Shown piece after piece: positions 1-64,000 of a DNA stretch of 64,000 nucleotides. Below the pieces are notes generated by a model that saw only the letters and a list, made by a program, of their open reading frames with translations, was not told where the DNA came from and did not search any database. The DNA comes from Pedinophyceae sp. YPF-701. Its lineage: Eukaryota > Chlorophyta > Pedinophyceae. The translations under genes and the position numbers were made by a program. The stretch's first letter is position 1. Every line of letters starts with the position of its first letter. Location of the stretch: assembly GCA_916048055.1 (NCBI GenBank), contig CAJZHL010000001.1:682001-746000 (forward strand), in the 5' to 3' direction.

Positions 1-170
1 CCCGGAGCAGCGACTCGAGCGATCGGGCCCGCTCGGGCCCCTGCGCCCTCACTCCCCCCTCGTCCGCCGCGCGCTCCTGAATCCCCCCCTCTCTCCTGCG
101 CACCGAAACGACGTCTGCTCGGCAGCGAACCCCCCCCACGCGCCCCGCGCCGCTGCCACGCTGCGCGCAG
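1..170. other. Intron or upstream part of the NUP93-like gene
   Basis: The stretch is C-rich and ends in a pyrimidine-rich tract followed by GCGCAG, a good splice acceptor for the exon that begins at 171. No further coding exon could be recognised before it. Confidence 0.5.
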
Positions 171-2033
171 GACAGCAAGCTGCGGAACCAGCTCGAGACG
201 GCGCAGGTCGGCAGCTCCAGGCACTACGGCAAGCTGGCAGAGCTCGACAGCTACATGCATCTCCGGTACCCGCGCGACAACGCGGACCCGAGCCCGGACG
301 CCAAGTGGCACCTGCTCTTCCTCTGTCTGCGCTGCGGCCTCGCGGACGAGGCCCGGCGCGTCAAGGACGAGATCCAGAGCCCTGAGCTGACGCACTTTGA
401 CGAGTGGCTGCGGCGCGGGTGCGTGGAGCAGTCCGAGGCGGAGCGGCTCGCGGAGACGTGCCAGCGCGTCGTGTCGAGCAGCCTGCAGGACCAGCGGAAC
501 AACGTGTGGCGGCTGCTCGTGCTGACGGTGATGTCGGGCATGCGCGACGCGCACAAGCGCTTCCTGGACCACTACGCGGACACCATGTTCTCGACGATCG
601 AGGACTTCCTGTGGTTCAAGCTCGCGATGTGCCGCGCGCTGGACCCCGCGCCCGGCGACTGGCCGTCCCCCGGCGGCGGGCACGTGTCGACGGGGTCGCC
701 CACGCTCGCCGCGGGGTCGGGGGGCGCCGGGCGGCGGCCGCAGTACACCGTGCGGGACATGCAGGCCGACATCAACCGGTGGCCCGAGGAGCATTATACC
801 CGGAAGGGGAGAGACCCCCTCCTGTATGTGTGGGTTCTACTCCTGACGATGCAGCCGCACGCGGCGCTCGACTACCTCAAGTCGGACTCCGGCGCCGCGC
901 GCTCGCACTCGGAGGCCGAGCTCGACGCCGTGCACATGGCGTACGCGCTGCACGTGGACGGCGCGCTGGCGGCGCTGCCGCCCGTGGCCAACGTCAACGC
1001 GGCCGCGGGCGCGCTGACGCTTCGGCCGTGGGAGCTGGTGTGGGAGCTCGCGCAGGACTACGCGCGCCGGATCGGGGACGCGGAGGCCGAGGCCGTCGCG
1101 CGGCACGGCCTCGAGACGGACAACGGTCCGGGCCCGCTCGGGGAGGGCGAGCGCGGGAGCTTCGCGGCGGCCGCTGCGCTCGAGTACGCGGTGGCTGCGT
1201 CGAAGATGGCCGGGACCGACTGCGAGAGCCTCGGCGCGCTCCTGCAGCGCCTCGTGACCGTCAACGCGCGCTTCGGGGCCACGCTCGGGCTGGCAAAGCC
1301 CACGGACGCGTCGCGGCTGGTGCACCTCGAGAACGGCGTTGACGGGGCGCTCAAGCGGCTGCGCGACGTGGCGGAGCGGTGCGAGAAGCAGGCGCAGCAC
1401 GACGCGGCCGTCGGCCTGTACCTCGCGGCCCGGGAGCCGCGCCCGGCGCTCAAGCTCCTGTCCATGAAAATCAGCAACCTCGTCGCGTCGCGGCAGAGCG
1501 ACCAGAGCACGCTGACGAGCACGGCGGAGTTCAACGACCTCTGCGCGCGCGGCGAGGAGGCGATGACGCAGCTCCGCGAGCTCCACCGCGCGCCGCCGAG
1601 CGAGGCGGAGTGCTTCGCCGCGCTGTTCAACACCGCCCACGTGCTCTGCAACGCGGCGGCCGCGCGGCTGGGCGGCGCGGGGGCGCGCGCGAAGTGGCAG
1701 GCGGCGAACGACCGGCTGCGCGAGATGGCGCGGTTCGTCCCGACGCCGCACGGGTCGGACGCGCAGGTCGAGGAGTGCCGCCGCGCGGTGGCGTCGCACC
1801 AGCACCTGCGCGCGCACATCAAGGACGTCCTGGTCGCGGCGGGCGAGGCGACGTACGAGCTCGCGCGGGACGACCGCGGCCGGGCCATCCAGCCCGCAGA
1901 CGAGCTGACGCACAGGCGGCTCGAGCTGCTGCAGCGGCTGGCGTCGGAGCTGAGAGAGAAGGAGGCGAACAGGAGACTGCAGGACCTGAAGTCGAGGCTG
2001 TCGCGGCTGACGGGGACGCGCGCCGGGTGGTAG
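171..2033 (+). CDS. NUP93: NUP93/Nic96-like nucleoporin, 3' part (partial)
   Basis: This is the terminal exon of a scaffold nucleoporin of the inner ring of the nuclear pore. The exon opens after an AG acceptor at 169-170 and stays in one frame to the TAG at 2031-2033. The protein has the Nic96-family pattern: a WHLLFLCLRCG segment near the start, then EDFLWFKL, then the EEHY...LLYVWVLLL...AALDYL block, followed by an all-helical C-terminus. In the family these segments bind the NUP188/NUP205 side and the pore scaffold. The N-terminal coiled coil lies on exons before the window, so about 620 residues are visible. The frame runs upstream of the first ATG (255), so that ATG is not the start. 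A Ser/Gly-rich insert lies near residues 165-190. Family assignment is by recall of the conserved pattern. Confidence 0.8.
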   Translation, partial: DSKLRNQLETAQVGSSRHYGKLAELDSYMHLRYPRDNADPSPDAKWHLLFLCLRCGLADEARRVKDEIQSPELTHFDEWLRRGCVEQSEAERLAETCQRVVSSSLQDQRNNVWRLLVLTVMSGMRDAHKRFLDHYADTMFSTIEDFLWFKLAMCRALDPAPGDWPSPGGGHVSTGSPTLAAGSGGAGRRPQYTVRDMQADINRWPEEHYTRKGRDPLLYVWVLLLTMQPHAALDYLKSDSGAARSHSEAELDAVHMAYALHVDGALAALPPVANVNAAAGALTLRPWELVWELAQDYARRIGDAEAEAVARHGLETDNGPGPLGEGERGSFAAAAALEYAVAASKMAGTDCESLGALLQRLVTVNARFGATLGLAKPTDASRLVHLENGVDGALKRLRDVAERCEKQAQHDAAVGLYLAAREPRPALKLLSMKISNLVASRQSDQSTLTSTAEFNDLCARGEEAMTQLRELHRAPPSEAECFAALFNTAHVLCNAAAARLGGAGARAKWQAANDRLREMARFVPTPHGSDAQVEECRRAVASHQHLRAHIKDVLVAAGEATYELARDDRGRAIQPADELTHRRLELLQRLASELREKEANRRLQDLKSRLSRLTGTRAGW

Positions 2034-2766
2034 GCGCGGCCGCCGGGGCCTGCTTGTGATGCCCGGCGCCGAGCGCTGACAGACGGGCGTGTTGTACTCC
2101 TAGCACGCTGCTGCCTTGACCAGGACGATAGCACACCCGCATTTCGTTTCGTGCGCGGGTGGTCAATTGACACTTTGTGTTGTACCCGGGGGGTGTTTGC
2201 TGTGTGTTGGGCGCTAGGAGGGGGGGAGCGCGGGAGATGTGGCGCCGGCGGACATACTTAGGGCAGGTCGAGCTCGATGGCAGGGACCAGTCTGCTGCAC
2301 GACACGCGGCGGTACGCTCGTGCTGGCGCGCGGGGCCCAGGTGTCGCCCGTGCACGACGACCAGTGCACGGGGGCGCCGGCTGCTGGGGCTGTCCTCTCG
2401 GCACCGGCCATCCTCCGGTGCCCTCGCGTCGCCGTGTGCACAGGAGTGCTGTCGTGTGGGATCTCCGGGACGGCCGAGCACCCTCGTGGCCATCCAGCCA
2501 CGCGGCGGGTTGGTTGCAGTCCTGCGGCCTCTGTCGCAGCGGTGTCGGGGCTCGCAGCTCGCGATTGACAAACATGGTGGGCGGGGATGGGTTCAGTCAA
2601 GCAGGCACAGGGCGCGGGTGCGCGGTGATTCGATGCTGGTCGCGACGCCAGCCCAGACGTGCCGGAGGAGGCGCGCCCAGCCATTGCGGCCGGTGCGTCG
2701 CCGCAGGGGGGGACTTGAGGGGGACGTGGGTAGCCAGCCAGCAGGTACGGTCGTGGAGGCCCCGGA
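2034..2766. other. Intergenic region between convergent genes
   Basis: The stretch lies between the stop of the NUP93-like gene and the stop of a minus-strand gene, so it should hold two 3' UTRs. The open frames here have skewed composition and no recognisable domain. A perfect 9-bp inverted repeat (CCCGTGCAC, 2347-2355, with its complement at 2364-2372, 8-nt loop) is the only structure seen. Confidence 0.5.
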
Positions 2767-2961
2767 TCACTCGTCGTCGCCGGGGGTGGGGTCGAGGAGG
2801 TCCGCGCCGGGGTGGAACGCTGCAGCCATCTTGTTGAGCCGGTAGAGGACGCGGTGAAAGACGGGTCCGCCGTCGAGAAACAGCAGGCGGACCGTCGCGT
2901 CTCGCCCGTCTTCACCGCCCGCCGCCGCGCGTTGCTGCAGGCCGTCGATGAGCTCCTGGGC
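2767..2961 (-). CDS. Terminal exon of an unidentified minus-strand gene (partial)
   Basis: On the minus strand an AG acceptor (GACCAGCAG) is followed by 64 codons and a TGA at 2767-2769. The peptide opens AQELIDGLQQR, contains the hydrophobic segment VRLLFLDGGPVFHRVLYRLNKMAAAF and ends in an acidic tail DPTPGDDE. The regular alternation of hydrophobic and charged residues looks like real protein, unlike the other frames here. The upstream exons could not be placed; 3.0-3.4 kb on the minus strand carries a Ser/Pro/Thr-rich open frame that might belong. No family is recognised. Confidence 0.45.
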   Translation of the reverse strand, partial: AQELIDGLQQRAAAGGEDGRDATVRLLFLDGGPVFHRVLYRLNKMAAAFHPGADLLDPTPGDDE

Positions 2962-3749
2962 CTGCTGGTCAGTCAGTCAGTCAGTGTGCAGATTTTCGCT
3001 CGTAGCAGGCGACTGGCGGCTCAGATGCTCCAACGCGGCAAACTACGGTCGAACATCGATACGGTCCTCCTCCCCCGGCCCCCCGCCGATCCGGGGGCGG
3101 CTGCCCGGGTCGGCGGTGAGGCGGTTGGCGCTGAGCCGCGGCTAGCTGCAGCGCCGGTGGGCCGGGGTGTCGCAGCCGCTAGGTGACCAGCCTGCGGCCG
3201 CGACGTCGGGGGTGCTCGTCCCACGTGCGGCTTCGCGCTGTCCGTTGAGGTCCTGCGAGCACCAGTTGTCCTGCCAGCACCAGTTGTTCTGGTGCTGGCC
3301 ACGGCGGGTGGCGCGGACGGGCTGGCGGTGGGCGCGGAGGGCTGGCTGGGGCGGCCCACGCTGCGGGTGCCCGGCGCGGGTCTGCTGCTCGTCGCGGGTC
3401 CGGGCGAGCAGGATGTGCTGCACTCGTGTGCCGCTGCGCTCGACGCGTGACGGTGCGTGGGGGCGGGAGACCTGCGCGAAGGGCGTCGTGTGAGCGGTCA
3501 GACCCTGGGGGCCAACCCTGCAGCGCTCGCTCGCAGGGGGGGCACCTCCCTCGGGGGGAGGTGCAACTGAGTCAGTCAAGCGGTCGGTTTGCCGTCGATG
3601 AGCTCGCTGGCGCCAAAACCTCCGCAGCTGCGCTCCTCCTGCAACTAACATCCTCCTGGCGGGAAATTTAGGTGTTGCGGGGTGCGGCGTCCGTCCGGAC
3701 CCGCGCACTGCAGCTGTGGCAGCAGGAGCTCGTCGCCTCGCCACGAAAC
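2962..3749. other. Unassigned region upstream of two divergent genes
   Basis: The region probably holds 5' exons of the minus-strand gene ending at 2767 and the promoter of the plus-strand gene starting at 3750. No exon could be supported. Low-complexity Ser/Pro frames and a strong inverted repeat at 3274-3298 are present. Confidence 0.35.
3274..3298. repeat. Perfect 10-bp inverted repeat with 5-nt loop
   Basis: CCAGCACCAG at 3274-3283 is followed by TTGTT and the exact complement CTGGTGCTGG at 3289-3298. A partial direct copy (GAGCACCAGTTGT) lies just before it. It would form a stable hairpin in DNA or RNA. No function is known. Confidence 0.7.
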
Positions 3750-6700
3750 ATGGCGCGAGGAGGCGCAAAGCGCAAGAATCAGAAGGTGAAGTCCAATGTC
3801 GAGACGTGTGGGCCATATTAGGACCCTGACCGCCGCAGCCTGCGGACTCAGCCGCACGAGAAGCACCCCTCAGGGCCGAGCGGGCGCAGTTGGGTGTCCG
3901 CGAACTCGGTGCCCCCGAAACTTGGCTCCGGGGCACGACGACACTCAGCTGCGCGCCGTTTGCGTAGATGGGGCGAATGCCGTGTCGTGAGGAGACGTGG
4001 GCGGCACTCGCGTCTGTCTCGCTGCGCCTTGCAAGCGGCCGTGCCGGGAACGCGCGCGGGCGATCGCGAGTCGTTACTTCTGAGCGCATAGGCATCCTCG
4101 AGTCTAGCTGCACTATTCGCGCTACTCAAGAGTCTTCTGCGCGCAGCGAGCGGCCGGAATCAGGGGCCGGGTCTTGCTGAGGGTCTCGCACCACTCCACC
4201 GCCGCGCAGGGGCTCGCGGGGTCAAAGCGTCCACCGTCGGGCGACGCGGACCCATCGACGGGAAGTCAACTCGCGAGTCATGGCAACGGTCATGAGGATA
4301 CCCCTCGGCGCACCCCAGGGCCGGAGGTCCCGACCCAGGACGCTCACGACGCGGAGCCAGGAGTCGGCAGGAATGCCCGACCGAAGCGGAGGGCCGGTCA
4401 GAAGGCCGAGGAACTGCTGAGGCAGCATTTCGCCGATGCTACCGCGGCTGCGACCCAGGCTTCGGGCAAGGGAGGGTTTCGGCCCAAACCGCCGACTCCT
4501 CTGCAAGGTACGCCGCCTCTCGTCCCGTAGGGTTCATACACATATATTTTGCGGGAAATTCGCGCGCAACCCATCGGCGCGCAGCCCGACTGGACGCCCC
4601 GCAACACGTGTTCTCAACCACCTGGACGCAGCGGGCGCCAGCGACCAAGAGGACACCCACATGGAGGTCGACTCCGGCGTGGATGCCGGTGGAGCCTCGG
4701 GCGGGTGGCATTCTCCCGATGGCGCACGTACCGGCGCAGGCGATGGCGCGGCAGTCAGTGCCGCGGGGAGCCTGGCCAGATGCGCCCAGGCGGTCATCCA
4801 GGGGCCCGACTCGGACCTCATCGTCAGCGATGCGCCGCAGTCTGGCGGGGAGAAGCTCCTGGACGCTCTGCAACAGCACGCAGAGGATCGCAGGAACGCG
4901 GCCGACCGCCCCGCTGCCGACAGCGCTGCAGGCGGTGCGCCCGCTGCCGCGAGCGACGGTGCGCCGGCGTCGGGGCGCCCCCAGCGACAGAAGGTTCCGA
5001 CGCGGAAGGCGCAAGAGGCCGCCGAGTCGCGCGCTCTCGCGGCTAAGACGGTCCTGGGCGTGAAGATGAAGTACGCAATTGGTGCGGCACACAGGCCTGG
5101 GTCAGGTCTCGCCTCGTACGCGAGCGCGCAGGACCTCGTGCAGGCCGCGGCAGAACGCCTTCGGCGCGGATGCGCTGCAGTATCGGAGGTTCCGCGCGGG
5201 AACGCGTGCGGCAGGGCCCGGGTCTGCACGATCGTCGAACTGCAGGTCGTCTTCGACCGCCCGCTCCCGGTGAAAGATACGATTGACGCAGTACCGCCTG
5301 TTTGGAATGGTGACTACGGTGTCCAACTCCTCAGCGACTGCGAGGCCGTGGAGACGGTCGCGCAGGTGCTGCAGCATCACAGGAAGGGTCACGCGTCCAC
5401 GAGCCCGTCCGGTTCAGAGCTCTCAGCGTCGAAGATCGTCGGGTGCGCATCGCGATCGCCGACGGGCCGTCGGTCGCGTTCGCCCTCCCCTCAACGACAC
5501 AGGGAGAAGAAGAAGTCATTCAGTCACGTACGTGTTCAGTTCACGTACGTGGCTCTCCACGGTGAGGGCTTCGACTCCAACGAGGCGTTCGTGGACATCA
5601 TCCACACCGACGAGCACTGCGGGCTCGTGGTCGTCCGCCCGCTGGTGGACGACAACGGCGCCCTCGTCCCCGACACGCTCGAGCTCATCGTGCAGTTCGA
5701 CCGGCCTCGGACGCAAACGGCCGCGGCCCGCGAGCTCGGCGTCGATCCGGAGGCGGTGCGGGGCGTCTCCGCGGTCTACGCGCAGGAGGCGATGCTGCTC
5801 AACAACTCTGCGGACGAGTCATCCGTCCTGCTGCGGGACTGCGGCAACGTGCGACAACGTCCGTTGTCGAAATCAGGGTGCGTGCCGGCCGAGTCGCAGC
5901 TCGCGGCGCAGCTCAGCGCCTCCGCCGCGCCACGCCGCCGCGTAGCACCGCGCCAGCAGAATAATTGTTGTCAGGTTGCACCCCGACTGACTCCCCCATG
6001 ACCATTGTGCCCGCCCTTGCAGGGGCCCGCGCCAACGCAAGTACGCGAAGGCGCGTCTACGTGGCGAGCCGCGCGCCGTACTTGCAGGCTTCAAGAAGCT
6101 GCACTGTGGGGCAGTGTGGTTGAAGCGCGTGGTGGAGGGCGGGTGCGTCTACACGGACGTGCTCGTGGAGTTCGTGTGCAGCTACCCGCTGCGAAAGGCC
6201 GCAGACATCCTAGTCGCGGAGGTCATCAGCCTCGAGCACGCTGAGCCCGGGGACGCGCGCGCAGAGCTGAAAACCGCGCGTGCCGACGCGAAAAAGCGCG
6301 CACGCGCCACCACCAAGATGGCGTCCCACACGCCTCCAGTTCCCGAGCAGGACGAGATTTTCGTCGGGGACCTGAGCAGGTACGTCCGCCCGCTCTCCCC
6401 TCGGGCCCAGCTCCACGCTGCGCGTGCGTCCGACCCGCGAAACACCGAGTCGAGTCGAGTGTCTGACGTGCCCACGACACCTGGTCTTCCTGCGTCGTTG
6501 CGAATCGCTGCAGCCTGGGACGCGGCATGATGCCGCCGTCGGATGTCGACGTGGCGGCGTTTCGTAAAGCCGCGGCCGAAGCCCACCCCAGGGAGATGTG
6601 CGAACTCTGGCGTGGGATGAGTGACGTCCATGCGCTGCTCGGCACGGACGGACGCGACGTGGCGCTACCCAAGGTGCGCCTGCACTCCTCGCGCGTCGAC

Positions 6701-8214
6701 GAGCGACTGCGCCAGCTCGCCTCTCGCGCCGGCTCGCGACCCGGCACGCACGCAACTCAACTTCGACTCCCCCCCGGCTGTCTCGACCCGCAGGTGCTCG
6801 AAGTGGTGAAGGTGCTCCGGGAGCAAGGAGTCAAACACCTTGTCGGTCCGGCTGAGGCCGCCTGCTTCCGCGACCCGGACGGCCGCGCGGACGCTGCAGG
6901 CCACACGTGGGAAACTATTACCCTCGCGGTCTGCATGGGGGATGTGTTCGGGGTGTTTTGGCGACGCAACAAGAAGGACAGCAACGGCATGCGTCTGGAT
7001 ATGAGCCAGGAGGACTTCCAGAGGCTCAGCAGGATGTCGGGTTTCTACCTGATCCTCACGCAGGTATTCCGCGTGGAGCCGGACGGGTCGGAGGTCTTCG
7101 TCGGCTGGGCGATCTGGTACGTGGGGGGCAGCGACCGGCTGGGCGAGCGCCTGAACGACGACGACCACCCGGCCGCCGACGGCCAGGTGTGGTTCAAGGG
7201 CACGACTGTCAAGACTCGGCGCACCATGGTGAGCACAGCATCCCCCTGCACTCCCGCTGCAGCGCGGCGCAGGCTGCGGCGCACGTGCGCCCGGCCAAGC
7301 TGTGCGACGCGGCCCTCGCTCCCGCGCGAATCTGCTGCGCAGGTGATGGTGTTCGAATCGAAGTACGCCTGGACCGGCGAGCGAGCGCTCCTCGCTGTCG
7401 ACAACTTTCCGCGCAATATTAAATCCAACGACGGCGAGAGGATCCTTGGGAGCGCCCTCGTCGAGATCCCCCCCCCCACACCGCAGACGTTTTATCTCGT
7501 GTGCGAGAGGCTGCGCGCGCGCTTGCAGCCCGGCTTCGAGCTTGCGTTCCGCGAGCTCACCAAGCCGCTCGCAGAGAAGGTCACGCTGAAAGACGGGACC
7601 AAAACTACTGGCTTCGACGACGAGAAGGCGCGGTTCGTGGAGTGGATGGACAACGTCGTCGCCTGGTACCCGGGTGGCGGTCTCGCGAACCACCGTGAAG
7701 TGAGAAAGTGCGCACACACACGCCACCAGTCGGGCCGCCGCGACGCGCGCGCCGCGGCGCGCGCCCGCCAGTCCCGCGCCGGTCTGTCGGCGGTCGCGCC
7801 TCCGAACACGCGCTACCCTGTTCGCTGCTGTGCAGGATCACGTTGAGCAATGGGAGCAAGCTCTGCGCGTGCTGGCACGCCTTCTACGAGTGGTTGGATC
7901 GCCCGGAGACGTCGGACGAGTCCAGGGGCGCCCCGATCGTCGGAGAGGTGCGGGAGCTGCTGGAAGCGAACCTGAAGGCCATGGTGGGAGGGCTCCCGGA
8001 CGATCCGGACCGTTTCTACCAGGACAAGGTCCGCCAGCTGGCGACGCCCATCGGCTTTGCCGCCGAAGAGCCCGCCGCGGCATCGCGCGCGACAGGCGCA
8101 GGCGCCCCCCTGAGCCCGCGTGCACCGGTGCCGCGCCGCCGCAGCACGGTCGCTGGACCGCGCTCGCCCCAGCGTGGCGCGCCAGCCGTCGCCGCGGGCG
8201 GTTCGCAGGGCTGA
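3750..8214 (+). CDS. Unknown protein, seven exons, about 1131 aa
   Basis: Exons inferred from splice signals and phase are 3750-3785, 4210-4507, 4632-5877, 6023-6379, 6514-7228, 7343-7707 and 7836-8214. Phases agree at every junction and the total divides by three. The product begins with a basic stretch (MARGGAKRKNQK) and has a disordered Ala/Gly/Ser-rich region to about residue 220. It then shows a folded block (HVRVQFTYVALHGEGF onward), a basic helical block near exon 4, and a globular C-terminal half rich in Trp and aromatic residues (exons 5-7). The tail is Pro/Ser/Arg-rich. An RSRSPSPQRHR stretch in exon 3 resembles SR-type linkers. I recognise no domain and give no function. The first exon is the least certain; exon 3 might hide a further in-frame intron around 5390-5520. 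Confidence 0.55.
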
Positions 8215-8689
8215 CCGGCGCCAGCCCGCTTAGCGGCACGTGGAGCCGAGCGGGGGGCGGGCGGGAGGTTCCAAAAGGAATGGTCACGCAGCAGGTGGGC
8301 TGCGGGCCGGATGCGCGCGATGGGAGCTCGCAGCGACGTACAGTGTGGCGAGGGAAGGTCCGAGGGACCTGGAGGCGGTCAGCGCGCAGGAGGAGGTGAG
8401 GTGTGAGGTGAGGTGGGGCGTTCTTGAGGTGTGAGGCGTTCTCACAGACCGCAGCCACTCCGCGGAGGCGACGGGCAGCGGGCCGTAGACCGCCCCCCGC
8501 GCGAGGCGCGCGGCTGCATCGGGGGCCGCCGGCGGGAGCGCGGGCACGGTGGCGCCGGGCGCGACACACCGTGGTGCAGCGGGCGCGCGTGGGGGCCGGG
8601 GTGCGTGTGAGATGCGCGGTGAGCACGGATGTCGCGCGGCGCGGGCGGGGGCGCGGCGATAAGAGCGGGGCGCGCGAGGCAAGGGGGGT
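8215..8689. other. Intergenic or 3' region, nothing recognised
   Basis: The stretch lies between the stop of the unknown seven-exon gene and the nearest coiled-coil-like coding on the minus strand. It includes short GT/AG-rich tandem text near 8395-8435 (repeated GGTGAGGTGTGAGG units). No gene is supported. Confidence 0.4.
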
Positions 8690-11600
8690 GGGCAAAATTG
8701 ACCTCCCGGTGCGGCCGCGGCGTCGAGGGCTCGCAAGCGCGTGTCCGCCCTGCGCCCACCCTCGAGGCGCGCCTCCGCGGCCTGGAGGTCCACGACGGTG
8801 TCGACATGGTCCTGGAGGTGCTCGTGGGCGGCAGCGAGGTCCGTCTCGAGTTGGAGCTCGCGCGCCTTCACGGGCCCCGGGTTGGTGTGTGTGCGCGAGC
8901 TGCCAGCGCTCGCGGTGGCGCTTGGCTTCCTGCGACGGAGGCGACGACACGGTGCGGGACGTGAGCGCGCGCGTGGAAGCATCGATGCGATGCACAGACA
9001 AACCAGTGCCGAGAGACTTCGAGCCTCAATGTAGACCTTTTCAGAGAGGATTCGTACGAGTTGCTCGTGTTCGAAGCCACGCACGAGCACAATTGCGCAA
9101 TCCCCGCATCGCAGCCGTCGTGGAGAACGAGCAGTTCTTCGCTGCTGCACGACCCAGAACCCCGGCCGCGCAACATGATGCCAACCATTGCTCCAGCAAG
9201 CAAAAGCCTCACCTTCCGGTGCTCGAACGCCTCCTCGTGCGCAGTCTGCAGGTCCCGCTGCAGGTCCTCGCAGCGCCTGTGCTCCTCGAGCGTCGCCTGC
9301 CGCGTCGCAGCCGTGCGCGCCTCCCCGGCCAGCCGCGACTCGAGCGCGTGCGCCTTGCGCCGCCTCCAGCTCCGCCACGTGGGCGTCGAGGCCGGACTGG
9401 GCCGCGCGGGCCGCGGCGAGCTCCGCACGGGCGAGCGTCGAGCGCCGCGGTCCGCGAGGTCCGCGGTCGCGACCTGCGACGACGCGAGGGTACCGGCGAA
9501 CACCCCTCCTGCGATCGCGGGCCGCTCCGTCCACGACGCCGTCGAGGCGCTCCTCGGCGTGCTCGAGCTCCTTCTGCGCAGGCCAGGGACCGGGACCGCC
9601 GCGTTCATCGAGGGCGGCTCGCGGCACCGGCTGTCGAACGCAGACAAACGACGACGGTCGCGCCCCATGGATACGTGTTCCGCACATGTCTCGAGCACGC
9701 GCGCGTGACGTGTGGGTTGCTGCGCGCCTGGGTATCCTCGAGCTGCTCCTCGAGAGCGCTCTCGTGCGTGCGACGCCGTGCGCCGCAACGCCTCCGGCTC
9801 CACCAACGCGTTGCGCACGCGCTCGCGTGCCGTCGGCAGGACACGCTTCGCGCCCTCGCCCTTCCGCGTGCCCGTGCGGCGCGCCTCCGTCTGGTCCACG
9901 ACCTTCGCCTTCGACTCCTGCATACGCGCACGAGAAAACCCCCACAATCAGCGAACAAGGACTTCCGTTCCATGCAAACACCAGCGAGCCGCGCTCGCGC
10001 GCACAACGACCCCGCACGCGCGCCCCGCACCTCGAGCTCCTGCTCCGTGCGCCACAGCCGCGCGGCGAGCTCCCTGCGCTCCCTCCGCGCCGCCCCGAGC
10101 GACCCGGCAACGCCCATCCGCCCGCGCCTGCAGATCCGCCACGCGCGCCTCCAGGTCCGCGCCCGCCTGCTCCGCCGCCGCCTCCGCGCCCGCCCGTGCC
10201 GCCTTCTCGCGCTCCGCCTGCTGCATGCACGGCTCGTCCATCACCGCCAGCTGCCCGAGCTGCCGGGCCCGCGCCTCCGCTGGGCGGCGCCCCGCGACCG
10301 CCTCCGCGGCGCCACGTGCCGCGTCATCGCGCGCCGCCCGCGTGTCCGCGAGCCCCGACATCACGCCCTCGCGGGCAGCGAGCGCGTCCGCAAGTTTGTT
10401 GTGCGCGTGGCGTCTCGCGCTCCGCCTCGGTCGCCGCGAGCGCCTCGACGCGCGCCCGGGACGGCGCCGCGGCCTCCGCGCGCGCCGCCTCGAGCTCGCC
10501 CGCGCGGGCCTCGGCCGCCCGCGCCGCGCCTGCGCGCACATCCACCAGCACTAGTTTGCTCGCGGCGGTGCTCCGGGTTGTTGAGGTCCACGCGCGCCTT
10601 CTCGAGCTCCGCCTGGAGCGTCCGGACCTCGTCCAACGCCAGCCGCGACACCCGGTGCGCGCCCCCGCCCCGCGGAGCGTGCCTGGCCTCGGTGCCAGCT
10701 AAAGGTCCGCCTGGGACCGCTCCAGGGCGCACTCCGCGTCCCGCGCGCGCCGCTGCAGCTCACGCACGCGCTCGTATCTCTGCGCTGCGCCCGCGTCCGC
10801 CGCAGACAGCCGCCCCTCGACGTCCGCGACGTGCGCACGCGGCGCCGACCCATCCGCCGTCAGCCTCTCTGCCTCCGCCCGCGCCTGCGCCGCGGAGCCC
10901 ACCTCGCGCGCCGCGCGGTCCTCCGCGGCAACCCGCGCGTCGCCCTCTGGCGCCCCGACGCGCGCCGCCGCCGCCTCCGCCGCGCCCGCGAGCTCCGAGA
11001 CGCGGCGCGCCGCCGCGTCGGCCTGGGCCTGCATCTGCTCGCCCAGCGCCGCGGCCTGCGCGTCCATCCGGGCCTCGCTCCCCCCCACGCGCGCGCAACC
11101 ATCGCGGCCAGGCCCTGCTCCTTGTCCGCGAGCGACGCGTTCAGTGCCTTGACCTCTGCCGGCAGAGAAGTCTTCTCTAGGCTGAGCCTCCGTGTTCACG
11201 TGCGCAGGCGGCCGCGGCGACCATGCGCGCCTCGTGGACCTCCGTCGGCAGCGCCTTCACGCGCGCCTCCGCGCCCTCCGCGCGCTCCGTGGCGACCGCA
11301 AGCTCGCCCTGAAGGACGCACACCTCCTCCAGGGCCAGCCGCGACTCCCCGGCGCGCGCCGCCGGCATCACCCCGGCGGCCTCGAGCTCCTCACGCGGCG
11401 CCTCGACCCGCGCGGACTCCTCGGCCATCGCGGCCCGAGCCCCGCCTCGCAGTCCAGGGTCGCCACACGCGCCTGCAGCGCCACCTCGGCCGCTCTCCGC
11501 GACGCGCACCTGCGCGCGCATGCCCTCGAGCGGCATTGTCGCGGCCGGGCTGCGCGCCGAACGTGTGCAGCGCAGCCTCCGCGACGTCGTCCAGCCCCGT

Positions 11601-12120
11601 GGGGGCGGCGTCGCGCCGGGCGACGGCCTTGACGGCGCGCCCGCGGATGGAGCCGGCGTGCATGATCTCGAGCGCGAGCTGGAGCGCAATCGCCGTGGCC
11701 TTCGCGCCCGCGCGGACCGTGAGCGCGTCGCCGCCGCCGTCCTCGCCCCCGGAGTCGCTTCAAGGGGGTGTGCGCATGCGGCAACAGGCACCCCCCGCCT
11801 CGGCCCACGCCTCGCCGGCGGCGCGCGTGTCGAGCAGCGAGCACGTCCCCGCGGTCGCGCCCGTGCGCTCCAAGTACCAGACGTACTCCTCGGACGCCGT
11901 CAGGTCCACGGACAGTGTCGAACGGCGTCGCCGCCCATGACGGCTTCGGCAGCGCGGGCGTTGAGGACGTGGCGGCCCGACGCGACGAGAACGGGTCGCT
12001 CGCGGCCGCCCGCGGACAGCACGGCGTGCCGGCGGATCCTCGGCGCCGTGTACACCCCCACTTCCCACGTGGCGACGCCGCCAGTGGCCTGGGTGGTGTC
12101 CGCGAGGCGCTGGCGCATCT
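8690..12120 (-). pseudogene. Degenerate coiled-coil-protein gene, multiple frame changes
   Basis: Minus-strand stretches here encode Ala/Arg/Glu/Leu heptad sequence, for example LEARVADLQARAD, ALESRLAGEARTAATRQ and LALEEVCVLQGELAVATERA. The heptads continue only if the reading frame is switched several times inside a continuous coil: near 9375, 10110, 10425, 10555 and 11090 (a run of seven G). An in-frame TGA near 11765 interrupts a more globular N-terminal part (LTASEEYVWYLER, then IALQLALEIMHAGS). Splicing cannot easily explain switches within heptads. The block SRLAL(E/D)EV..LQ.EL occurs twice, suggesting internal duplication. Either it is a decaying gene or the sequence has many indel errors. 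Large plus-strand open frames over the same span are compositional shadows. Confidence 0.45.
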
Positions 12121-13725
12121 TGGGGTGCGGCGCCCTGCAAGGATATCAGGGAGTGGTTGCGAGATGATGTCGCTGACGAGAGCGAGGCGGTTCGGATCGG
12201 AGGCCCGCAGCGACAGCCAGGAGTGTTGCTGCGCAAAAGCGGAGTACGCACGGGTCCTCGCCGGGGGTTCTGGCCTGAAATCGGCTCTGCACGTCTGGCT
12301 GCACGACCGCGCCGCAGGGTGGCGCGGGGCAGGGCTGTGCGCGCGCACCGTCAGAGACGAGAACAGCGTAGGATGCGCCAAGGCCCTGCTGAGTTCGGCG
12401 CGCGCGGCGTCGTCCCTCGACAGGCCCACGGCGTCGGCAACGGATGAAACCCGTTCATGGCGATGAGGTCGGGCCTGGGATCCTGCGGGAAACGATGTCA
12501 GCGGGCGCCTGTGTGGGGCATGAGCTGGTGCTCTGGTTCGGGGTGCGGGCTCGCGCACCCCGCTGGGGCGCCGCTCGCGTCCTGACAACGTCGCCAACAG
12601 AAGGAGATGCAGCAGCGTTGCGGCGAGACGATGCGCGCTGCGGCGGCGGCGGTGCATGCAGGCATGGGCCTCTGCTGTGCCGCAAAGACGCCGTCTGGGC
12701 CGGTGTGCTCGGGTCACGGCGCAAATGGTAGCGCTTCGCGTACGTACAGATCGAATCGATCCGGTCGAGAGCACAGACACCGCTCACGACGAAGCGCGTC
12801 GCCGAGAGCGAGCGCGATCTGCAGCTGTGCAGGTGCCCTCCTTGCGTTCGGGCAAAGTCGCCGCTGACGCACCTGGGCCATCTACGGGTGAGCAGTAGGG
12901 TCCTGTCCGTCGCCTCGTTGCCGGCAGAGCGGCCGAAAGGGTCCTGCAGGGCACACAGCTCCCCTGCCTCTGTCACGCAGCCTCGCGCGACGTGACGGGC
13001 GCCGCCGAGGAGTTGCGGCAGTGCGCCGATCGTGTGGGAACGCCGTCGCAGGCGCCGCCTGTTGGCCGCCGAGGGGAGGGCGCGTCCAACGCGTGCTGGG
13101 GGGAGACTCCTGCGCACCGAGTCTGTCCGTCCCCGCGAGCTCATGGCGCGACGCGGGCGGCCCGCGGGGCACTCTGATCCCTCGGGACAGTCGGTCCTCT
13201 TGGTCGGCAAGCAGCGGAGGCGGGTCTCCGGGCGCGCCGTTACACGCGCCAATGGAACAGGCCTGGGCGCCCGCGGCGACCTGGACAGCCTCCCTGCGGC
13301 ATCAAGAGCCTGACACGTGTCGTCCTGGTATAGACGCTTCTCATTACCGCACCAGCGGCATCGCCTTCCAGGCGGAGCGCACGCGCTGTGGGCGACTGTG
13401 TGAGCCTGCTACGAGACTTGCTCCAAGTCAGGGACGGCTTTGCCGCGGCGGCCGAGCCCCGCGCCCCCCCCCCCTGGGCGGCGCATTACGGCGACACACG
13501 CGAAGAGTGACAATCTCCGGGGCACGACGTGCCACGGCAGGATGCCTGCGATGCGCCAGATCGGTGTGCGTCAGCTCTGGCGGGCACACGACCCCCGCCG
13601 TGGGCTGCTCAGTCTCCTGCGCCGCCTTGTCCCCCGGCCACTGACGTTCCGGCATACTTGCGTATGCGTCGTAGCCGACGGTCCTGCCGGAAGTGCGCTT
13701 GCCCTCGGCGCTCGGCAGGCTCGAG
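12121..13725. other. Long stretch without a supported gene
   Basis: Only Arg/Pro/Ser-rich frames without recognisable features occur on either strand. The part next to 13726 should contain the promoter of the methyltransferase gene. No repeat, RNA gene or transposon fragment was noticed. Confidence 0.4.
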
Positions 13726-16700
13726 ATGCCTGCACAAGAGCGTCGCGAAGCCGTCTCTGCGGACCCCGACAACCCGCTGTCGGACCCGCGGCTGGTCGCC
13801 GTGATGGGCCACGTGGTCCCGCTGTTCACTTCGGCAGCCGCGGTGGTCGTCGAGGCGCGGGTGCACAGGGCGGCGGCGCACCTGCTTCTCGTGTACATTT
13901 GCGCCTCCATGGGGGTGTCTGCGGCGCTGCGCGGCGCGGACGACTCCCTGGAGCTCTCCATCTCCGTCGAGAAGCTGGAACAGGTGCTCCAGGTGCGCTC
14001 GCCTCCCCGCCCCACCGCCGCAGCTGCAGCAGTTGCTCGCCGCCTCGAGGCCGCCGACGCGGTGCCTGGGGCGGCGCGTCCTTGAACCCGCTGCGAAGCC
14101 TGTCTCTGTGCGATGCACCTCGCCGCGCCGCGTCCCCGCAGGCGCCTGAGATCCCGGGCCAGGGCGGCCTGGGGCCAGGGAGAAGCGGTGCCTCCTCCGT
14201 GCCAGCGCCCGCGAGCCTGCTGCGCTGTTTGGGCGTCGGGGGCACGCGGCGGCTGATGATCGCAGGAGCCGCCAAGATGCTGGCGGCGCTGGCGATCTAC
14301 AGGCTCCCACAGCGCCCCCGCAGCTTGGACGCCGCAGTTGGGCGGGCCGTGCGCGACCTGTTCGTGCGCCACCGAGGGCTGCGCGGGCGCGGAGATGCTG
14401 GCACGTGTGCCGCGTGCTCGCCGCGCGGGCGCGACGTCGACGGCGTCCTCCGCCGCGCTTGGCTGGCGGTGGCGCCTGGCGGCAAGGACGATGGCACGAC
14501 GTGGGGCTTCGTCGCCACGATGGTGGAGGACATCGCGTCGGCGTTCGCAACGGACGACTCGGGCTGCACCGCGTCGTCGCTCCGCGGCGGGCGCGGACGC
14601 CCCGCCCTCGACGTGGTGCGCACCGATCAACATGCTATGTCTGACGTGCGTCCGTGCCGATGATGCACGGCACGAGCGCGCGGCTTCGTCACCGAGATTC
14701 CCTGGGTCCGCACTCATCGCGTCCGACCCCGAACTCCCCCCCTCCGTCTTCGCGCAGGACACGGCCTGCTCATGGGTGCGCCGCGCGGTGGAGGGTGCCG
14801 TTGCCGCCGGCGGCGCGCCGCAGCGGGGCTTCGTCGGATTTTTGGATAAACACGTCGGAAGAGTCCTCGAAAAAGCCTCTCCGTGCGGTGGGCACCCGTT
14901 CGGAAGGGCCGCGGGCCACAAGCGCGACGCACAAGGGGACGACGACGGGCGCCCGCGGACGCGCGCAGCGACCCTTCGGATCGCCCGTGCGCGATCCAGT
15001 CGCAAGACGGGGGCGTCGCGCGGTCCGGGCGGCAGAAGCAGCCGTTCCAGAAGTTCCGGCAGCAGCAGCGAGGGCGAGCTGCCGCCCCGCGTGGCGCCGG
15101 ACGTCCCGCGCGTCGAGGCCCTCGCCGCCAAGCTGCGCGACCGCTGGATGCAGGAGCGATCCGTACCCGTCGCGGCGGGTCAGGCTCAGCCGCGGCGCGA
15201 GGTCGACACGCGGCTGTTCTTCACGTCGATCTTCTCGGGCACCGGAGCCTTCATCCTCGGGATGGAGATGGCCGGCATGCGCGTCGTGCAGACGTGCGAG
15301 AGCGACCCGGCCGCGCGGGAGATTCTGCAGCGGCAGTGGCCGGGCGCGGACGTCGACCACTCGTGCGCCGACGTGCGGGACCTGGTGCTGTCCCCGCGCT
15401 CCTCGTGCGTCGTCATGGGCCCGCCGTGCACGGACCTGTCCAGGTGAGCTCTTGGATCCGCGCGCTCACGCGTCCACGCCGCAACGACGCGGTGGTGCGA
15501 TGGACCTGCGATGTGGACACGGTGTTTGGACACACGGCAATCGAATTTCGCGACACCAGTCACGCGCCCTGTCTGCCGTGCGCGCAGCCTGGGTCGGCGG
15601 GACGGACAGTTCGGCGCGGAGAGCGGGCTCCTCGCGGACGCCCTGCGCGCCATCTCGCGGGCCGTGGACGCGGGGCACGGCCCCGAGTGGGTGGTGGTGG
15701 AGCAGGTGCGGTCCGCCCTGCACGAGGGGTCCGCGCTGGGCGCCGCCACGTCCCCCGTCCGCGCGGCGCTCGGCGACTCCGGGTGCTGCGGCGGCCCCTC
15801 GGCCATTCAGGCTCTGGCGGCCGCCCTGCACTCCATCGGATACCGCATGGTGTGCACGCGGGCGTGGAGCCCCGACGTCGACGCGGGCATCCCGGTGCGC
15901 CGTCAGAGGGTCATCCTCGTCGCGGCCCGCACGGGCAACGCCCGCCAGGTGCTGTTTCGGCCCGTGCCGGCGGTGCCGAGGAGCTCTTCCGCGCGCGCCG
16001 CGCCCGCACAGGGCCCGCCGGGCACGCGCGCGTGGTTCTTCACGCCCCCGCCGCTCGGGCGGGACGAGCCGGATCTCGAGGCGCACGTCACCGGCCGCCG
16101 ACCCAGCGCCGCCGCGCGGCAGCGGGGGGGGCCGAGACCGCGCCGGGCGCTGGCGCTCGACCTATCCACGGCCCGGGCCCTCCCCGGCCGCGACGGCAGA
16201 CACGTCCTGCCGTGTCTCACGCAGTCGAACACGCGCATCGCCGTGATCGACGCCGCGCGCAGCCGCTGCTTCCTGGTGTCGCCCGAGATCCGAGAGCGGG
16301 CCGCCGGGCTGCCCGCGGGCTTCACGGTCCCCGGGGACGGCGCCGGGGCGGCTGCGACGATAGGCGGGGACGCGACGACGCGCACGAGGCTGTTGGGGAG
16401 GACGACGGGGTCGCTGCCGATGCTGTTCATCGCCTCGGGCATCGTGCACCACGACGAGCACCGCGGGCCGGAGTACGCCAGCGCGGACGACCCGGAGCTG
16501 CAGGAGCCTCTCGGTGGCTCGCACGACCCGGCCGCGTTCGCGCCCAAGGCGTGCGCCGCAGCGGCGGCGTCCGGCCCCGGGGACGGGAGCTGGACGCTCC
16601 CAGCCAACACGTGGTCGATCGCCGAGTTCGCGGCGGGGTCGCGCACGGAGCCCTCCGCGATCCGCCGGCACGCCGCGTCCGGGCTGCATCCGGGGGGCTG

Positions 16701-16917
16701 GTTCGGGGGGCAGCCCCTGACCCCGCTGGGGCGCTGGATCACGGCGGAGGAGGCGGGGGGTTGCAGGCAGCCGGATCGGCAAACGATCGAGGATTGGGGG
16801 CGTCGCTTGGCCAACTGCGCAGCGGGAGTCGAGCCCGAGGCCGCGGACGCGCTCGTGCGCCGCGTCCTCGCCGTGCTGGCGAGCAGCGGCGCCGGGGACG
16901 CGCAGGCGGAGCAGTAG
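13726..16917 (+). CDS. DNMT3-like DNA (cytosine-5) methyltransferase, four exons, about 928 aa
   Basis: Exons are 13726-13992, 14142-14645, 14758-15443 and 15588-16917, with matching phases (0, 0, 2). The catalytic domain shows motif I (FFTSIFSGTGAF), an acidic ribose-binding position (CESDP) and motif IV with the nucleophile cysteine (GPPCTDLSS), as in DNMT3-type PC-x-DLS rather than PCQ. Motif VI reads EQV instead of the usual ENV; motif VIII is RRQRVILVA; motif IX/X ends LLGRTTGSLPMLFIASG. The enzyme should transfer methyl from S-adenosylmethionine to cytosine in nuclear DNA. About 400 residues before the domain are not recognised: no PWWP, ADD or bromo domain is visible. The gene ends 123 bp before the viral insertion and is intron-bearing and host-like in base use. 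DNMT3-like affinity is judged from motifs only. Confidence 0.72.
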
Positions 16918-17035
16918 CCTGGCATAGCAGCACCGATGGAGTCGACGGGGCTCAAGCAGACTGTGAACGACTCACACGCTCCTGGACGGCTGCTGCACAC
17001 TGGATCCCGACACACGTGGGGCCACTGGCAGCCCC
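16918..17035. other. Host spacer between methyltransferase stop and viral insertion
   Basis: About 120 bp of host sequence lies between the TAG at 16915-16917 and the target-site duplication at 17036. It probably carries the methyltransferase 3' UTR, now truncated or shared with the element. No other feature is seen. Confidence 0.5.
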
Positions 17036-17040
17036 ACCCC
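17036..17040. repeat. Left copy of target-site duplication (ACCCC)
   Basis: ACCCC directly precedes the terminal CAGCCAGG of the left inverted repeat and recurs directly after the right repeat at 36113-36117. The base after it on both sides is C, so a 6-bp duplication (ACCCCC) is also possible; 6 bp is the usual size for Polinton integrases. Confidence 0.75.
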
Positions 17041-17299
17041 CAGCCAGGGGGGGCACCTCAGTGGAAGGCGCGGGCCGAGGCCGGCGGGCAGGAACCGGGC
17101 GGAAAGGCGGCGGCAAGAGGCGGAGGGAGCGAGCGGAGGGGCTCGCTCACGCTCGCTCTGTGAGAGATCAAAGCCTCTGATTCTAACAAAGCCCCTTGCA
17201 CCACTTGCCGGCGCGAGCCCAAACTTTGCATCAGAAGTATGGGTGCAAGGGCGGGGGCCAAGCCCATGCCACAGACTTTACACAAAAAGTAGGGGCGGG
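17041..17299 (+). repeat. Left terminal inverted repeat of the PLV
   Basis: The 259 bp from CAGCCAGGGG to AGGGGCGGG match the reverse complement of 35852-36112. I found only two differences, both 1-nt changes in run length (a G run near 17139 and an A run near 17284). Beyond the repeat, GTTCAATCCCC (17300-17310) is also present inverted at 35828-35838, after a 13-nt insertion on the right side. The stop codon of the first viral gene (17302-17304) lies directly inside it. Confidence 0.93.
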
Positions 17300-17301
17300 G
17301 T

Positions 17302-18147
17302 TCAATCCCCTTCCTCGGTCAGCTCGAGCGCGCTGAACCCTGTGATCGATGCAGTAGAGGCCTCCGTGCTGTCATAGGTGCTCTCTTCCTCTTCCTCTTC
17401 CTCCTCGTCCTCCACCACCGGCTCCTCCAGGGCCTCCAGGAACCCCTCGCGGTCCTCGGTGCAGGCACCCGCCTCCTTCAAGTTGTACCAGTGCTGTTGA
17501 CCCAGGTGCTCGACGATCGTGGTGAGAGCCTCGGGGGTCTCGAGGAGAGCCCACGGCGTGCAGTCGTCCTGGAGGCGCTCCAGCCGCAGCAGGCTCACCG
17601 GGGTCGTCTGCTGCACCCTGATCCACACGTACACAACCCCGGACGGCTTCGTGCGTGCGAGGGCTTCGACGACCGAGGGCCTGTCCGTGAGAGCGCGAAT
17701 GGTGCTGCGCTGGGGGTTGATGAACCGCAGGAGGAAGTTCTTCGACGTCTGGGAGGGCTTGAAGCGCGAGTTGGCCTTCCTGGGGCGCAGCTCCAGGGGC
17801 GGCTGCCAGAGCAGGTCGCTGTTGGCTGTGTGGTGGGAGAGCAGCGACGCCAGGCGCGCGGGTGCTTCGGCGGCGTGCTTCTCCTTGAGGAGGCCCCAGA
17901 TCCAGTCCACATCGTAGGTGATCTGCTTGTTGAGGACCGCTTTGTGCACCTTGGCCTGGTACTCGGCCTCGAGGGACAGCTCGGCCCTACGCTTCGGCAT
18001 TTTCGCGCAAGGGTCGACCTCAGTCGGTTCCTGCGAGCCGGGGCTGGTGACGCGCGGTGGCGGCCCCAGGCGGCATTGAGCCCTCGTAAAGGCCGCAAGG
18101 CACGGGAAAATATCGTCGCCAAAACTTGACAGAGAAGATACTACCAT
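17302..18147 (-). CDS. PLV protein of unknown function, 281 aa
   Basis: This is the leftmost viral gene, ending 2 bp from the terminal repeat. It is a soluble-looking protein with a Lys/Arg-rich middle and a strongly acidic C-terminus (a run of about nine Glu near residue 255). The ATG at 18147 was chosen because the candidate viral promoter motif (18168-18180) lies 21-33 bp upstream, as at other genes of the element. An in-frame ATG at 18000 (MPKRRAELS) would give 232 aa. No domain is recognised. The position next to the terminus would suit a DNA-binding or regulatory role, but that is a guess. Confidence 0.7.
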   Translation of the reverse strand: MVVSSLSSFGDDIFPCLAAFTRAQCRLGPPPRVTSPGSQEPTEVDPCAKMPKRRAELSLEAEYQAKVHKAVLNKQITYDVDWIWGLLKEKHAAEAPARLASLLSHHTANSDLLWQPPLELRPRKANSRFKPSQTSKNFLLRFINPQRSTIRALTDRPSVVEALARTKPSGVVYVWIRVQQTTPVSLLRLERLQDDCTPWALLETPEALTTIVEHLGQQHWYNLKEAGACTEDREGFLEALEEPVVEDEEEEEEEESTYDSTEASTASITGFSALELTEEGD

Positions 18148-18167
18148 CCTGATTTCTTATGTGTTTG

Positions 18168-18180
18168 GAGACAATATTTG
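18168..18180 (-). promoter_or_regulatory. Candidate viral promoter motif
   Basis: On the minus strand this reads CAAATATTGTCTC, 21-33 bp before the ATG at 18147, inside an AT-rich gap (18148-18236). It shares the T-rich run and TCTC end with the motifs before the capsid, coiled-coil and polymerase genes. Confidence 0.5.
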
Positions 18181-18330
18181 TGTTTTGACACACACTGTGT
18201 GTTTTTACATGTCAATTTTTGACCTCGGTTTTTGCCTCAGGCGAGGAAGATCATCACCGCGACCAGCACGTGCACGATCTTCACCACGAGCGACCCCAGC
18301 GCGATGGTCGTCCCGTGCCGTCTCAGCGCG

Positions 18331-18921
18331 TCAGCGAGCCTGCCCGCCCAGGCAGAAGGACGGCGTGCGAAAGCTGCGAAACCCCTTCAGCGCGGCTGCC
18401 AGTCCGTCGATCAGCCCCTCGACCCGGTCGTCCCGGACAATGTCCCGCAGCGGCTGGGGCAGCACCTCGCTCACGAGGTCGATGCCAGCGCGCAGGATGG
18501 CCTTCTTCAGGGACCCCTTGCCCTTCAGCCGGCGGGACCCCTGCAGGTGCTCGACCGCGGAGCGGACGCAGCCCGAAGGGTCCGTCTCGGCCAGTGGACC
18601 GAAGCGCGTGAGCATGGTGGCGCAGCGCAGGGCGTCGCGGGCGTCCTTCCCCGACAACCCTCTCATGCGGTCGATGACACGGCGTACCGCGCGCACGGCG
18701 ACCTCGACGGGCACTTCCGCACCGAGCATGGCGTGGACGGCGCCGATGGACACGTCCGGGTTCTTCTGTTCGGCCAGACGGCGCATCAGCAGCGCAACGG
18801 CGTCGTCCACCTCGGCCGTCTCCCTCTGCCAGTCCCGGACCGCGGCCGCCGCGTCCTCGTGGGACATGCCGTCGCGGAAGTGACGCAGGAAGCCGGTCAC
18901 ATGGTCCAGATCCGTTGCCAT
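18331..18921 (-). CDS. PLV protein of unknown function, 196 aa, probably frameshifted at its 3' end
   Basis: The protein starts MATDLDHVTGFLRHF and is helical and charged, with repeated Asp/Arg pairs. The frame ends at 18331 in an unremarkable tail. In another frame the DNA continues to a stop at 18237-18239 and encodes ALGSLVVKIVHVLVAVMIFLA, a textbook membrane helix. A 1-nt indel around 18350-18360 would join the two and give a C-terminally anchored protein of about 227 aa. The longer frame reaching 19188 was rejected because its upstream part is Arg/Ala-rich and it would cover the next small gene. A promoter-like motif sits at 18942-18953. Confidence 0.65.
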   Translation of the reverse strand: MATDLDHVTGFLRHFRDGMSHEDAAAAVRDWQRETAEVDDAVALLMRRLAEQKNPDVSIGAVHAMLGAEVPVEVAVRAVRRVIDRMRGLSGKDARDALRCATMLTRFGPLAETDPSGCVRSAVEHLQGSRRLKGKGSLKKAILRAGIDLVSEVLPQPLRDIVRDDRVEGLIDGLAAALKGFRSFRTPSFCLGGQAR

Positions 18922-18941
18922 CAGGTTCCTCCTACAGCAGG

Positions 18942-18953
18942 GACAGAAAAGAG
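18942..18953 (-). promoter_or_regulatory. Candidate viral promoter motif
   Basis: On the minus strand it reads CTCTTTTCTGTC, 21-32 bp before the ATG at 18921. It is a variant of the element's T-rich upstream motif. Confidence 0.45.
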
Positions 18954-18962
18954 AGGGGTACC

Positions 18963-19193
18963 TCACTGCGTCTTCATCCAGGGGCGCGTCCGCGCGGGGT
19001 CGTTCGTGTCCTTCAGCTTGCGCGCGGGCTGCTCGTGGACCTTCCACAGCAGGGCGTCTCGGCGGTCGTAGTAGCTCCCGGTCTCTGGCATGGGATGGAG
19101 ATTTTTTACCAGGGGCTGCCCGACGCTGCCGAACTGCTTGAACGTCTTCTGCTCCGCGAGCTGGCTGGTGGTGTCCGCGACCTTCCACAACAT
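18963..19193 (-). CDS. Small PLV protein of unknown function, 76 aa
   Basis: This short frame lies between the 196-aa gene and the capsid gene, same strand, with an ATG 27 bp after the capsid stop. The peptide (MLWKVADTTSQLAEQ...) is hydrophilic and Lys/Pro-rich. It contains two similar ALLWKVHEQ / MLWKVADTT segments, hinting at an internal repeat. No family is recognised. The tight packing and even residue composition favour a real gene, perhaps a minor virion component. Confidence 0.6.
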   Translation of the reverse strand: MLWKVADTTSQLAEQKTFKQFGSVGQPLVKNLHPMPETGSYYDRRDALLWKVHEQPARKLKDTNDPARTRPWMKTQ

Positions 19194-19220
19194 CGTCTCT
19201 GCTGCACAGATGTCACATTT

Positions 19221-20423
19221 TTAGTACGACAGCGCGACCTGCCGACCCGCGCCGATCTCGATCGACGAGGTGGACTTCACCCAGACCGTGACACGCATGT
19301 TCGTCAGGTTCCCATTGTAGCGGACCGTGCACGGAATAGAAGCGCCCTGCGTGTCGACCCCCGAGGCCAACTTCGAGTCCCCTAGCTCGTCCGAAATATT
19401 CAGGGGCGTTGCGAAGAGGAACGTGAGGTTCTGGTACGTCGTGCGGTCCACCACCAAGCTGTCTGTGTTCTGGTGTGCGGCGTGTGCCGTGCCACTCATC
19501 ATAGCGAAACACTCGGCGATGCCACGAGCCTGGGCCACCAGCTGGTTGGAGACGTCCAGGCTCCACGTCGTCGTCTCGTCGCCTCCGATGGAGTACTTGA
19601 TGAGTGGCGGGGCGGCCACGCTTGGGCTGATGGTCGCCGCCACCGAGGAGGTCGAATCGTACGTCTCCACGCGGGTGGTGGCGGCGACCCAGTCGACAGA
19701 GCCGCTGTTTACGGTGAACGAGCAGTCCTTCTGGCCGGCGGGGAAGTGGTGGTCCACGTACCTGTCGTAGGACAGGACCAGGCCCTCCGACTCCGCGCGG
19801 GCGATGAGCGCCTGCTCGAACGAGCTGTCAGCGAAGGACACCAGGGGACACACGAGGGAGAGGTTCGTGAGTTCCACCTCCGAGGCGCCGGCTGCGTTGG
19901 GGAGGATGGACTGGCCGCCCGGGCGGACGCGCATGCGGATCTCGATCTCTGGAAGGATGCTCAGGGGAAGCATGCGGGTACCCCCCTGGAGCGAGGGGAA
20001 GGTCGGCATGACGAAGGGAAGAGTCGTTGCGTTGCTGCCGCCGACCGCGTTCGACTGCCCAAAGGACATGCCCTCCGTAACAGGCGCCTTCGCTGGTCCG
20101 GTGCCCATGATGCCGAGCGCTCGGACCAACCCGGCGAAGTCCGAGATGGACGACAGCTGGCGACCGCCAACCAGGATGTCGAACCTGGAGAACAGGACGG
20201 ACGGGTGGCCGGTGGCGGTGCCGGCGGCCGAGAGCCCCGCTGAGCCGCAGAGGGCCATCGAATCGGTGTCGAGGAACCCAGACTGAGGGAGCCTAAAGAT
20301 GACCTCATCGCCGCTGACGGCCGACGTCGAGGTATCCGGCCGCAGGGTGACCACCGAGCGCCGGGTCCCGAGGGCCAGGGACTTGGCCATGCGCAGGAGC
20401 TGCGGAGGCACTGCGGAATTCAT
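19221..20423 (-). CDS. Probable PLV major capsid protein, 400 aa
   Basis: The 400-residue protein is rich in beta-prone residues (Ser, Thr, Val, Gly), has no membrane segment or enzyme motif, and is followed by the cluster of small proteins and the packaging ATPase. PLV capsid proteins sit in this position and share the short N-terminal arm (here MNSAVPPQLLRMAKSLAL) before a double jelly-roll. The assignment rests on length, composition and gene order; no conserved capsid signature can be verified by eye. The ATG at 20423 is preceded at 21-33 bp by GATTTCTTTTCTC. Alternatives are another virion protein, with one of the smaller neighbours as capsid. Confidence 0.55.
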   Translation of the reverse strand: MNSAVPPQLLRMAKSLALGTRRSVVTLRPDTSTSAVSGDEVIFRLPQSGFLDTDSMALCGSAGLSAAGTATGHPSVLFSRFDILVGGRQLSSISDFAGLVRALGIMGTGPAKAPVTEGMSFGQSNAVGGSNATTLPFVMPTFPSLQGGTRMLPLSILPEIEIRMRVRPGGQSILPNAAGASEVELTNLSLVCPLVSFADSSFEQALIARAESEGLVLSYDRYVDHHFPAGQKDCSFTVNSGSVDWVAATTRVETYDSTSSVAATISPSVAAPPLIKYSIGGDETTTWSLDVSNQLVAQARGIAECFAMMSGTAHAAHQNTDSLVVDRTTYQNLTFLFATPLNISDELGDSKLASGVDTQGASIPCTVRYNGNLTNMRVTVWVKSTSSIEIGAGRQVALSY

Positions 20424-20443
20424 GCTTGTGTCTACTCCCCTTC

Positions 20444-20456
20444 GAGAAAAGAAATC
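20444..20456 (-). promoter_or_regulatory. Candidate viral promoter motif of the capsid gene
   Basis: On the minus strand it reads GATTTCTTTTCTC, 21-33 bp before the ATG at 20423. It is one of the clearest copies of the shared motif and lies across the stop region of the neighbouring gene. Confidence 0.55.
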
Positions 20457-20457
20457 A

Positions 20458-20904
20458 TCAGCGGATATAGCTGTTCAAAGCCAGCAATCGTAGGTACTCC
20501 TCGCTGTCGTCCGGCTCGCGCAGAGCAATGCTCATCCACCAGTCGGCGTTGTTTGGCTCCTTCGAGCAGTGCGACTGGATGCGCACGTAGAACGACTGCA
20601 GCTGGCCCTCGTCGACCAGGATGGAGTGAGCGCCCCAGGGGTCGTGATACACCAGGCGCGTCGAAGGCGACGGGATCGAGAGCCACACGTCGTTGAGCCC
20701 GTTTACGGAGTAGGAAGTCGCCAGCGAGCATCGCACCTCCACCTGGGGACACACGACCGGCACTGTAAGGACGTGAAGATGGGCGATGCAGGCGTACATC
20801 CGCCTTCGCGACGATCGGATCGGCGGGAGCTGGAAGCCGTAGAATCCGTTCCCAAGGTCCTGGGCCTCGCTCTTTGAGAGATGCACGAACCGCGTGGGCT
20901 TCAT
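20458..20904 (-). CDS. PLV probable structural protein, 148 aa
   Basis: This compact protein is rich in beta-prone and aromatic residues (DVWLSIPS, RLVYHDPWG, SFYVRIQSH) and ends in LNSYIR. It lies directly upstream of the capsid gene, on the same strand. Position and composition fit a minor capsid or penton-like single-jelly-roll protein, but no signature is recognised. The ATG at 20904 is 18 bp from the next gene's stop. Confidence 0.6.
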   Translation of the reverse strand: MKPTRFVHLSKSEAQDLGNGFYGFQLPPIRSSRRRMYACIAHLHVLTVPVVCPQVEVRCSLATSYSVNGLNDVWLSIPSPSTRLVYHDPWGAHSILVDEGQLQSFYVRIQSHCSKEPNNADWWMSIALREPDDSEEYLRLLALNSYIR

Positions 20905-20922
20905 CGCTACTCCAGTAGCAGA

Positions 20923-21420
20923 CTATTCCTCGGGCTGCAGGGACAGCACCACCGTCCAGTCCGCGGAGATGTTGCTCCCGGAGCACTTGGGTCCGTCGAC
21001 GCGGCGCCAGTACAGCTCGACGTCCGGCCCGCGCAGGACGCTGTCGTCCACGTGCGAGAAACCCCGGGTCGGCATGATGGCCTGGCCCACGGTGTAGGTG
21101 CCGATACAATCGCTCTCTCTTTTGGTGTGGCTGTCGTAGGACCAGCGCGAGTGTGCCTGGCCCATGTGCAAGGTCAGCCCGGATATGCCGGTCTGGACCT
21201 GGAGCGGAGAGACCCATTCTGCCATCACCTTGTACTCCCCCTGGAGCAGCGGCGACGTGCCCTGGGCGATGGGAATCCGACAAGCGTTGAAGTCGCCCTC
21301 CACGCGATCAATGCTCCGCAGGACCATTTGGTAGCTCCGCCGTGGCGGCGCTCCTTCCGGGGTCTTCCTCGAGTAGTCGGAATTGACCAAGGTCGGCGGG
21401 TTGTAGCTTTGGTTGTTCAT
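20923..21420 (-). CDS. PLV probable structural protein, 165 aa
   Basis: The protein opens MNNQSYNPPTLVNSDYS and has alternating beta-like segments (YKVMAEWVSPLQV, SGLTLHMG, DWTVVLSLQ). It may be a minor capsid or penton protein of the virion module. Its first 113 bp overlap the 3' end of the 104-aa gene in another frame, an unusually long overlap for this element. No family is recognised. Confidence 0.6.
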   Translation of the reverse strand: MNNQSYNPPTLVNSDYSRKTPEGAPPRRSYQMVLRSIDRVEGDFNACRIPIAQGTSPLLQGEYKVMAEWVSPLQVQTGISGLTLHMGQAHSRWSYDSHTKRESDCIGTYTVGQAIMPTRGFSHVDDSVLRGPDVELYWRRVDGPKCSGSNISADWTVVLSLQPEE

Positions 21421-21622
21421 GGATGACGTCCTCTATCCACGGCGCAGAAGAAGTTCCTTCGCGGAGCAGCTCCCCAAGCTTGACGCCAGCAGGGGGCGTG
21501 AGGCCCTCCTTCTTCATCCATGCCAGCACGATGCCCTCGGACACGAGCGCCCCGTGCGAGTGCTCCCGGTCCACCTCGGCGATCCAGTCCAGGTAGGTTT
21601 GCTTGTCCACAAACGTCGTCAT
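21308..21622 (-). CDS. Small PLV protein of unknown function, 104 aa
   Basis: The frame begins MTTFVDKQTYLDWIAEVDRE and its ATG overlaps the TGA of the ATPase gene (ATGA, 21619-21622), typical of co-expressed viral genes. It is acidic and helical in the first half, with a Pro-rich tail that overlaps the following gene. The much longer frame reaching 22135 is a shadow of the ATPase gene. Confidence 0.55.
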   Translation of the reverse strand: MTTFVDKQTYLDWIAEVDREHSHGALVSEGIVLAWMKKEGLTPPAGVKLGELLREGTSSAPWIEDVIHEQPKLQPADLGQFRLLEEDPGRSAATAELPNGPAEH

Positions 21623-22479
21623 CCTACACATGTGTCTAGATTTTTCCTGTACTGCGTACCTCGAGGGCAGGACGCGAAGTACGTGAACCACGCGTAGGGG
21701 TCGTCCTCCGTGCTGCCGTTGTACATCTCCAGGACCTTCTCGGCGGGCGTGTGGCGGTCGGACAGCTCCTCGCATATCATCTCGCGCTCTCTGTCGCGGA
21801 AGCCACCACTGATAAAGTAACAGTTTAGATTGTTCCGCACGAGGAGGGGCATGGCACATCGCCACGTCTGCGACGCGAACAGCATGGACAGCCCGAGGTG
21901 ACGATGGCGTAGGATCGTGCGGATGGTGCTGTGGTTGGCGGACCGCGGGAACACCTGGGCCTCCCCCGCGCAGTCGTCCACCACGAGCAGGCAGTGGGGC
22001 TTGACCAGGAGCTCTTTCTTCGGGGGCTCGTAGTCGCGATCTTCGAGGGCCTGGAGCTCCCACATTTTCAGCCCCCCCTCGCCCTTGGACATCCAGCGGT
22101 CGTATAGCTTCTTGTACTCCTTCTCCGCCAACCACTCTTCGATCTTTCCGCGCTGCTCCGCGAAGATGGTCGGCAGCATGGACGCCTCGTCGTGCACGGA
22201 CGCGCGTTCGCCGTAGCGTTCCAGCGTCTGCTCCACCTTCGGGTCGCTGCCGGCGGTGGGGCTGAGCCAGTACAGGTGGTCGATCAACTTGTGGTCCAGG
22301 ACCTTCGTAGCGAACGACAGCATCATCGTGGTCTTGCCCGCCCCTCGTTTGCCCACGACGTATCCGAGCAGCGCGTGCACGCCGCCCATGGGAGGGAGCC
22401 CTGGCGGTCCCGGACGAGGGGGGTCCTCTTTGACCTTCAAAGGAGAATACTTCAGGTTGGGAAAACGCTGGTTGGTCAT
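21619..22479 (-). CDS. Genome-packaging ATPase (A32/FtsK-HerA type), 286 aa
   Basis: The protein shows a Walker A loop GKRGAGKT at about residues 43-50 and a Walker B strand LLVVDD near 165-170. After this, a conserved arrangement (RHRHLGLSMLFASQ, then a polar strand NLNCYFISGG) resembles the sensor and arginine-finger region of viral packaging ATPases. The role is to drive viral DNA into the preformed capsid. Its length matches PLV and virophage ATPases. It sits with the capsid genes, overlaps the next gene by 4 bp, and is preceded by a T-rich motif at 22495-22507. This is the most secure marker of the virion module. Confidence 0.88.
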   Translation of the reverse strand: MTNQRFPNLKYSPLKVKEDPPRPGPPGLPPMGGVHALLGYVVGKRGAGKTTMMLSFATKVLDHKLIDHLYWLSPTAGSDPKVEQTLERYGERASVHDEASMLPTIFAEQRGKIEEWLAEKEYKKLYDRWMSKGEGGLKMWELQALEDRDYEPPKKELLVKPHCLLVVDDCAGEAQVFPRSANHSTIRTILRHRHLGLSMLFASQTWRCAMPLLVRNNLNCYFISGGFRDREREMICEELSDRHTPAEKVLEMYNGSTEDDPYAWFTYFASCPRGTQYRKNLDTCVG

Positions 22480-22494
22480 CGCTACTTACTAGTC

Positions 22495-22507
22495 CTCACG
22501 GAAATTC
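22495..22507 (-). promoter_or_regulatory. Candidate viral promoter motif of the ATPase gene
   Basis: On the minus strand it reads GAATTTCCGTGAG, 16-28 bp before the ATG at 22479. It resembles GAATTTCCCCGTG before the neighbouring repeat-protein gene. Confidence 0.4.
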
Positions 22508-23266
22508 CGATTTTAGAATGTCTCGGATGATTCGCGCCCTCGTGTATGCTCGCTTGTTGTTCTCCATTCTTTCTCTTGTTTGCTGCATGTGTATTGCCTG
22601 GGGGTCCTGTAAGGCGAGAAACTCGTCGATAAGCTTCTCACGCCGCATGTTATTCAAGGCTCTTTCGCGCTTTTCTTTCTTGCTGCGTGTCATCTGGCTG
22701 GGTCCTGCCAGCGCGCTGTCTTGCAGAGTGTCTTCCACGGCGCTTGCTTGCAATGCGCTGTCTTGCAGAGCTGCGCTGTCTTGCAGAGCTGCGCTGTCTT
22801 CCAGAGCTGCGCTGTCTTGCAGAGCTGCGCTGTCTTGCAGACCTTCGCTGTCGCTGTCGCTGTCTTCCAGAGCTGCGCTGTCTTGCAGAGCTGCGCTGTC
22901 TTGCAGAGCTGCGCTGTCGCTGTCGCTGTCTTGCAGAGTGCTGTTTTGCAGAGCTGTGTCATCTTGGATCGGGGCGGCACCTAGCTCCTGGATTGGCACC
23001 GGAGGAGCCGGGGTCGTGGGCGCGGGGCGCATGGCGCGCAGCATGGCCTCTCCGAAGGCGGAAGCTGCGGGGTCCTGCATCGACGGCCCGATCACGCGCG
23101 GGATGCCGAGGGGGACCATGTAGGGGTGCCCCAGAACGGGTCGAACCCGGGACGGCACCTGCCGCTTCGGCACCTGCCGCTTCGGCACCTGCCGCTTCGG
23201 CGCCGGGCGTTGTTCCTCCGTGGTGTTGATGTGCACGTTCACCGTCTGCTCTTGGCGCTGCGTCAT
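22496..23266 (-). CDS. PLV repeat protein with LQDSAA repeats, 256 aa
   Basis: Three zones are visible. The N-terminus has a basic tandem KRQVP motif (about residues 24-38). The centre (about 110-190) is built of LQDSAA/LEDSAA hexads broken by DSDSD runs. The C-terminus is a charged helix (SKKEKRERALNNMRREKL... onward). The centre is acidic, Ser-rich and presumably disordered. The gene's ATG overlaps the lipase stop by 4 bp. Such low-complexity proteins can act as scaffolds or condensate formers, but nothing here proves a role. Confidence 0.7.
   Translation of the reverse strand: MTQRQEQTVNVHINTTEEQRPAPKRQVPKRQVPKRQVPSRVRPVLGHPYMVPLGIPRVIGPSMQDPAASAFGEAMLRAMRPAPTTPAPPVPIQELGAAPIQDDTALQNSTLQDSDSDSAALQDSAALQDSAALEDSDSDSEGLQDSAALQDSAALEDSAALQDSAALQDSALQASAVEDTLQDSALAGPSQMTRSKKEKRERALNNMRREKLIDEFLALQDPQAIHMQQTRERMENNKRAYTRARIIRDILKSEFP
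22735..22945. repeat. 18-bp tandem repeat encoding LQDSAA units
   Basis: The plus strand shows repeated GCAGAGCTGCGCTGTCTT units, with variants CCAGAG and GCTGTCGCTGTC inserts. All units keep the reading frame, so selection or recent slippage on a coding repeat is likely. Confidence 0.85.
23155..23205. repeat. 15-bp tandem repeat encoding KRQVP units
   Basis: CACCTGCCGCTTCGG is repeated about three times near the 5' end of the 256-aa gene and keeps the frame. Confidence 0.75.
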
Positions 23267-23928
23267 GCTGGTGGCTCCTGATCATACACGGGGAAATTCG
23301 TGGCGTCGTGTTTGCTGAGGCCGTCTTGCTGTTCCACTACGTCGATTGTGCCCGGGAACGCAGGTGCGGCTGCGTGAATGATGTCCCCCGGAATGACGTG
23401 GTTGGTGATGTTGGCCTTGGGGTCACGGACGTGCATGAAGCTGGGCACCACAGCTCCCATGTTGAACGTGTGGGCTCGCACCCCTGTCGCTGACGCCGCA
23501 TGGTTTGCAAGGCTTCCCCCGAGCGAGTGCCCGGTGATGACCACGTTTTCCTTCCCCCCGGCGGCCTCGATCGCCTGGTCGACGACCTGGACCGAGTTGC
23601 GGAAGCGGCCGTTGAGACCCTCCTCGCCAAGAGCGATGGCCAGGTCTGCCCACGCGTCCGACAGGCGGTGCTTCCCTTTGAGATCTGTTCCGCGAAAGAC
23701 GACTGCGTGCTTCCCGTCGTTGCGCTTGTACACTGAATAGTCCGAGCCATCCCCAGACAAGTCGGGCTGGTATTCGTACCCTCGGGTCCGCGCGGTCGCG
23801 GCGCGCTTGGAGACGTCTCTCTCGTAAGCCAGAATGCTCAGGAACGCCATGTCCTTCGGCTCGCTTTGGTGCGTGGGGGCCACCCATCGGCGGTTCCGCG
23901 GATCGTCCTCGTCGAACACAAGCCGCAT
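23263..23928 (-). CDS. Class-3 lipase (alpha/beta hydrolase), 221 aa
   Basis: The nucleophile elbow GHSLGG (Ser at about residue 135) follows a strand ENVVITG, and an oxyanion strand HAVVFRGTD lies upstream, as in Lipase_3 enzymes. An Asp in VIPGDIIH and a His in LSKHD are candidates for the rest of the triad. Start is the ATG at 23928; the longer frame begins at a TTG. No signal peptide is visible. Lipases are known cargo of PLV and virophage genomes and could act on host membranes or in virion entry or exit; which is not shown here. It overlaps the repeat-protein gene by 4 bp (ATGA). Confidence 0.82.
   Translation of the reverse strand: MRLVFDEDDPRNRRWVAPTHQSEPKDMAFLSILAYERDVSKRAATARTRGYEYQPDLSGDGSDYSVYKRNDGKHAVVFRGTDLKGKHRLSDAWADLAIALGEEGLNGRFRNSVQVVDQAIEAAGGKENVVITGHSLGGSLANHAASATGVRAHTFNMGAVVPSFMHVRDPKANITNHVIPGDIIHAAAPAFPGTIDVVEQQDGLSKHDATNFPVYDQEPPA
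23287..23299 (-). promoter_or_regulatory. Candidate viral promoter motif
   Basis: On the minus strand it reads GAATTTCCCCGTG, 21-33 bp before the ATG at 23266, inside the 3' end of the lipase gene. Confidence 0.4.
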
Positions 23929-23935
23929 GTCTACC

Positions 23936-24448
23936 CTACCCAAAGAGACTTTTGTACATGGCGTGCGCCCGGCTCTCTGCGCTTTGCATGACCCGCTGGC
24001 GCCGGACTTGGACGGGGGTGGGCTGTGCAGTCTCGTCCGGCGTGCTGGGACGGATGGCCTCGTCTGCCGGCGTGTCGGGCCGAATGGGCCGCGTATCCGT
24101 TCGATGCAGCTGCTTTTCCAGGCGATCGAGCTCCTTGTGTCGTTTCTCCAGCATCTTCAGGCGCAGACGGGCGTCCCTCGCCTTGAGCTCGCGCTCCTTC
24201 TTCTCGACCTCCTCCTCGAGCATGTTTGGGTCGTCCCGCTTCGCCTGGGCGCGCTCGCGCTTGCGTTGGGCGGTGATCTCGCGTCCGCGGGCCAAATTTT
24301 CCAGCCTCTTCTGGCGGGCCCTCTCCTTCAGAGCGGCCGCGGCGTCGGAGTCCCTCGTCTCTGAAGGCGCGTTCTCGACTGGCTGGGCATCGCTCGCGGC
24401 ACCCACCGGCTGCTCTTTCTCGGGCTCCTGGGGCTTTGCAACAACCAT
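23936..24448 (-). CDS. PLV coiled-coil protein, 170 aa
   Basis: The central part is a highly charged helix (Lys/Arg/Glu with Leu spacing, about residues 55-130) between Pro/Thr/Ala-rich ends, and it ends HAMYKSLFG. The ATG at 24448 (MVVAKPQEPEKEQ) is chosen; the longer frame starts at a TTG and would place the promoter motif inside the gene. No family is recognised. Its place next to the fibre-like gene suggests a virion or assembly role. Confidence 0.65.
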   Translation of the reverse strand: MVVAKPQEPEKEQPVGAASDAQPVENAPSETRDSDAAAALKERARQKRLENLARGREITAQRKRERAQAKRDDPNMLEEEVEKKERELKARDARLRLKMLEKRHKELDRLEKQLHRTDTRPIRPDTPADEAIRPSTPDETAQPTPVQVRRQRVMQSAESRAHAMYKSLFG

Positions 24449-24465
24449 GATCTCTGGTATTCCAT

Positions 24466-24478
24466 GAGACAAAAAATC
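24466..24478 (-). promoter_or_regulatory. Candidate viral promoter motif
   Basis: On the minus strand it reads GATTTTTTGTCTC, 18-30 bp before the ATG at 24448, in the 33-bp gap after the fibre-like gene. Confidence 0.55.
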
Positions 24479-24481
24479 TGA

Positions 24482-25717
24482 TCACAGGCGCCCCGCGTCT
24501 CTGAACAGCCTGCGGTAGATGGTTTCGTTGAAGCGCCACTGCGTGTCTAGCTGCCCTTCGACTCGCGCCTGCCTTTGCGCCAGGATGTCCGTGTTCCGCG
24601 CCACCAGGTCAATGTTTGCCGCGTTGTTCTCAAAGCCCTGCGAGATAACCTGTCCCAGCTCTTCGAAGCTCCCTGCGATGGTCTCGAAGGTCTCTTCGAC
24701 TTGCTCCAGGAACGTGTCGTGGCGTTCTTCGAGGTTGCGGATCGCCCCTTCTGCCCCGCCCAGGCGCTCTTCAAGCACGTCCACTCTGCCTGGCAGCGCC
24801 GCGTGCACGGCCGTGTCGATGACGTTCGAGGTCCCTCCGTCGACCATCGTGAGGACGCCATCGCGACCGAAGACCCAGCGAGCCTCCTCCAGTCCGAGGT
24901 TGGTTTTCTTCTCGAGGGTGATGGAGTCCGCCCCACCGGTCGTCACGATCCACGACGCGTTGGAGAAGCCCAGCTGAAGGGTGCCGTCCACCTGCGTGAG
25001 GCCCTCCTGCGTGCGAAGGACAGGCGAGCCGTCCAGCAGCATGGCCTGGATCGCCGAAGGTGTCCCATCGGGCGGGCCCCAGCTGATGTAATTCGTGCCG
25101 AGCTCGGTCGAGAAGTCCCAGAACAGACTCTTATAGCGCTGCGCCATGTCGAAGTCACGCTTGAAGTAGTTCTCCGCTGAGTCAAACCCCAGCAGGGTGG
25201 CCAGGTTGTTGTCGGTCCAGGAGCCATGAAAGCGCAACGTGTCGGTCGACCCTACGCGTTCGGCGTCGTTGAGCGTCCTCGGAACGTCCTCGGAGTCGTC
25301 GATGTCCGGGAGCCCGGGGAGTCCGCCTCCGCCAGGGATGGGTGGATTCAGAAGCGACGAGAGCAAGCTGGCCAAGATACCCGCTACCGTCCCTGCCAGC
25401 AACGACGCGAAGGCCGTGGCAAAGAGGTCCCCGATGCCCTCGGCGCGGGAGCGCTCCAGGACCTGCACCTCGAGGGTCTTGAGGTTCACCTGCTCTATGT
25501 ATATCCTCGTGAGATTTCGGAAGAACGATGAATAGCTGCTGTTGATCGCCTCTTCGGTGAGCTCGTCGTCGTCATACGCGACGTCTTGGACGACGTAGCG
25601 ATCTAGGTTTGACGTAAGGACGTTGATGTTGGAGGTGTTCACCTCCACATTCGACGTCAGAACCTCCACGTCTGCCTCGAGCTGCTGCTCTATGTCGCAG
25701 GTCCGAATGGTCGCCAT
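24482..25717 (-). CDS. PLV fibre-like or membrane-active protein, 411 aa
   Basis: The N-terminus is a short trimeric-coil-like repeat of Thr-Ser-Asn steps (LTSNVEVNTSNINVLTSNL). A hydrophobic Gly/Ala/Leu segment follows at about residues 95-120, with a Pro/Gly hinge (PPIPGGGGLPG). The middle is beta-rich and the C-terminal 110 residues form a long helix (VLEERLGGAEGAIRNLEER... onward). The hydrophobic segment could insert in a membrane. The start is the ATG at 25717; a longer frame to 26044 overlaps the divergent gene. The 26 bp to the next start form the divergence point of the element. Function unknown. Confidence 0.68.
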   Translation of the reverse strand: MATIRTCDIEQQLEADVEVLTSNVEVNTSNINVLTSNLDRYVVQDVAYDDDELTEEAINSSYSSFFRNLTRIYIEQVNLKTLEVQVLERSRAEGIGDLFATAFASLLAGTVAGILASLLSSLLNPPIPGGGGLPGLPDIDDSEDVPRTLNDAERVGSTDTLRFHGSWTDNNLATLLGFDSAENYFKRDFDMAQRYKSLFWDFSTELGTNYISWGPPDGTPSAIQAMLLDGSPVLRTQEGLTQVDGTLQLGFSNASWIVTTGGADSITLEKKTNLGLEEARWVFGRDGVLTMVDGGTSNVIDTAVHAALPGRVDVLEERLGGAEGAIRNLEERHDTFLEQVEETFETIAGSFEELGQVISQGFENNAANIDLVARNTDILAQRQARVEGQLDTQWRFNETIYRRLFRDAGRL

Positions 25718-25743
25718 TCCTTCCTTGCACAAGGGTAAGAGAG

Positions 25744-28700
25744 ATGTCCAACACCTTCGAGCTCGTCCGCGTGAACCTCTGCGCGCAGACCACGCAGGGG
25801 GTCGACGATACGTCCGACGGGTTCTTCTCGATGGTAGGCCCATTCGGCGAGCTGAACTCGAGAGCTCTGCGCGCGGCGACGATGTTCTTGCCACCCAAGG
25901 AGACCGTGCAGGACGGCGACGCGAATGCCGCCTTCGAGCAGTACCCCATTTGTCCAAGGTACGCAGGTGACCGACAGCTGTTCGCGCGGGACGGCACGCA
26001 GTACGCTCATGGGGATATCGTTGCCGTGGCGCTGGAGCAATCAAGCAACAAGGAGCCAGTCCACGTATACAATTGCAACATCTTCGACTCGAACGGGACC
26101 CTGGTGAGCTCGACGCCCGTTCACGAGCAGTGGAGGCCCTTCGAGGCCGTTCACGGTGCGACTATCTATTCACACGCGGTCGACATGCTCATGGCGGACA
26201 AATGCCTGATCGGCCGCAACCAAATGACCTCGACGGAAGTGGCCGAGGAGCGCAGCGCCGAGCCGCGGGGAGACGGCGTGTCGGTGTACTCGTGGCAGGC
26301 GCAGACCCACCCTCATCTCGCCTTCGACGACGCCAGAAATCCCCAGAACCCGAAGCGGGTGCTAACCGTGGGCGTGGACGGCACGATCCAGGGGCAGCGC
26401 GCCGAGTTCTCGGAGATCAACGTGGCGGGCACCATCGTGGCGAACGAGATCATCTTTGGAGGTGAGTCCAATTTGACCAACGTCTTCGGTAGCAACCTGG
26501 CCGATCTCAGCGCCTTCTCGGGGCGGCTAGTCCAGGCAGAAAACGACATTGACGCGCTCGAGGGCACGGCGTTCTCCCACGGCTCGCGATTGGATGCCTT
26601 GGAAACCAACCAGAGCTCGCTCACGACGACGGTCAACTCCCAGGGGGTCACGATCACGTCAAATACCAGCCGCATCGACGCTCTCGAGAACGCGCAGACG
26701 GCTGCCCAGGGGAGCAACGCGGCGGCCACCGGCAGCAACTCGAGCAACATCGAAGCCCTCGACGACCGCGTCACCCAGCTGGAAGGCAGCAACGCCAGCA
26801 ACGCGATAGCTTTCAGCACTTCAAATCTGTACTGCTGCAATGCACACGTGCGAAACGACCTCATCGTCCGCGATGGCGAGATCTTCGAGGACCCGACCGG
26901 CGTCTTTGCCCCTGGCACGTCCAACGGGGAGCACACCTGGGGAGCACCCAACCAGACGCTCCTGCCCGAGGCCCAGACGGAGCTGGCGACCATCGAAACA
27001 AAGCAGGACGACGCCATCCTCTTCCTGCACCAGGGGATCTCCGCGACGCAGGACCTTGCTCAGTTCTATGTGGGAGGATACAACGCGCCTGTGTTCCAGG
27101 TGAAGTCGTCGTTCCCGGGCCAGGGGGTCGAGCGGCTGCGCGTGGTGGGAGACATGCGCATCGTGGACGGGGATCTCGTCGCGCCGGTGAGCACGTACGT
27201 GTATTCACTCACCTTCGAGAACATCCCCGAGGGACCTCAAGAGCTCCGCACCCAGCTGGCCACGTACATCCTGCCCGAGAGCACGCCAGTCCACCGGCAG
27301 TACGGCCTCTTCCGCGACGGGGTCGACCAGGTAAGCACCATCGGGACGGACCCAACCTTTGAGGGACTGTACTTCGTGCCATGGTCGTTTGACCCCACCG
27401 CCGACGCCGCTGGGTTCCGTGCCTACGTCGAGCCTCGCACGACGGCCGCGTACACGCGCGGGAAGCCCCACGTCCTGGCCCAGGGCGTCACCGGTGCGGT
27501 GCTGTGGACCAACCAGACGGGAACGACCAACGAGCACCTGCTGGAGTGGCGGGCCGAGAGCGCCTTCTCGCTGGAGTTCAAGCTCTCCTCACCGAGCACG
27601 ACGAGCCTGATGCGAAGGGTCTACGACCAGGCCACGCGGACCTGGGGTGCATGGAGCAACGAGAAGGTGGACAACGACGTGGCCAAGCTGGTCGTGCACG
27701 CAGGCGGCCTGGCCGACTTCAAGCTGCAGGTGACGAGCCCCGCGGGGACTACGCTGTCGGTGGACGACCTCACGTCGGTCTCGCAGACGGTGGTCATGCG
27801 CATGCTGGACGAGCTGCGCTACACGCCCTTCAACGACGACGACCGCCTGGTGCTCAGCGTGCCGCGCAGCGAGGCCCCGAAGCGGCTGGTCCAGGTTACG
27901 CAGGACAGCGACGACGGCTTCGACCCCGGCGACCCCCTCGACTGGGTCCTGCCCATCCGCCACCTCTTCTACGACCACCAGACGCAGGACCAAGAGGAGA
28001 GCGTGATCAGCGTCGTGAAGCCGAGCGTGGTCGAGGACGCCCGCAGCAACATCACAGGGTTGGACACGAGGGTATCAGCCGCGGAGACGTGTAACACAGG
28101 TTTGGGCAGCCGCCTGACCACAGCGGAGACGTGTAACACAGGCCTGAGCACGCGCCTGGCCACTGCCGAGGGCGACATCTCTGCGATCCAGACGTGTAAC
28201 ACAGGGCTGGGCACGCGCCTGGACACGGCCGAGGGCGACATCTCTGCGCTGGACACGCGCCTGGCCGCCGAGGAGGCGCGGTCGTCGTATTCAAACTTGA
28301 CTATTCAGGGAGAACTTACCGAAGGCACGGCGACGCTGCCTGCCGACCCCAAGCTGACGGAGGAGCATGCCGCCTCTATTGAGGTGGTCGAGATGGCGAG
28401 CAGCAAGCCAATGATCCTCTGCGAGAACTGGTCCGGGCCCGTGTTCTCAGTGCTGCCGCAGGGGGATACGCGCGTGGTCGTCGTGGGACGGGTGCGGGCG
28501 GACGGGATCGACGGCGTGCAGTGGGCGGACATCCAGGGAGTCCCTTCGACCTTTGTCCCCGAAGAACACGGGCACCAGGTGTCCGAGGTGGAGGGGCTCC
28601 AGGCGGCGCTGGACGGCAAAGCGTCGTCAAACCACGGCCATGTCATCGGGGACGTCTCCGGTCTCCAGGCGGCCCTGGACGGCAAGGCGGCCTCAAGCCA

Positions 28701-29292
28701 CGGCCATGTCATCGGGGACGTCTCCGGTCTCCAGGCGGCCCTGGACGGCAAAGCGTCGTCAAGCCACGGGCATGTCATCGGGGACGTCTCCGGTCTCCAG
28801 GCGGCGCTGGACGGCAAAGCGTCGTCAAACCACGGGCATGTCATCGGGGACGTCTCCGGGCTCCAAAGCGCGCTGGACGGTAAGCGAGACGACGCCCCTG
28901 TGACATGGGCAGAGATCACGGGGAAGCCTCGGTACGAGAGGACCCTCGGCCTTGCGGCCGGTGTGCCCACGGGGATCTCAGGCCTCTGGCGCGACGCCGT
29001 AAACGCACTGGGGCTCACGGACCCGAACAAGACGTACCCTGTCCGGTTGGTCGTTACAGGGCGCGCCGCGGGGACTCGCCCTGGTTACAACGAAACGGCG
29101 TACGCGATGCAGCCTATCTTCGACGTGGGGTCCGGAGAGTACTCCCCAGACTATCCACTCTGCACTGCCGGTGTCATCGCGAACTTCGTGGGGGGCGGCA
29201 CGGTGGACGTGCTGCTAACCGGGTTCGAACAGGGTTCGCCGACCATCGAGGCAGACACGAATTGCACCGCGCGGCTCGTCTGGAGCGTGTAA
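25744..29292 (+). CDS. Large repeat-rich fibre (receptor-binding type) protein, 1182 aa
   Basis: The N-terminal ~200 residues look like a virion-anchoring domain. Several trimeric coiled-coil stretches with Asn/Ser/Thr-rich heptads follow (about 240-360, and the TCNTGL.TRL repeats near 775-840). The middle is a beta-rich domain. Five units of a 22-residue repeat HGHVIGDVSGLQAALDGKASS lie at about 945-1045, before a C-terminal globular head. This organisation is that of phage and viral tail or capsid fibres that bind the host surface. It starts the rightward block and is followed, 25 bp later, by the S74 chaperone protein. Confidence 0.72.
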   Translation: MSNTFELVRVNLCAQTTQGVDDTSDGFFSMVGPFGELNSRALRAATMFLPPKETVQDGDANAAFEQYPICPRYAGDRQLFARDGTQYAHGDIVAVALEQSSNKEPVHVYNCNIFDSNGTLVSSTPVHEQWRPFEAVHGATIYSHAVDMLMADKCLIGRNQMTSTEVAEERSAEPRGDGVSVYSWQAQTHPHLAFDDARNPQNPKRVLTVGVDGTIQGQRAEFSEINVAGTIVANEIIFGGESNLTNVFGSNLADLSAFSGRLVQAENDIDALEGTAFSHGSRLDALETNQSSLTTTVNSQGVTITSNTSRIDALENAQTAAQGSNAAATGSNSSNIEALDDRVTQLEGSNASNAIAFSTSNLYCCNAHVRNDLIVRDGEIFEDPTGVFAPGTSNGEHTWGAPNQTLLPEAQTELATIETKQDDAILFLHQGISATQDLAQFYVGGYNAPVFQVKSSFPGQGVERLRVVGDMRIVDGDLVAPVSTYVYSLTFENIPEGPQELRTQLATYILPESTPVHRQYGLFRDGVDQVSTIGTDPTFEGLYFVPWSFDPTADAAGFRAYVEPRTTAAYTRGKPHVLAQGVTGAVLWTNQTGTTNEHLLEWRAESAFSLEFKLSSPSTTSLMRRVYDQATRTWGAWSNEKVDNDVAKLVVHAGGLADFKLQVTSPAGTTLSVDDLTSVSQTVVMRMLDELRYTPFNDDDRLVLSVPRSEAPKRLVQVTQDSDDGFDPGDPLDWVLPIRHLFYDHQTQDQEESVISVVKPSVVEDARSNITGLDTRVSAAETCNTGLGSRLTTAETCNTGLSTRLATAEGDISAIQTCNTGLGTRLDTAEGDISALDTRLAAEEARSSYSNLTIQGELTEGTATLPADPKLTEEHAASIEVVEMASSKPMILCENWSGPVFSVLPQGDTRVVVVGRVRADGIDGVQWADIQGVPSTFVPEEHGHQVSEVEGLQAALDGKASSNHGHVIGDVSGLQAALDGKAASSHGHVIGDVSGLQAALDGKASSSHGHVIGDVSGLQAALDGKASSNHGHVIGDVSGLQSALDGKRDDAPVTWAEITGKPRYERTLGLAAGVPTGISGLWRDAVNALGLTDPNKTYPVRLVVTGRAAGTRPGYNETAYAMQPIFDVGSGEYSPDYPLCTAGVIANFVGGGTVDVLLTGFEQGSPTIEADTNCTARLVWSV
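28569..28883 (+). repeat. 66-bp tandem repeat (five units) in the fibre gene
   Basis: Each unit encodes 22 residues beginning HGHVIGDVSGLQ. Units are nearly identical at DNA level (only a few substitutions such as GGC/GGG and AAC/AGC), so they were probably copied recently or kept alike by recombination. The first (HGHQVSEVEGLQ) and last units are more diverged. Confidence 0.85.
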
Positions 29293-29300
29293 TTCTCTCC
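29289..29300 (+). promoter_or_regulatory. Candidate viral promoter motif
   Basis: GTAATTCTCTCC lies 18-29 bp before the ATG at 29318, across the stop of the fibre gene. It is a weaker variant of the shared upstream motif. Confidence 0.35.
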
Positions 29301-29317
29301 TCGTTGTGTAGCGAGGA

Positions 29318-30223
29318 ATGAAGGTCATCAACCTCTCTACCAGCACCAACTCGTTCTCGACGGGCCTGTTCGTCAACGGTTCCACGACGGCGGAAGCGCT
29401 GGTGGTAGGCGGCAGCAACCTCTGGGCCACTCCGCAGGCAGGTGGTTTCGTCGGAATCGGCACGTCCAACCCGGCGGTGCGTTTGCACGTGAAGGGCGGC
29501 TCGCAGCAGGTGGACCATGGGGACGGCAGTGCAACGCTCTATGGTCCCAACTCGGTGTCGGCCTACTTGCGTGTGGGAGCGGACATCACCACTCACTCGA
29601 CGGTGAATGCCGATCGGGCGCAGGTGATCTCCTCGGACGGTGGCCTGCACATCGACTCGGCTCCGAACAAGCGCCTGTTCCTGAACTACTTCAGTTCGAA
29701 CTGTGACATCACGATGGCGGCGAACACCGCGGCCGCATCTAGCGTCGGAGTCGGCGTCGCCATGCCAACGGAGAAGCTCCACGTGGCGGGCAACGTAGCT
29801 CCGGACGCCGCCAACACGCGGTCGTGCGGGACGCTGTCTCTGCCCTGGTCCGACGTCTTCTCGCAGAACGGCGTGACCACCACCTCCGACCAGCGGGACA
29901 AGGTCGACGTGGTCGACGAGACCCTCGGGCTGGAGTTCGTCCGCGGGCTGCGGCCGGTCACCTGGCGCTGGGCAGAGAAGATGATTCCAGCAGCGGATAC
30001 CTCGAACATCACCCAGGTTGAGGGGTCGCGGCGTCACCATGGCCTGCTGGCGCAGGAGCTGCGCGCCGCTCTGGGCACGGACGCCGACGGCATGTGGTGT
30101 CTGTCGGACCCTGCGGACCCCAACTCGAAGCAGGCCGTGCGCCTGGAGCAGCTCATCGGGGTCTTGATCAAGGCGATCAAGGACCTGGACGCGCGGTGCT
30201 CGGCGTTCGGCATCCCGGTGTGA
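29318..30223 (+). CDS. Fibre protein with C-terminal peptidase-S74 chaperone domain, 301 aa
   Basis: Two LHV(K/A)G steps of the type GIGTSNPAVRLHVKGG, common in fibre shafts before S74 domains, lie in the first 170 residues. The C-terminal ~110 residues show the S74 pattern: TSDQRDKVDVV with the catalytic Ser and Lys, LGLEFVRGLRPVTWRW, HHGLLAQEL, and a closing helix EQLIGVLIKAIKDL. In this family the domain helps a trimeric fibre to fold and then cuts itself off at the conserved Ser. Here it is on a separate, short gene next to the giant fibre, so it may act on its own shaft or in trans. Confidence 0.85.
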   Translation: MKVINLSTSTNSFSTGLFVNGSTTAEALVVGGSNLWATPQAGGFVGIGTSNPAVRLHVKGGSQQVDHGDGSATLYGPNSVSAYLRVGADITTHSTVNADRAQVISSDGGLHIDSAPNKRLFLNYFSSNCDITMAANTAAASSVGVGVAMPTEKLHVAGNVAPDAANTRSCGTLSLPWSDVFSQNGVTTTSDQRDKVDVVDETLGLEFVRGLRPVTWRWAEKMIPAADTSNITQVEGSRRHHGLLAQELRAALGTDADGMWCLSDPADPNSKQAVRLEQLIGVLIKAIKDLDARCSAFGIPV

Positions 30224-30250
30224 GCTTATGTCAACTCATTATAGAGGAGC

Positions 30251-30427
30251 ATGCACGCACAGGAGATTGCCAGACACCACCAGAGGGCTCGCGAGCTGCG
30301 GAAGAAGATTGCCGAGGGGTACAAGGACTTCACACGGGAAGAGATTTACACGTACGGAAGGGACCAGCTGCAGCAGTGGGTGGACGCTCTCGCGAAAGGA
30401 GTGCCTGCCGCCAGCCTGGCCGGTTAG
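30251..30427 (+). CDS. Small PLV protein, 58 aa
   Basis: The frame opens MHAQEIARHHQRARELRKK after GAGGAGC and ends LAG before TAG. It is a basic amphipathic helix followed by a second helix (TREEIYTYGRDQLQQWVDAL). It lies in line with its neighbours, 27 bp after the S74 gene and 50 bp before the next gene, and its composition is protein-like. No family is recognised; a DNA-binding role is conceivable only. Confidence 0.55.
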   Translation: MHAQEIARHHQRARELRKKIAEGYKDFTREEIYTYGRDQLQQWVDALAKGVPAASLAG

Positions 30428-30477
30428 GGGGATTTTATTTCGGAGAAATAATTATCTGAGCACAAAGTAGGAGCACC

Positions 30478-30882
30478 ATGGGAGCCGAGACGCAGCAGCG
30501 GGCACAGCCCGAGACGCAGCAGCGGGCGCAGCCCGATCGCCGTGAGTACTGGCGTGAGAGGCGCCAAAGGCTACACAACGACATCACATGGAAGCGCCTC
30601 GAGTGGCGCGTCGCCGGAGGGCAGACGTCCTTCAACAAAAAGACCTACGAGAGATTCGGGGAGGACCGAGTCAAAGAGCTCCTGGAGCGGAAGGAACGCG
30701 GCGAGCTTCGGCCGGAGCATGACTCGTACATGGCGGACAAGTCCATGAAGATGAGGAAGCGCATCGCGCGCGGAGAACACTCGCTCAAGTTCTGCCCGGC
30801 CACGGTCGAGACGTTTGGTCGCGAAACCATCGAGCGCTGGGTGGCGGAGCTCCAGCCGGGCCGGGAGCCGGTGTGGACTTAA
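30478..30882 (+). CDS. Small basic PLV protein, 134 aa
   Basis: The N-terminus repeats ETQQRAQP twice and then becomes Arg/Lys-rich and helical, with Trp and aromatic residues (TWKRLEWRV). It ends EPVWT. An AT-rich gap (30428-30477) precedes it. The high charge would fit a nucleic-acid-binding protein, such as a terminal or replication accessory protein, but no motif proves this. Confidence 0.6.
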   Translation: MGAETQQRAQPETQQRAQPDRREYWRERRQRLHNDITWKRLEWRVAGGQTSFNKKTYERFGEDRVKELLERKERGELRPEHDSYMADKSMKMRKRIARGEHSLKFCPATVETFGRETIERWVAELQPGREPVWT

Positions 30883-30924
30883 GGGGATCGACACACTAGG
30901 GGGGCAGTACGGTGTGACGATAGG

Positions 30925-30937
30925 GAATTTTTTTCTC
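30925..30937 (+). promoter_or_regulatory. Candidate viral promoter motif of the polymerase gene
   Basis: GAATTTTTTTCTC lies 22-34 bp before the ATG at 30959, followed by a TATAA-like stretch (CTTATAAC). It is one of the best copies of the shared motif. Confidence 0.55.
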
Positions 30938-30958
30938 TGCGTCTTATAACAAGCAACG

Positions 30959-33900
30959 ATGGCAATCCAACGAGACAGTGTCAACCGCGCCCTGCTGCGC
31001 GCAGCACCGCAGACCCTGGCGGCGGCCCGCGCCGTCGTCGATCGCTACAACTGGGCAGGACCAGCCCCCACCCCTGTCCAGACCCCGTCCGGCAACTGGC
31101 GCATCCCCACGGGAGGTGCCCCCGCGCTTGGTCGCTCGACTGGAAACCAGGGAGCTGGCAACCAGGGAGCTGGCAACCAGGGCATTCCCCCCCCTGCCCA
31201 AGGCCAGGGCGCTCCTGCCGGCGCCATCCAGGCCGCGTCCTTCCGTCGTCGGCGGCTGCAGGGCGTCACGTCCCTCGCTCAGGCGCAGCAGCGCCTCGCG
31301 TCGTTCCTGGCCAACGGGGGCAGCATTGCTGGGTTTACCAACCCCCAGGTCGTCGCGGGCCGGCGGGGGGGCTACGTCATCGTCGAGGCTCCTGCTCCGC
31401 CGCCCCCCCCGGTCCTTCCTTCCTTCGACCCGGCGGCCTACGAAGTGGTGATCGCCGACGTCTTCGTGGACCGCGGTGGGGAGGCGGGCTTCGAGCTCCG
31501 CTACGAAGGGGTCGCCTTCGTAGCGGAAAGCGCCCGCGTGGAGAGCATCACGACGCTTACGGCTCCGACGAACAGGGACGTCAGCGGCGCGCAGGGCTAC
31601 ATCCTGCTGGGCGACAACGCCGACCCTGCCATCGCGGACCCCGGCTTCCAGAACATCCTCGGCTTCATCCGCGATCAAGGCTATTCTGTTCTCATCGTCA
31701 TTCGGTCCAGGTCCCCTCTCAGCGACATGACGGACCTCAACCGCGCCGAGGAGCTCCACAGCACGCTGTACAACCAGGACGTGGCCTTCGGCGAGGCCGT
31801 GCAGACCGACATTGCGTTTGCCGCCGACTGGATCCCCGCCGAGGCCCTGCGGCCGGACAGCGTGCGGCACCGCAACGGCTGCTTCGGCAACGCGCTGCGC
31901 GAGGCCTGTCCTCAGCTGCTCGACCGCCGTCGCGTGGGCAAGCGCATCTACGAGCTGGTCCTCGGGTGCCAGGGACGAATGAGCATGCGCCAGGGTGCGG
32001 AGCTGTGCCAAGAAATCGGCGTGAGCCTTTGCGTGATCTCCGCCATGGGGGAGGTGCTCTGCTCGTACAAAGCCCCCGACCGGGCAGGGTACACCAACCG
32101 CGTCAACATGGTGCTCCACGACGGCCACTTCTTCGCGGTTCCCGCGGGTCGGGACAAGGGCGGCGGGTTTGCCCACCGCTTCCCTTGGTCCGAGGAGGAG
32201 GGGCGCTTTGTTCCCAACCGCACGCGCCTGCAGCCTCGCCTGGTCCTGGAGCCCCGTCCGCCCGGCAAGGTCGGCCCCTCGGAGCTGCTGTCGGAGGAGG
32301 GCGTGCTCGAGGTCATCCAAGGCGTGCTGCAGGGCCGCATTCCCGACACCACCTCGCTCGTCACGCGCGGCAACATGCGCAGGCTGCTTGCCGTCATCAT
32401 CCACCGTCTCAAGGTGCTTCCGGCCGTCCAGACCAAGTCGTCCAACTGCATCTCGGAGATCTCTGTCATGCTGCCGTCGGTCAAGAGGGGGGTCCAGAGG
32501 CGGCTGGTGGTGCGATCGCACGACGACAACAGCGACTGCGTGTTGACCCCGGAGGGGTACCCGTGGCTAAACCGCATGCGACGGAGCCTGATGTCCTGGG
32601 CCTCCCGCAGCCAGTACTCCGCCGAGATGCTCAACTGGTTCCGGGCCCACCCCGTCACGGCCCTCAACCGCCGGTTCCGCGAGGTGCGACCGGACCACAG
32701 CATCATTGGCCTGGACCTGTGCCGGGCCTACACCGCGGCGATGAAGAACATCGAGCAGTGGCACGTGCTGTACACGTGGGACCGTCCGCGCGCGTACCTC
32801 GGAGAGCAGATCGACCCGGAGGCCTGGTACGTCGTCCGGGCGACCGAGGAGGGTCGTGGGGAGGTCCACGCTCGCTGGCCCATCCTCCTTCCCGCTCGCC
32901 ACTCGCGCGTCCAGGGCAAGGACCTGCTCGAGCGCCCGGAGATGCACTCCCTGGTGGAGATCCTGCAGTGGCTCCCGGTGGAGTGCACCGTGGGGAACAC
33001 CACGAAGCAGGTCATCCGCGAGATGTACGAGAGCGACCTGGCCGACGGACAGCGCAAGAACGTGTGCAACATCGCCAGCGGGGTCATCGAGAAGAAGGTC
33101 GCCCAGGACCACCGGGCCCACGTCTTCCTGTCGATCGAGGGGGCCCAGCAGTGGATCAACACCTACGGTGGCACGCTGCACACGCACGCGATCGACAAGG
33201 AGACGGGGGAGGAAATCGTGGGCACCCTGGACGACGTGGGTCGGTACCTGGTGTTCTACACCGTCTCTCGCGGACACAAGGCGGACATGCACGCGGGTTG
33301 GGTCCCGATGAAAGAGCAGATCTACATGTGGTGCCGCCGGACTATGCAGGGGCTGTTCGACCACTGTGTGGAGGAGGGGGTCGTGCCGCTGAAGATCCAG
33401 ACCGACTGTCTGATGGTGGAGGACAGCCCGGCGGCGCGCGCCATGGTCGACCTGCCGGACGGGTGCCAGGGGTACGAGGACCTGGGGCGGGTGAAGCTGG
33501 ACCTCCCCAGCGCGGAACACGCCGCTGGGGCGCCGGACAAGGTCATCGACAACACCATAGTGGAGGTCTTCGATGGACGCCGGCCGCGGGAGGTGCACGG
33601 GATCGAGGGCGAGCAGAAGGTGGTCCTTGAGGCCCTGTACCCGGGGTCGGGGAAGTCCCACGCATGGAAGCAACACCTCAGTGGAAGGAAGGACGAGGTC
33701 ATGGTCGTGTGCCCGACGCACAAGCAGCGCAGGGCCATGGAGCAGGAGGGGTGGACAGCGTGCACGTATCACAGCTTTGCGGGCTTTGGGGTGCTGCCGG
33801 AGCAGACATGCAAGCGTGTGGCTCTGGACGGCGTTCGGGTGGTCGTCTTCGAGGAGCTCATGCAGTGCCCGAACCTGCGCGTGCTCTCGTGGGTCTACCA

Positions 33901-34864
33901 GTGGGCGCGCTCGACCGACCTGGACGTGGTCGCGACCGGCGACGTCCACCAGCAGACGACCCCTGGGTTGACCATGCAGCAGCTGCGGAGCATCGTCCAC
34001 GACCTGTTCCCCGCTTGCGTGTGGCTCACAGGCAACATGACGCTGCCTCCCTCCCAGCACGTCCGGCTGGAGCGCATCCGGGCCATGCTCTTCGAGGGGG
34101 ACGCCACGCCGGAAGAGCGGCAGAAGAGCTTCCTGGCGGAGTTCCCTCACGTGTCTCTCGACGAGTGCCGCGGAGACGAGTGGGCCTTCATGGCCTACGC
34201 GAGGACCAGCCTGGCGCTGCTGCACAATTCGCGTCTGGTCGACGGACGGGTGCTGCAGGTCGGCGAGGAGTACCTCTGCCGGAGGCCTGTGGGTGGGTGC
34301 GTGCTGGGGAACACGTACCTCCTCCTTCGCGCCTCGGAGGACACCGCGACGCTCCAGGGCGACGACGAGGAGCACGTGGTCCCCCGCGAGAAGCTCGTGT
34401 CCCACTTCGAGCCCGCTCTGGGAGGGCACTCGGTGATGAGCTCGCAAGGGGGGAGGCTCTCGGAGACCACAAAGCTTGGGATCATGGACGTCGAGCTGGC
34501 CTTCGACCCGCAGCGCGTGTGGGTCGCGGTGACGCGGTCGCGCAACCTGGACCGAGTGTACATCGTGAGGAACAAACTGCCTTTGGCTGCGTTCCGTGGT
34601 GTGGCCACGCGTATCCAGGGGTACAAGGCGCAGGACCGCCGCGCCGGACGGACGTGGGAGGACGCCGAGTATGTCACAGAGCGAGACGTCTACGACCTGC
34701 TGAAGGACGCGCGGTACAGGTGCATGCACTGCGCAAGGGCCCTGGGGGAGTCATGGGTGTTGAACAGGCGAGACGCCGAGGCCGCGCATCTTCGGGAGAA
34801 CGTCGAGGTGTGCTGCGCCAAGTGCAACCACGTGATCGCGGGCGTCTGTGAGACGCCACGATGA
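30959..34864 (+). CDS. Replication protein: divergent polymerase-like domain fused to SF1 helicase, 1301 aa
   Basis: The first ~130 residues are Pro/Ala/Gln-rich with a GAGNQ repeat. A Cys/His domain follows: NGCFGNALREAC near 305-315 and VLHDGHFF near 385-390, reminiscent of OTU-type cysteine peptidases. Next is a palm-like region with candidate family-B polymerase motifs: A (IGLDLCRAY, ~585), B (RKNVCNIASG, ~699) and C (IQTDCLMVED, ~815). These are divergent: motif A lacks SLYP and motif C has TD, not DTD. The helicase has Walker A PGSGKS (~896), VVVFEE as motif II (~960), GDVHQQ as motif III (~994) and a late VAVTRSRNLDRVYI (~1189). The end carries CMHC and CCAKC pairs, a probable zinc ribbon or HNH-like module. 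It should copy and unwind the viral genome. The stop overlaps the integrase start by 4 bp. Confidence 0.7.
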   Translation: MAIQRDSVNRALLRAAPQTLAAARAVVDRYNWAGPAPTPVQTPSGNWRIPTGGAPALGRSTGNQGAGNQGAGNQGIPPPAQGQGAPAGAIQAASFRRRRLQGVTSLAQAQQRLASFLANGGSIAGFTNPQVVAGRRGGYVIVEAPAPPPPPVLPSFDPAAYEVVIADVFVDRGGEAGFELRYEGVAFVAESARVESITTLTAPTNRDVSGAQGYILLGDNADPAIADPGFQNILGFIRDQGYSVLIVIRSRSPLSDMTDLNRAEELHSTLYNQDVAFGEAVQTDIAFAADWIPAEALRPDSVRHRNGCFGNALREACPQLLDRRRVGKRIYELVLGCQGRMSMRQGAELCQEIGVSLCVISAMGEVLCSYKAPDRAGYTNRVNMVLHDGHFFAVPAGRDKGGGFAHRFPWSEEEGRFVPNRTRLQPRLVLEPRPPGKVGPSELLSEEGVLEVIQGVLQGRIPDTTSLVTRGNMRRLLAVIIHRLKVLPAVQTKSSNCISEISVMLPSVKRGVQRRLVVRSHDDNSDCVLTPEGYPWLNRMRRSLMSWASRSQYSAEMLNWFRAHPVTALNRRFREVRPDHSIIGLDLCRAYTAAMKNIEQWHVLYTWDRPRAYLGEQIDPEAWYVVRATEEGRGEVHARWPILLPARHSRVQGKDLLERPEMHSLVEILQWLPVECTVGNTTKQVIREMYESDLADGQRKNVCNIASGVIEKKVAQDHRAHVFLSIEGAQQWINTYGGTLHTHAIDKETGEEIVGTLDDVGRYLVFYTVSRGHKADMHAGWVPMKEQIYMWCRRTMQGLFDHCVEEGVVPLKIQTDCLMVEDSPAARAMVDLPDGCQGYEDLGRVKLDLPSAEHAAGAPDKVIDNTIVEVFDGRRPREVHGIEGEQKVVLEALYPGSGKSHAWKQHLSGRKDEVMVVCPTHKQRRAMEQEGWTACTYHSFAGFGVLPEQTCKRVALDGVRVVVFEELMQCPNLRVLSWVYQWARSTDLDVVATGDVHQQTTPGLTMQQLRSIVHDLFPACVWLTGNMTLPPSQHVRLERIRAMLFEGDATPEERQKSFLAEFPHVSLDECRGDEWAFMAYARTSLALLHNSRLVDGRVLQVGEEYLCRRPVGGCVLGNTYLLLRASEDTATLQGDDEEHVVPREKLVSHFEPALGGHSVMSSQGGRLSETTKLGIMDVELAFDPQRVWVAVTRSRNLDRVYIVRNKLPLAAFRGVATRIQGYKAQDRRAGRTWEDAEYVTERDVYDLLKDARYRCMHCARALGESWVLNRRDAEAAHLRENVEVCCAKCNHVIAGVCETPR

Positions 34865-35787
34865 GGCCCACGGACGAGGAGGCCATGGCGCTGTGTGCTC
34901 AGGCCTATGCCGTCACGCTGGGCTCGCAGAAGACCGTGTACGAGCGCGTCCGCCACCAGGGCGTCACGATGCGCCAAGTCAGAGAGTTTTGCCGACGTTC
35001 CGCGGCCTCGGCGGTCGACGGGAGCGGCGGGCGGAGGCTTCAGGCGCTGAACTGGAGCCCCTGGCCCTCAAGCACGATCCCCGGCCGCGTCCTCTCGATG
35101 GACGTCCTCGACTACTCGAAGCAGCCGATTCTCGACGTCTTTGCGGGCCTCTCCGTGCCGTACGCGGTCCTCATCGTCGACACGGCGTCGCGCCTGGCCA
35201 CCGTGCTTCCTGCGCTGGACAAGAAGGGCTCGCTCCTGGCGTCCACCAAGGTCCTTCTCCAGTGCTATCCCGACTGCTGGAAGGTCTTTTGCGACGGAGA
35301 GGGGTCGTGGGCGTCGGACGACTTCAAGGCGTGGCTGGCGGCCCGGAAAATCGAGCGCGTCCTCTGCTCCCATACCTCGCACGCGGAGTCGTGCATCCGG
35401 ACCTTGAAGTTGAAGATGGCGCGCGCGAAGGTGGTGGGTCCGGTCACCTGGCAGACGTTGCAGGAGGTCGTGATGCTGTACAACTCGCAGAAGCACAGCA
35501 GCATCGGCATGAGCCCCCTTGATGCACACGGCGACCCGCACCGGTGCGCGCTCGCCATCAACCGGGCTCTCGAGGCGCGCGGGGCTCAGGAGCTGCCAGA
35601 AGACCTGCGTGGCAAGCTCGCGCGCATCGCGGTGCGCGGCAAGAAGAAGGGGGGGGCTGCCTGGAGTTCACAGGTATACAAGGTGCTGGGCGGGTGGGTG
35701 CACATCCGACTGGAGCCCCTGGAGCCTCGCCCTGGCCAGAAGGAGATCGTGCGGGGCAGGAAGGAGGTGCTGATCGTGCAGGAGTGA
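34861..35787 (+). CDS. Retroviral-type (rve) DDE integrase, 308 aa
   Basis: The RNase-H-fold core shows MDVLDYSK (first Asp ~81), then IVDTASR, the second Asp in FCDGEGSW (~145) and the catalytic Glu in SHAESCIRTLKLKM (~176). A C-terminal helix MLYNSQKHSSIGMSPL is typical of Polinton integrases. An SH3-like basic C-terminal domain follows (KVLGGWVHIRLEPLE). The enzyme would join the element's ends to host DNA, giving the observed target-site duplication. All three acidic residues are present and the frame is intact. Its ATG overlaps the polymerase-helicase stop (ATGA). Confidence 0.88.
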   Translation: MRPTDEEAMALCAQAYAVTLGSQKTVYERVRHQGVTMRQVREFCRRSAASAVDGSGGRRLQALNWSPWPSSTIPGRVLSMDVLDYSKQPILDVFAGLSVPYAVLIVDTASRLATVLPALDKKGSLLASTKVLLQCYPDCWKVFCDGEGSWASDDFKAWLAARKIERVLCSHTSHAESCIRTLKLKMARAKVVGPVTWQTLQEVVMLYNSQKHSSIGMSPLDAHGDPHRCALAINRALEARGAQELPEDLRGKLARIAVRGKKKGGAAWSSQVYKVLGGWVHIRLEPLEPRPGQKEIVRGRKEVLIVQE

Positions 35788-35851
35788 GTGGAAAATTTTG
35801 CTAGGAAAATTTGCCTGGGAAAGGGGGGGGGATTGAACCTGTGAGATTGCG

Positions 35852-36112
35852 CCCGCCCCTACTTTTTTGTGTAAAGTCTGTGGCATGGGCTTGGCCCCCG
35901 CCCTTGCACCCATACTTCTGATGCAAAGTTTGGGCTCGCGCCGGCAAGTGGTGCAAGGGGCTTTGTTAGAATCAGAGGCTTTGATCTCTCACAGAGCGAG
36001 CGTGAGCGAGCCCCCTCCGCTCGCTCCCTCCGCCTCTTGCCGCCGCCTTTCCGCCCGGTTCCTGCCCGCCGGCCTCGGCCCGCGCCTTCCACTGAGGTGC
36101 CCCCCCTGGCTG
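35852..36112 (-). repeat. Right terminal inverted repeat of the PLV
   Basis: The 261 bp are the reverse complement of 17041-17299 apart from two 1-nt differences in run length. The outer end reads TGGCTG, complement of the left CAGCCA. The 64 bp between the integrase stop (35787) and the repeat are AT-rich, followed by a G run and the inverted copy of GTTCAATCCCC (35828-35838). Confidence 0.93.
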
Positions 36113-36117
36113 ACCCC
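36113..36117. repeat. Right copy of target-site duplication (ACCCC)
   Basis: This direct repeat of 17036-17040 lies immediately outside the right inverted repeat. The next base is C, leaving 5 or 6 bp. Confidence 0.75.
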
Positions 36118-36283
36118 CTCCCCCGGTGTCGGGCCTGGTCAGGCCTTGGCCTGGCCGCAACAGTGTGCTCCCGCGATGGCTGCGGTGCCAGTGGTGCTAT
36201 GGGAGTTGAGTCGGCTGCGCTGCTCAGATACGCGGCAACGCGCGTGCGTCGAGGCTGAACGGGGCGTGGTTGCGAGGTCTTGG

Positions 36284-37778
36284 ATGGCTGCCGCGGCGCC
36301 GCCTGGGGCGGTTGCTACGGTGCGCGTTTGCGGTTTCCAGAGACGGATAGTTGCTAGATGTGTGAGTAGGGGGGTTCAGGGGAGGGACGTGCGCGCGAGA
36401 GCGCAGGGCAGCGACGCAGAGGAGCGGCGTTTGGGCAGGCAGCTGGATGGCGCGGTGAGAACGATCAATGGGATTCTCAGCGTGGGCGACATGTTCGGGT
36501 CTCTCGGGGCGGACAAGACGGTGGGCGGGGACAGCTACGACGCGGGCGACGTGGCTTCTGAGCGCGTGTCGGATACCCAGAAAGGGGCTTCTGGGGGCGC
36601 GAAGCAACAAAAGCGGGGCATTCTAAGGAGATTGAGAAGGAACAGAGACGATAGGGAAGGCCGCTGGGTGCAGCTGCGCGGCAAGTCGAGGTACGAGGAG
36701 CCAGGACGCCGTGCTTGCTCCCAGTCTCCTCACTCGGTGGTCGTGCCGGACGCCGCCCCCGGCCAGCGATTCACACAGCGGCATGCAAAATTCGTGACCT
36801 GTACCGCTCAACCACATCGATTTCCAGTGCATATCACGCCTCCTCGCGCCCCACCCAGCCCCACAACCATCCAACCACCCATCTCCGACATTCCCGGCAC
36901 CTCCACGGCGCACGCAGGTCCACCCTTCGCGTCGAAGAGGTCCTTCCAGACTCCACCTCTCCGCCAGGGGACACGTCGACCACCGGAACAAGTGCGTTCG
37001 CCCCAACAACCGCCTCGCGCCCTCCACGTGCTCGCACCTCGCCTCTCGTCACCACGCCCCGCACCGCCGCGTCCTCGCAGGCCTCGTCGACTACCTCGCG
37101 CTGCCCGTCGAGCAGTACTCCGTCCTCGACCCCACGTGGGTGTCGCGCCCCGAGGGCGCGCCCCCGGGCTGTTTCCGCCTCACCGTACCTCTGCGCGACC
37201 TCGCCGGAGTGGAGCTCGAGCCGACGCTGCTCATCCGCGCAGGCTACGTCCCGGAGAAGACCCGCGTCGTCCTCGAGTCCGTCGAGTCGTCCTTCGGCAG
37301 CCCCCAGTGGGACGCATACGCGTCAGTCAGTCTCAAGGCGTCCCTGACTCGGGTCGACGTGGCGGACGCGGACGACGCGGACCGCTGGCTCGGCCAGCCG
37401 GAGAGCGCCCGGTCCGGCGCCCCGACGGTCGACAGCGACGGCGTCATCGACGTGGAACCGATCGACAACGTGCGCGACGCCGACGCGCCGCCCGTGGCTG
37501 GGCTGCGGTGCTCCGTGGAGGTGCTGGTGGACGTGCGGGTGCCCCAGAGCCTGCGGATCGTGCCGGGCGTCGTCCTGCGCGGCGCCGGGTCCACGATCCT
37601 CCGCGCGGCGATGGGGGTGCTGCTGCCGTCGTTTCTGGACCTGCTGGCCGCTGACTACCGGAGGTGGGCCACGCGGTCGCAGCCGCGGGACCTGCCCGCG
37701 GGGAACCTTCTCCCTGCCGACGCGAAGCTCGGCGAAGCGCCGAGCGCGAACGAGGACAGTCCCAGCTCCCAGTCGTAG
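36284..37778 (+). CDS. DUF1997-family protein, probably plastid-targeted, three exons
   Basis: Exons are 36284-36690, 36918-36991 and 37081-37778, with phases 2 and 1 matching; the product is about 392 aa. An in-frame ATG at 36176 would add 36 residues and lies only 64 bp from the viral end. The Arg/Ala-rich N-terminus looks like a transit peptide. The domain begins LVDYLALPVEQYSVLDPTW, the hallmark of DUF1997, a family of cyanobacteria and plastid-bearing eukaryotes with unknown function. It continues with FRLTVPLRDLAGVELEP and a final GVVLRGAG...LLPSFLDLLAADY helix. This gene is one reason to call the host photosynthetic. Confidence 0.68.
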
Positions 37779-38489
37779 TCGTCGCGCTGTCCGACTGTCG
37801 ATTGGCCCTAGAGGGGGGTGTTTTGTGTGATGTAAGCGCCGGCCGCAGGGGCGCTCCAGGGCTCAGCTGTGCGCGCCAGAGGGCCGCCCGGGATGCTCAG
37901 TTGCAGCTTTATACCTCATCCACAAGCGCATGGCTTGTCAAGACAGGCATCGTGCTCGAATGGCCAGATGCTGTGCTTCTGCGCGGTCGGCCTGCGAGCT
38001 GCAGCTGACGGCCGCGCGGACGGGGGCCCTCGGCGTGTGACTGTCCCAGTGCGTCAGTCGGGCTCGTCATGCCGTCAGACGGTGTGAAACTGTGTCTGGG
38101 GCCTCGTCGGGTGACTATTTTCCCAGCCCGATGGCGCGAACAGGCACTGACCGCCCGAGGCATCCGTAACGTGTCGGTCCTGTCAGCGCAGGTCGGCCGC
38201 CGGCGCTGTCCGCGCGCATTTCTTTTGTGTTGCTGCACCTCTGCGTCGATACCGCGCAGGACTACGACTCGTTGCGCCTCTCAGGCGGCGCGTTTCGTTC
38301 ATGACAGTAAGACATACATTTGTGGCGCCATTCGGCGCTGGAGTATTCGCCGCTGATCGCGGAGAGCGTGCCCAAAGTCTCACTGCGCTGCATCAGAGAC
38401 CGAGGTCGTGCCGACGCTGGCGCGGGTCTTTCTTGCAAACAGCCCCGTCCTTGTGTTCATTGTTGTCTCCTCGCAACACCGTCATAGCG
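37779..38489. other. Intergenic region between tandem host genes
   Basis: About 710 bp separate the DUF1997 stop from the dienelactone-hydrolase-family start. It should hold a 3' UTR and a promoter. No open frame with protein-like composition and no repeat was seen. Confidence 0.45.
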
Positions 38490-39964
38490 ATGGCGGCCGC
38501 GCCAGAGAGGCTCCTCTCCGCACAGGACATTACAGGTGAGCAGCAACACCACGTCCGCGTCGTGTGTGGTGCCGAGATGCGCCGCTGCCTTCGAAGCGCA
38601 GCCTGCGACAGTCCCACACCGTTTTAGTGGCCCTGGGTGTCACACATCGGCAGCAATCAAGCAATTACCGCGCCACACGCAGTTGGATGCTGCCGCTCGT
38701 ACACCGCGCTCGGCGACCTTCCGACCGCGGGCGCGCGCAGCTCTCGCGCGCTGCCTGCAGTGCCGGAGCTGGGCGATCTCTACGGCGACGCGCCGCGCTG
38801 CGACGTGCGATGTGCCAACGTACGCTACGTCGACGGCTTGGAGGGCACCCCGGACCTGGAAGCGTTCCTCGCGCAGCCGAAAGACGGCCCTCGCCGCGGC
38901 CTGATCTTGGTCGTCCACACCGCGATAGGGCCACAGGAGCCGTTCATTTGGGACAAGTGCATCAGGTGAGCGCAAGACGCGCTTGTGCTTGCGCTAGTCG
39001 CTCAGCGACTCGATGACGCCGAGCGATCTGTACGCGTGCCGCCACATCGGTGACGCGGTGGACGTTGCGCACGTCACGCACCTGTTGCTCGGCAAGGCGC
39101 AGCCGCGCCTCCAGGCCCGCATGCACACGTGCGTTCGCCGCAGCAGTGGCCCACGACGTCGCCGTACGCGGCCGCGACACTGGAATGCAGGCTGGCCGCG
39201 GAGGGCTACGCTGCCGCGGCGGTCGACATGTTTGGGGCCGGGCGGACTGTGTTTGGCGCGGACAAGGACCGGTGCAATGCGTGGCTGAAGGATGACAGGT
39301 CGCGGACCGCAATCCGGAGCAGTGCGTAGCCCGAAACAGCTAGCCGCTAGCGCGCACGGAGCCTGCTCGTTCGTCAGGACGCAACGTGGGCATGTCGCAC
39401 TCTGTCAGTCTTTTGTTCTCGCTTCGTTAACTTATTATATTATATTATGGTACGCCGATGCGAGACTGCATTCGGGGAACGTGCGCCGCCCACGCAGAAG
39501 CTGCGCTGGACGCCCTGCGCGAGTACGGGTGCACGGGCCCGGCAGGAGCGGTGGGGTACTGCCTGGGAGGGCGCGTGGTGCTGGACCTCGCACGCTATCA
39601 GCCACAGGTCGCGGACCTGCGGGCCGTGGCGTCGATGCACGGCATCCTGGACGATCCAACGGAGATAGGCACGTCCGGCTGCTACGACGGCCCCGTGGGT
39701 GCGGAGGTCGCTGTGTTTCACGGCAGCGCGGATCCGCTCGTGCCGCCAAGCAGCGTTGACGCGTTCGTGGCGGAGATGGACCGCAAGGGCGCGACGTGGC
39801 GCATGACGACGTACGGGGGCGCGCGGCACGGGTTCACGCGGCCGGACAAGGTCGCTCCTGAGGACTACGCTGCGGGGTTCGGGTACGACGCCGCGGCGTC
39901 GGAGCACTCCTGGTCGGAGATGCTCGCGCTGTTCGATCGACACATGCCCCGAACGATCGAGTGA
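38490..39964 (+). CDS. Dienelactone hydrolase family protein, four exons, about 293 aa
   Basis: Exons are 38490-38535, 38761-38965, 39191-39321 and 39465-39964, and phases agree. The alpha/beta-hydrolase fold is clear: GLILVVHTAIG..PFIWDKCIR, then LAAEGYAAAAVDMFGAGRTV, the nucleophile elbow GYCLGG with Cys instead of Ser, as in true dienelactone hydrolases, the acid in FHGSADPLVP and the histidine in GARHGFTR. Substrate is not predictable; relatives act on lactones or carboxymethylenebutenolide-like esters in the cytosol. The last intron is AT-rich (TTATTATATTATATTATGG) and its acceptor GCGAG lacks a pyrimidine tract, so that junction is the least certain. Confidence 0.75.
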
Positions 39965-40115
39965 GCGAGGAAGGGGGCGTTCTCGTCGTCGTCATCGCGC
40001 ACATCGATGTCGTCAGACAGAAAACAGAATGCACTCGTCCGCGTGGGCATCGCGACGTCGATGTGTTTCATATCATGCTGATTCTCTGTTACACGAAGGA
40101 GTCTCCCCCGCTCGT

Positions 40116-42841
40116 CTACGACGAGCAGCTCACGCACTTCTTCTCCACCTCGGGCGGCGGCGGCATGTCGTACCGCAGCGACCCGTCCACCGTCGTCTCC
40201 CCCTCCGGCCCCGCCGGGTCCGCGTACGGGTTCCGCAGGACCTCGAACAGCCGCTGCGCCTCCGAGAAGTCCCCGCGCTCCGCCGCGTCGATCGCGTGCT
40301 GCGCGAGGTGGTTGCGCAGCACCACGCGCGGGTTGGCCCCGCGCATCGCCTCGTAGCGCTCCTCGTGCGTCGTGCCTCCCACGCCGGCTTCCTTCTCCAG
40401 CCGCGTCCAGTACTCCCGCAGCCACGCGGACCACAGCGCGCGGTCCGCCTGGTCCCTGTCCTCAGCTTTGGTCGCCTCGAGCTCCCGCACCCGCTCATGT
40501 TTGTTCATTTCCGCCTCCAGCGTCTCCTTCGAGATCCCGAGCTGGAACAGGATGTTCGGATCGCGCTGCACGGCCATGAGCACCATCTGCAGGTTCTTCT
40601 CCGGGATCCGCGGCTGCGTGGCCGCGATGAGGTCCTGCAGCGACAGGCGCGTCGCCATCAGCGCGTCCAGCGCCGCCTCGCACCCCGCGGGCACGCCGCC
40701 CGCGCCGCCGCCGCCGCCGTTGCCGTTCGCGGCACCGCCGTCGTTCTTGGGCGTCGGGACGAGCATCAGCGCCCGGAAAGCGTTCGTGAAGTCCGCGCCC
40801 GTCGCCTCCATCGTAGTAAACAGGCGCTCGATCAGCTTCGAGTCCGCTTCGCGCAGCTCCACCTCCGCGGACTCGGAGACCAGGCCGAGCTTCTCGCGCA
40901 TGCGCCTGAGGTACTCGCGGTCGTATTCCTGCGTGAAGGCGGACACCTGTGAGTCCAGGGCGCCGACGACCGGCTTCAGGGCGTCGACGAGCTTCAGGAG
41001 GTTCTCCGAGCAGCGGCGGGGCTGCGACCGGTAGTCGTACCGCCCGCCGTCGTCGGACCAGTTGCAGATGTGCGCCGGATCATACCTGCATCGCAGGGTC
41101 GCGGCAGGGGGGGGGTTTTGAGTCCGGGTGACTTGCGTGCGTGCGCGGGGCGGGCGGGGCCTGCGTTGGCGTGGCGGAGACATGCGCCCCCCGCGCGGGG
41201 GCGCGCATGGAGCGGTGCGCGGCGCGGTTCCTGTGGTTGGAAGGGGTTGTGAAACAGAACGGAGTCAGGAGCGCACCGGTCGAGGAATCCGTAGGGTCCG
41301 TAGTCGATGGTGACGCCCGTGAGGCTCATGTTGTCCGTGTTGAGGACGCCGTGGCAGAACCCCACGGCCTGCCACCCCGCGACCAGCCGCGCCGTCCGCA
41401 AACACACCTCCCTGACTAAGCCCTTGTACATCTCCCGCTTCGCGTCCGTCGGGAGCGCCTTCACGCGCGCGTACTGCTCCTCCCGCGGCACGTCCGCGCC
41501 GATCCCGACGTCCCCGCAGAACGTCGCGAACACCTCTGGGAAGTACGCGAAGGTTGCAAAGTCAAGCATCGGCGGCATCATGTCCTGCTCGAGGCCGTGC
41601 GAGGGGCCCTGGCGCTGCGTGAGCGGGTCGGTCTTGCGGAAGATCTCGAAGGAGCCGAAGCGCAGGAAGGTCTGCGCGATGCGCAGGACCACGGCGCAGG
41701 GCTCGCGCTGCGCGTTACCGTTGTAAAACACGTCGCGGACGACCGTGGCGTCGGAGACGACGACGCAGCCGGCGCGCGTGGTGGGAATGCCCAGGCCGTG
41801 CATGGCCTCCGAGCACAGGAACTCGCGCAGGCTCGAGCGCAGGACCTGCGACGGCACCGCGGGATGACGTCGCGCTCGGTACGCACGGAGTGAGGTGCGC
41901 GGCGCGGCGGCGTGGACGCAGAGGGGGTGGCGGCGCGAGGCGCGGACCTTGCGGCCGTCTGCGGCGCGGGAGTACGGCGTCATTCCGGCCCCCTTGAGTT
42001 GCATCTCCCACCTCTCCCCGTCGGAGCGCACCGCCTCGCCCAAGTACATCGCGGCGCCATCCCCGAGCTGACCTGCGGGCGAAGTGCGCGTAGGATGAGA
42101 GGAGTGGCCGTCAGGTACGGGCGGGAGGATCGACGGGGTTCAGCGGCGTCGCGGGGGGCCGTGGGCGCGGCCTGGAGCGTTTGGGCACAGGGGTGAGCGG
42201 AGACTGACCTGCGAAGTTGCCGAATTGGAACCCGCAGTAGCAGTGGGCGGCTGGCGTGGAGCCCTGGAGGTGCTTGGACCCGGAGAAGACCTCGGCGAAC
42301 TCCGGCCGCGACACCTGGTCGCTGCTGATGCCGCACAGGGCCAGTGCGTCGGGCGAGGCGGCCACCACGCGCGGGTTCGGGAGCGGCTGGATGGGCACGC
42401 GGGAGAAGCAGAACCCGCGCACCATGGGCCGCGGCTTCGCGTTGTCCATCGGGTTCTCAGGCAGCGGCTCTGCGCATGACAAAGCACACATCACCCAAGT
42501 GTGGCGCGCCAGGCCCTTGCAGACTGTGAGTGAGGCGCGGAGTGATCGCGTGACACGCAGCGCGATCTGCTGAGCGCGTCGCCGTCGCGGTGCCGCGTCG
42601 GAAAGCCGCGAGGCGCGCTGGCGGCGCCCGGGCCGCTTTGCGGTCCACGTCGGAGGCGACTCCACGGGCGCGTGCGGTCTGTGGAGGGGCGGTGCGCACC
42701 GGTGGGCAGCTCGCGCAGGACGCGGTTGTCGAACCTGACGTCCTCGAGCGCGCCGAGCTTGGGGGACTCGGTCGCGGCGTCCGTCGCGGCCGCCTTGGCG
42801 TGCATGTTCCTGCTTGGTTGCGCGGACGCTGCGACGCCCAT
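40116..42841 (-). CDS. SELENOO: Protein adenylyltransferase SelO (YdiU family), five exons, about 688 aa
   Basis: Exons on the minus strand are 42700-42841, 42209-42469, 41948-42072, 41277-41845 and 40116-41085; all phases fit. The family signature runs in order: [10 protein letters not shown], then [79 protein letters not shown] and [11 protein letters not shown]. It has a pseudokinase fold that moves AMP from ATP to target proteins, usually in mitochondria as part of redox control. The C-terminus is KKCVSCSS: a cysteine stands where many eukaryotes have selenocysteine, in a CxxC pair. The N-terminus is short, with no clear targeting peptide. Confidence 0.9.
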
Positions 42842-43355
42842 GCGCGGGCGGCGGGTGGTGCCCAGGTGGGACAGGATCGATCTGAACCGCGTCACGGCCC
42901 TGCGCGCTCCGTTCGGGGGGAAGCGTGCGCGAGGGCAGCAGTTGGGCACGCTGTGTAGCCCAAGCATGAAACTTGACGGGCGAACTCAGCGGCACTGCGG
43001 CTTTTCTGGACGTAGAAGGTATCAGCGCGCTGCCGGGACAGTCCGCTGTGCGCGCGCGGCGCGCGCGCGCAGGTAATCGAGCTGCGAGAGCGATGCACGG
43101 CGGAACTGCACGTAGGTGGAGACTCCAGGAGAAGGCAGCGGAGGCTGGCACGGGAGCTTGCGGGCGGCATTGCCGAGGCCCGCGCTGCCGTGCGTACTGT
43201 AGGCGAGAAGAGCGCTCGGCGACCGGAACCTGTGCATTTCTCGCCGCGTGGTTGAAGGTGCGCAGAGGCTACCAGACGGTGTTGGAGAGGCCGCGTTGCT
43301 GCGCGCTCAGACGCCCGCACGCCCTCCCACGCTCGTTCCTGAGGAGACATCGTCG
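42842..43355. other. Shared upstream region of two divergent genes
   Basis: The 514 bp lie between the SelO start (minus) and the Coa1-like start (plus) and should contain both promoters. No TATA-like element or conserved block was recognised. Confidence 0.45.
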
Positions 43356-44686
43356 ATGCTGAGCGCGAGGATGCGTGCGCCCGCGCGAGCGACGGCGGTG
43401 GCCGCGCGGACGGCTCTGCGAGCGTGGCGCAGGCCATCAGCGCCGCGGTGCGTGCGTGCGATGGCGTCGCGGCCTCCGGGCGGCTCGGGGAAGGGAGACG
43501 AGGACAAGTCGTGGGAGGAGATCGCGGAGGACGCGAGTAAAGTCGGGAAGTGCGCGCACTCGCCATCAACTGCACCGTTCTAGCAACGAACTGCGCCGCG
43601 TGCGCTGAATCCGAGGTGTCGAGACACGCGCGTGCACCGAGCGAACGCTCCAGTCCTACTTGCTCCAGAATCGCGCTCGCAACCGTTGCCGCGCGCGCTG
43701 TGCAGAGCATTGTGGGGAAAACTGAAGAGTGGTGTGGAGAGAGCTATCGCCAAGGCCGGCGATGTGCCCCCGGCGAGCAAGAGCCGCAAGACCGAGCAAG
43801 CGGAGATCTACCAGGAGCCCAAGGTACGGCGGGCACGCCGACCCCGGCGCTCCGGCCCTCTGCACAACCTTTACAGTGCGTTGCGCAGCTGTCGTCGGTG
43901 CAACGGCGAACGACGGTGCCGGCAGTTTCAAGCAGATTCGACCGACGCGCGCGGCGACGCTGTTCGCTCCCCTCGCGCCGCGCGCAGGCCCGCGACAACG
44001 TGCCATCGGGGAAAGACCTTGCACAGACGTTCGGCGGGGGGCTGCTGGGACGCGCCCTGGGCGGTATGGTCAGCAACGCGCTCGGCAGCCTCGCGGACGC
44101 CGTGGAGAAGGCCCAGGAGGAGACGCGCGACGCGTACGCTGCAGCTGCCGCTGCCATCATGTACGCCACAACCCTCCCATGCGACTCCTGTGCCGCGCGG
44201 CGAGAACGCAGAATGGCCGGCCTGTTCCCGGCAGCGATGCGGCACTCTCTCGCGGCCCTACCGCTGCCCCTGCGCACCAGCTTCGCGTGGCCCAGCGGTC
44301 TCTGCCGCGTTTTGACGCCGCGCGACCCCTCGCGCCCACTGCGCCGCAGGGCCGACCGCGGCGTGCGCGGGGCGCTCGGCGAGCCCCTCGAGGTCACTCC
44401 GCCGATGTCGCAGTCCTCTTCGACGTCGATCATAAACGGCGTCCGCAGCAAGAACATCTCTTTGATAATGATCGTCTCTGGGCCGCGCGGGAGGGGCCAG
44501 GCGAGCGTGCAGGCGGTGGAGTCGTCGCAGGGGCCCCGGAAGCTGGACGTGGCCGTACAGACTGCGGACGGGCGCGTAATCAAGGTGGACACGAGCCGCG
44601 GGGGGCGTGGTGGGCGCAGGGTGGACGACGATGACGACGAGGTGGTCGTGGAGGCGGAGTGGACGGACGCGCGGGGGGGGAAGTGA
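43356..44686 (+). CDS. Coa1-like organellar protein, four exons, about 273 aa
   Basis: Exons are 43356-43549, 43706-43823, 43988-44160 and 44350-44686, with consistent phases. The N-terminus (MLSARMRAPARATAVAARTALRAW) is rich in Arg and Ala without acids, as in mitochondrial or plastid presequences. A helical, Gly-rich region (FGGGLLGRALGGMVSNAL) follows. The C-terminal domain runs ALGEPLEVTPPMSQ, SKNISLIMIVSGPRGRGQASVQAVES, KLDVAVQTADGRVIKVD. This resembles the Coa1 (cytochrome oxidase assembly 1) family in order and spacing. The family match is by eye and moderate. An Asp-rich tail ends the protein. Confidence 0.5.
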
Positions 44687-45235
44687 GCGCGCGTCCGGCG
44701 GTGAGCGGACGGCGTCGGACGACGGGAAGCGGCGATTGTTTCCATCTATATAATGCGCTAACGCCGTGAGAGGCGTTGGCACGGCGCGTGTAATGAATGC
44801 GCTCGCACGGTGCCGAGAGTGACGCGGAATCATTGAAATCACAGGAATTGAGAATCTCGCGCCCCGAGCGGCCCGCGGGGGCTTCTCCCGGGGCGACCCT
44901 TGTGCAGGTGGGGGTGCCTGCAAGTCATGGGCTTGACACGGCTCCAGCGGCCAAGTGTCGGCAGGGGTCTCGCAGCGAAGGATCGGAGGGCTCTTGCAGC
45001 CTTGGGGGCTGGGTAAGCAGCAGCTGGTGTGAATGCAGCAAGGCAATAAGTCTCCACTTGTGACACAAGTGGTCGGTTGAGATCCCCGGTGGTCGTGCGC
45101 GCCGACGCAGCTGCTCAGGGTTATGCCGTAATCTTCGGTAATCGTGCGGGGCGCCCGAGCGTTCCAGCCAGGCTCCATGCTCTCGCCGGGACACACAAAC
45201 AACGCATGCGTTCTCCAGTCGTCGTCGGCAGGGGC
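44687..45235. other. Intergenic region between convergent genes
   Basis: About 550 bp lie between two stop codons. It contains a TATATAATGC stretch at 44748-44757, followed by a short imperfect hairpin (AACGCC...GGCGTT). No gene is supported; probably two 3' UTRs. Confidence 0.4.
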
Positions 45236-46859
45236 TCAATGCCCGGCGGCGGGACGCGTCCTCGGCCAGCAGCAGCAGCACACCACGTGCCGCGACACGT
45301 CGACGATGCTCTCCGGCGCAGCCGCGCCCTCGTCGCCGCCGTCCAGCAGTGGCTGCCTCGCGCTCAGTTCGTGGTGCGCCGGCGCGGGACGCGCGAACGC
45401 CAGCAGCCACCGCAGCGGCCCGAGCAGCGATGGAACGCCCCACGACGCCTCGCGCGGCAAGCTTCCCGCGGACGCCGGCGCGCGTGCTGAGTCAGCAACA
45501 GACACACCCCGGGGCGTCCCCACGCTGGCCAGCAGGTCCGACGCCGCGGCGCACACCTCCGCCACGCCTGCCCCCGTGAGAGCGGACATCGCAAGCGGAA
45601 TCGCGTCGTCCTCCGACGCCCCCGCGCCCAATTCTCGGGCGAATTCCTGCAATGCATCTCTCGCCTCCGAATCCGCGCGCGAAACGTCGCGCAGGTCCGT
45701 CTTGGTACATGCGAGCAGGCAGGGCCGTCCTAGAAAGAGGACATCTGCCGCTCCGCGGAGCACCGAGGTCTGTTCGTGCACGCCACGCCCTGCTCCGCTG
45801 ACGTCCACCACCAGGACCACGACGGCGCGCTGCAGGTGTCGCACGAGCTCCGCCGCGGCCAGGTGCATGCCGTCGCCGCTCTCGACCCCTCGCTGGACGC
45901 TTGCCGGGTCCGTCACGCCCAGGATCTGGCAGCGTGCACCCCCCAGCTGCCCTTGGCACAGCAGCAGAGGGCTTCCGTCGTCTTCCGCGCCCTCGGATCC
46001 ATCGGGAAGCGCGGCGGCGCCGCCCCCGGCGACGCGGCGCACGAAGGTCTTGGCTCCGGCGCCGGGGCAGCCGCACACGACGATTGTGCTGAGCGAGAGG
46101 TCCACGCGAGGCAAGACTGCCACGACGGAGCGCGCAGCCTCGAGAGCTGCCAGGGCCGCTGCCTTGCGCTCCAGGATGGTTCGCAGGTCGGTGCGGAAGT
46201 GCAGCTCGAGCTGCTTGCACTGCGCCTCCGTCTCCGCGCTCGCCAGCAGCATCACGCAGCCCTGCACGGACAAGACACCCACAACGCAACTTTCTGTGTG
46301 TGGAAGCCTTGGTGGTTGGCGTCGCTGGACACGCAACGGTCGCCCCGCGAGCATGGTTCGCGGGCCGCACCTGGGCGAGCTCGCGGACGTCGCGGACGGC
46401 CGCCGCGAGGCCTGAGAGCGCGTCCGCGTAGTTGAGGGATTGAGTGCTCGCCGCAGATATGATTGCCAGCTCTGGGCACAGGGGCGCGCGCGACTGGTCC
46501 GGGCTGTGTCGAACGAGAGGAGCGCTGGGGTACTGGGACGTGACCGCGCCGAGCTCGTCGACCACGGCTGCCTGGAGCGCGAGGATGCGCCGGGCGCTCG
46601 GCTGCGCCACCGCCGCCAGGCCATACCACGGCTGGTGCGTCGGCTTTAGGAACCCGGGGGAGGCTTTCGCCTCCCCGCTGGACACGATGTGATCGAATAG
46701 ATCCGGCAGAGGTGGTACGACCTGCAATGTAGGTTCGCACGGTGCGCACGGCGCGGTGGCCGATGTGGCACTCATAGACGATCGCGGAGATCGCGCCGGT
46801 CGCTGCAGCGCGGTGTTCGTCGATACGTGGGCTGGCAAGCAGAGCTCTAGAGCTTGCAT
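45236..46859 (-). CDS. NOG1-like protein with degenerate GTPase domain, two exons, about 504 aa
   Basis: Exons are 46371-46859 and 45236-46261, phase 0. The N-terminal helical part and the step LPRVDLSLSTIVVCGCPGAGAKTF, then VVVLVVDVSG and LACTKTDL, follow the nucleolar GTPase NOG1 in order and spacing. NOG1 works in 60S ribosome assembly. Here the P-loop reads GCPGAGAKT: the invariant Lys of GKS/T is displaced and a clear DTPG (G3) is missing, while the TKTD (G4) motif remains. The protein lacks the long C-terminal part of NOG1. It is therefore probably a paralogue with altered or lost nucleotide hydrolysis. The C-terminal Cys run (VVCCCCW) could be lipidated or membrane-attached; that is inference. 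Confidence 0.6.
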
Positions 46860-47248
46860 GCGGCATTGATTCAGTTGGGCTTAGCGCTGGACAGGGCTCT
46901 GCCGCCGCGAAAAACGTGGCTTGCTTTCAACGGCGCGCGTCGGTCGACGCGGCACTCACTGGAAGGCTACTGAAGTCGAGCGCGACCATCACTGGCCGCG
47001 GATTGCGCTCCGCCTCGACGTCTGCAGGAACGGCGCGGCAGAGGGCCCAGCTGGGCTGAACGTTGGCTCTCAACCCCCTGCGGCGGCGGCAGCGCCGCCC
47101 TCTAGATCGCGCGCGTCAGCGGCGGCATCTCATCTGGAGACCTTTCTAGTGTGTGTGCAGCAGCCTCCTCGGCGCTACGCCCCTAAAGCTCCGGGGGTCG
47201 GTCATTCTGCCGGCGAGCTGCTTACTCATCACGAGTCATGTCTCCGTG

Positions 47249-47700
47249 TCACGTTTTCGTCTCTTCCGCCCCCGACTCGAGCAAGAGGCCCCCCCGGCTG
47301 GTCGACGCGACCTCGCTGTTGGCGCCGATCACGACGGAAATGAGCGGGGGCGGCTGCGCGTCGGTGATTCGCGCGTCCGTTGCTGCGCCCGCCGACAGGC
47401 GCTGTGCCATGGGGGCTGGGAGGGCCGCGACGTCGCGGCCGCTGAGAGCGCGTCGCTTGCAACGGTCGGGTTCGCGTCCGCCCGCGTGGCCGAGAACGTC
47501 AGCGCCGCGCCCTGGCTTCCACCGCGCAGGATCGAGACCCACACGCTGCGTCCCGGGCCGGAAATCCCACCGAGGAGGTGGCTTTCGAGATCCCGCGCGG
47601 CTGCGGTCCCCTGGTCGTGCCGAGGGGTGTCCGGCGCAGCCGTGGGACGCAAGCGGGCAACCGTTGTCGACGCCGACTGCAGATTCACTTTGGGCTTAGG
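47249..47700 (-). CDS. Possible proteasome assembly chaperone 4 (PSMG4)-like protein, partial, frame change
   Basis: On the minus strand one frame gives VWVSILRGGSQGAALTFSATRADANPTVASDALS and another continues GRDVAALPAPMAQRLSAG, then PPPLISVVIGANSEVAS...GGLLLESGAEETKT and a TGA at 47249-47251. Order and spacing recall PSMG4/Poc4, a small chaperone of 20S proteasome alpha-ring assembly (xxWVG, P.S..L.G, A.RLA.K, V.vS.N). The change of frame at about 47440 may be a sequencing indel, a missed splice, or decay. Upstream exon limits could not be set. This is a weak assignment. Confidence 0.35.
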
Positions 47701-48007
47701 TGGCGCCGCCGCACCGTCGGGGAGGGTCGTGCGGGATTCGCACATAATGTGCATGCCACATACGAGCAGGCAGCTCAGGTCGCTTGACAACAGTGGGTTT
47801 GCGGGCGATGCACCGGCCCAGTATCAGCAAATTTGAAGTGGTGTGTGGGTCCAAGATATCAGCCTTGCGTGCATGCAACTGCTGTCGTCGAACCACGGCG
47901 CAGGTGGCCGGGATGTGGGTGCCCACAGCGATCTCGTGTAGCGCCTCGCGAGGGGGTCCGGTCACTCACAAACCGCCTTTGCTTCTCAGTGACTGCGCGT
48001 GAGAGTC

Positions 48008-49048
48008 TCAGCCCAGGAGGGCCTCCATGTCCTTGAACAGCGCTCCGTAGATGGGCATGCAGAAGCCGTGCGTGCCCTTGTCCCCCTCGGGCTCCTCCCA
48101 CGAGGACTGCTGCGTGACCACGCACCCTCCCGCGCCCGCCCCCAGGTTGATAGGCACAACAGTAAACGTGCTGCGGTAGTTCGTGATTTCCTTGATCTGC
48201 GGTGGGACGGAGTCTGCAGGGACAGAAAGCAGCGAGAGCCGCTGGTGAGCGCCGCGGGCATTGTAGACGCGTCGAAGCGGTGGTGGAGAGGCGTTGCGGG
48301 CGCTGGCGTCTCACCTTGGTCAATCGAGTACGTGTACGTCATGTTGTCCGCGTCGTAGGCGACGAGAGTCTCCATGAAGGCGTCGTTGAGGTTGCGACGG
48401 GCGCCGACCTGCAGAAAAGGCACGCGGGAGCCGCGGCGCGCCGTTGCGTGTCGGCAGCGCAGGGCAGGCAGTTCCTCTCGGTGTGGATAGAAGGAATGAT
48501 GTTTCCAACCGTCGGAACGGGTAGCTTGATGCCGGGATCTGCGCTTGCGCACACGGGCATCATGCAGACTGCCGCCTACAAGGGGCACGGGCCCAATGCT
48601 GTTGCGTCACATGAAGCCTGACAGGGGCGGTCTCGCACCGTGTTGTTCTCTCCGGAGACCAGTTCGCACTTCTGCACGACGTTGGGTGCGGCCTCGTTCA
48701 GCTTGTCGAAGTCCCTGCAGCGCGCGGGAGCGGGCTCACCTAAGAGGCTAGGTGAGCCGACGGGGGGCGTGCTGCAGGGCGGCGGGGGACAGAACACGGC
48801 GCCGACACGCGCTGCGTGGCATGTTCTAGGTACGAACGTCATCGGCGCGCGCGAGCTCGGCATTTCGAGCGCGCCCGGCCGACCGCGGTGGGGCTGCTGC
48901 TGCAAGGGCACAGAATTGGCCGCGGCCGCGTGCGCGGGTGGCTGATTCGCGGGTAGACGGGGGCGCACTTCAGCAGAGCCCAGACCTTCTCGGCCGGGTG
49001 CTTCAGGTAGATGCAGTTCTTGCACGGAGTCGCGGTGACCTTGCCCAT
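48008..49048 (-). CDS. SRPBCC (Bet v 1/polyketide-cyclase-like) protein, four exons, about 151 aa
   Basis: Exons are 48969-49048, 48639-48714, 48315-48408 and 48008-48213, and all phases fit. The short protein shows the START-like lipid-binding fold pattern: YLKHPAEKVWALLKDFDKL, then VGARRNLNDAFMETLVAYD, MTYTYSI and a closing helix GALFKDMEALLG. Such proteins carry small hydrophobic ligands or act as cyclases; plant examples include lachrymatory-factor-synthase-like and MLP proteins. No targeting peptide is visible, so a cytosolic place is likely. The ligand cannot be predicted. Confidence 0.72.
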
Positions 49049-49396
49049 CGTGACGACGCAACGAAAACGTGCGCAAGGCTTGTGTGCAGCTCGAAGGTAA
49101 AGGAATTCCGGCGCAGATGAAAGGCAGACGCGAATCCGAGTGCGAAGTGCGGGTGCTGTGCCCGCGCATGGCCCACGAGGCCCGCTCCCGCCCTCCAGAC
49201 CGAGCCTGACAGACAAAACACTACTCCCCCCCCAGCTCCTACTCGTACCATCAAGACCGCCCTGGTTCGCGGCGACACGCTGCGCGCCCGCGGGTCCGCA
49301 CCCTCAGGGCTGCACGTGCACGGTTCGGGCGCTCCTGGGGCCGATCTGTTGCGTCACACTGCGTCCGCGGGCCGTGGAGTGGCACGGGCGCGGGAG

Positions 49397-50732
49397 TCAG
49401 AACATGGGCTTGTCGAGGACGCGGAAGTTGTCCGCGGCGCCGCGCAGTTTCCGCCGCGTGGCCTTGTCCTTCCACGCGGCGTCGTCCCCGAACGAGTTGA
49501 AGAAGAACACCTCCCCGCGCAGCGCCGCGACGGCCATCGCCACGCGCCGGCCGTTCGACGCCACGAACTCGTACCGGTACACGTTGCGCAGGTCCTGCTT
49601 GACCTTCCCGCGCACGGTACCTGCGTGCGCACCACATCAAACCATGCAGTATCGTCCAACCATGATCCGCTGCATCTGGCGCCGTTGCACGCGCGCAGGC
49701 GGCTGGGACGGGTGCGGCGGTACTGTGCGCGCGCCAGGCCCTGCCGCGGGGCCCTGTCCTCCGGGCCGCGCGTCGCGACACACCCTCGAACGAGCATTAC
49801 GTGTGCCGCGCGCACCTGTGTCCTTCTCCCCGAGGTCCAGGGCGATGACCTTGGAAGACACGAGCCTGCTGCCGCGCGGGAGAACGATCCTCGCGGCGTC
49901 CTCGAGCGAGCCCCACTGCGAGATGTCGGTCAGCTGAGTGAACGTGGGCTTGATGGATGACGCCGTTTGCTGCACGACGGATAGGGACACGTCCGGGCGG
50001 CCCTCGAGCACCCACACCGCCTTCACGGGGCTGTTCTCCTTCGCGGCGTTCGGGTTGGTGTCGAACAGCCCCGAGGCCCGCTGCCCGATGGTGTTTTTCC
50101 GGGTTGGGATCGGGGCCTCCTTGAAGCCGTTCGGGACGATCGCTGCCCACTCGAGGCTCACGAACTGCTCCCCGTCTATGTCCAGCACCTGCGGGGAGCT
50201 TCACGCCATCGTGCGGGTGCGTGCGCCGGCGCAGGTGACGGGAAAAAAACGCGCGATGTCATATTCTGATCAGCCGTTTGGTTCGGCTGGGGCGCCGGCC
50301 GTGCGAAACATATCTGCCTCTGGTGCGCGATGCGAATTTCCAGGCACGCGTCAGCTGATGAGGGCAAAGCGCGTCGCCAGGCAGCGCTCACGGCCCGGCA
50401 CAGCGGGTCGTTTGCTAGCATCAGGCACTTCGCACCTTGCTGTCCGGCGTCGGCGTGCCGCCTATCTCTTCGACCTCCACGTACTCGTACTCGTCCTCGT
50501 CCTGCTCCTCGCCGGCCAGCGCAGACCGCGGCCGCAGCAGGCACGGCGCCGCTGCAGCGATCGCAAGTACTGCCCGTCTGCTCACGGCCGCCGCATGGTC
50601 GTCCGGGGCGGACCTAGCGTCCGAGCAGCGCTCAGGGTAGACCCGCGCAACAGCATGCCTGCATCGCGAAGGGACTGCTGGTCGTGCGCTGCAGAGAGCG
50701 GCAGCGCTCGGGCACACACTACAGAAGGACAT
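49397..50732 (-). CDS. PsbP-domain thylakoid-lumen protein, three exons, about 297 aa
   Basis: Exons are 50436-50732, 49816-50188 and 49397-49620, phases 0 and 1. The N-terminus is a bipartite transit sequence: a Ser/Arg/Cys-rich stroma-targeting part, then SRRAVLAIAAAAPCLL and an ALA cleavage site, the twin-arginine route to the lumen. After an acidic linker (DEDEYEYVEVEE) comes the PsbP fold: WAAIVPNGFKE, AVWVLEGRPDVSLSVVQQ, SLEDAARIVLP, then YRYEFVASNGRRVAMAVAALRGEVFFFNS. Family members assist photosystem II or NDH; which one this resembles is not clear. It is direct evidence for a photosynthetic host. Confidence 0.78.
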
Positions 50733-51212
50733 CTAGCGCCGCCAGCGACGCGTTCTGGCCGGAGAAGGCGCACCGCACGCTGAGAGGATTCTGCGAGGCG
50801 ACGGCGACGCAGCGGTGCCATGTTGGCGCGTACGGACCGGGGAACCGGCCCGTATGACCTGCACTGCGTTGTACGAGGGGCGTCCCGCGACAGCGCGCGA
50901 GCAGCGCGCGGCGGCGTGGTCGGGCGCCCGGACGCATGAACTGTCCCACTAGAAGAGAGCCAGGCCAAGATTCGCGTCAGCAGCCCCTTCTGTTCGCGCG
51001 CAAGCACCGTTGCTTCAGGCATCTCCAATCGATCGTGCCGGACCGTCTCCGCGGAAGATCGAGCGTCTTCCGCGCCCAGCAGCTCGTCAGGCCGACTGAC
51101 TCTCCCACAGGCGGTCGCAATTCTCCGTTTCGCGCCGCTCCCGCGCACGCCGGCGCGTCTCCTACCTTGCCTCCGGCGCACCCTCTCGGGCCGCGCCCGG
51201 AGCCCGCGCGCG
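50733..51212. other. Shared upstream region of two divergent genes
   Basis: The 480 bp lie between the PsbP-domain start (minus) and the HAD-phosphatase start (plus). Both promoters should be here. No conserved block was recognised. Confidence 0.45.
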
Positions 51213-52888
51213 ATGCCAGTGGGGCCGCAGCTGCCAGAGCCTCAACCGCCCTTCATCGTCTTCACCGACGTGGACGGCACGATCGCCCACAAAGAGGAGG
51301 ACCTCCTCCAGCACGGTCGCTTCGAGCTCCCCAAAGTCCCGCCTGATGGGCTGCTCCTTCCCCGCCAGGTGCCGCGCTCACCGGCCCCGAACTGCGGCGC
51401 CGCGCCGTGAACGTACCTGTATCGTCACAGCGGCGCTAGAATAATCGGACGTTCGCGCGTACGCGCTGCGCAATCGCAGGTTGATTTCGTAGAGAGAGCC
51501 ACGGGCGTGCGACATCCGTGCGTGCGGTGCCTGCCGAGCGCGCGGGGCTCGAACGCGGTGATCTCGGTCGCCACGCTTGAGAGGTTCGCGAAACTGCGCG
51601 CGGCGGGCATCAAGATCGTCGTGGTCACGGGCGGTCGCCTTGCCACTCTGGCTAGCAGGCTCCCGGCGCTGCCCGTGGCTGACGCGTACATTGGCGAGAG
51701 CGGCGGGCGGATCTTCTACCCGAGAAAGGTGCTCGCACGTCCCCGCGATGCCCGCGCGCGCGTCCCGGGGCGGCGGCGCGCAGCGCGAGCCGTCACTCGT
51801 GACTGCGCTTGCGACGCACTCAACGCGGTCCCCGCGGCTCGCCTTCGCGCAGGACGGCCTCACGGCGGCGCCGCTGGTCGAGGACATGAATTGGCGACAG
51901 AGCATGGCGGAGGCGTCCAAGCCCGACATCGACGAACGTGTCCCGCCCCACGAAAGGGAAGGGTACGTCTGGGACGTCTACAGGTGCGCGCTCGCGACGC
52001 GGACCCCCGCGGCACACCACCGCGCTTGCATCGCGGACGCTCGCGCACGCCGCGCCGCCGCGCGCCTGCGTCCGCGCCTCCAACACAGCCTCGCAACGCC
52101 TGCATGTGCCCTCTTGCGTTTTGCGCGCTGGTCCCGCCGCGCGCTGTCGGTTCGGTCCGGCGCGCAGCTCACCACGAGCGCTGCGCGCGCCCCCATGCAG
52201 AGACATCGCGAAGGCGGGGCTGTTCGCGGACACGATGTACGCGACGACCTTTCGAGTGAAGGCGCCTCCAGAGGACGACAACAACCTGCTGGAGCGGTGG
52301 CGGGAGGAGATCCTGACGGACAGCAGCAAGCCGTACCACGGCAAGGTGAACGTGTACTTCAACCTCGGCATGATGGACGTGGTGCCGCCCCAGAGCGGAA
52401 AGCACCGCTCGGCGGCGTACGTGTTGCGGGAGTTCGGGGGGCACTGGTCGCGCACCGCGATGCTCTGCGACGACGAGAACGACATGGAGCTCGCCAGGAT
52501 GGTCGCGAAGGCGTACGTGCCAGGTGAGCCCATCGCCGCAGCAACAACAGATTCCAAATGTGCCACACATCGAGTCGTGTGTGGGGTCTGTGCGTCGAGA
52601 TTCGTACTCAGAGTGCTACATCTGCGAGCCAGTGCCTCTGCCGGCCTCCTGCGACCACACGCGTGCAGCCGGCGACTCCCCTCCCCCCGGTCTGTCAGCG
52701 GTCGATGGTGAGCGTGTGTCGCCGCTGGGGTGTTTGCAGGGTTCACGCACCCGGCGGTGGAGCAGGAAGTGCGCGAGCACCCGCGGCACTTCGTGGTGGC
52801 GAGTGAGATCGCGGGGAAGGAGGTGGTGGCGACGATGGCCACGGACGTCATCATGGAGCGGCTCTGCAAGGATCTCGGACTGGATTAG
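51213..52888 (+). CDS. HAD-superfamily phosphatase, sucrose-phosphatase-like, five exons, about 335 aa
   Basis: Exons are 51213-51368, 51480-51728, 51853-51983, 52201-52523 and 52740-52888, all in phase. HAD motif I is FTDVDGTIA (Asp nucleophiles ~19 and 21), motif II VVVTGGR, motif III the GKHRSAAYVL lysine and motif IV CDDENDMELA. A cap domain (exons 3-4) is of the Cof/SPP type with MNWRQS and YFNLG strands. It should hydrolyse a small phosphorylated metabolite in the cytosol, perhaps sucrose-6-phosphate, mannosyl-phosphoglycerate or a similar sugar phosphate. The exact substrate is not shown. The start ATG is the first in the exon and gives a short N-terminus before motif I. Confidence 0.76.
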
Positions 52889-53157
52889 ATTTGATGTTTG
52901 TATTGTGAATGTTGGCCCATGTTCGCGCACAAAGCAGCTGCAGCAGTGACGCGACGGCGTCCAGCCTCTTGCCGCCTCGGAGGGAGCCAGCTTTCGAGGC
53001 GACGGTGGGTTCGCAGGATACGCCAGCAGCCCCATATCTTTGCTTCTTCTCTTTTTAACCCTGTGGTGGCGTGGGATGGTGACACGCGCTGTTCGCGAGC
53101 GCCGCGGGCGTGCGCTGCAGCCTGGGCTGCGCGGACTGGACAAGGAGCGTGACGCGC

Positions 53158-55071
53158 TCACAGCTTCTCGAGAACGCGCAGCTTCGCCGGCCGCGCCCGC
53201 GCATTGAACTCCACCTCCGCAGCCGTCGCCTCCACGACCTTGCGCGTCACCAGCCGCCCGACCGGCGCCTCGTCCCGCGCCGCCTCCAGCTCCGCCTCCA
53301 ACAGACCCCCTTTACTCCCCCCCCGCGCCGCGCGGACCCCATCGCCGGCCCCGCGCGCGCTCCACAGCGGCCCGTCGCCCCTGGCCCACGGCGGACCCTT
53401 CCCGGCCGCCCGCTGCATGATACGCTTTACTAGCCTGTCCTCGAGTGAATGAAACGAGATCACGCCAACGCGGCCGCCCGGCGCCAGCGCGTCGATCGCC
53501 GCGGGCAGCGCGGTCTCGAGCGCGCCCAGTTCGTCGTTCACGGCGATGCGCAGGGCCTGGAAGACCTTGGTGGCCGGGTGCCCGCCCCGCCACTTGCCCG
53601 TGCTGCCGTCGAGACGCAGCGCGGAGAGGAGGTCCGCCGTGGTCGCGATGGGCGCCTCCTCCCTCGCGTCGACGATGCGAGCTGCGAAGCCGCGCCACTG
53701 CCGCTCCTCGCCGTACTCGCGGAACACCTCGCCCAGCGCCGCCTCCGACCACTGGTTGATTATCAATGCTGCAAGACCGAGATCGCAGACGACGTCGGTC
53801 TCCGAGCGACGCAAAGATTCGTATAAGAATTCCAAGGTCAAGGCACGGGAAGGCATGAGCCGCGTCGCGTGTCGAGGCGCAAACTGATGCGCTCACCTGC
53901 CGTCAGGGCGCCGTCGGGGTCCATGCGCATGTCCAGCGGCGCGTCCGGGTTCCGCAGGATGCTGAAGCCGCGCGTTGGCGAGTCGAGCTGCATCGAGGAC
54001 ATGCCGACGTCTAGCAGGATGCAGTCGACGCTCCCCGCGTGTCCCAACCTCTCCATCACAGCGCCAATGTCCCGGAAGTTCGATCTCACGAGTTCGACCT
54101 GCGAGGAACAACACGCTCGTTCCGCTGCTCGCGACCAGCGCAGGTCCTCGCGGAGGGGGGGTGTGTTGGGGAGGTATAAGAACCCACCTGCAGGTCTGGG
54201 CGCCCGATCTCCTGTTTGAGCTGCGCGAACCGCTTGCCCGCTAGCTCCAGTGCGGTGGGGTCTTGGTCCAGCCCGACCACGGTCGTGCACTCCGGGTGCG
54301 CCCGCAGGAGAGCCACGGCGTGCCCCGCAGCGCCGAGGGTGCCGTCGACGTACGTCTTCATCGACACGGGGGCGAAGTGGTCGAGGACCTCCTGCGGACG
54401 AACGCGCTCGCGTGGCTGGAGCGTGGGGCCGCCGAGTCGCGTTGTCTGTCACAGGGACGCACGCAGTTGACCGAAGGTTGCTTCCTGAGCCGATGCGGGC
54501 GCGCCTCAGCGGTGGCGGGTCCCCGGCGGAGCACGAGCGGTTTCACGACATGCGGTTGTCCCGCTCTGGCATCGCGAAGTCCGCGGATTGCACGGGAATG
54601 CGGCGCACGAGGGAGGGTCTGCATCATTGCAGGGGCGCGCTATAATGCTCGTACCTGGAGCAGGACAGGCACGTGAGGGTGCGCTGCGTCGCTCTCGCGC
54701 TGGCTGTCTACGTAGCTCGGGGGGGCCATGTACTCCTCGTAATTCGAGGACAGGACAGGCTGATCTTCCAAGTCGTCCTCTTTGCGTGCACTTTTGCGGC
54801 GTTTCGACGAGCTTCTTCCCTCTCTCTTAGATTTCGATGCAAGTGCGCGAATCGAACATCCCCTCAGTCGCGACGAAGAGCAGAAAAAGCCCCGCCGCGG
54901 CGCGAACGAGTGAGAATTGACCGACCGCAGCAGTCTCCGCCCCGCCGTGTGATGCACCACCGACCCCCTCATGCGAACCTGTGCCCTGAATGACGTGGAC
55001 AGCATACGACCTCCAAGGCGGCCGCGCCCTGCCGCCAACGGTGCCGCCAGCGCCCTGCCCAGGCAACTCAT
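53158..55071 (-). CDS. rsmH: RsmH/MraW 16S rRNA (cytosine-N4) methyltransferase, four exons, about 477 aa
   Basis: Exons are 54655-55071, 54188-54391, 53897-54098 and 53768-53158 (descending), with phases 0, 0 and 1. The bacterial family signature runs: [23 protein letters not shown] (SAM-binding), [64 protein letters not shown] and [14 protein letters not shown]. It methylates the small-subunit rRNA of an organelle. The extra ~130 residues before HVPVLL, basic and Ser-rich, are a probable transit peptide to plastid or mitochondrion. The start was put at 55071 ([12 protein letters not shown]); further in-frame ATGs exist on both sides. Confidence 0.88.
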
Positions 55072-55545
55072 GCTGCAAGCTGCCACTACATGCCACACTC
55101 GATCCGCGCCGCTGGTCCTTCCTGGCCGCTGGACACCGACGCAGTGCGCTTCGCGAGTGCCCGTGACGCCCGCCACCCGCCCGGCACATGCTCACTCGGG
55201 CGCCGCCGAAACAGATCAGATCCCAAATCCCCCCCTCCCCCTTTTTGTTCAGTAGAATCAAACATCACTCTTTATCGTTCCTCAAGACTCCTTGCTCTCG
55301 TCGCCGAGAGACACGCGCAGCAACGCCCTGGGTCAACCAGATCGCCCCCGCGCCGCCGTCGTGCCGAGCCTCTCAGCGTCGCACCGCGCCTCTGAGCACC
55401 CCAAGGCGCGGCGGCGGCGCGGCAGTCCGGCGCAAGACGGAAGGAACCTCGCCCAACGTCAGGCGCGTGGTCAAGAACGACGGAGGCCACCCGCGGTCGC
55501 GCGCAAACACCCGTAAGAAGTCGGTCACAGGCTGCCAGCCCAATG
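55072..55545. other. Spacer between HRD1 terminal exon and RsmH start
   Basis: About 470 bp should hold the RsmH promoter and the HRD1 3' UTR. A C-rich run (CCCCCCTCCCCC) next to an AT-rich stretch lies at 55225-55290. No gene is supported. Confidence 0.4.
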
Positions 55546-58500
55546 TCAGGCTTCAGTCCGCCCCGCCGCATCGTCCCCCTCCCCGCGCTCCTCCCCCGCC
55601 TTCTCCGGCTCCACCTCCGCCGCGCCGTCCCCGGCGCCACCGTTTTCGACCCTCCCCGTGTCGGCGGAGGCACCGCCCACCTCGACCGTCGTCGTCTGCT
55701 CCCCCGCGGACGCCCCCGGCTGCCCCTCCCGCGCCGAGGACGCCTCGCCGTCGTTCTGGGACGCCGCCATGCACCGCAGCGCCTCTTCGTGCTTGGGCTT
55801 CAGGTCGGCGTGCTGCTTCAGGAACTGCTCCAGGGGCTGCCCCATCATCGCCGCGGCAGTCGCCGTGGCTGCCACGAGCGCCGCGTGGTGCGCCTTGCGG
55901 CCCTCCTGCGTCTGGCCGTCGGTCTCAGCCTGCGCACACACGAGACGACGGCGGGTCAGAACTCCGACCCATACTTGTTTGAAACAACTATGAAAGAGAG
56001 ACTGTTTCCGTACGCGGGCAAAGCAAGAGGACGCGTTGCGGGGGCACTGGGCCCAGCGCCGCAAGCGGGGCCCTGCGTGCACCGCCGTACCTCCTGTTGG
56101 CTCGCCCCCGCCCCCGACGGCCCGGCCTCGGCGTCACTGCTACGACTGTGACCCGTGCCGCGACTTCCCAGCATCGCGCTGGCCACGAGCGACCCGGCCT
56201 CGTACGCCGCCTGCGCCGCCATCTGGTGGTCCCCCTGCGACACCGCCGGCTGCGCCGGCACGTACGCCATCGCCAGCGGCTGCACGTGCACGAGGCTCGT
56301 CGGTGCCGACACAGGGGGGGGTGTTGGGGATGGCTCGCGGGGCTGCGGCGACGCCTCGGTCCCAGCAGGCCCTGCTGTCGACGGAGAACTCCGCGCGTCC
56401 ACCGTGCTCGGCGCCGGCACGGCCGAGCCAGCGGCGGCCCCGCCGCCCTGCCCTGCGGCCCCCGCGGGTGCCACCGCTCCAGGCATCTGCAGCTGGTGCA
56501 GATGCACGATCGACGCGACGAACGGGCTCCCGATGAACGGGTGCGCGAAGGGAGTGTACCGCGGCGCTCCGCCCGACTGGCTGCTCGAGTCCGCCCCCGC
56601 CGAGCCCCGCTGCTCGCTGCCGTCCGCGGCGTGCGCCGTGTCGGGCATCGCCGGCATCGGCGGCGCGCCGGCCGCGAAGCCCTGCGAGTACTGCCCGTAT
56701 GCGCCGACGGGGAGCGTCGGAAACGGCGCGATCATGCCGGGAATATGGAAGCTTGGAATGGCAAGCATTGCGGGCGGGGGCTGGCGTGTGGGGCCCTCCG
56801 CGCGGTCCTCGGTCGGCGGCGCCCACCGCAGCATGGGCACCGACGTCATCATCGGCATCCCTGGCACGCTCCACGTCATCGGCAGGTACCCGACGCTCCC
56901 CGCCGGCAGGTGCGGGGGCTGTGCGTGAGCGTGCGCGTGCGCTTGTGCCATTGCCGGGGACGGCTGCTGCGGGTGCGCGAACGCGGCCGGGAGCGACGGC
57001 GGCGTGTGCGGCGGCCCCCCGGCGAAGGTCATCGACGACGCGCTCATCACCGGCGTGAGACCCGGGACCGTTGTCGATGTGGCGCCCCCCGCAGCCTCCG
57101 TGGGAGCCGCCGGCGCAGCCTCCGCGGCCGCCTGCTGCGCCGCTGCAAGCCGCCGCAGCGCCGCTTCCCGCGCAGCCTCCCTCGCGCTCGACGGCGACCG
57201 CTCCACCGTCCCAGCACTCCCCCCGGCGCCCGCCACACCCCCCTCCGCGGCCTGCGGAGCGTCGCCGGGCGCACCGGCGTGCACGCGGCGGCGCAGGCCG
57301 CTCGCGTCCGGCCGCGCCACGTCCCCGGCACCGGCAGGGCACCGCCGCCGCCTGCGGCTGCGGCAGCGGCTGCGCTGGCCGCCCGCCTCCGCACCCTCCG
57401 CCGCCTCCGCACCCTCGCGCGGCGGGGCGCGGGCCGGCTGCGCGGGGCGCGGGCGCGCCTCGATCGGCGCGCGACAGATCGGGCACGTCTGCTGCTGCTC
57501 CAGCCACGACCGCAGGCAGCGCAGATGGTAGCAGTGCCCACAGCCTAGCTTCTTCGCCCCGGGACCGGCCGACATCTCGTCGCGGCAGATGATGCACGTG
57601 CCGTCGCAGCGGTCCATGTCCTCCTGCGTGGCGTCCGCGAACCTGCTGTCCATCGCCGCGGTGAGCTGCCGGTAGGACATGAAGCGCTTGAGGCGACGCT
57701 GAAAGGACAGGAAGCTGATGTAGAGGGCGCGGACGAGGTGGACGGGGAGCCCGTAGGACGCGAAGACGATCACGAAGAACGCGGCGTACAGGACGAGGTT
57801 GATGAGCTCGGAGATGAGGTCGAGATAGAGCACGCAGAGGGAGCGGCCCTCCCAGCGGCCCTGTGCGTGCTGGTTGGCCGCCGCGAACGCGTAGCGCAGG
57901 CCCGTGGAGGCTGCCTGGACCAGGAGGATGGCGTACTCGAACGCGAAGAGGATGACCACGGACGCGCCTGCGGCGATGCGGGCGTTGAAGGGCGCGGCAA
58001 GTGAGGGGGCAGCGCGACGTGGTTGAGGGGTCCGCGGGCCGGGGAGGGCGCGGAGAGCGGAGGTGAGAGAGTGAACGTGGGCCTGGGGCGCGGGGTCGCG
58101 GCGTGCAACGCAGCACCGTGCCACGCGGAGCGGTGGTCGAGCGGGACGAGGGTGTGCCGCGCCTTTTGTGACGATGGACTGGACGCCGCTTTCGAGCATC
58201 ATCGCGTCGACCCAGAGGAGGAGGCTGAGGAGCGATACAATGCGCACGTGCGTCGCGGCGGGCACGGTGGGCGCGGTGTCGAGGAAGGCCACCCTGTCAT
58301 GGAGGAGCCAATGCATGATCTTGGCCACGAGCAGGAAGCCGAACATGCCGACGGTCGTGAGGCCGAACTCCTCGCGGAAGACGGTCAGGGCGAGGCACGT
58401 CTCGATCACCGCGTTGCGCGTCCGCTCGGACACGCGCTCGGCCTCGTCGTCACGCAGGGAAACGAAGAAGACGCGCACGGCCAGCAGGAAGAGGCCGTAC

Positions 58501-58846
58501 GCGTAAGACAGCGCGGCGTTGGCGAGGACCGTGATCGCGATCTTCGACGTGGAGAGGTACACCATCGCCGGGAAGAACCTGCGCGGAACGGGCCGGAGTG
58601 GGGTTGTGGGCAGGACGCCTCGCGGCGCGCGCTGCGAGGCTGGTGCCCGCGCGTTGTGCGCGCGCTGGCTTCCTTGGAGCTCGGTGGTTGCGCAGAGGCG
58701 GTCCTGCGCGGAGAGGATCCGCGGGGGGCGCGGGGCACGCGGAAGTGCACAGGAGCTCACTGGTGCCGGGTGTGGAAGGCATGGGCCACGACGCCTGCTC
58801 CCATCAGCGTGCTCAGGAGCACATACTGAACAGCGCCGCGGCCCAT
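55546..58846 (-). CDS. HRD1: HRD1/synoviolin-type ER ubiquitin ligase
   Basis: Exons on the minus strand are 58761-58846, 58578-56091 and 55929-55546. Several N-terminal membrane helices (AVQYVLLSTLMGAGVV, ITVLANAALSYAYGLFLLAV, TVGMFGFLLVAKIMHWLL, VVILFAFEYAILLVQ, LVLYAAFFVIVFASYGL) are followed by RALYISFLSFQRRLKRF. A RING-H2 domain comes next: CIICRDEM, then CGHCYHLRCLRSWLEQQQTCPIC. This is the core ligase of ER-associated degradation. A long Pro/Ala/Met-rich cytosolic tail and a C-terminal helix with a Glu/Ala/Gly-rich end follow, longer than the tail of yeast or animal enzymes. Between 57968 and 58162 an in-frame Pro/Arg-rich segment interrupts helix 5 and is probably a GC-AG intron of 195 nt. 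Confidence 0.85.
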
Positions 58847-59269
58847 CGCTGCGGCTGGCCCTCGGAGGCGCGCAGGCGCCGCACGTGCCGCACTGCTTCC
58901 GGCCCCTGCTGGGAGCCCGCACGGCAGTACCCGGCCACGAAGCAGGGAAGCGGCCTCGCGTGTGATATGTCCACTCAACTGGCATCGTGGCGCCGCCGCG
59001 CAACCCGATCGCGCGGCCGCCCGCGAGTCGGACTCGGGGCGGGAGTAGAAGTGAGGTTCACTCCTGGGGCGAGCACGCCGTTGCTGTGCGTCTCAGGCGC
59101 TGCGTGGGTGTTCCGGCGACACCAGCGACGCAAGGGGGGCGATTGTGGTGGCCGTGCGTTCGTGCTGGGTGGCTCATACCTCTGCATCGCGTGGAAAAGA
59201 AGGGTGGAGTGGCTTCTGAGGCCCGGAGGGAGCTGAGCGTGGTCGGGCTGGGGGTGTCGGTGGGCCAGG
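58847..59269. other. Shared upstream region of two divergent genes
   Basis: The 423 bp between the HRD1 start (minus) and the bS6m start (plus) should carry both promoters. No specific element was recognised. Confidence 0.45.
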
Positions 59270-59822
59270 ATGCCGGTGTACCAGCTGCTGTGCCAGATGC
59301 GGCCGCGGGTGAGCATGCAGAAGGCGGAGCAGGTGCTGAAAGTGCTCGGAGTGTCGGTGCTGGACAGCGGTGGCGTCCTGACGGGGATTAAGAGCTTCGG
59401 GGTGGTCCCGACGGCCTACACGGTCCAGACGCGCGCGGGCAAGATGAAGGAGCTGTTCATGGTGCAGCTGGAGTACGCCGCAGGCCCGGATCTGAGCAAG
59501 CGGCTGGACGAGATCATGAGGTGTGTCCTGGTCGGGGCGTGCGCGCTGCCGGGCGAACGCACGGCGTAGTCCTGGCCGGTTCCGTGCTGATACGTGCCAC
59601 AGCATGCTCCTCGATGGCGGTTCCGGTCGTGCGGTGCCAGGGTGTGCCGGTGTGGCGGACCTTTTCCGTGTCTCTCCCGTCGCCGCGCGCAGGTACGACG
59701 AAGACATAGTTCGATACGCCTTCCTCAAGCAGCCACGACCAAAGCTGCCAACGACCAAGTGGGTCGACCTCAGCGAGGTCACCGCGAAGCTTAGGGAGGA
59801 CTTGCCACCCCTAGACAAATAG
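59270..59822 (+). CDS. Organellar ribosomal protein bS6 (bS6m-like), two exons, about 126 aa
   Basis: Exons are 59270-59520 and 59693-59822, phase 2. The protein opens MPVYQLLCQMRPRVSMQKAEQVLKVL, then GGVLTGIKSFGVVPTAY, KELFMVQLEYAAGPDLSKRLDEIMR and YDEDIVRYAFLKQ. This is the bS6 fold with the usual fourth strand and the DE-x-(V/I)-(L/V)-R motif (here DEDIVR). The lack of a presequence and the closing tail resemble mitochondrial MRPS6, which keeps an uncleaved N-terminus. It sits on the small ribosomal subunit next to bS18 in bacteria. Confidence 0.82.
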
Positions 59823-60020
59823 ACGCAGCCCGCCCGGGCCAAACACGGACTGTGACCGCGCCCGAGCAACGCGAGAACCAACAGCTCGCCCGCAATCCCC
59901 TCGGTTGCTTCCACGCACAATTCGTCGCCAGCACACGACATTCCAGCACCATTTCACACATACAACACCCGTCTCCGTCAAACGCACGAGCGGGGGCGCA
60001 CCCTTTCTCCGCGGAACCAC

Positions 60021-63000
60021 TCACGCGAAGTGCGTCCGCTTCTCCGCGCCCACGAACGTCCTCCCGTACTCCTTCGACTTGCTCCACTTGAACGCCTCCC
60101 GCGCCCGCACCTCCGCCACGCTCCCGGAGTCCGCCACCCACCCCGCGGCCGAGCTCCGCGACTTGGCGGCGTCCTCCTCGAGCTGGTCGAGCAGCGCCCC
60201 GGCGTGCAGCTCCCCGACGAGCGCGTGGGACCCCGCGCTCTGTTTTAGTACCCCGGAGATCACCGTCTTGAGGTCCTGTACCGCGACGAGCGACGCGCGG
60301 TCCTGGCACAGCCTCCACGCCTGCTTGAACCGCGACAGCACCGGCAGCGCGGACCGCTCGAACGTCAGCACGGAGTCTCCGTCGATCGCCTGCGCCAGGG
60401 CGTAGCTGGCAATGTCCGAGATGGACGCCGCGGTGGCCAGCCAGGGCACCGTCGACATGGCGTCCACGGGGATCACGCCGTCGGAGCTGCGGGCGTCGCA
60501 CTCGTCCGCGCGGCTCGGGTTCAGCCAGTAGCCGAGGACAAACGCGAACATGGCGCCGGAGATGGCCGACATGACCTCCGAGGGCTGGAGGGTGTCGAGG
60601 AGGCCCGAGGAGAGCACGATGCAGTGCTTGAGGTCGTCCTCGCGGCGCGCGACGGCCTCGCGGCTCACGGTGCCGATGGCGGTCCGGTCGCGCGTGAGCG
60701 CCAGCGGCAGACACATGTACAGCGCGCGGGGCTCGTGGTCCGGGCGGATGAAGACCTGCGGCGACGGAGGCGCGTCGGGCGTCGTCGGTGAGGGCGCCGC
60801 GACGCGCACACTGCCAGATACGACGAAAATCGGTGCAAGGCATGCTACAGCGGGTGCGTGTTCGCTTCAAGCGAGCAGGGAGCGAGAGCGACCCAGACGG
60901 CCGTGCAGTGGCGGGCGTGCGTGAGCAAAGGCGCGGCGCGCACCTGTGGCAGCCGGGAGGGGTCGAGGTGGAACACCAGAGCGATGTCGTGCAGCATCGT
61001 GGCGATCTGCGGCACCTGGCGCCCCGAGACGGGCACGCCGAGGTCGAGCGACGGCAGGATGTCCTCCCGGAAGAGCGAGGACTTGAGCATGTGCTCGATC
61101 GACGACAGCGGCGGCGTGCTCGTCGCCTGCTTGCACGCCACCGCGATCAGCGGATGCAGCATCGCCTGCACGGACGGCGGCTTCCTCGGCTGCATCCGCA
61201 TCGGGCGGTACACCTGCCCCGACCGCATCGCGCCCCACAGCAGCGGGAGGGGGAGTCCCGTGAACGGCCCCAGGGCCATGCGGTGCAAAGGGTTGAGCTC
61301 CTCGGGAGGGACGCCCGACGCGAGGTCCGCGGGGAACGCTGCCGGGCGCGGCAGCTCGGCGCCGGCCGCCCACGGCTCCGCGGAGGCGTTGCCGTGCAGA
61401 GAGCCCACGCGCGCGGCCGCGGCCTCGATCAGTCCGGCGGCGGACCCCGGGCGGTGCGACGGCGGCGTCGTGGCGCGCGAGTGCGAGGCCGGGGAGCGGC
61501 GCAGGCTGCCGTCTGCGCCCGTCGTCGCCCGCGCGTGCCGCGGGGTGAAGCTCCGCGACCCTGCGCCGGGCATTTGCGGCAACGGCGACGTGCGCCCGGG
61601 CGACGACCGCCCGCTCGGGCTGCCGCCGGCCCCGCGCTGCGACGGCGTCCCCGGCGCCGTGCGTCCGAGCCGGTGCGACACCCCGACCGTCGCCTCGCCG
61701 TACGACAGCGCGTGGCCGCCGCGCGCCGTGCTTCCCTCGGGCGCAGCCGTCGCCGCCGTCGGCCACACCGGCTCCGCCGCGACCGCGGGCGGCAGCGGCT
61801 GCAGCTCCTTCACGTGCACCTCCTCCTCGTCGAGCAGCCCGGACGACAGCCCGAACGACGCCACGGCCTCGAAGCCCTTGAGCTCGCACACCGACTTGGC
61901 GAACGAGACCAGCGCGCGGCGCGCGAGCCGCGGAATCGAGTACCGGAACACGAAGAAGTCCCGCACGAACGCCGACAGGCCGCGCGGGGCGCCCCCGTGC
62001 CGCGCCGCTGCCACGTCAGCCCGCAGCTTCAGCGCGTAACACTCAAAGATGACATCCATCACGGCGCCGACGTCCATCGACGGCACCTCGCCCTCGTACT
62101 GCGGCTCCTCGACGTCGCCCTCGCCCCGCGACGCGCCGCCGCGCCCGACCGGGAGCGGCGTGGCCCCGCGGCCCATGAGCTTGTCGCGCACGTTGCTGGG
62201 GAGGCCGAGCCGTCCGGGGCGCACGCGCGGGTTCGTGTTCGCGGGCTTCGCGCTGGCCTGCGAGTGCGCGCTCGACTCCTCCTTGATCGCGCGCAGCTGC
62301 TTCTCGCGCTCGACTCCCGACCGCACGCGCGCCTCGGCAATCCAGCCCATGTCGACAACCTCAGCGTCAGCCGCCGCGCTTCCGTCGGCGCGCGGCTCCC
62401 GCGCCTGGTCGCGCGGCGTCCCGGGCTCGACGAACCCGAGCGGGCTGCGCGGCGGGAGCGTCGTGCGCTCGCCGGTGTTGCGCCGCACCGCCGGAACGTC
62501 CATCGTGTCGAGCTCCGTCTCCCAGAGGTCCGTCGGGATCACCTGGCACCCGAAGTCGATCGTCTTCGGCGGCGCCGTCGCGCCGGAGTCGGCGATGATC
62601 TGGTTCGCGCGCTTCAGCTGCGCCTCGAGCACCTTGACGCGCTGCGCCTGCGTGGTGGCGAACTTCTCGCGGAAAATGCGCTGCTGCGTCTCGTTCTCGA
62701 GCTTCGCGCGGAGGCCCTCGACCACCTTCTGCACCTGCGGCATCGAGAGCGGGTCCTCCAGCTTCGCCGACAGGTCCTGCAGCATCTCGTCGCGCGCGCT
62801 CCGCTCGCGCTTCAGCGTGTCGCGCTCCTCCGCCAGCTGGTCCCGCTGCTCGGTGAGCATCGTGATCTGCCGCTGGCTCGTGATCTGCAGCTCGTCGTAC
62901 AGGTCCGACAGCCGCGCGTGCTCCGCCTCCAGCTTCGCGTGCGCGGCCTTGAGCTCCGTCAGCTCGGCCGTGGTCTGCGCGAGCTCGCTCTCGAGGACCT

Positions 63001-64000
63001 CGACGCGGTCCTTGAGGACCTTCTCGCGGGCGAGCGCGTTCTTGAGCGCCTCCTGCTCGTCGGTGAGCTCCGACAACAGCTGCTCGCACTCGGCCACCTT
63101 GCTGTCCAGGTCGCCCCGCGCCTGCTCCAGACTCTGCTGCGTGTACTTGAGGTTGCGCCGCGTCTCCTCGAGGTCCGTGATGAGCTGCAGCCGCTCGTCC
63201 ATGAGCGCCGAGTACTTGTCCGTGAGCTCGTTGTGCCGCGCCGAGAGGTTGTCGTGCAGCTGCTGCAGCTCCTCTGCGCGGCGCTTGTAGGGCGCCAGCT
63301 GCCGCACGGACGACCGCAGCGCGTCGTTCTTCTTCGTCAGCTCCTTCCGCTCCGCCGTGAGCTCCTCGATCTGCGCCTCGAGCGTCCGCGTCGTCCCCGC
63401 CAGCTCCTTCTGCGCCTCGTTCAGCTGGTTCTGCAAAATGTCGCGCTCCTTCACCAGCCGATCCACCTCCACGCCGCGCGAGTCCGCGACCTTCCGCAGC
63501 TCCGCGAGGCTCTTCCGCAGCTCCGCGGACTCCTGCGCGGACTCCTGCAGCTGCTGGTTCGCGCTGAACGCCTCCCCGCGCGCCTGCGCACACTGCGACT
63601 GCGCCTCGTCCAGCTTGATCGCCATGGTCCGAACCTGGTCCCGGAACGCCTGCACGTCGCCCTCGAGCTTGTCCCGGTCCCGCTCCGCGTCGTGCGCCTT
63701 CCGCGCGGCGTCCTCCGCCCGGTAGTTCGCCGCGCGGATCTCGCGCCCCAGCATGGCCGCCTTGTCCTCGAGCACCTCGTAGCGCTTCGACCAGGTCTCG
63801 ATCTCCCCGCGGCGCTCCTCCTGCTGCCGGAGGAGCTCCTGCTTGGCGTTGTCCAGCATCTTCTCGACGTTGTCCTTCTCGCGGAGCTGCGCGCGCAGAT
63901 GCGCGATGAGCTTCTGCGCGTGCTGCTCCGACTCCCGGAGAGACTTGACGCGCTCCTGCCACTCCACGACCTCCTTCTCGGCCTGCGCCTGCAGGCGCTT
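60021..64000 (-). CDS. Long coiled-coil protein with C-terminal M48-like pseudo-peptidase domain (5' end outside window)
   Basis: Exon 60944-64000 continues beyond the window edge and is spliced in phase 0 to 60021-60755. The first ~530 visible residues form an almost unbroken, charged coiled coil (for example LTDLYDEL/RQITMLTEQRDQLAEERDTL heptads). A disordered Ser/Pro/Gly/Arg linker follows. The C-terminal ~300 residues align in order with plant and cyanobacterial M48 peptidases: LPQVFIRPDHEPRALY, LSSGLLDTLQPSEVMSAISGAM, LCQDRASLVAVQDLKTVISGVL and VRAREAFKWSKSKEY. At the zinc site, SAISGAM replaces AHELGH and the downstream Glu of the third ligand (ELxCDRA) is also lost (RLCQDRA). The domain should not be a protease. 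The fusion itself is unusual; transcript proof is missing. Confidence 0.7.

Follow-up and report, generated by a model that had tools for sequence, protein, structure and literature searches.

Evidence for a complete polinton-like virus, probably Tlr1-type, integrated in the genome of a pedinophyte alga

The window analysed here, a 64,000-nucleotide stretch of the Pedinophyceae sp. YPF-701 assembly (contig CAJZHL010000001.1, positions 682,001 to 746,000), contains an element of 19,072 bp at positions 17041-36112. The element starts with a terminal inverted repeat (TIR) of 259 bp on the plus strand (17041..17299) and ends with the 261-bp partner on the minus strand (35852..36112), dimensions that fall within the 14-40 kb range of TIR-bounded polinton-like viruses (PLVs). 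The two arms differ only in the length of a G run and of an A run, by a single base each, and are free of substitutions over 259 aligned positions; the sequence ACCCC lies flush with the TIR ends on both sides (17036..17040 and 36113..36117). Both features had been proposed in an initial annotation of the locus and were confirmed to the base. 5-mers drawn at random from the 500-bp flanks coincide in pairs with a frequency of 0.0021. As both junctions are C-rich, the ACCCC duplication by itself is moderate evidence; it becomes convincing in combination with TIRs ending at the very same base. The GC content of the element is 64.5%, compared to 71.7% in the left and 68.9% in the right flank. With the left TIR as query, the 27.9-Mb genome yielded matches to its own two arms only, in a search that skips very common words, so that further copies are possible. 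The close identity of the arms suggests that the last round of replication or insertion was recent, an interpretation of TIR identity that is also made in PMC12220804, and it fits the earlier proposal of a recent insertion. The stretch GGTTCAATCC, which is similar to a tRNA T-arm, is found at 17299-17308, on the inner border of the left TIR, and again at 35830-35839, about 12 bases inside the right TIR; an Rfam scan of the window returned nothing at the gathering score and no tRNA.

Sixteen non-nested, uninterrupted open reading frames (ORFs) account for 92.1% of the element, and all display the same kind of GC pattern across codon positions (0.57-0.74, 0.43-0.52, and 0.69-0.91). None of the frames for integrase, packaging ATPase, capsid, and replication protein is interrupted, as initially annotated, and the long open frames suggest that the element is intron-less. 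The accompanying claim of an intron-rich host has indirect signs in its favour: several matches to light-harvesting complex (LHC) genes come in pieces, and the SelO matches fall in two separate ORFs. Among the 16 ORFs, two fibre genes were the only ones to pass the curated Pfam cut-offs; the remaining assignments drew on further evidence. A divergent second element of the same genome (element 2, described below) has counterparts to 10 of the 16 ORFs (E<=1e-3), with identities ranging from 23 to 51%.

The major capsid protein (MCP; 400 aa, 19221..20423, minus strand) is a predicted double jelly-roll protein, read from a low-confidence model (pLDDT 42.7) with a best Foldseek E-value of 5.7e-9 to a double-jelly-roll capsid. 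Foldseek TM-scores to the query reach at most 0.34 and VIA rmsd values are mostly 9-12 Å; in the lists of fold matches, which include an uncharacterised TvV-S1 protein, the MCPs of Mavirus and Sputnik rank below giant-virus capsids. The MCP is 29-31% identical to its element-2 counterpart. Adjoining it on the same strand are ORFs of 148 aa (20458..20904; 31% identity to element 2) and 165 aa (20923..21420; 30% identity over 109 aa), both kept in element 2 and both without a family match, which by their position probably encode a minor capsid protein and a minor capsid or virion protein, respectively. The A32-type DNA packaging ATPase (286 aa, 21619..22479, minus strand) carries a Walker A motif (GKRGAGKTT), a Walker B motif (VVDD), and an RHRHL motif; in comparisons, Walker A/B and RHRHL proved to be shared, as expected of an A32-like member of the FtsK/HerA group. 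The element-2 protein, to which it is 44% identical, matches Pox_A32 at 9.4e-4, under the Pfam cut-off. Further along the minus strand lies a gene for a lipase-like alpha/beta hydrolase (221 aa, 23263..23928) with the motif GHSLGGS and 35% identity over 150 aa to element 2. Its Lipase_3 score of 21.0 bits falls just under the cut-off of 22, which the element-2 counterpart exceeds with 23.9 bits.

Both fibre genes are located on the plus strand. The larger one (1182 aa, 25744..29292) contains phage-tail repeats (PTR, E 1.3e-26) and is 36% identical to its element-2 counterpart. The smaller one (301 aa, 29318..30223) ends in a Peptidase_S74 chaperone of endosialidase domain (E 9.6e-10); residues 1-63 alone match element 2, at 51% identity, and the S74 domain has no match in the counterpart. 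An ORF of up to 453 aa (24482..25843, minus strand), in which a hydrophobic segment and a coiled-coil-like tail were seen by eye, is 25% identical over 284 aa to a 412-aa ORF of element 2 and possibly encodes a virion- or fibre-associated protein. Because its first ATG lies within the overlap with the divergently oriented fibre gene, the true start may be further in. The remaining six ORFs are without an element-2 counterpart at E<=1e-3. Five of them lie on the minus strand, encoding proteins of 281 aa (17302..18147; acidic C-terminus, no match), 196 aa (18331..18921; no meaningful match), 76 aa (18963..19193; no match), 256 aa (22496..23266; repetitive and rich in A, L, Q, D, and S), and 170 aa (23936..24448; charged and coiled-coil-like by eye), and one is on the plus strand (134 aa, 30478..30882; basic, no match). 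At the position of the 256-aa ORF, element 2 has another low-complexity ORF without a significant match.

The integrase gene (308 aa, 34861..35787, plus strand) has an ATG that overlaps the stop of the replicase gene by four bases. By itself, the protein has no Pfam integrase match, and the four PDB matches of its profile include no integrase. The assignment to the rve (DDE) type is reached through element 2, whose integrase matches rve at 7.5e-6, under the Pfam cut-off, and is matched by the window protein at 5.5e-16 (27% identity). Asp81, Asp84, Asp145, and Glu176 are conserved between the elements, and the catalytic residues may be among them. An rve-type integrase occurs together with a short target-site duplication, a combination that has been published for PLVs with duplications of 5 to 6 bp, including a 5-nt case (PMC12220804).

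The gene that precedes the integrase encodes a 1301-aa replicase (30959..34864, plus strand), which looks like a Tlr1-like fusion of a palm, an SF1 helicase, and an HNH-like end rather than a canonical polinton pPolB. The palm is the weakest step of this reading. Motif A was placed at residue 584 and motif C at 812 (TD, with the first Asp missing), while motif B was read by eye at 699. In an hhalign comparison of the replicase centre with nine phage protein-primed polymerases, motif A (GLDLCRAYTAAM) is paired with DVNSLYPAQM of phi29, and CDTDS is the partner of motif C (IQTDC). At 29.3, the score lies above that of the reversed query (16.9) and above the maximum of 23.25 reached in 200 column shuffles. 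On the other side, HHalign assigns a probability of 5.5 and pairs the phage motif B with a stretch other than the conserved RKxxxNxxxG read by eye, a mismatch that makes the Tlr1 part of the explanation less secure. The N-terminal and helicase parts gave no hhalign signal against these phage polymerases, and the predicted model scored 29.4, too poor for a conclusion on the fold. Both replicases, which are 23% identical, carry TDC as motif C, and the lack of the first Asp is a feature described for Tlr1-like helicases, in which a vOTU domain is placed before the palm (PMC11071308). Cys308 and His390 are conserved in both elements, and the region around them may, read by eye, be a vOTU protease domain. 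An SF1 helicase follows the putative palm, with its Walker A motif at 894 and a RecD2 profile match at 7.8e-5 (two-sequence profile); the element-2 replicase matches AAA_19 and Viral_helicase1, both under the Pfam cut-offs. The HNH-like region at 1252-1291 consists of CxxC..H..N..CxxCN, common to both elements, with weak matches to endonuclease VII (0.003) and, for element 2, to phage HNH (E 1).

The same evidence bears on whether the element is a bona fide Polinton/Maverick transposon, with a canonical exonuclease-bearing pPolB and an Ulp1 protease. While an rve integrase, TIRs, a target-site duplication, a capsid, and a packaging ATPase are common to Polintons, the replicase alone gave no polymerase or helicase Pfam match and none to DNA_pol_B_2, and it carries an SF1 helicase and an HNH-like end. 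A genome-wide search for DNA_pol_B_2 and the NCLDV Capsid_N was negative as well, though weak given that the controls also matched nowhere. Neither an Ulp1-type protease nor a cysteine protease of the virophage type had a Pfam match among the 16 ORFs, a search that diverged proteases could escape; Tlr6F (DUF5754) likewise had none. We consider a canonical Polinton very unlikely and retain the PLV assignment.

Genome searches with the ATPase, integrase, replicase, and MCP (E<=0.001) each recovered the window element and the same two loci, on contigs C10 (~650-670 kb, L016-L018) and C29 (~442.5-470.8 kb, L019-L022). These are two copies of element 2, which differ in 38 of 18,914 columns over five blocks (99.8% identity) and are 97.5% alike in a right-end block outside this count; one minor-capsid-like gene shows a single-base length change between them, and N stretches are present at their left ends. 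Such elements therefore appear to have multiplied, or been copied, fairly recently in this genome. Window element and element 2 have kept the order and strand of MCP, 148-aa ORF, 165-aa ORF, ATPase, low-complexity ORF, and lipase, whereas the blocks of fibre, replicase, and integrase genes differ in their arrangement. Given that divergent elements share one genome, related viruses entered the host lineage more than once.

The C29 copy has a pair of 336-bp inverted repeats, 100% alike, near its ends, as well as inserts in a left-end gene and in its fibre gene. Two nested inserts, at L019:4247-9890 (approximate) and L021:1795-4274, are confined to C29; one contains several internal inverted repeats and the other is bounded by a duplication-like 4-base overlap. 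To the right of the two copies, 2 kb of sequence are 84% alike, and a 5S-rRNA-like stretch was seen by eye on the C10 side; both copies may sit in a repeated region. Another ORF of element 2 (L016:2399-3670) has a C-terminal half that resembles, by eye, the N-terminus of the element's own replicase, and a partial gene duplication is possible. On contig C6 (~774.3-775.4 kb; L027:1501-2600), a decayed fragment combines an S74-like piece with a stretch that looks, by eye, similar to the 453-aa ORF; protein comparison confirmed the short S74 piece alone.

The recurrence of the gene set in further elements also supports a real viral genome over an accident of assembly. Inverted repeats can mislead assemblers, and a free viral genome might have been joined to host contigs via such repeats. 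However, host sequence is present on both sides within a 2.05-Mb contig, ACCCC sits exactly at both junctions, the TIR comprises only about 260 bp and was found nowhere else by search, and much of the gene set reappears, in divergent form, on two other contigs. An artefact of this kind is extremely improbable, and we continue with an element that is integrated in the host chromosome.

The host itself is a photosynthetic alga, as indicated by 24 matches to LHC genes in the genome, one of which looks green-algal by eye. As to whether the element may have inserted into a host gene, its left flank contains, at 15220-15444, a partial fragment of a C5-cytosine methylase domain. This domain was found in 26 places of the genome, with no other match near the window element, and three matches, on C32, C21, and C24, have identical scores; these may belong to a repeated element.

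Outside this genome, the sole relatives found were four distant ATPases, recovered with the ATPase profile from 5.8 billion proteins. In the same collection, neither the MCP nor residues 250-1301 of the replicase had a match among the candidates scored, some 8,000 with the largest number of shared words. IMG/VR scans with the ATPase (and its metagenome relatives), replicase, MCP, and fibre gave no confirmed match, in a search that requires short conserved peptides and that distant kin can escape. The ATPase had no match in prokaryote genome contigs, nor did the ATPases in phage records, in which the element-2 replicase found three weak matches. Among the papers searched, none dealt with polinton-like elements in pedinophytes and we saw no account of this one, which is weak evidence of novelty. 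Given that outside matches are limited to the four ATPases, the lineage looks new, while its kind, an integrating PLV with an rve integrase, TIRs, and a 5-6 bp duplication, has already been published.

Taken together, exact TIRs with a target-site duplication, open frames, and homologous elements in the same assembly support the complete integrated polinton-like virus, with its named parts, that was originally proposed. On this sequence evidence, we regard it as highly probable that the element is a complete, singly inserted endogenous PLV, located in a nuclear chromosome of its photosynthetic algal host; the Tlr1 type, which combines an rve integrase with a Tlr1-like helicase, is the most likely one. 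In such a virus, the integrase would process the TIR ends and insert the linear DNA with a 5-bp stagger, leaving the ACCCC duplication. Upon reactivation, or when a larger virus co-infects the cell, the palm/SF1-helicase fusion would copy the linear genome from the TIR ends, probably by protein priming, and the A32-type ATPase would pack the DNA into a double-jelly-roll icosahedron with phage-like fibres. The lipase might help the particle out of the endosome, a role proposed in PMC4642659.

Whether such a cycle still operates is a separate matter. The element could be a silent and immobile viral fossil that looks complete owing to its recent insertion, which would be compatible with its identity as a PLV. 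It is single-copy by TIR search, and most endogenous PLV genes are reported to be silent in Cymbomonas (PMC10675990) and Oxyrrhis (PMC12721341); however, the TIRs carry no substitution, the core frames are open, and element 2 exists in two copies with 99.8% identity over the compared blocks. We give the fossil a chance somewhat short of even. It seems unlikely that the element is a provirus that still functions, representing a PLV lineage new at the family level or deeper and shared with the co-resident elements, and that forms virions upon induction or when a giant virus calls it out; if true, a small alga would carry its own satellite-virus defence. The locus offers, in a small and contiguous algal genome, a precisely bounded PLV whose integrase is of the rve type and whose replicase is probably Tlr1-like, along with a divergent second element for comparison, so that excision, expression, and any dependence on a helper virus can be tested in one host. 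It took a model and the second element to recognise capsid and replicase, which suggests that proviruses of this type are easily missed.

Reports of integrated PLVs span many protists and also green algae (PMC10120064, PMC4642659, PMC10675990). Tlr1 of Tetrahymena has an rve integrase, as does the window element (PMC11071308, PMC12721341), and PLVs with Tlr1-like helicases are described with a pPolB-like palm lacking the first Asp of motif C, an SF1 helicase, and a C-terminal homing endonuclease of the GIY-YIG or HNH type, next to a double-jelly-roll capsid and ATPase (PMC11071308, PMC12721341). Tlr1 itself is described with a GIY-YIG end, in contrast to the HNH-like end found here, and the hosts differ; compared to Tlr1 and its relatives, the MCP and replicase of the window element are too diverged for the sequence searches used. 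Cryptophyte PLVs share TIRs of hundreds of bp, 5-6 bp duplications, an rve integrase in many cases, and S74 and PTR fibres, and their cluster C1 has a similar arrangement, in which an HNH-fused helicase gene immediately precedes the integrase (PMC12220804). According to the same report, they differ in having the HNH domain N-terminal on the helicase, in the reported absence of lipase genes, and in large expansions, as opposed to the one copy seen here. The green-algal PLVs (Monoraphidium neglectum, Cymbomonas PLVA/PLVB/PLV2, and TvV-S1) share the capsid module and ATPase and, in some, a lipase (PMC4642659, PMC10675990); the M. neglectum element also shares the rve integrase while its pDNAP differs (PMC4642659), and the Cymbomonas types are reported with pPolB or a TVpol-helicase, unlike the window element (PMC10675990). 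Finally, OmPLV of Oxyrrhis likewise combines a giant SF1 helicase-PolB fusion with TIRs of a few hundred bp, but is described with the helicase first, followed by exonuclease and polymerase, and with a tyrosine recombinase and no target-site duplication (PMC12721341).
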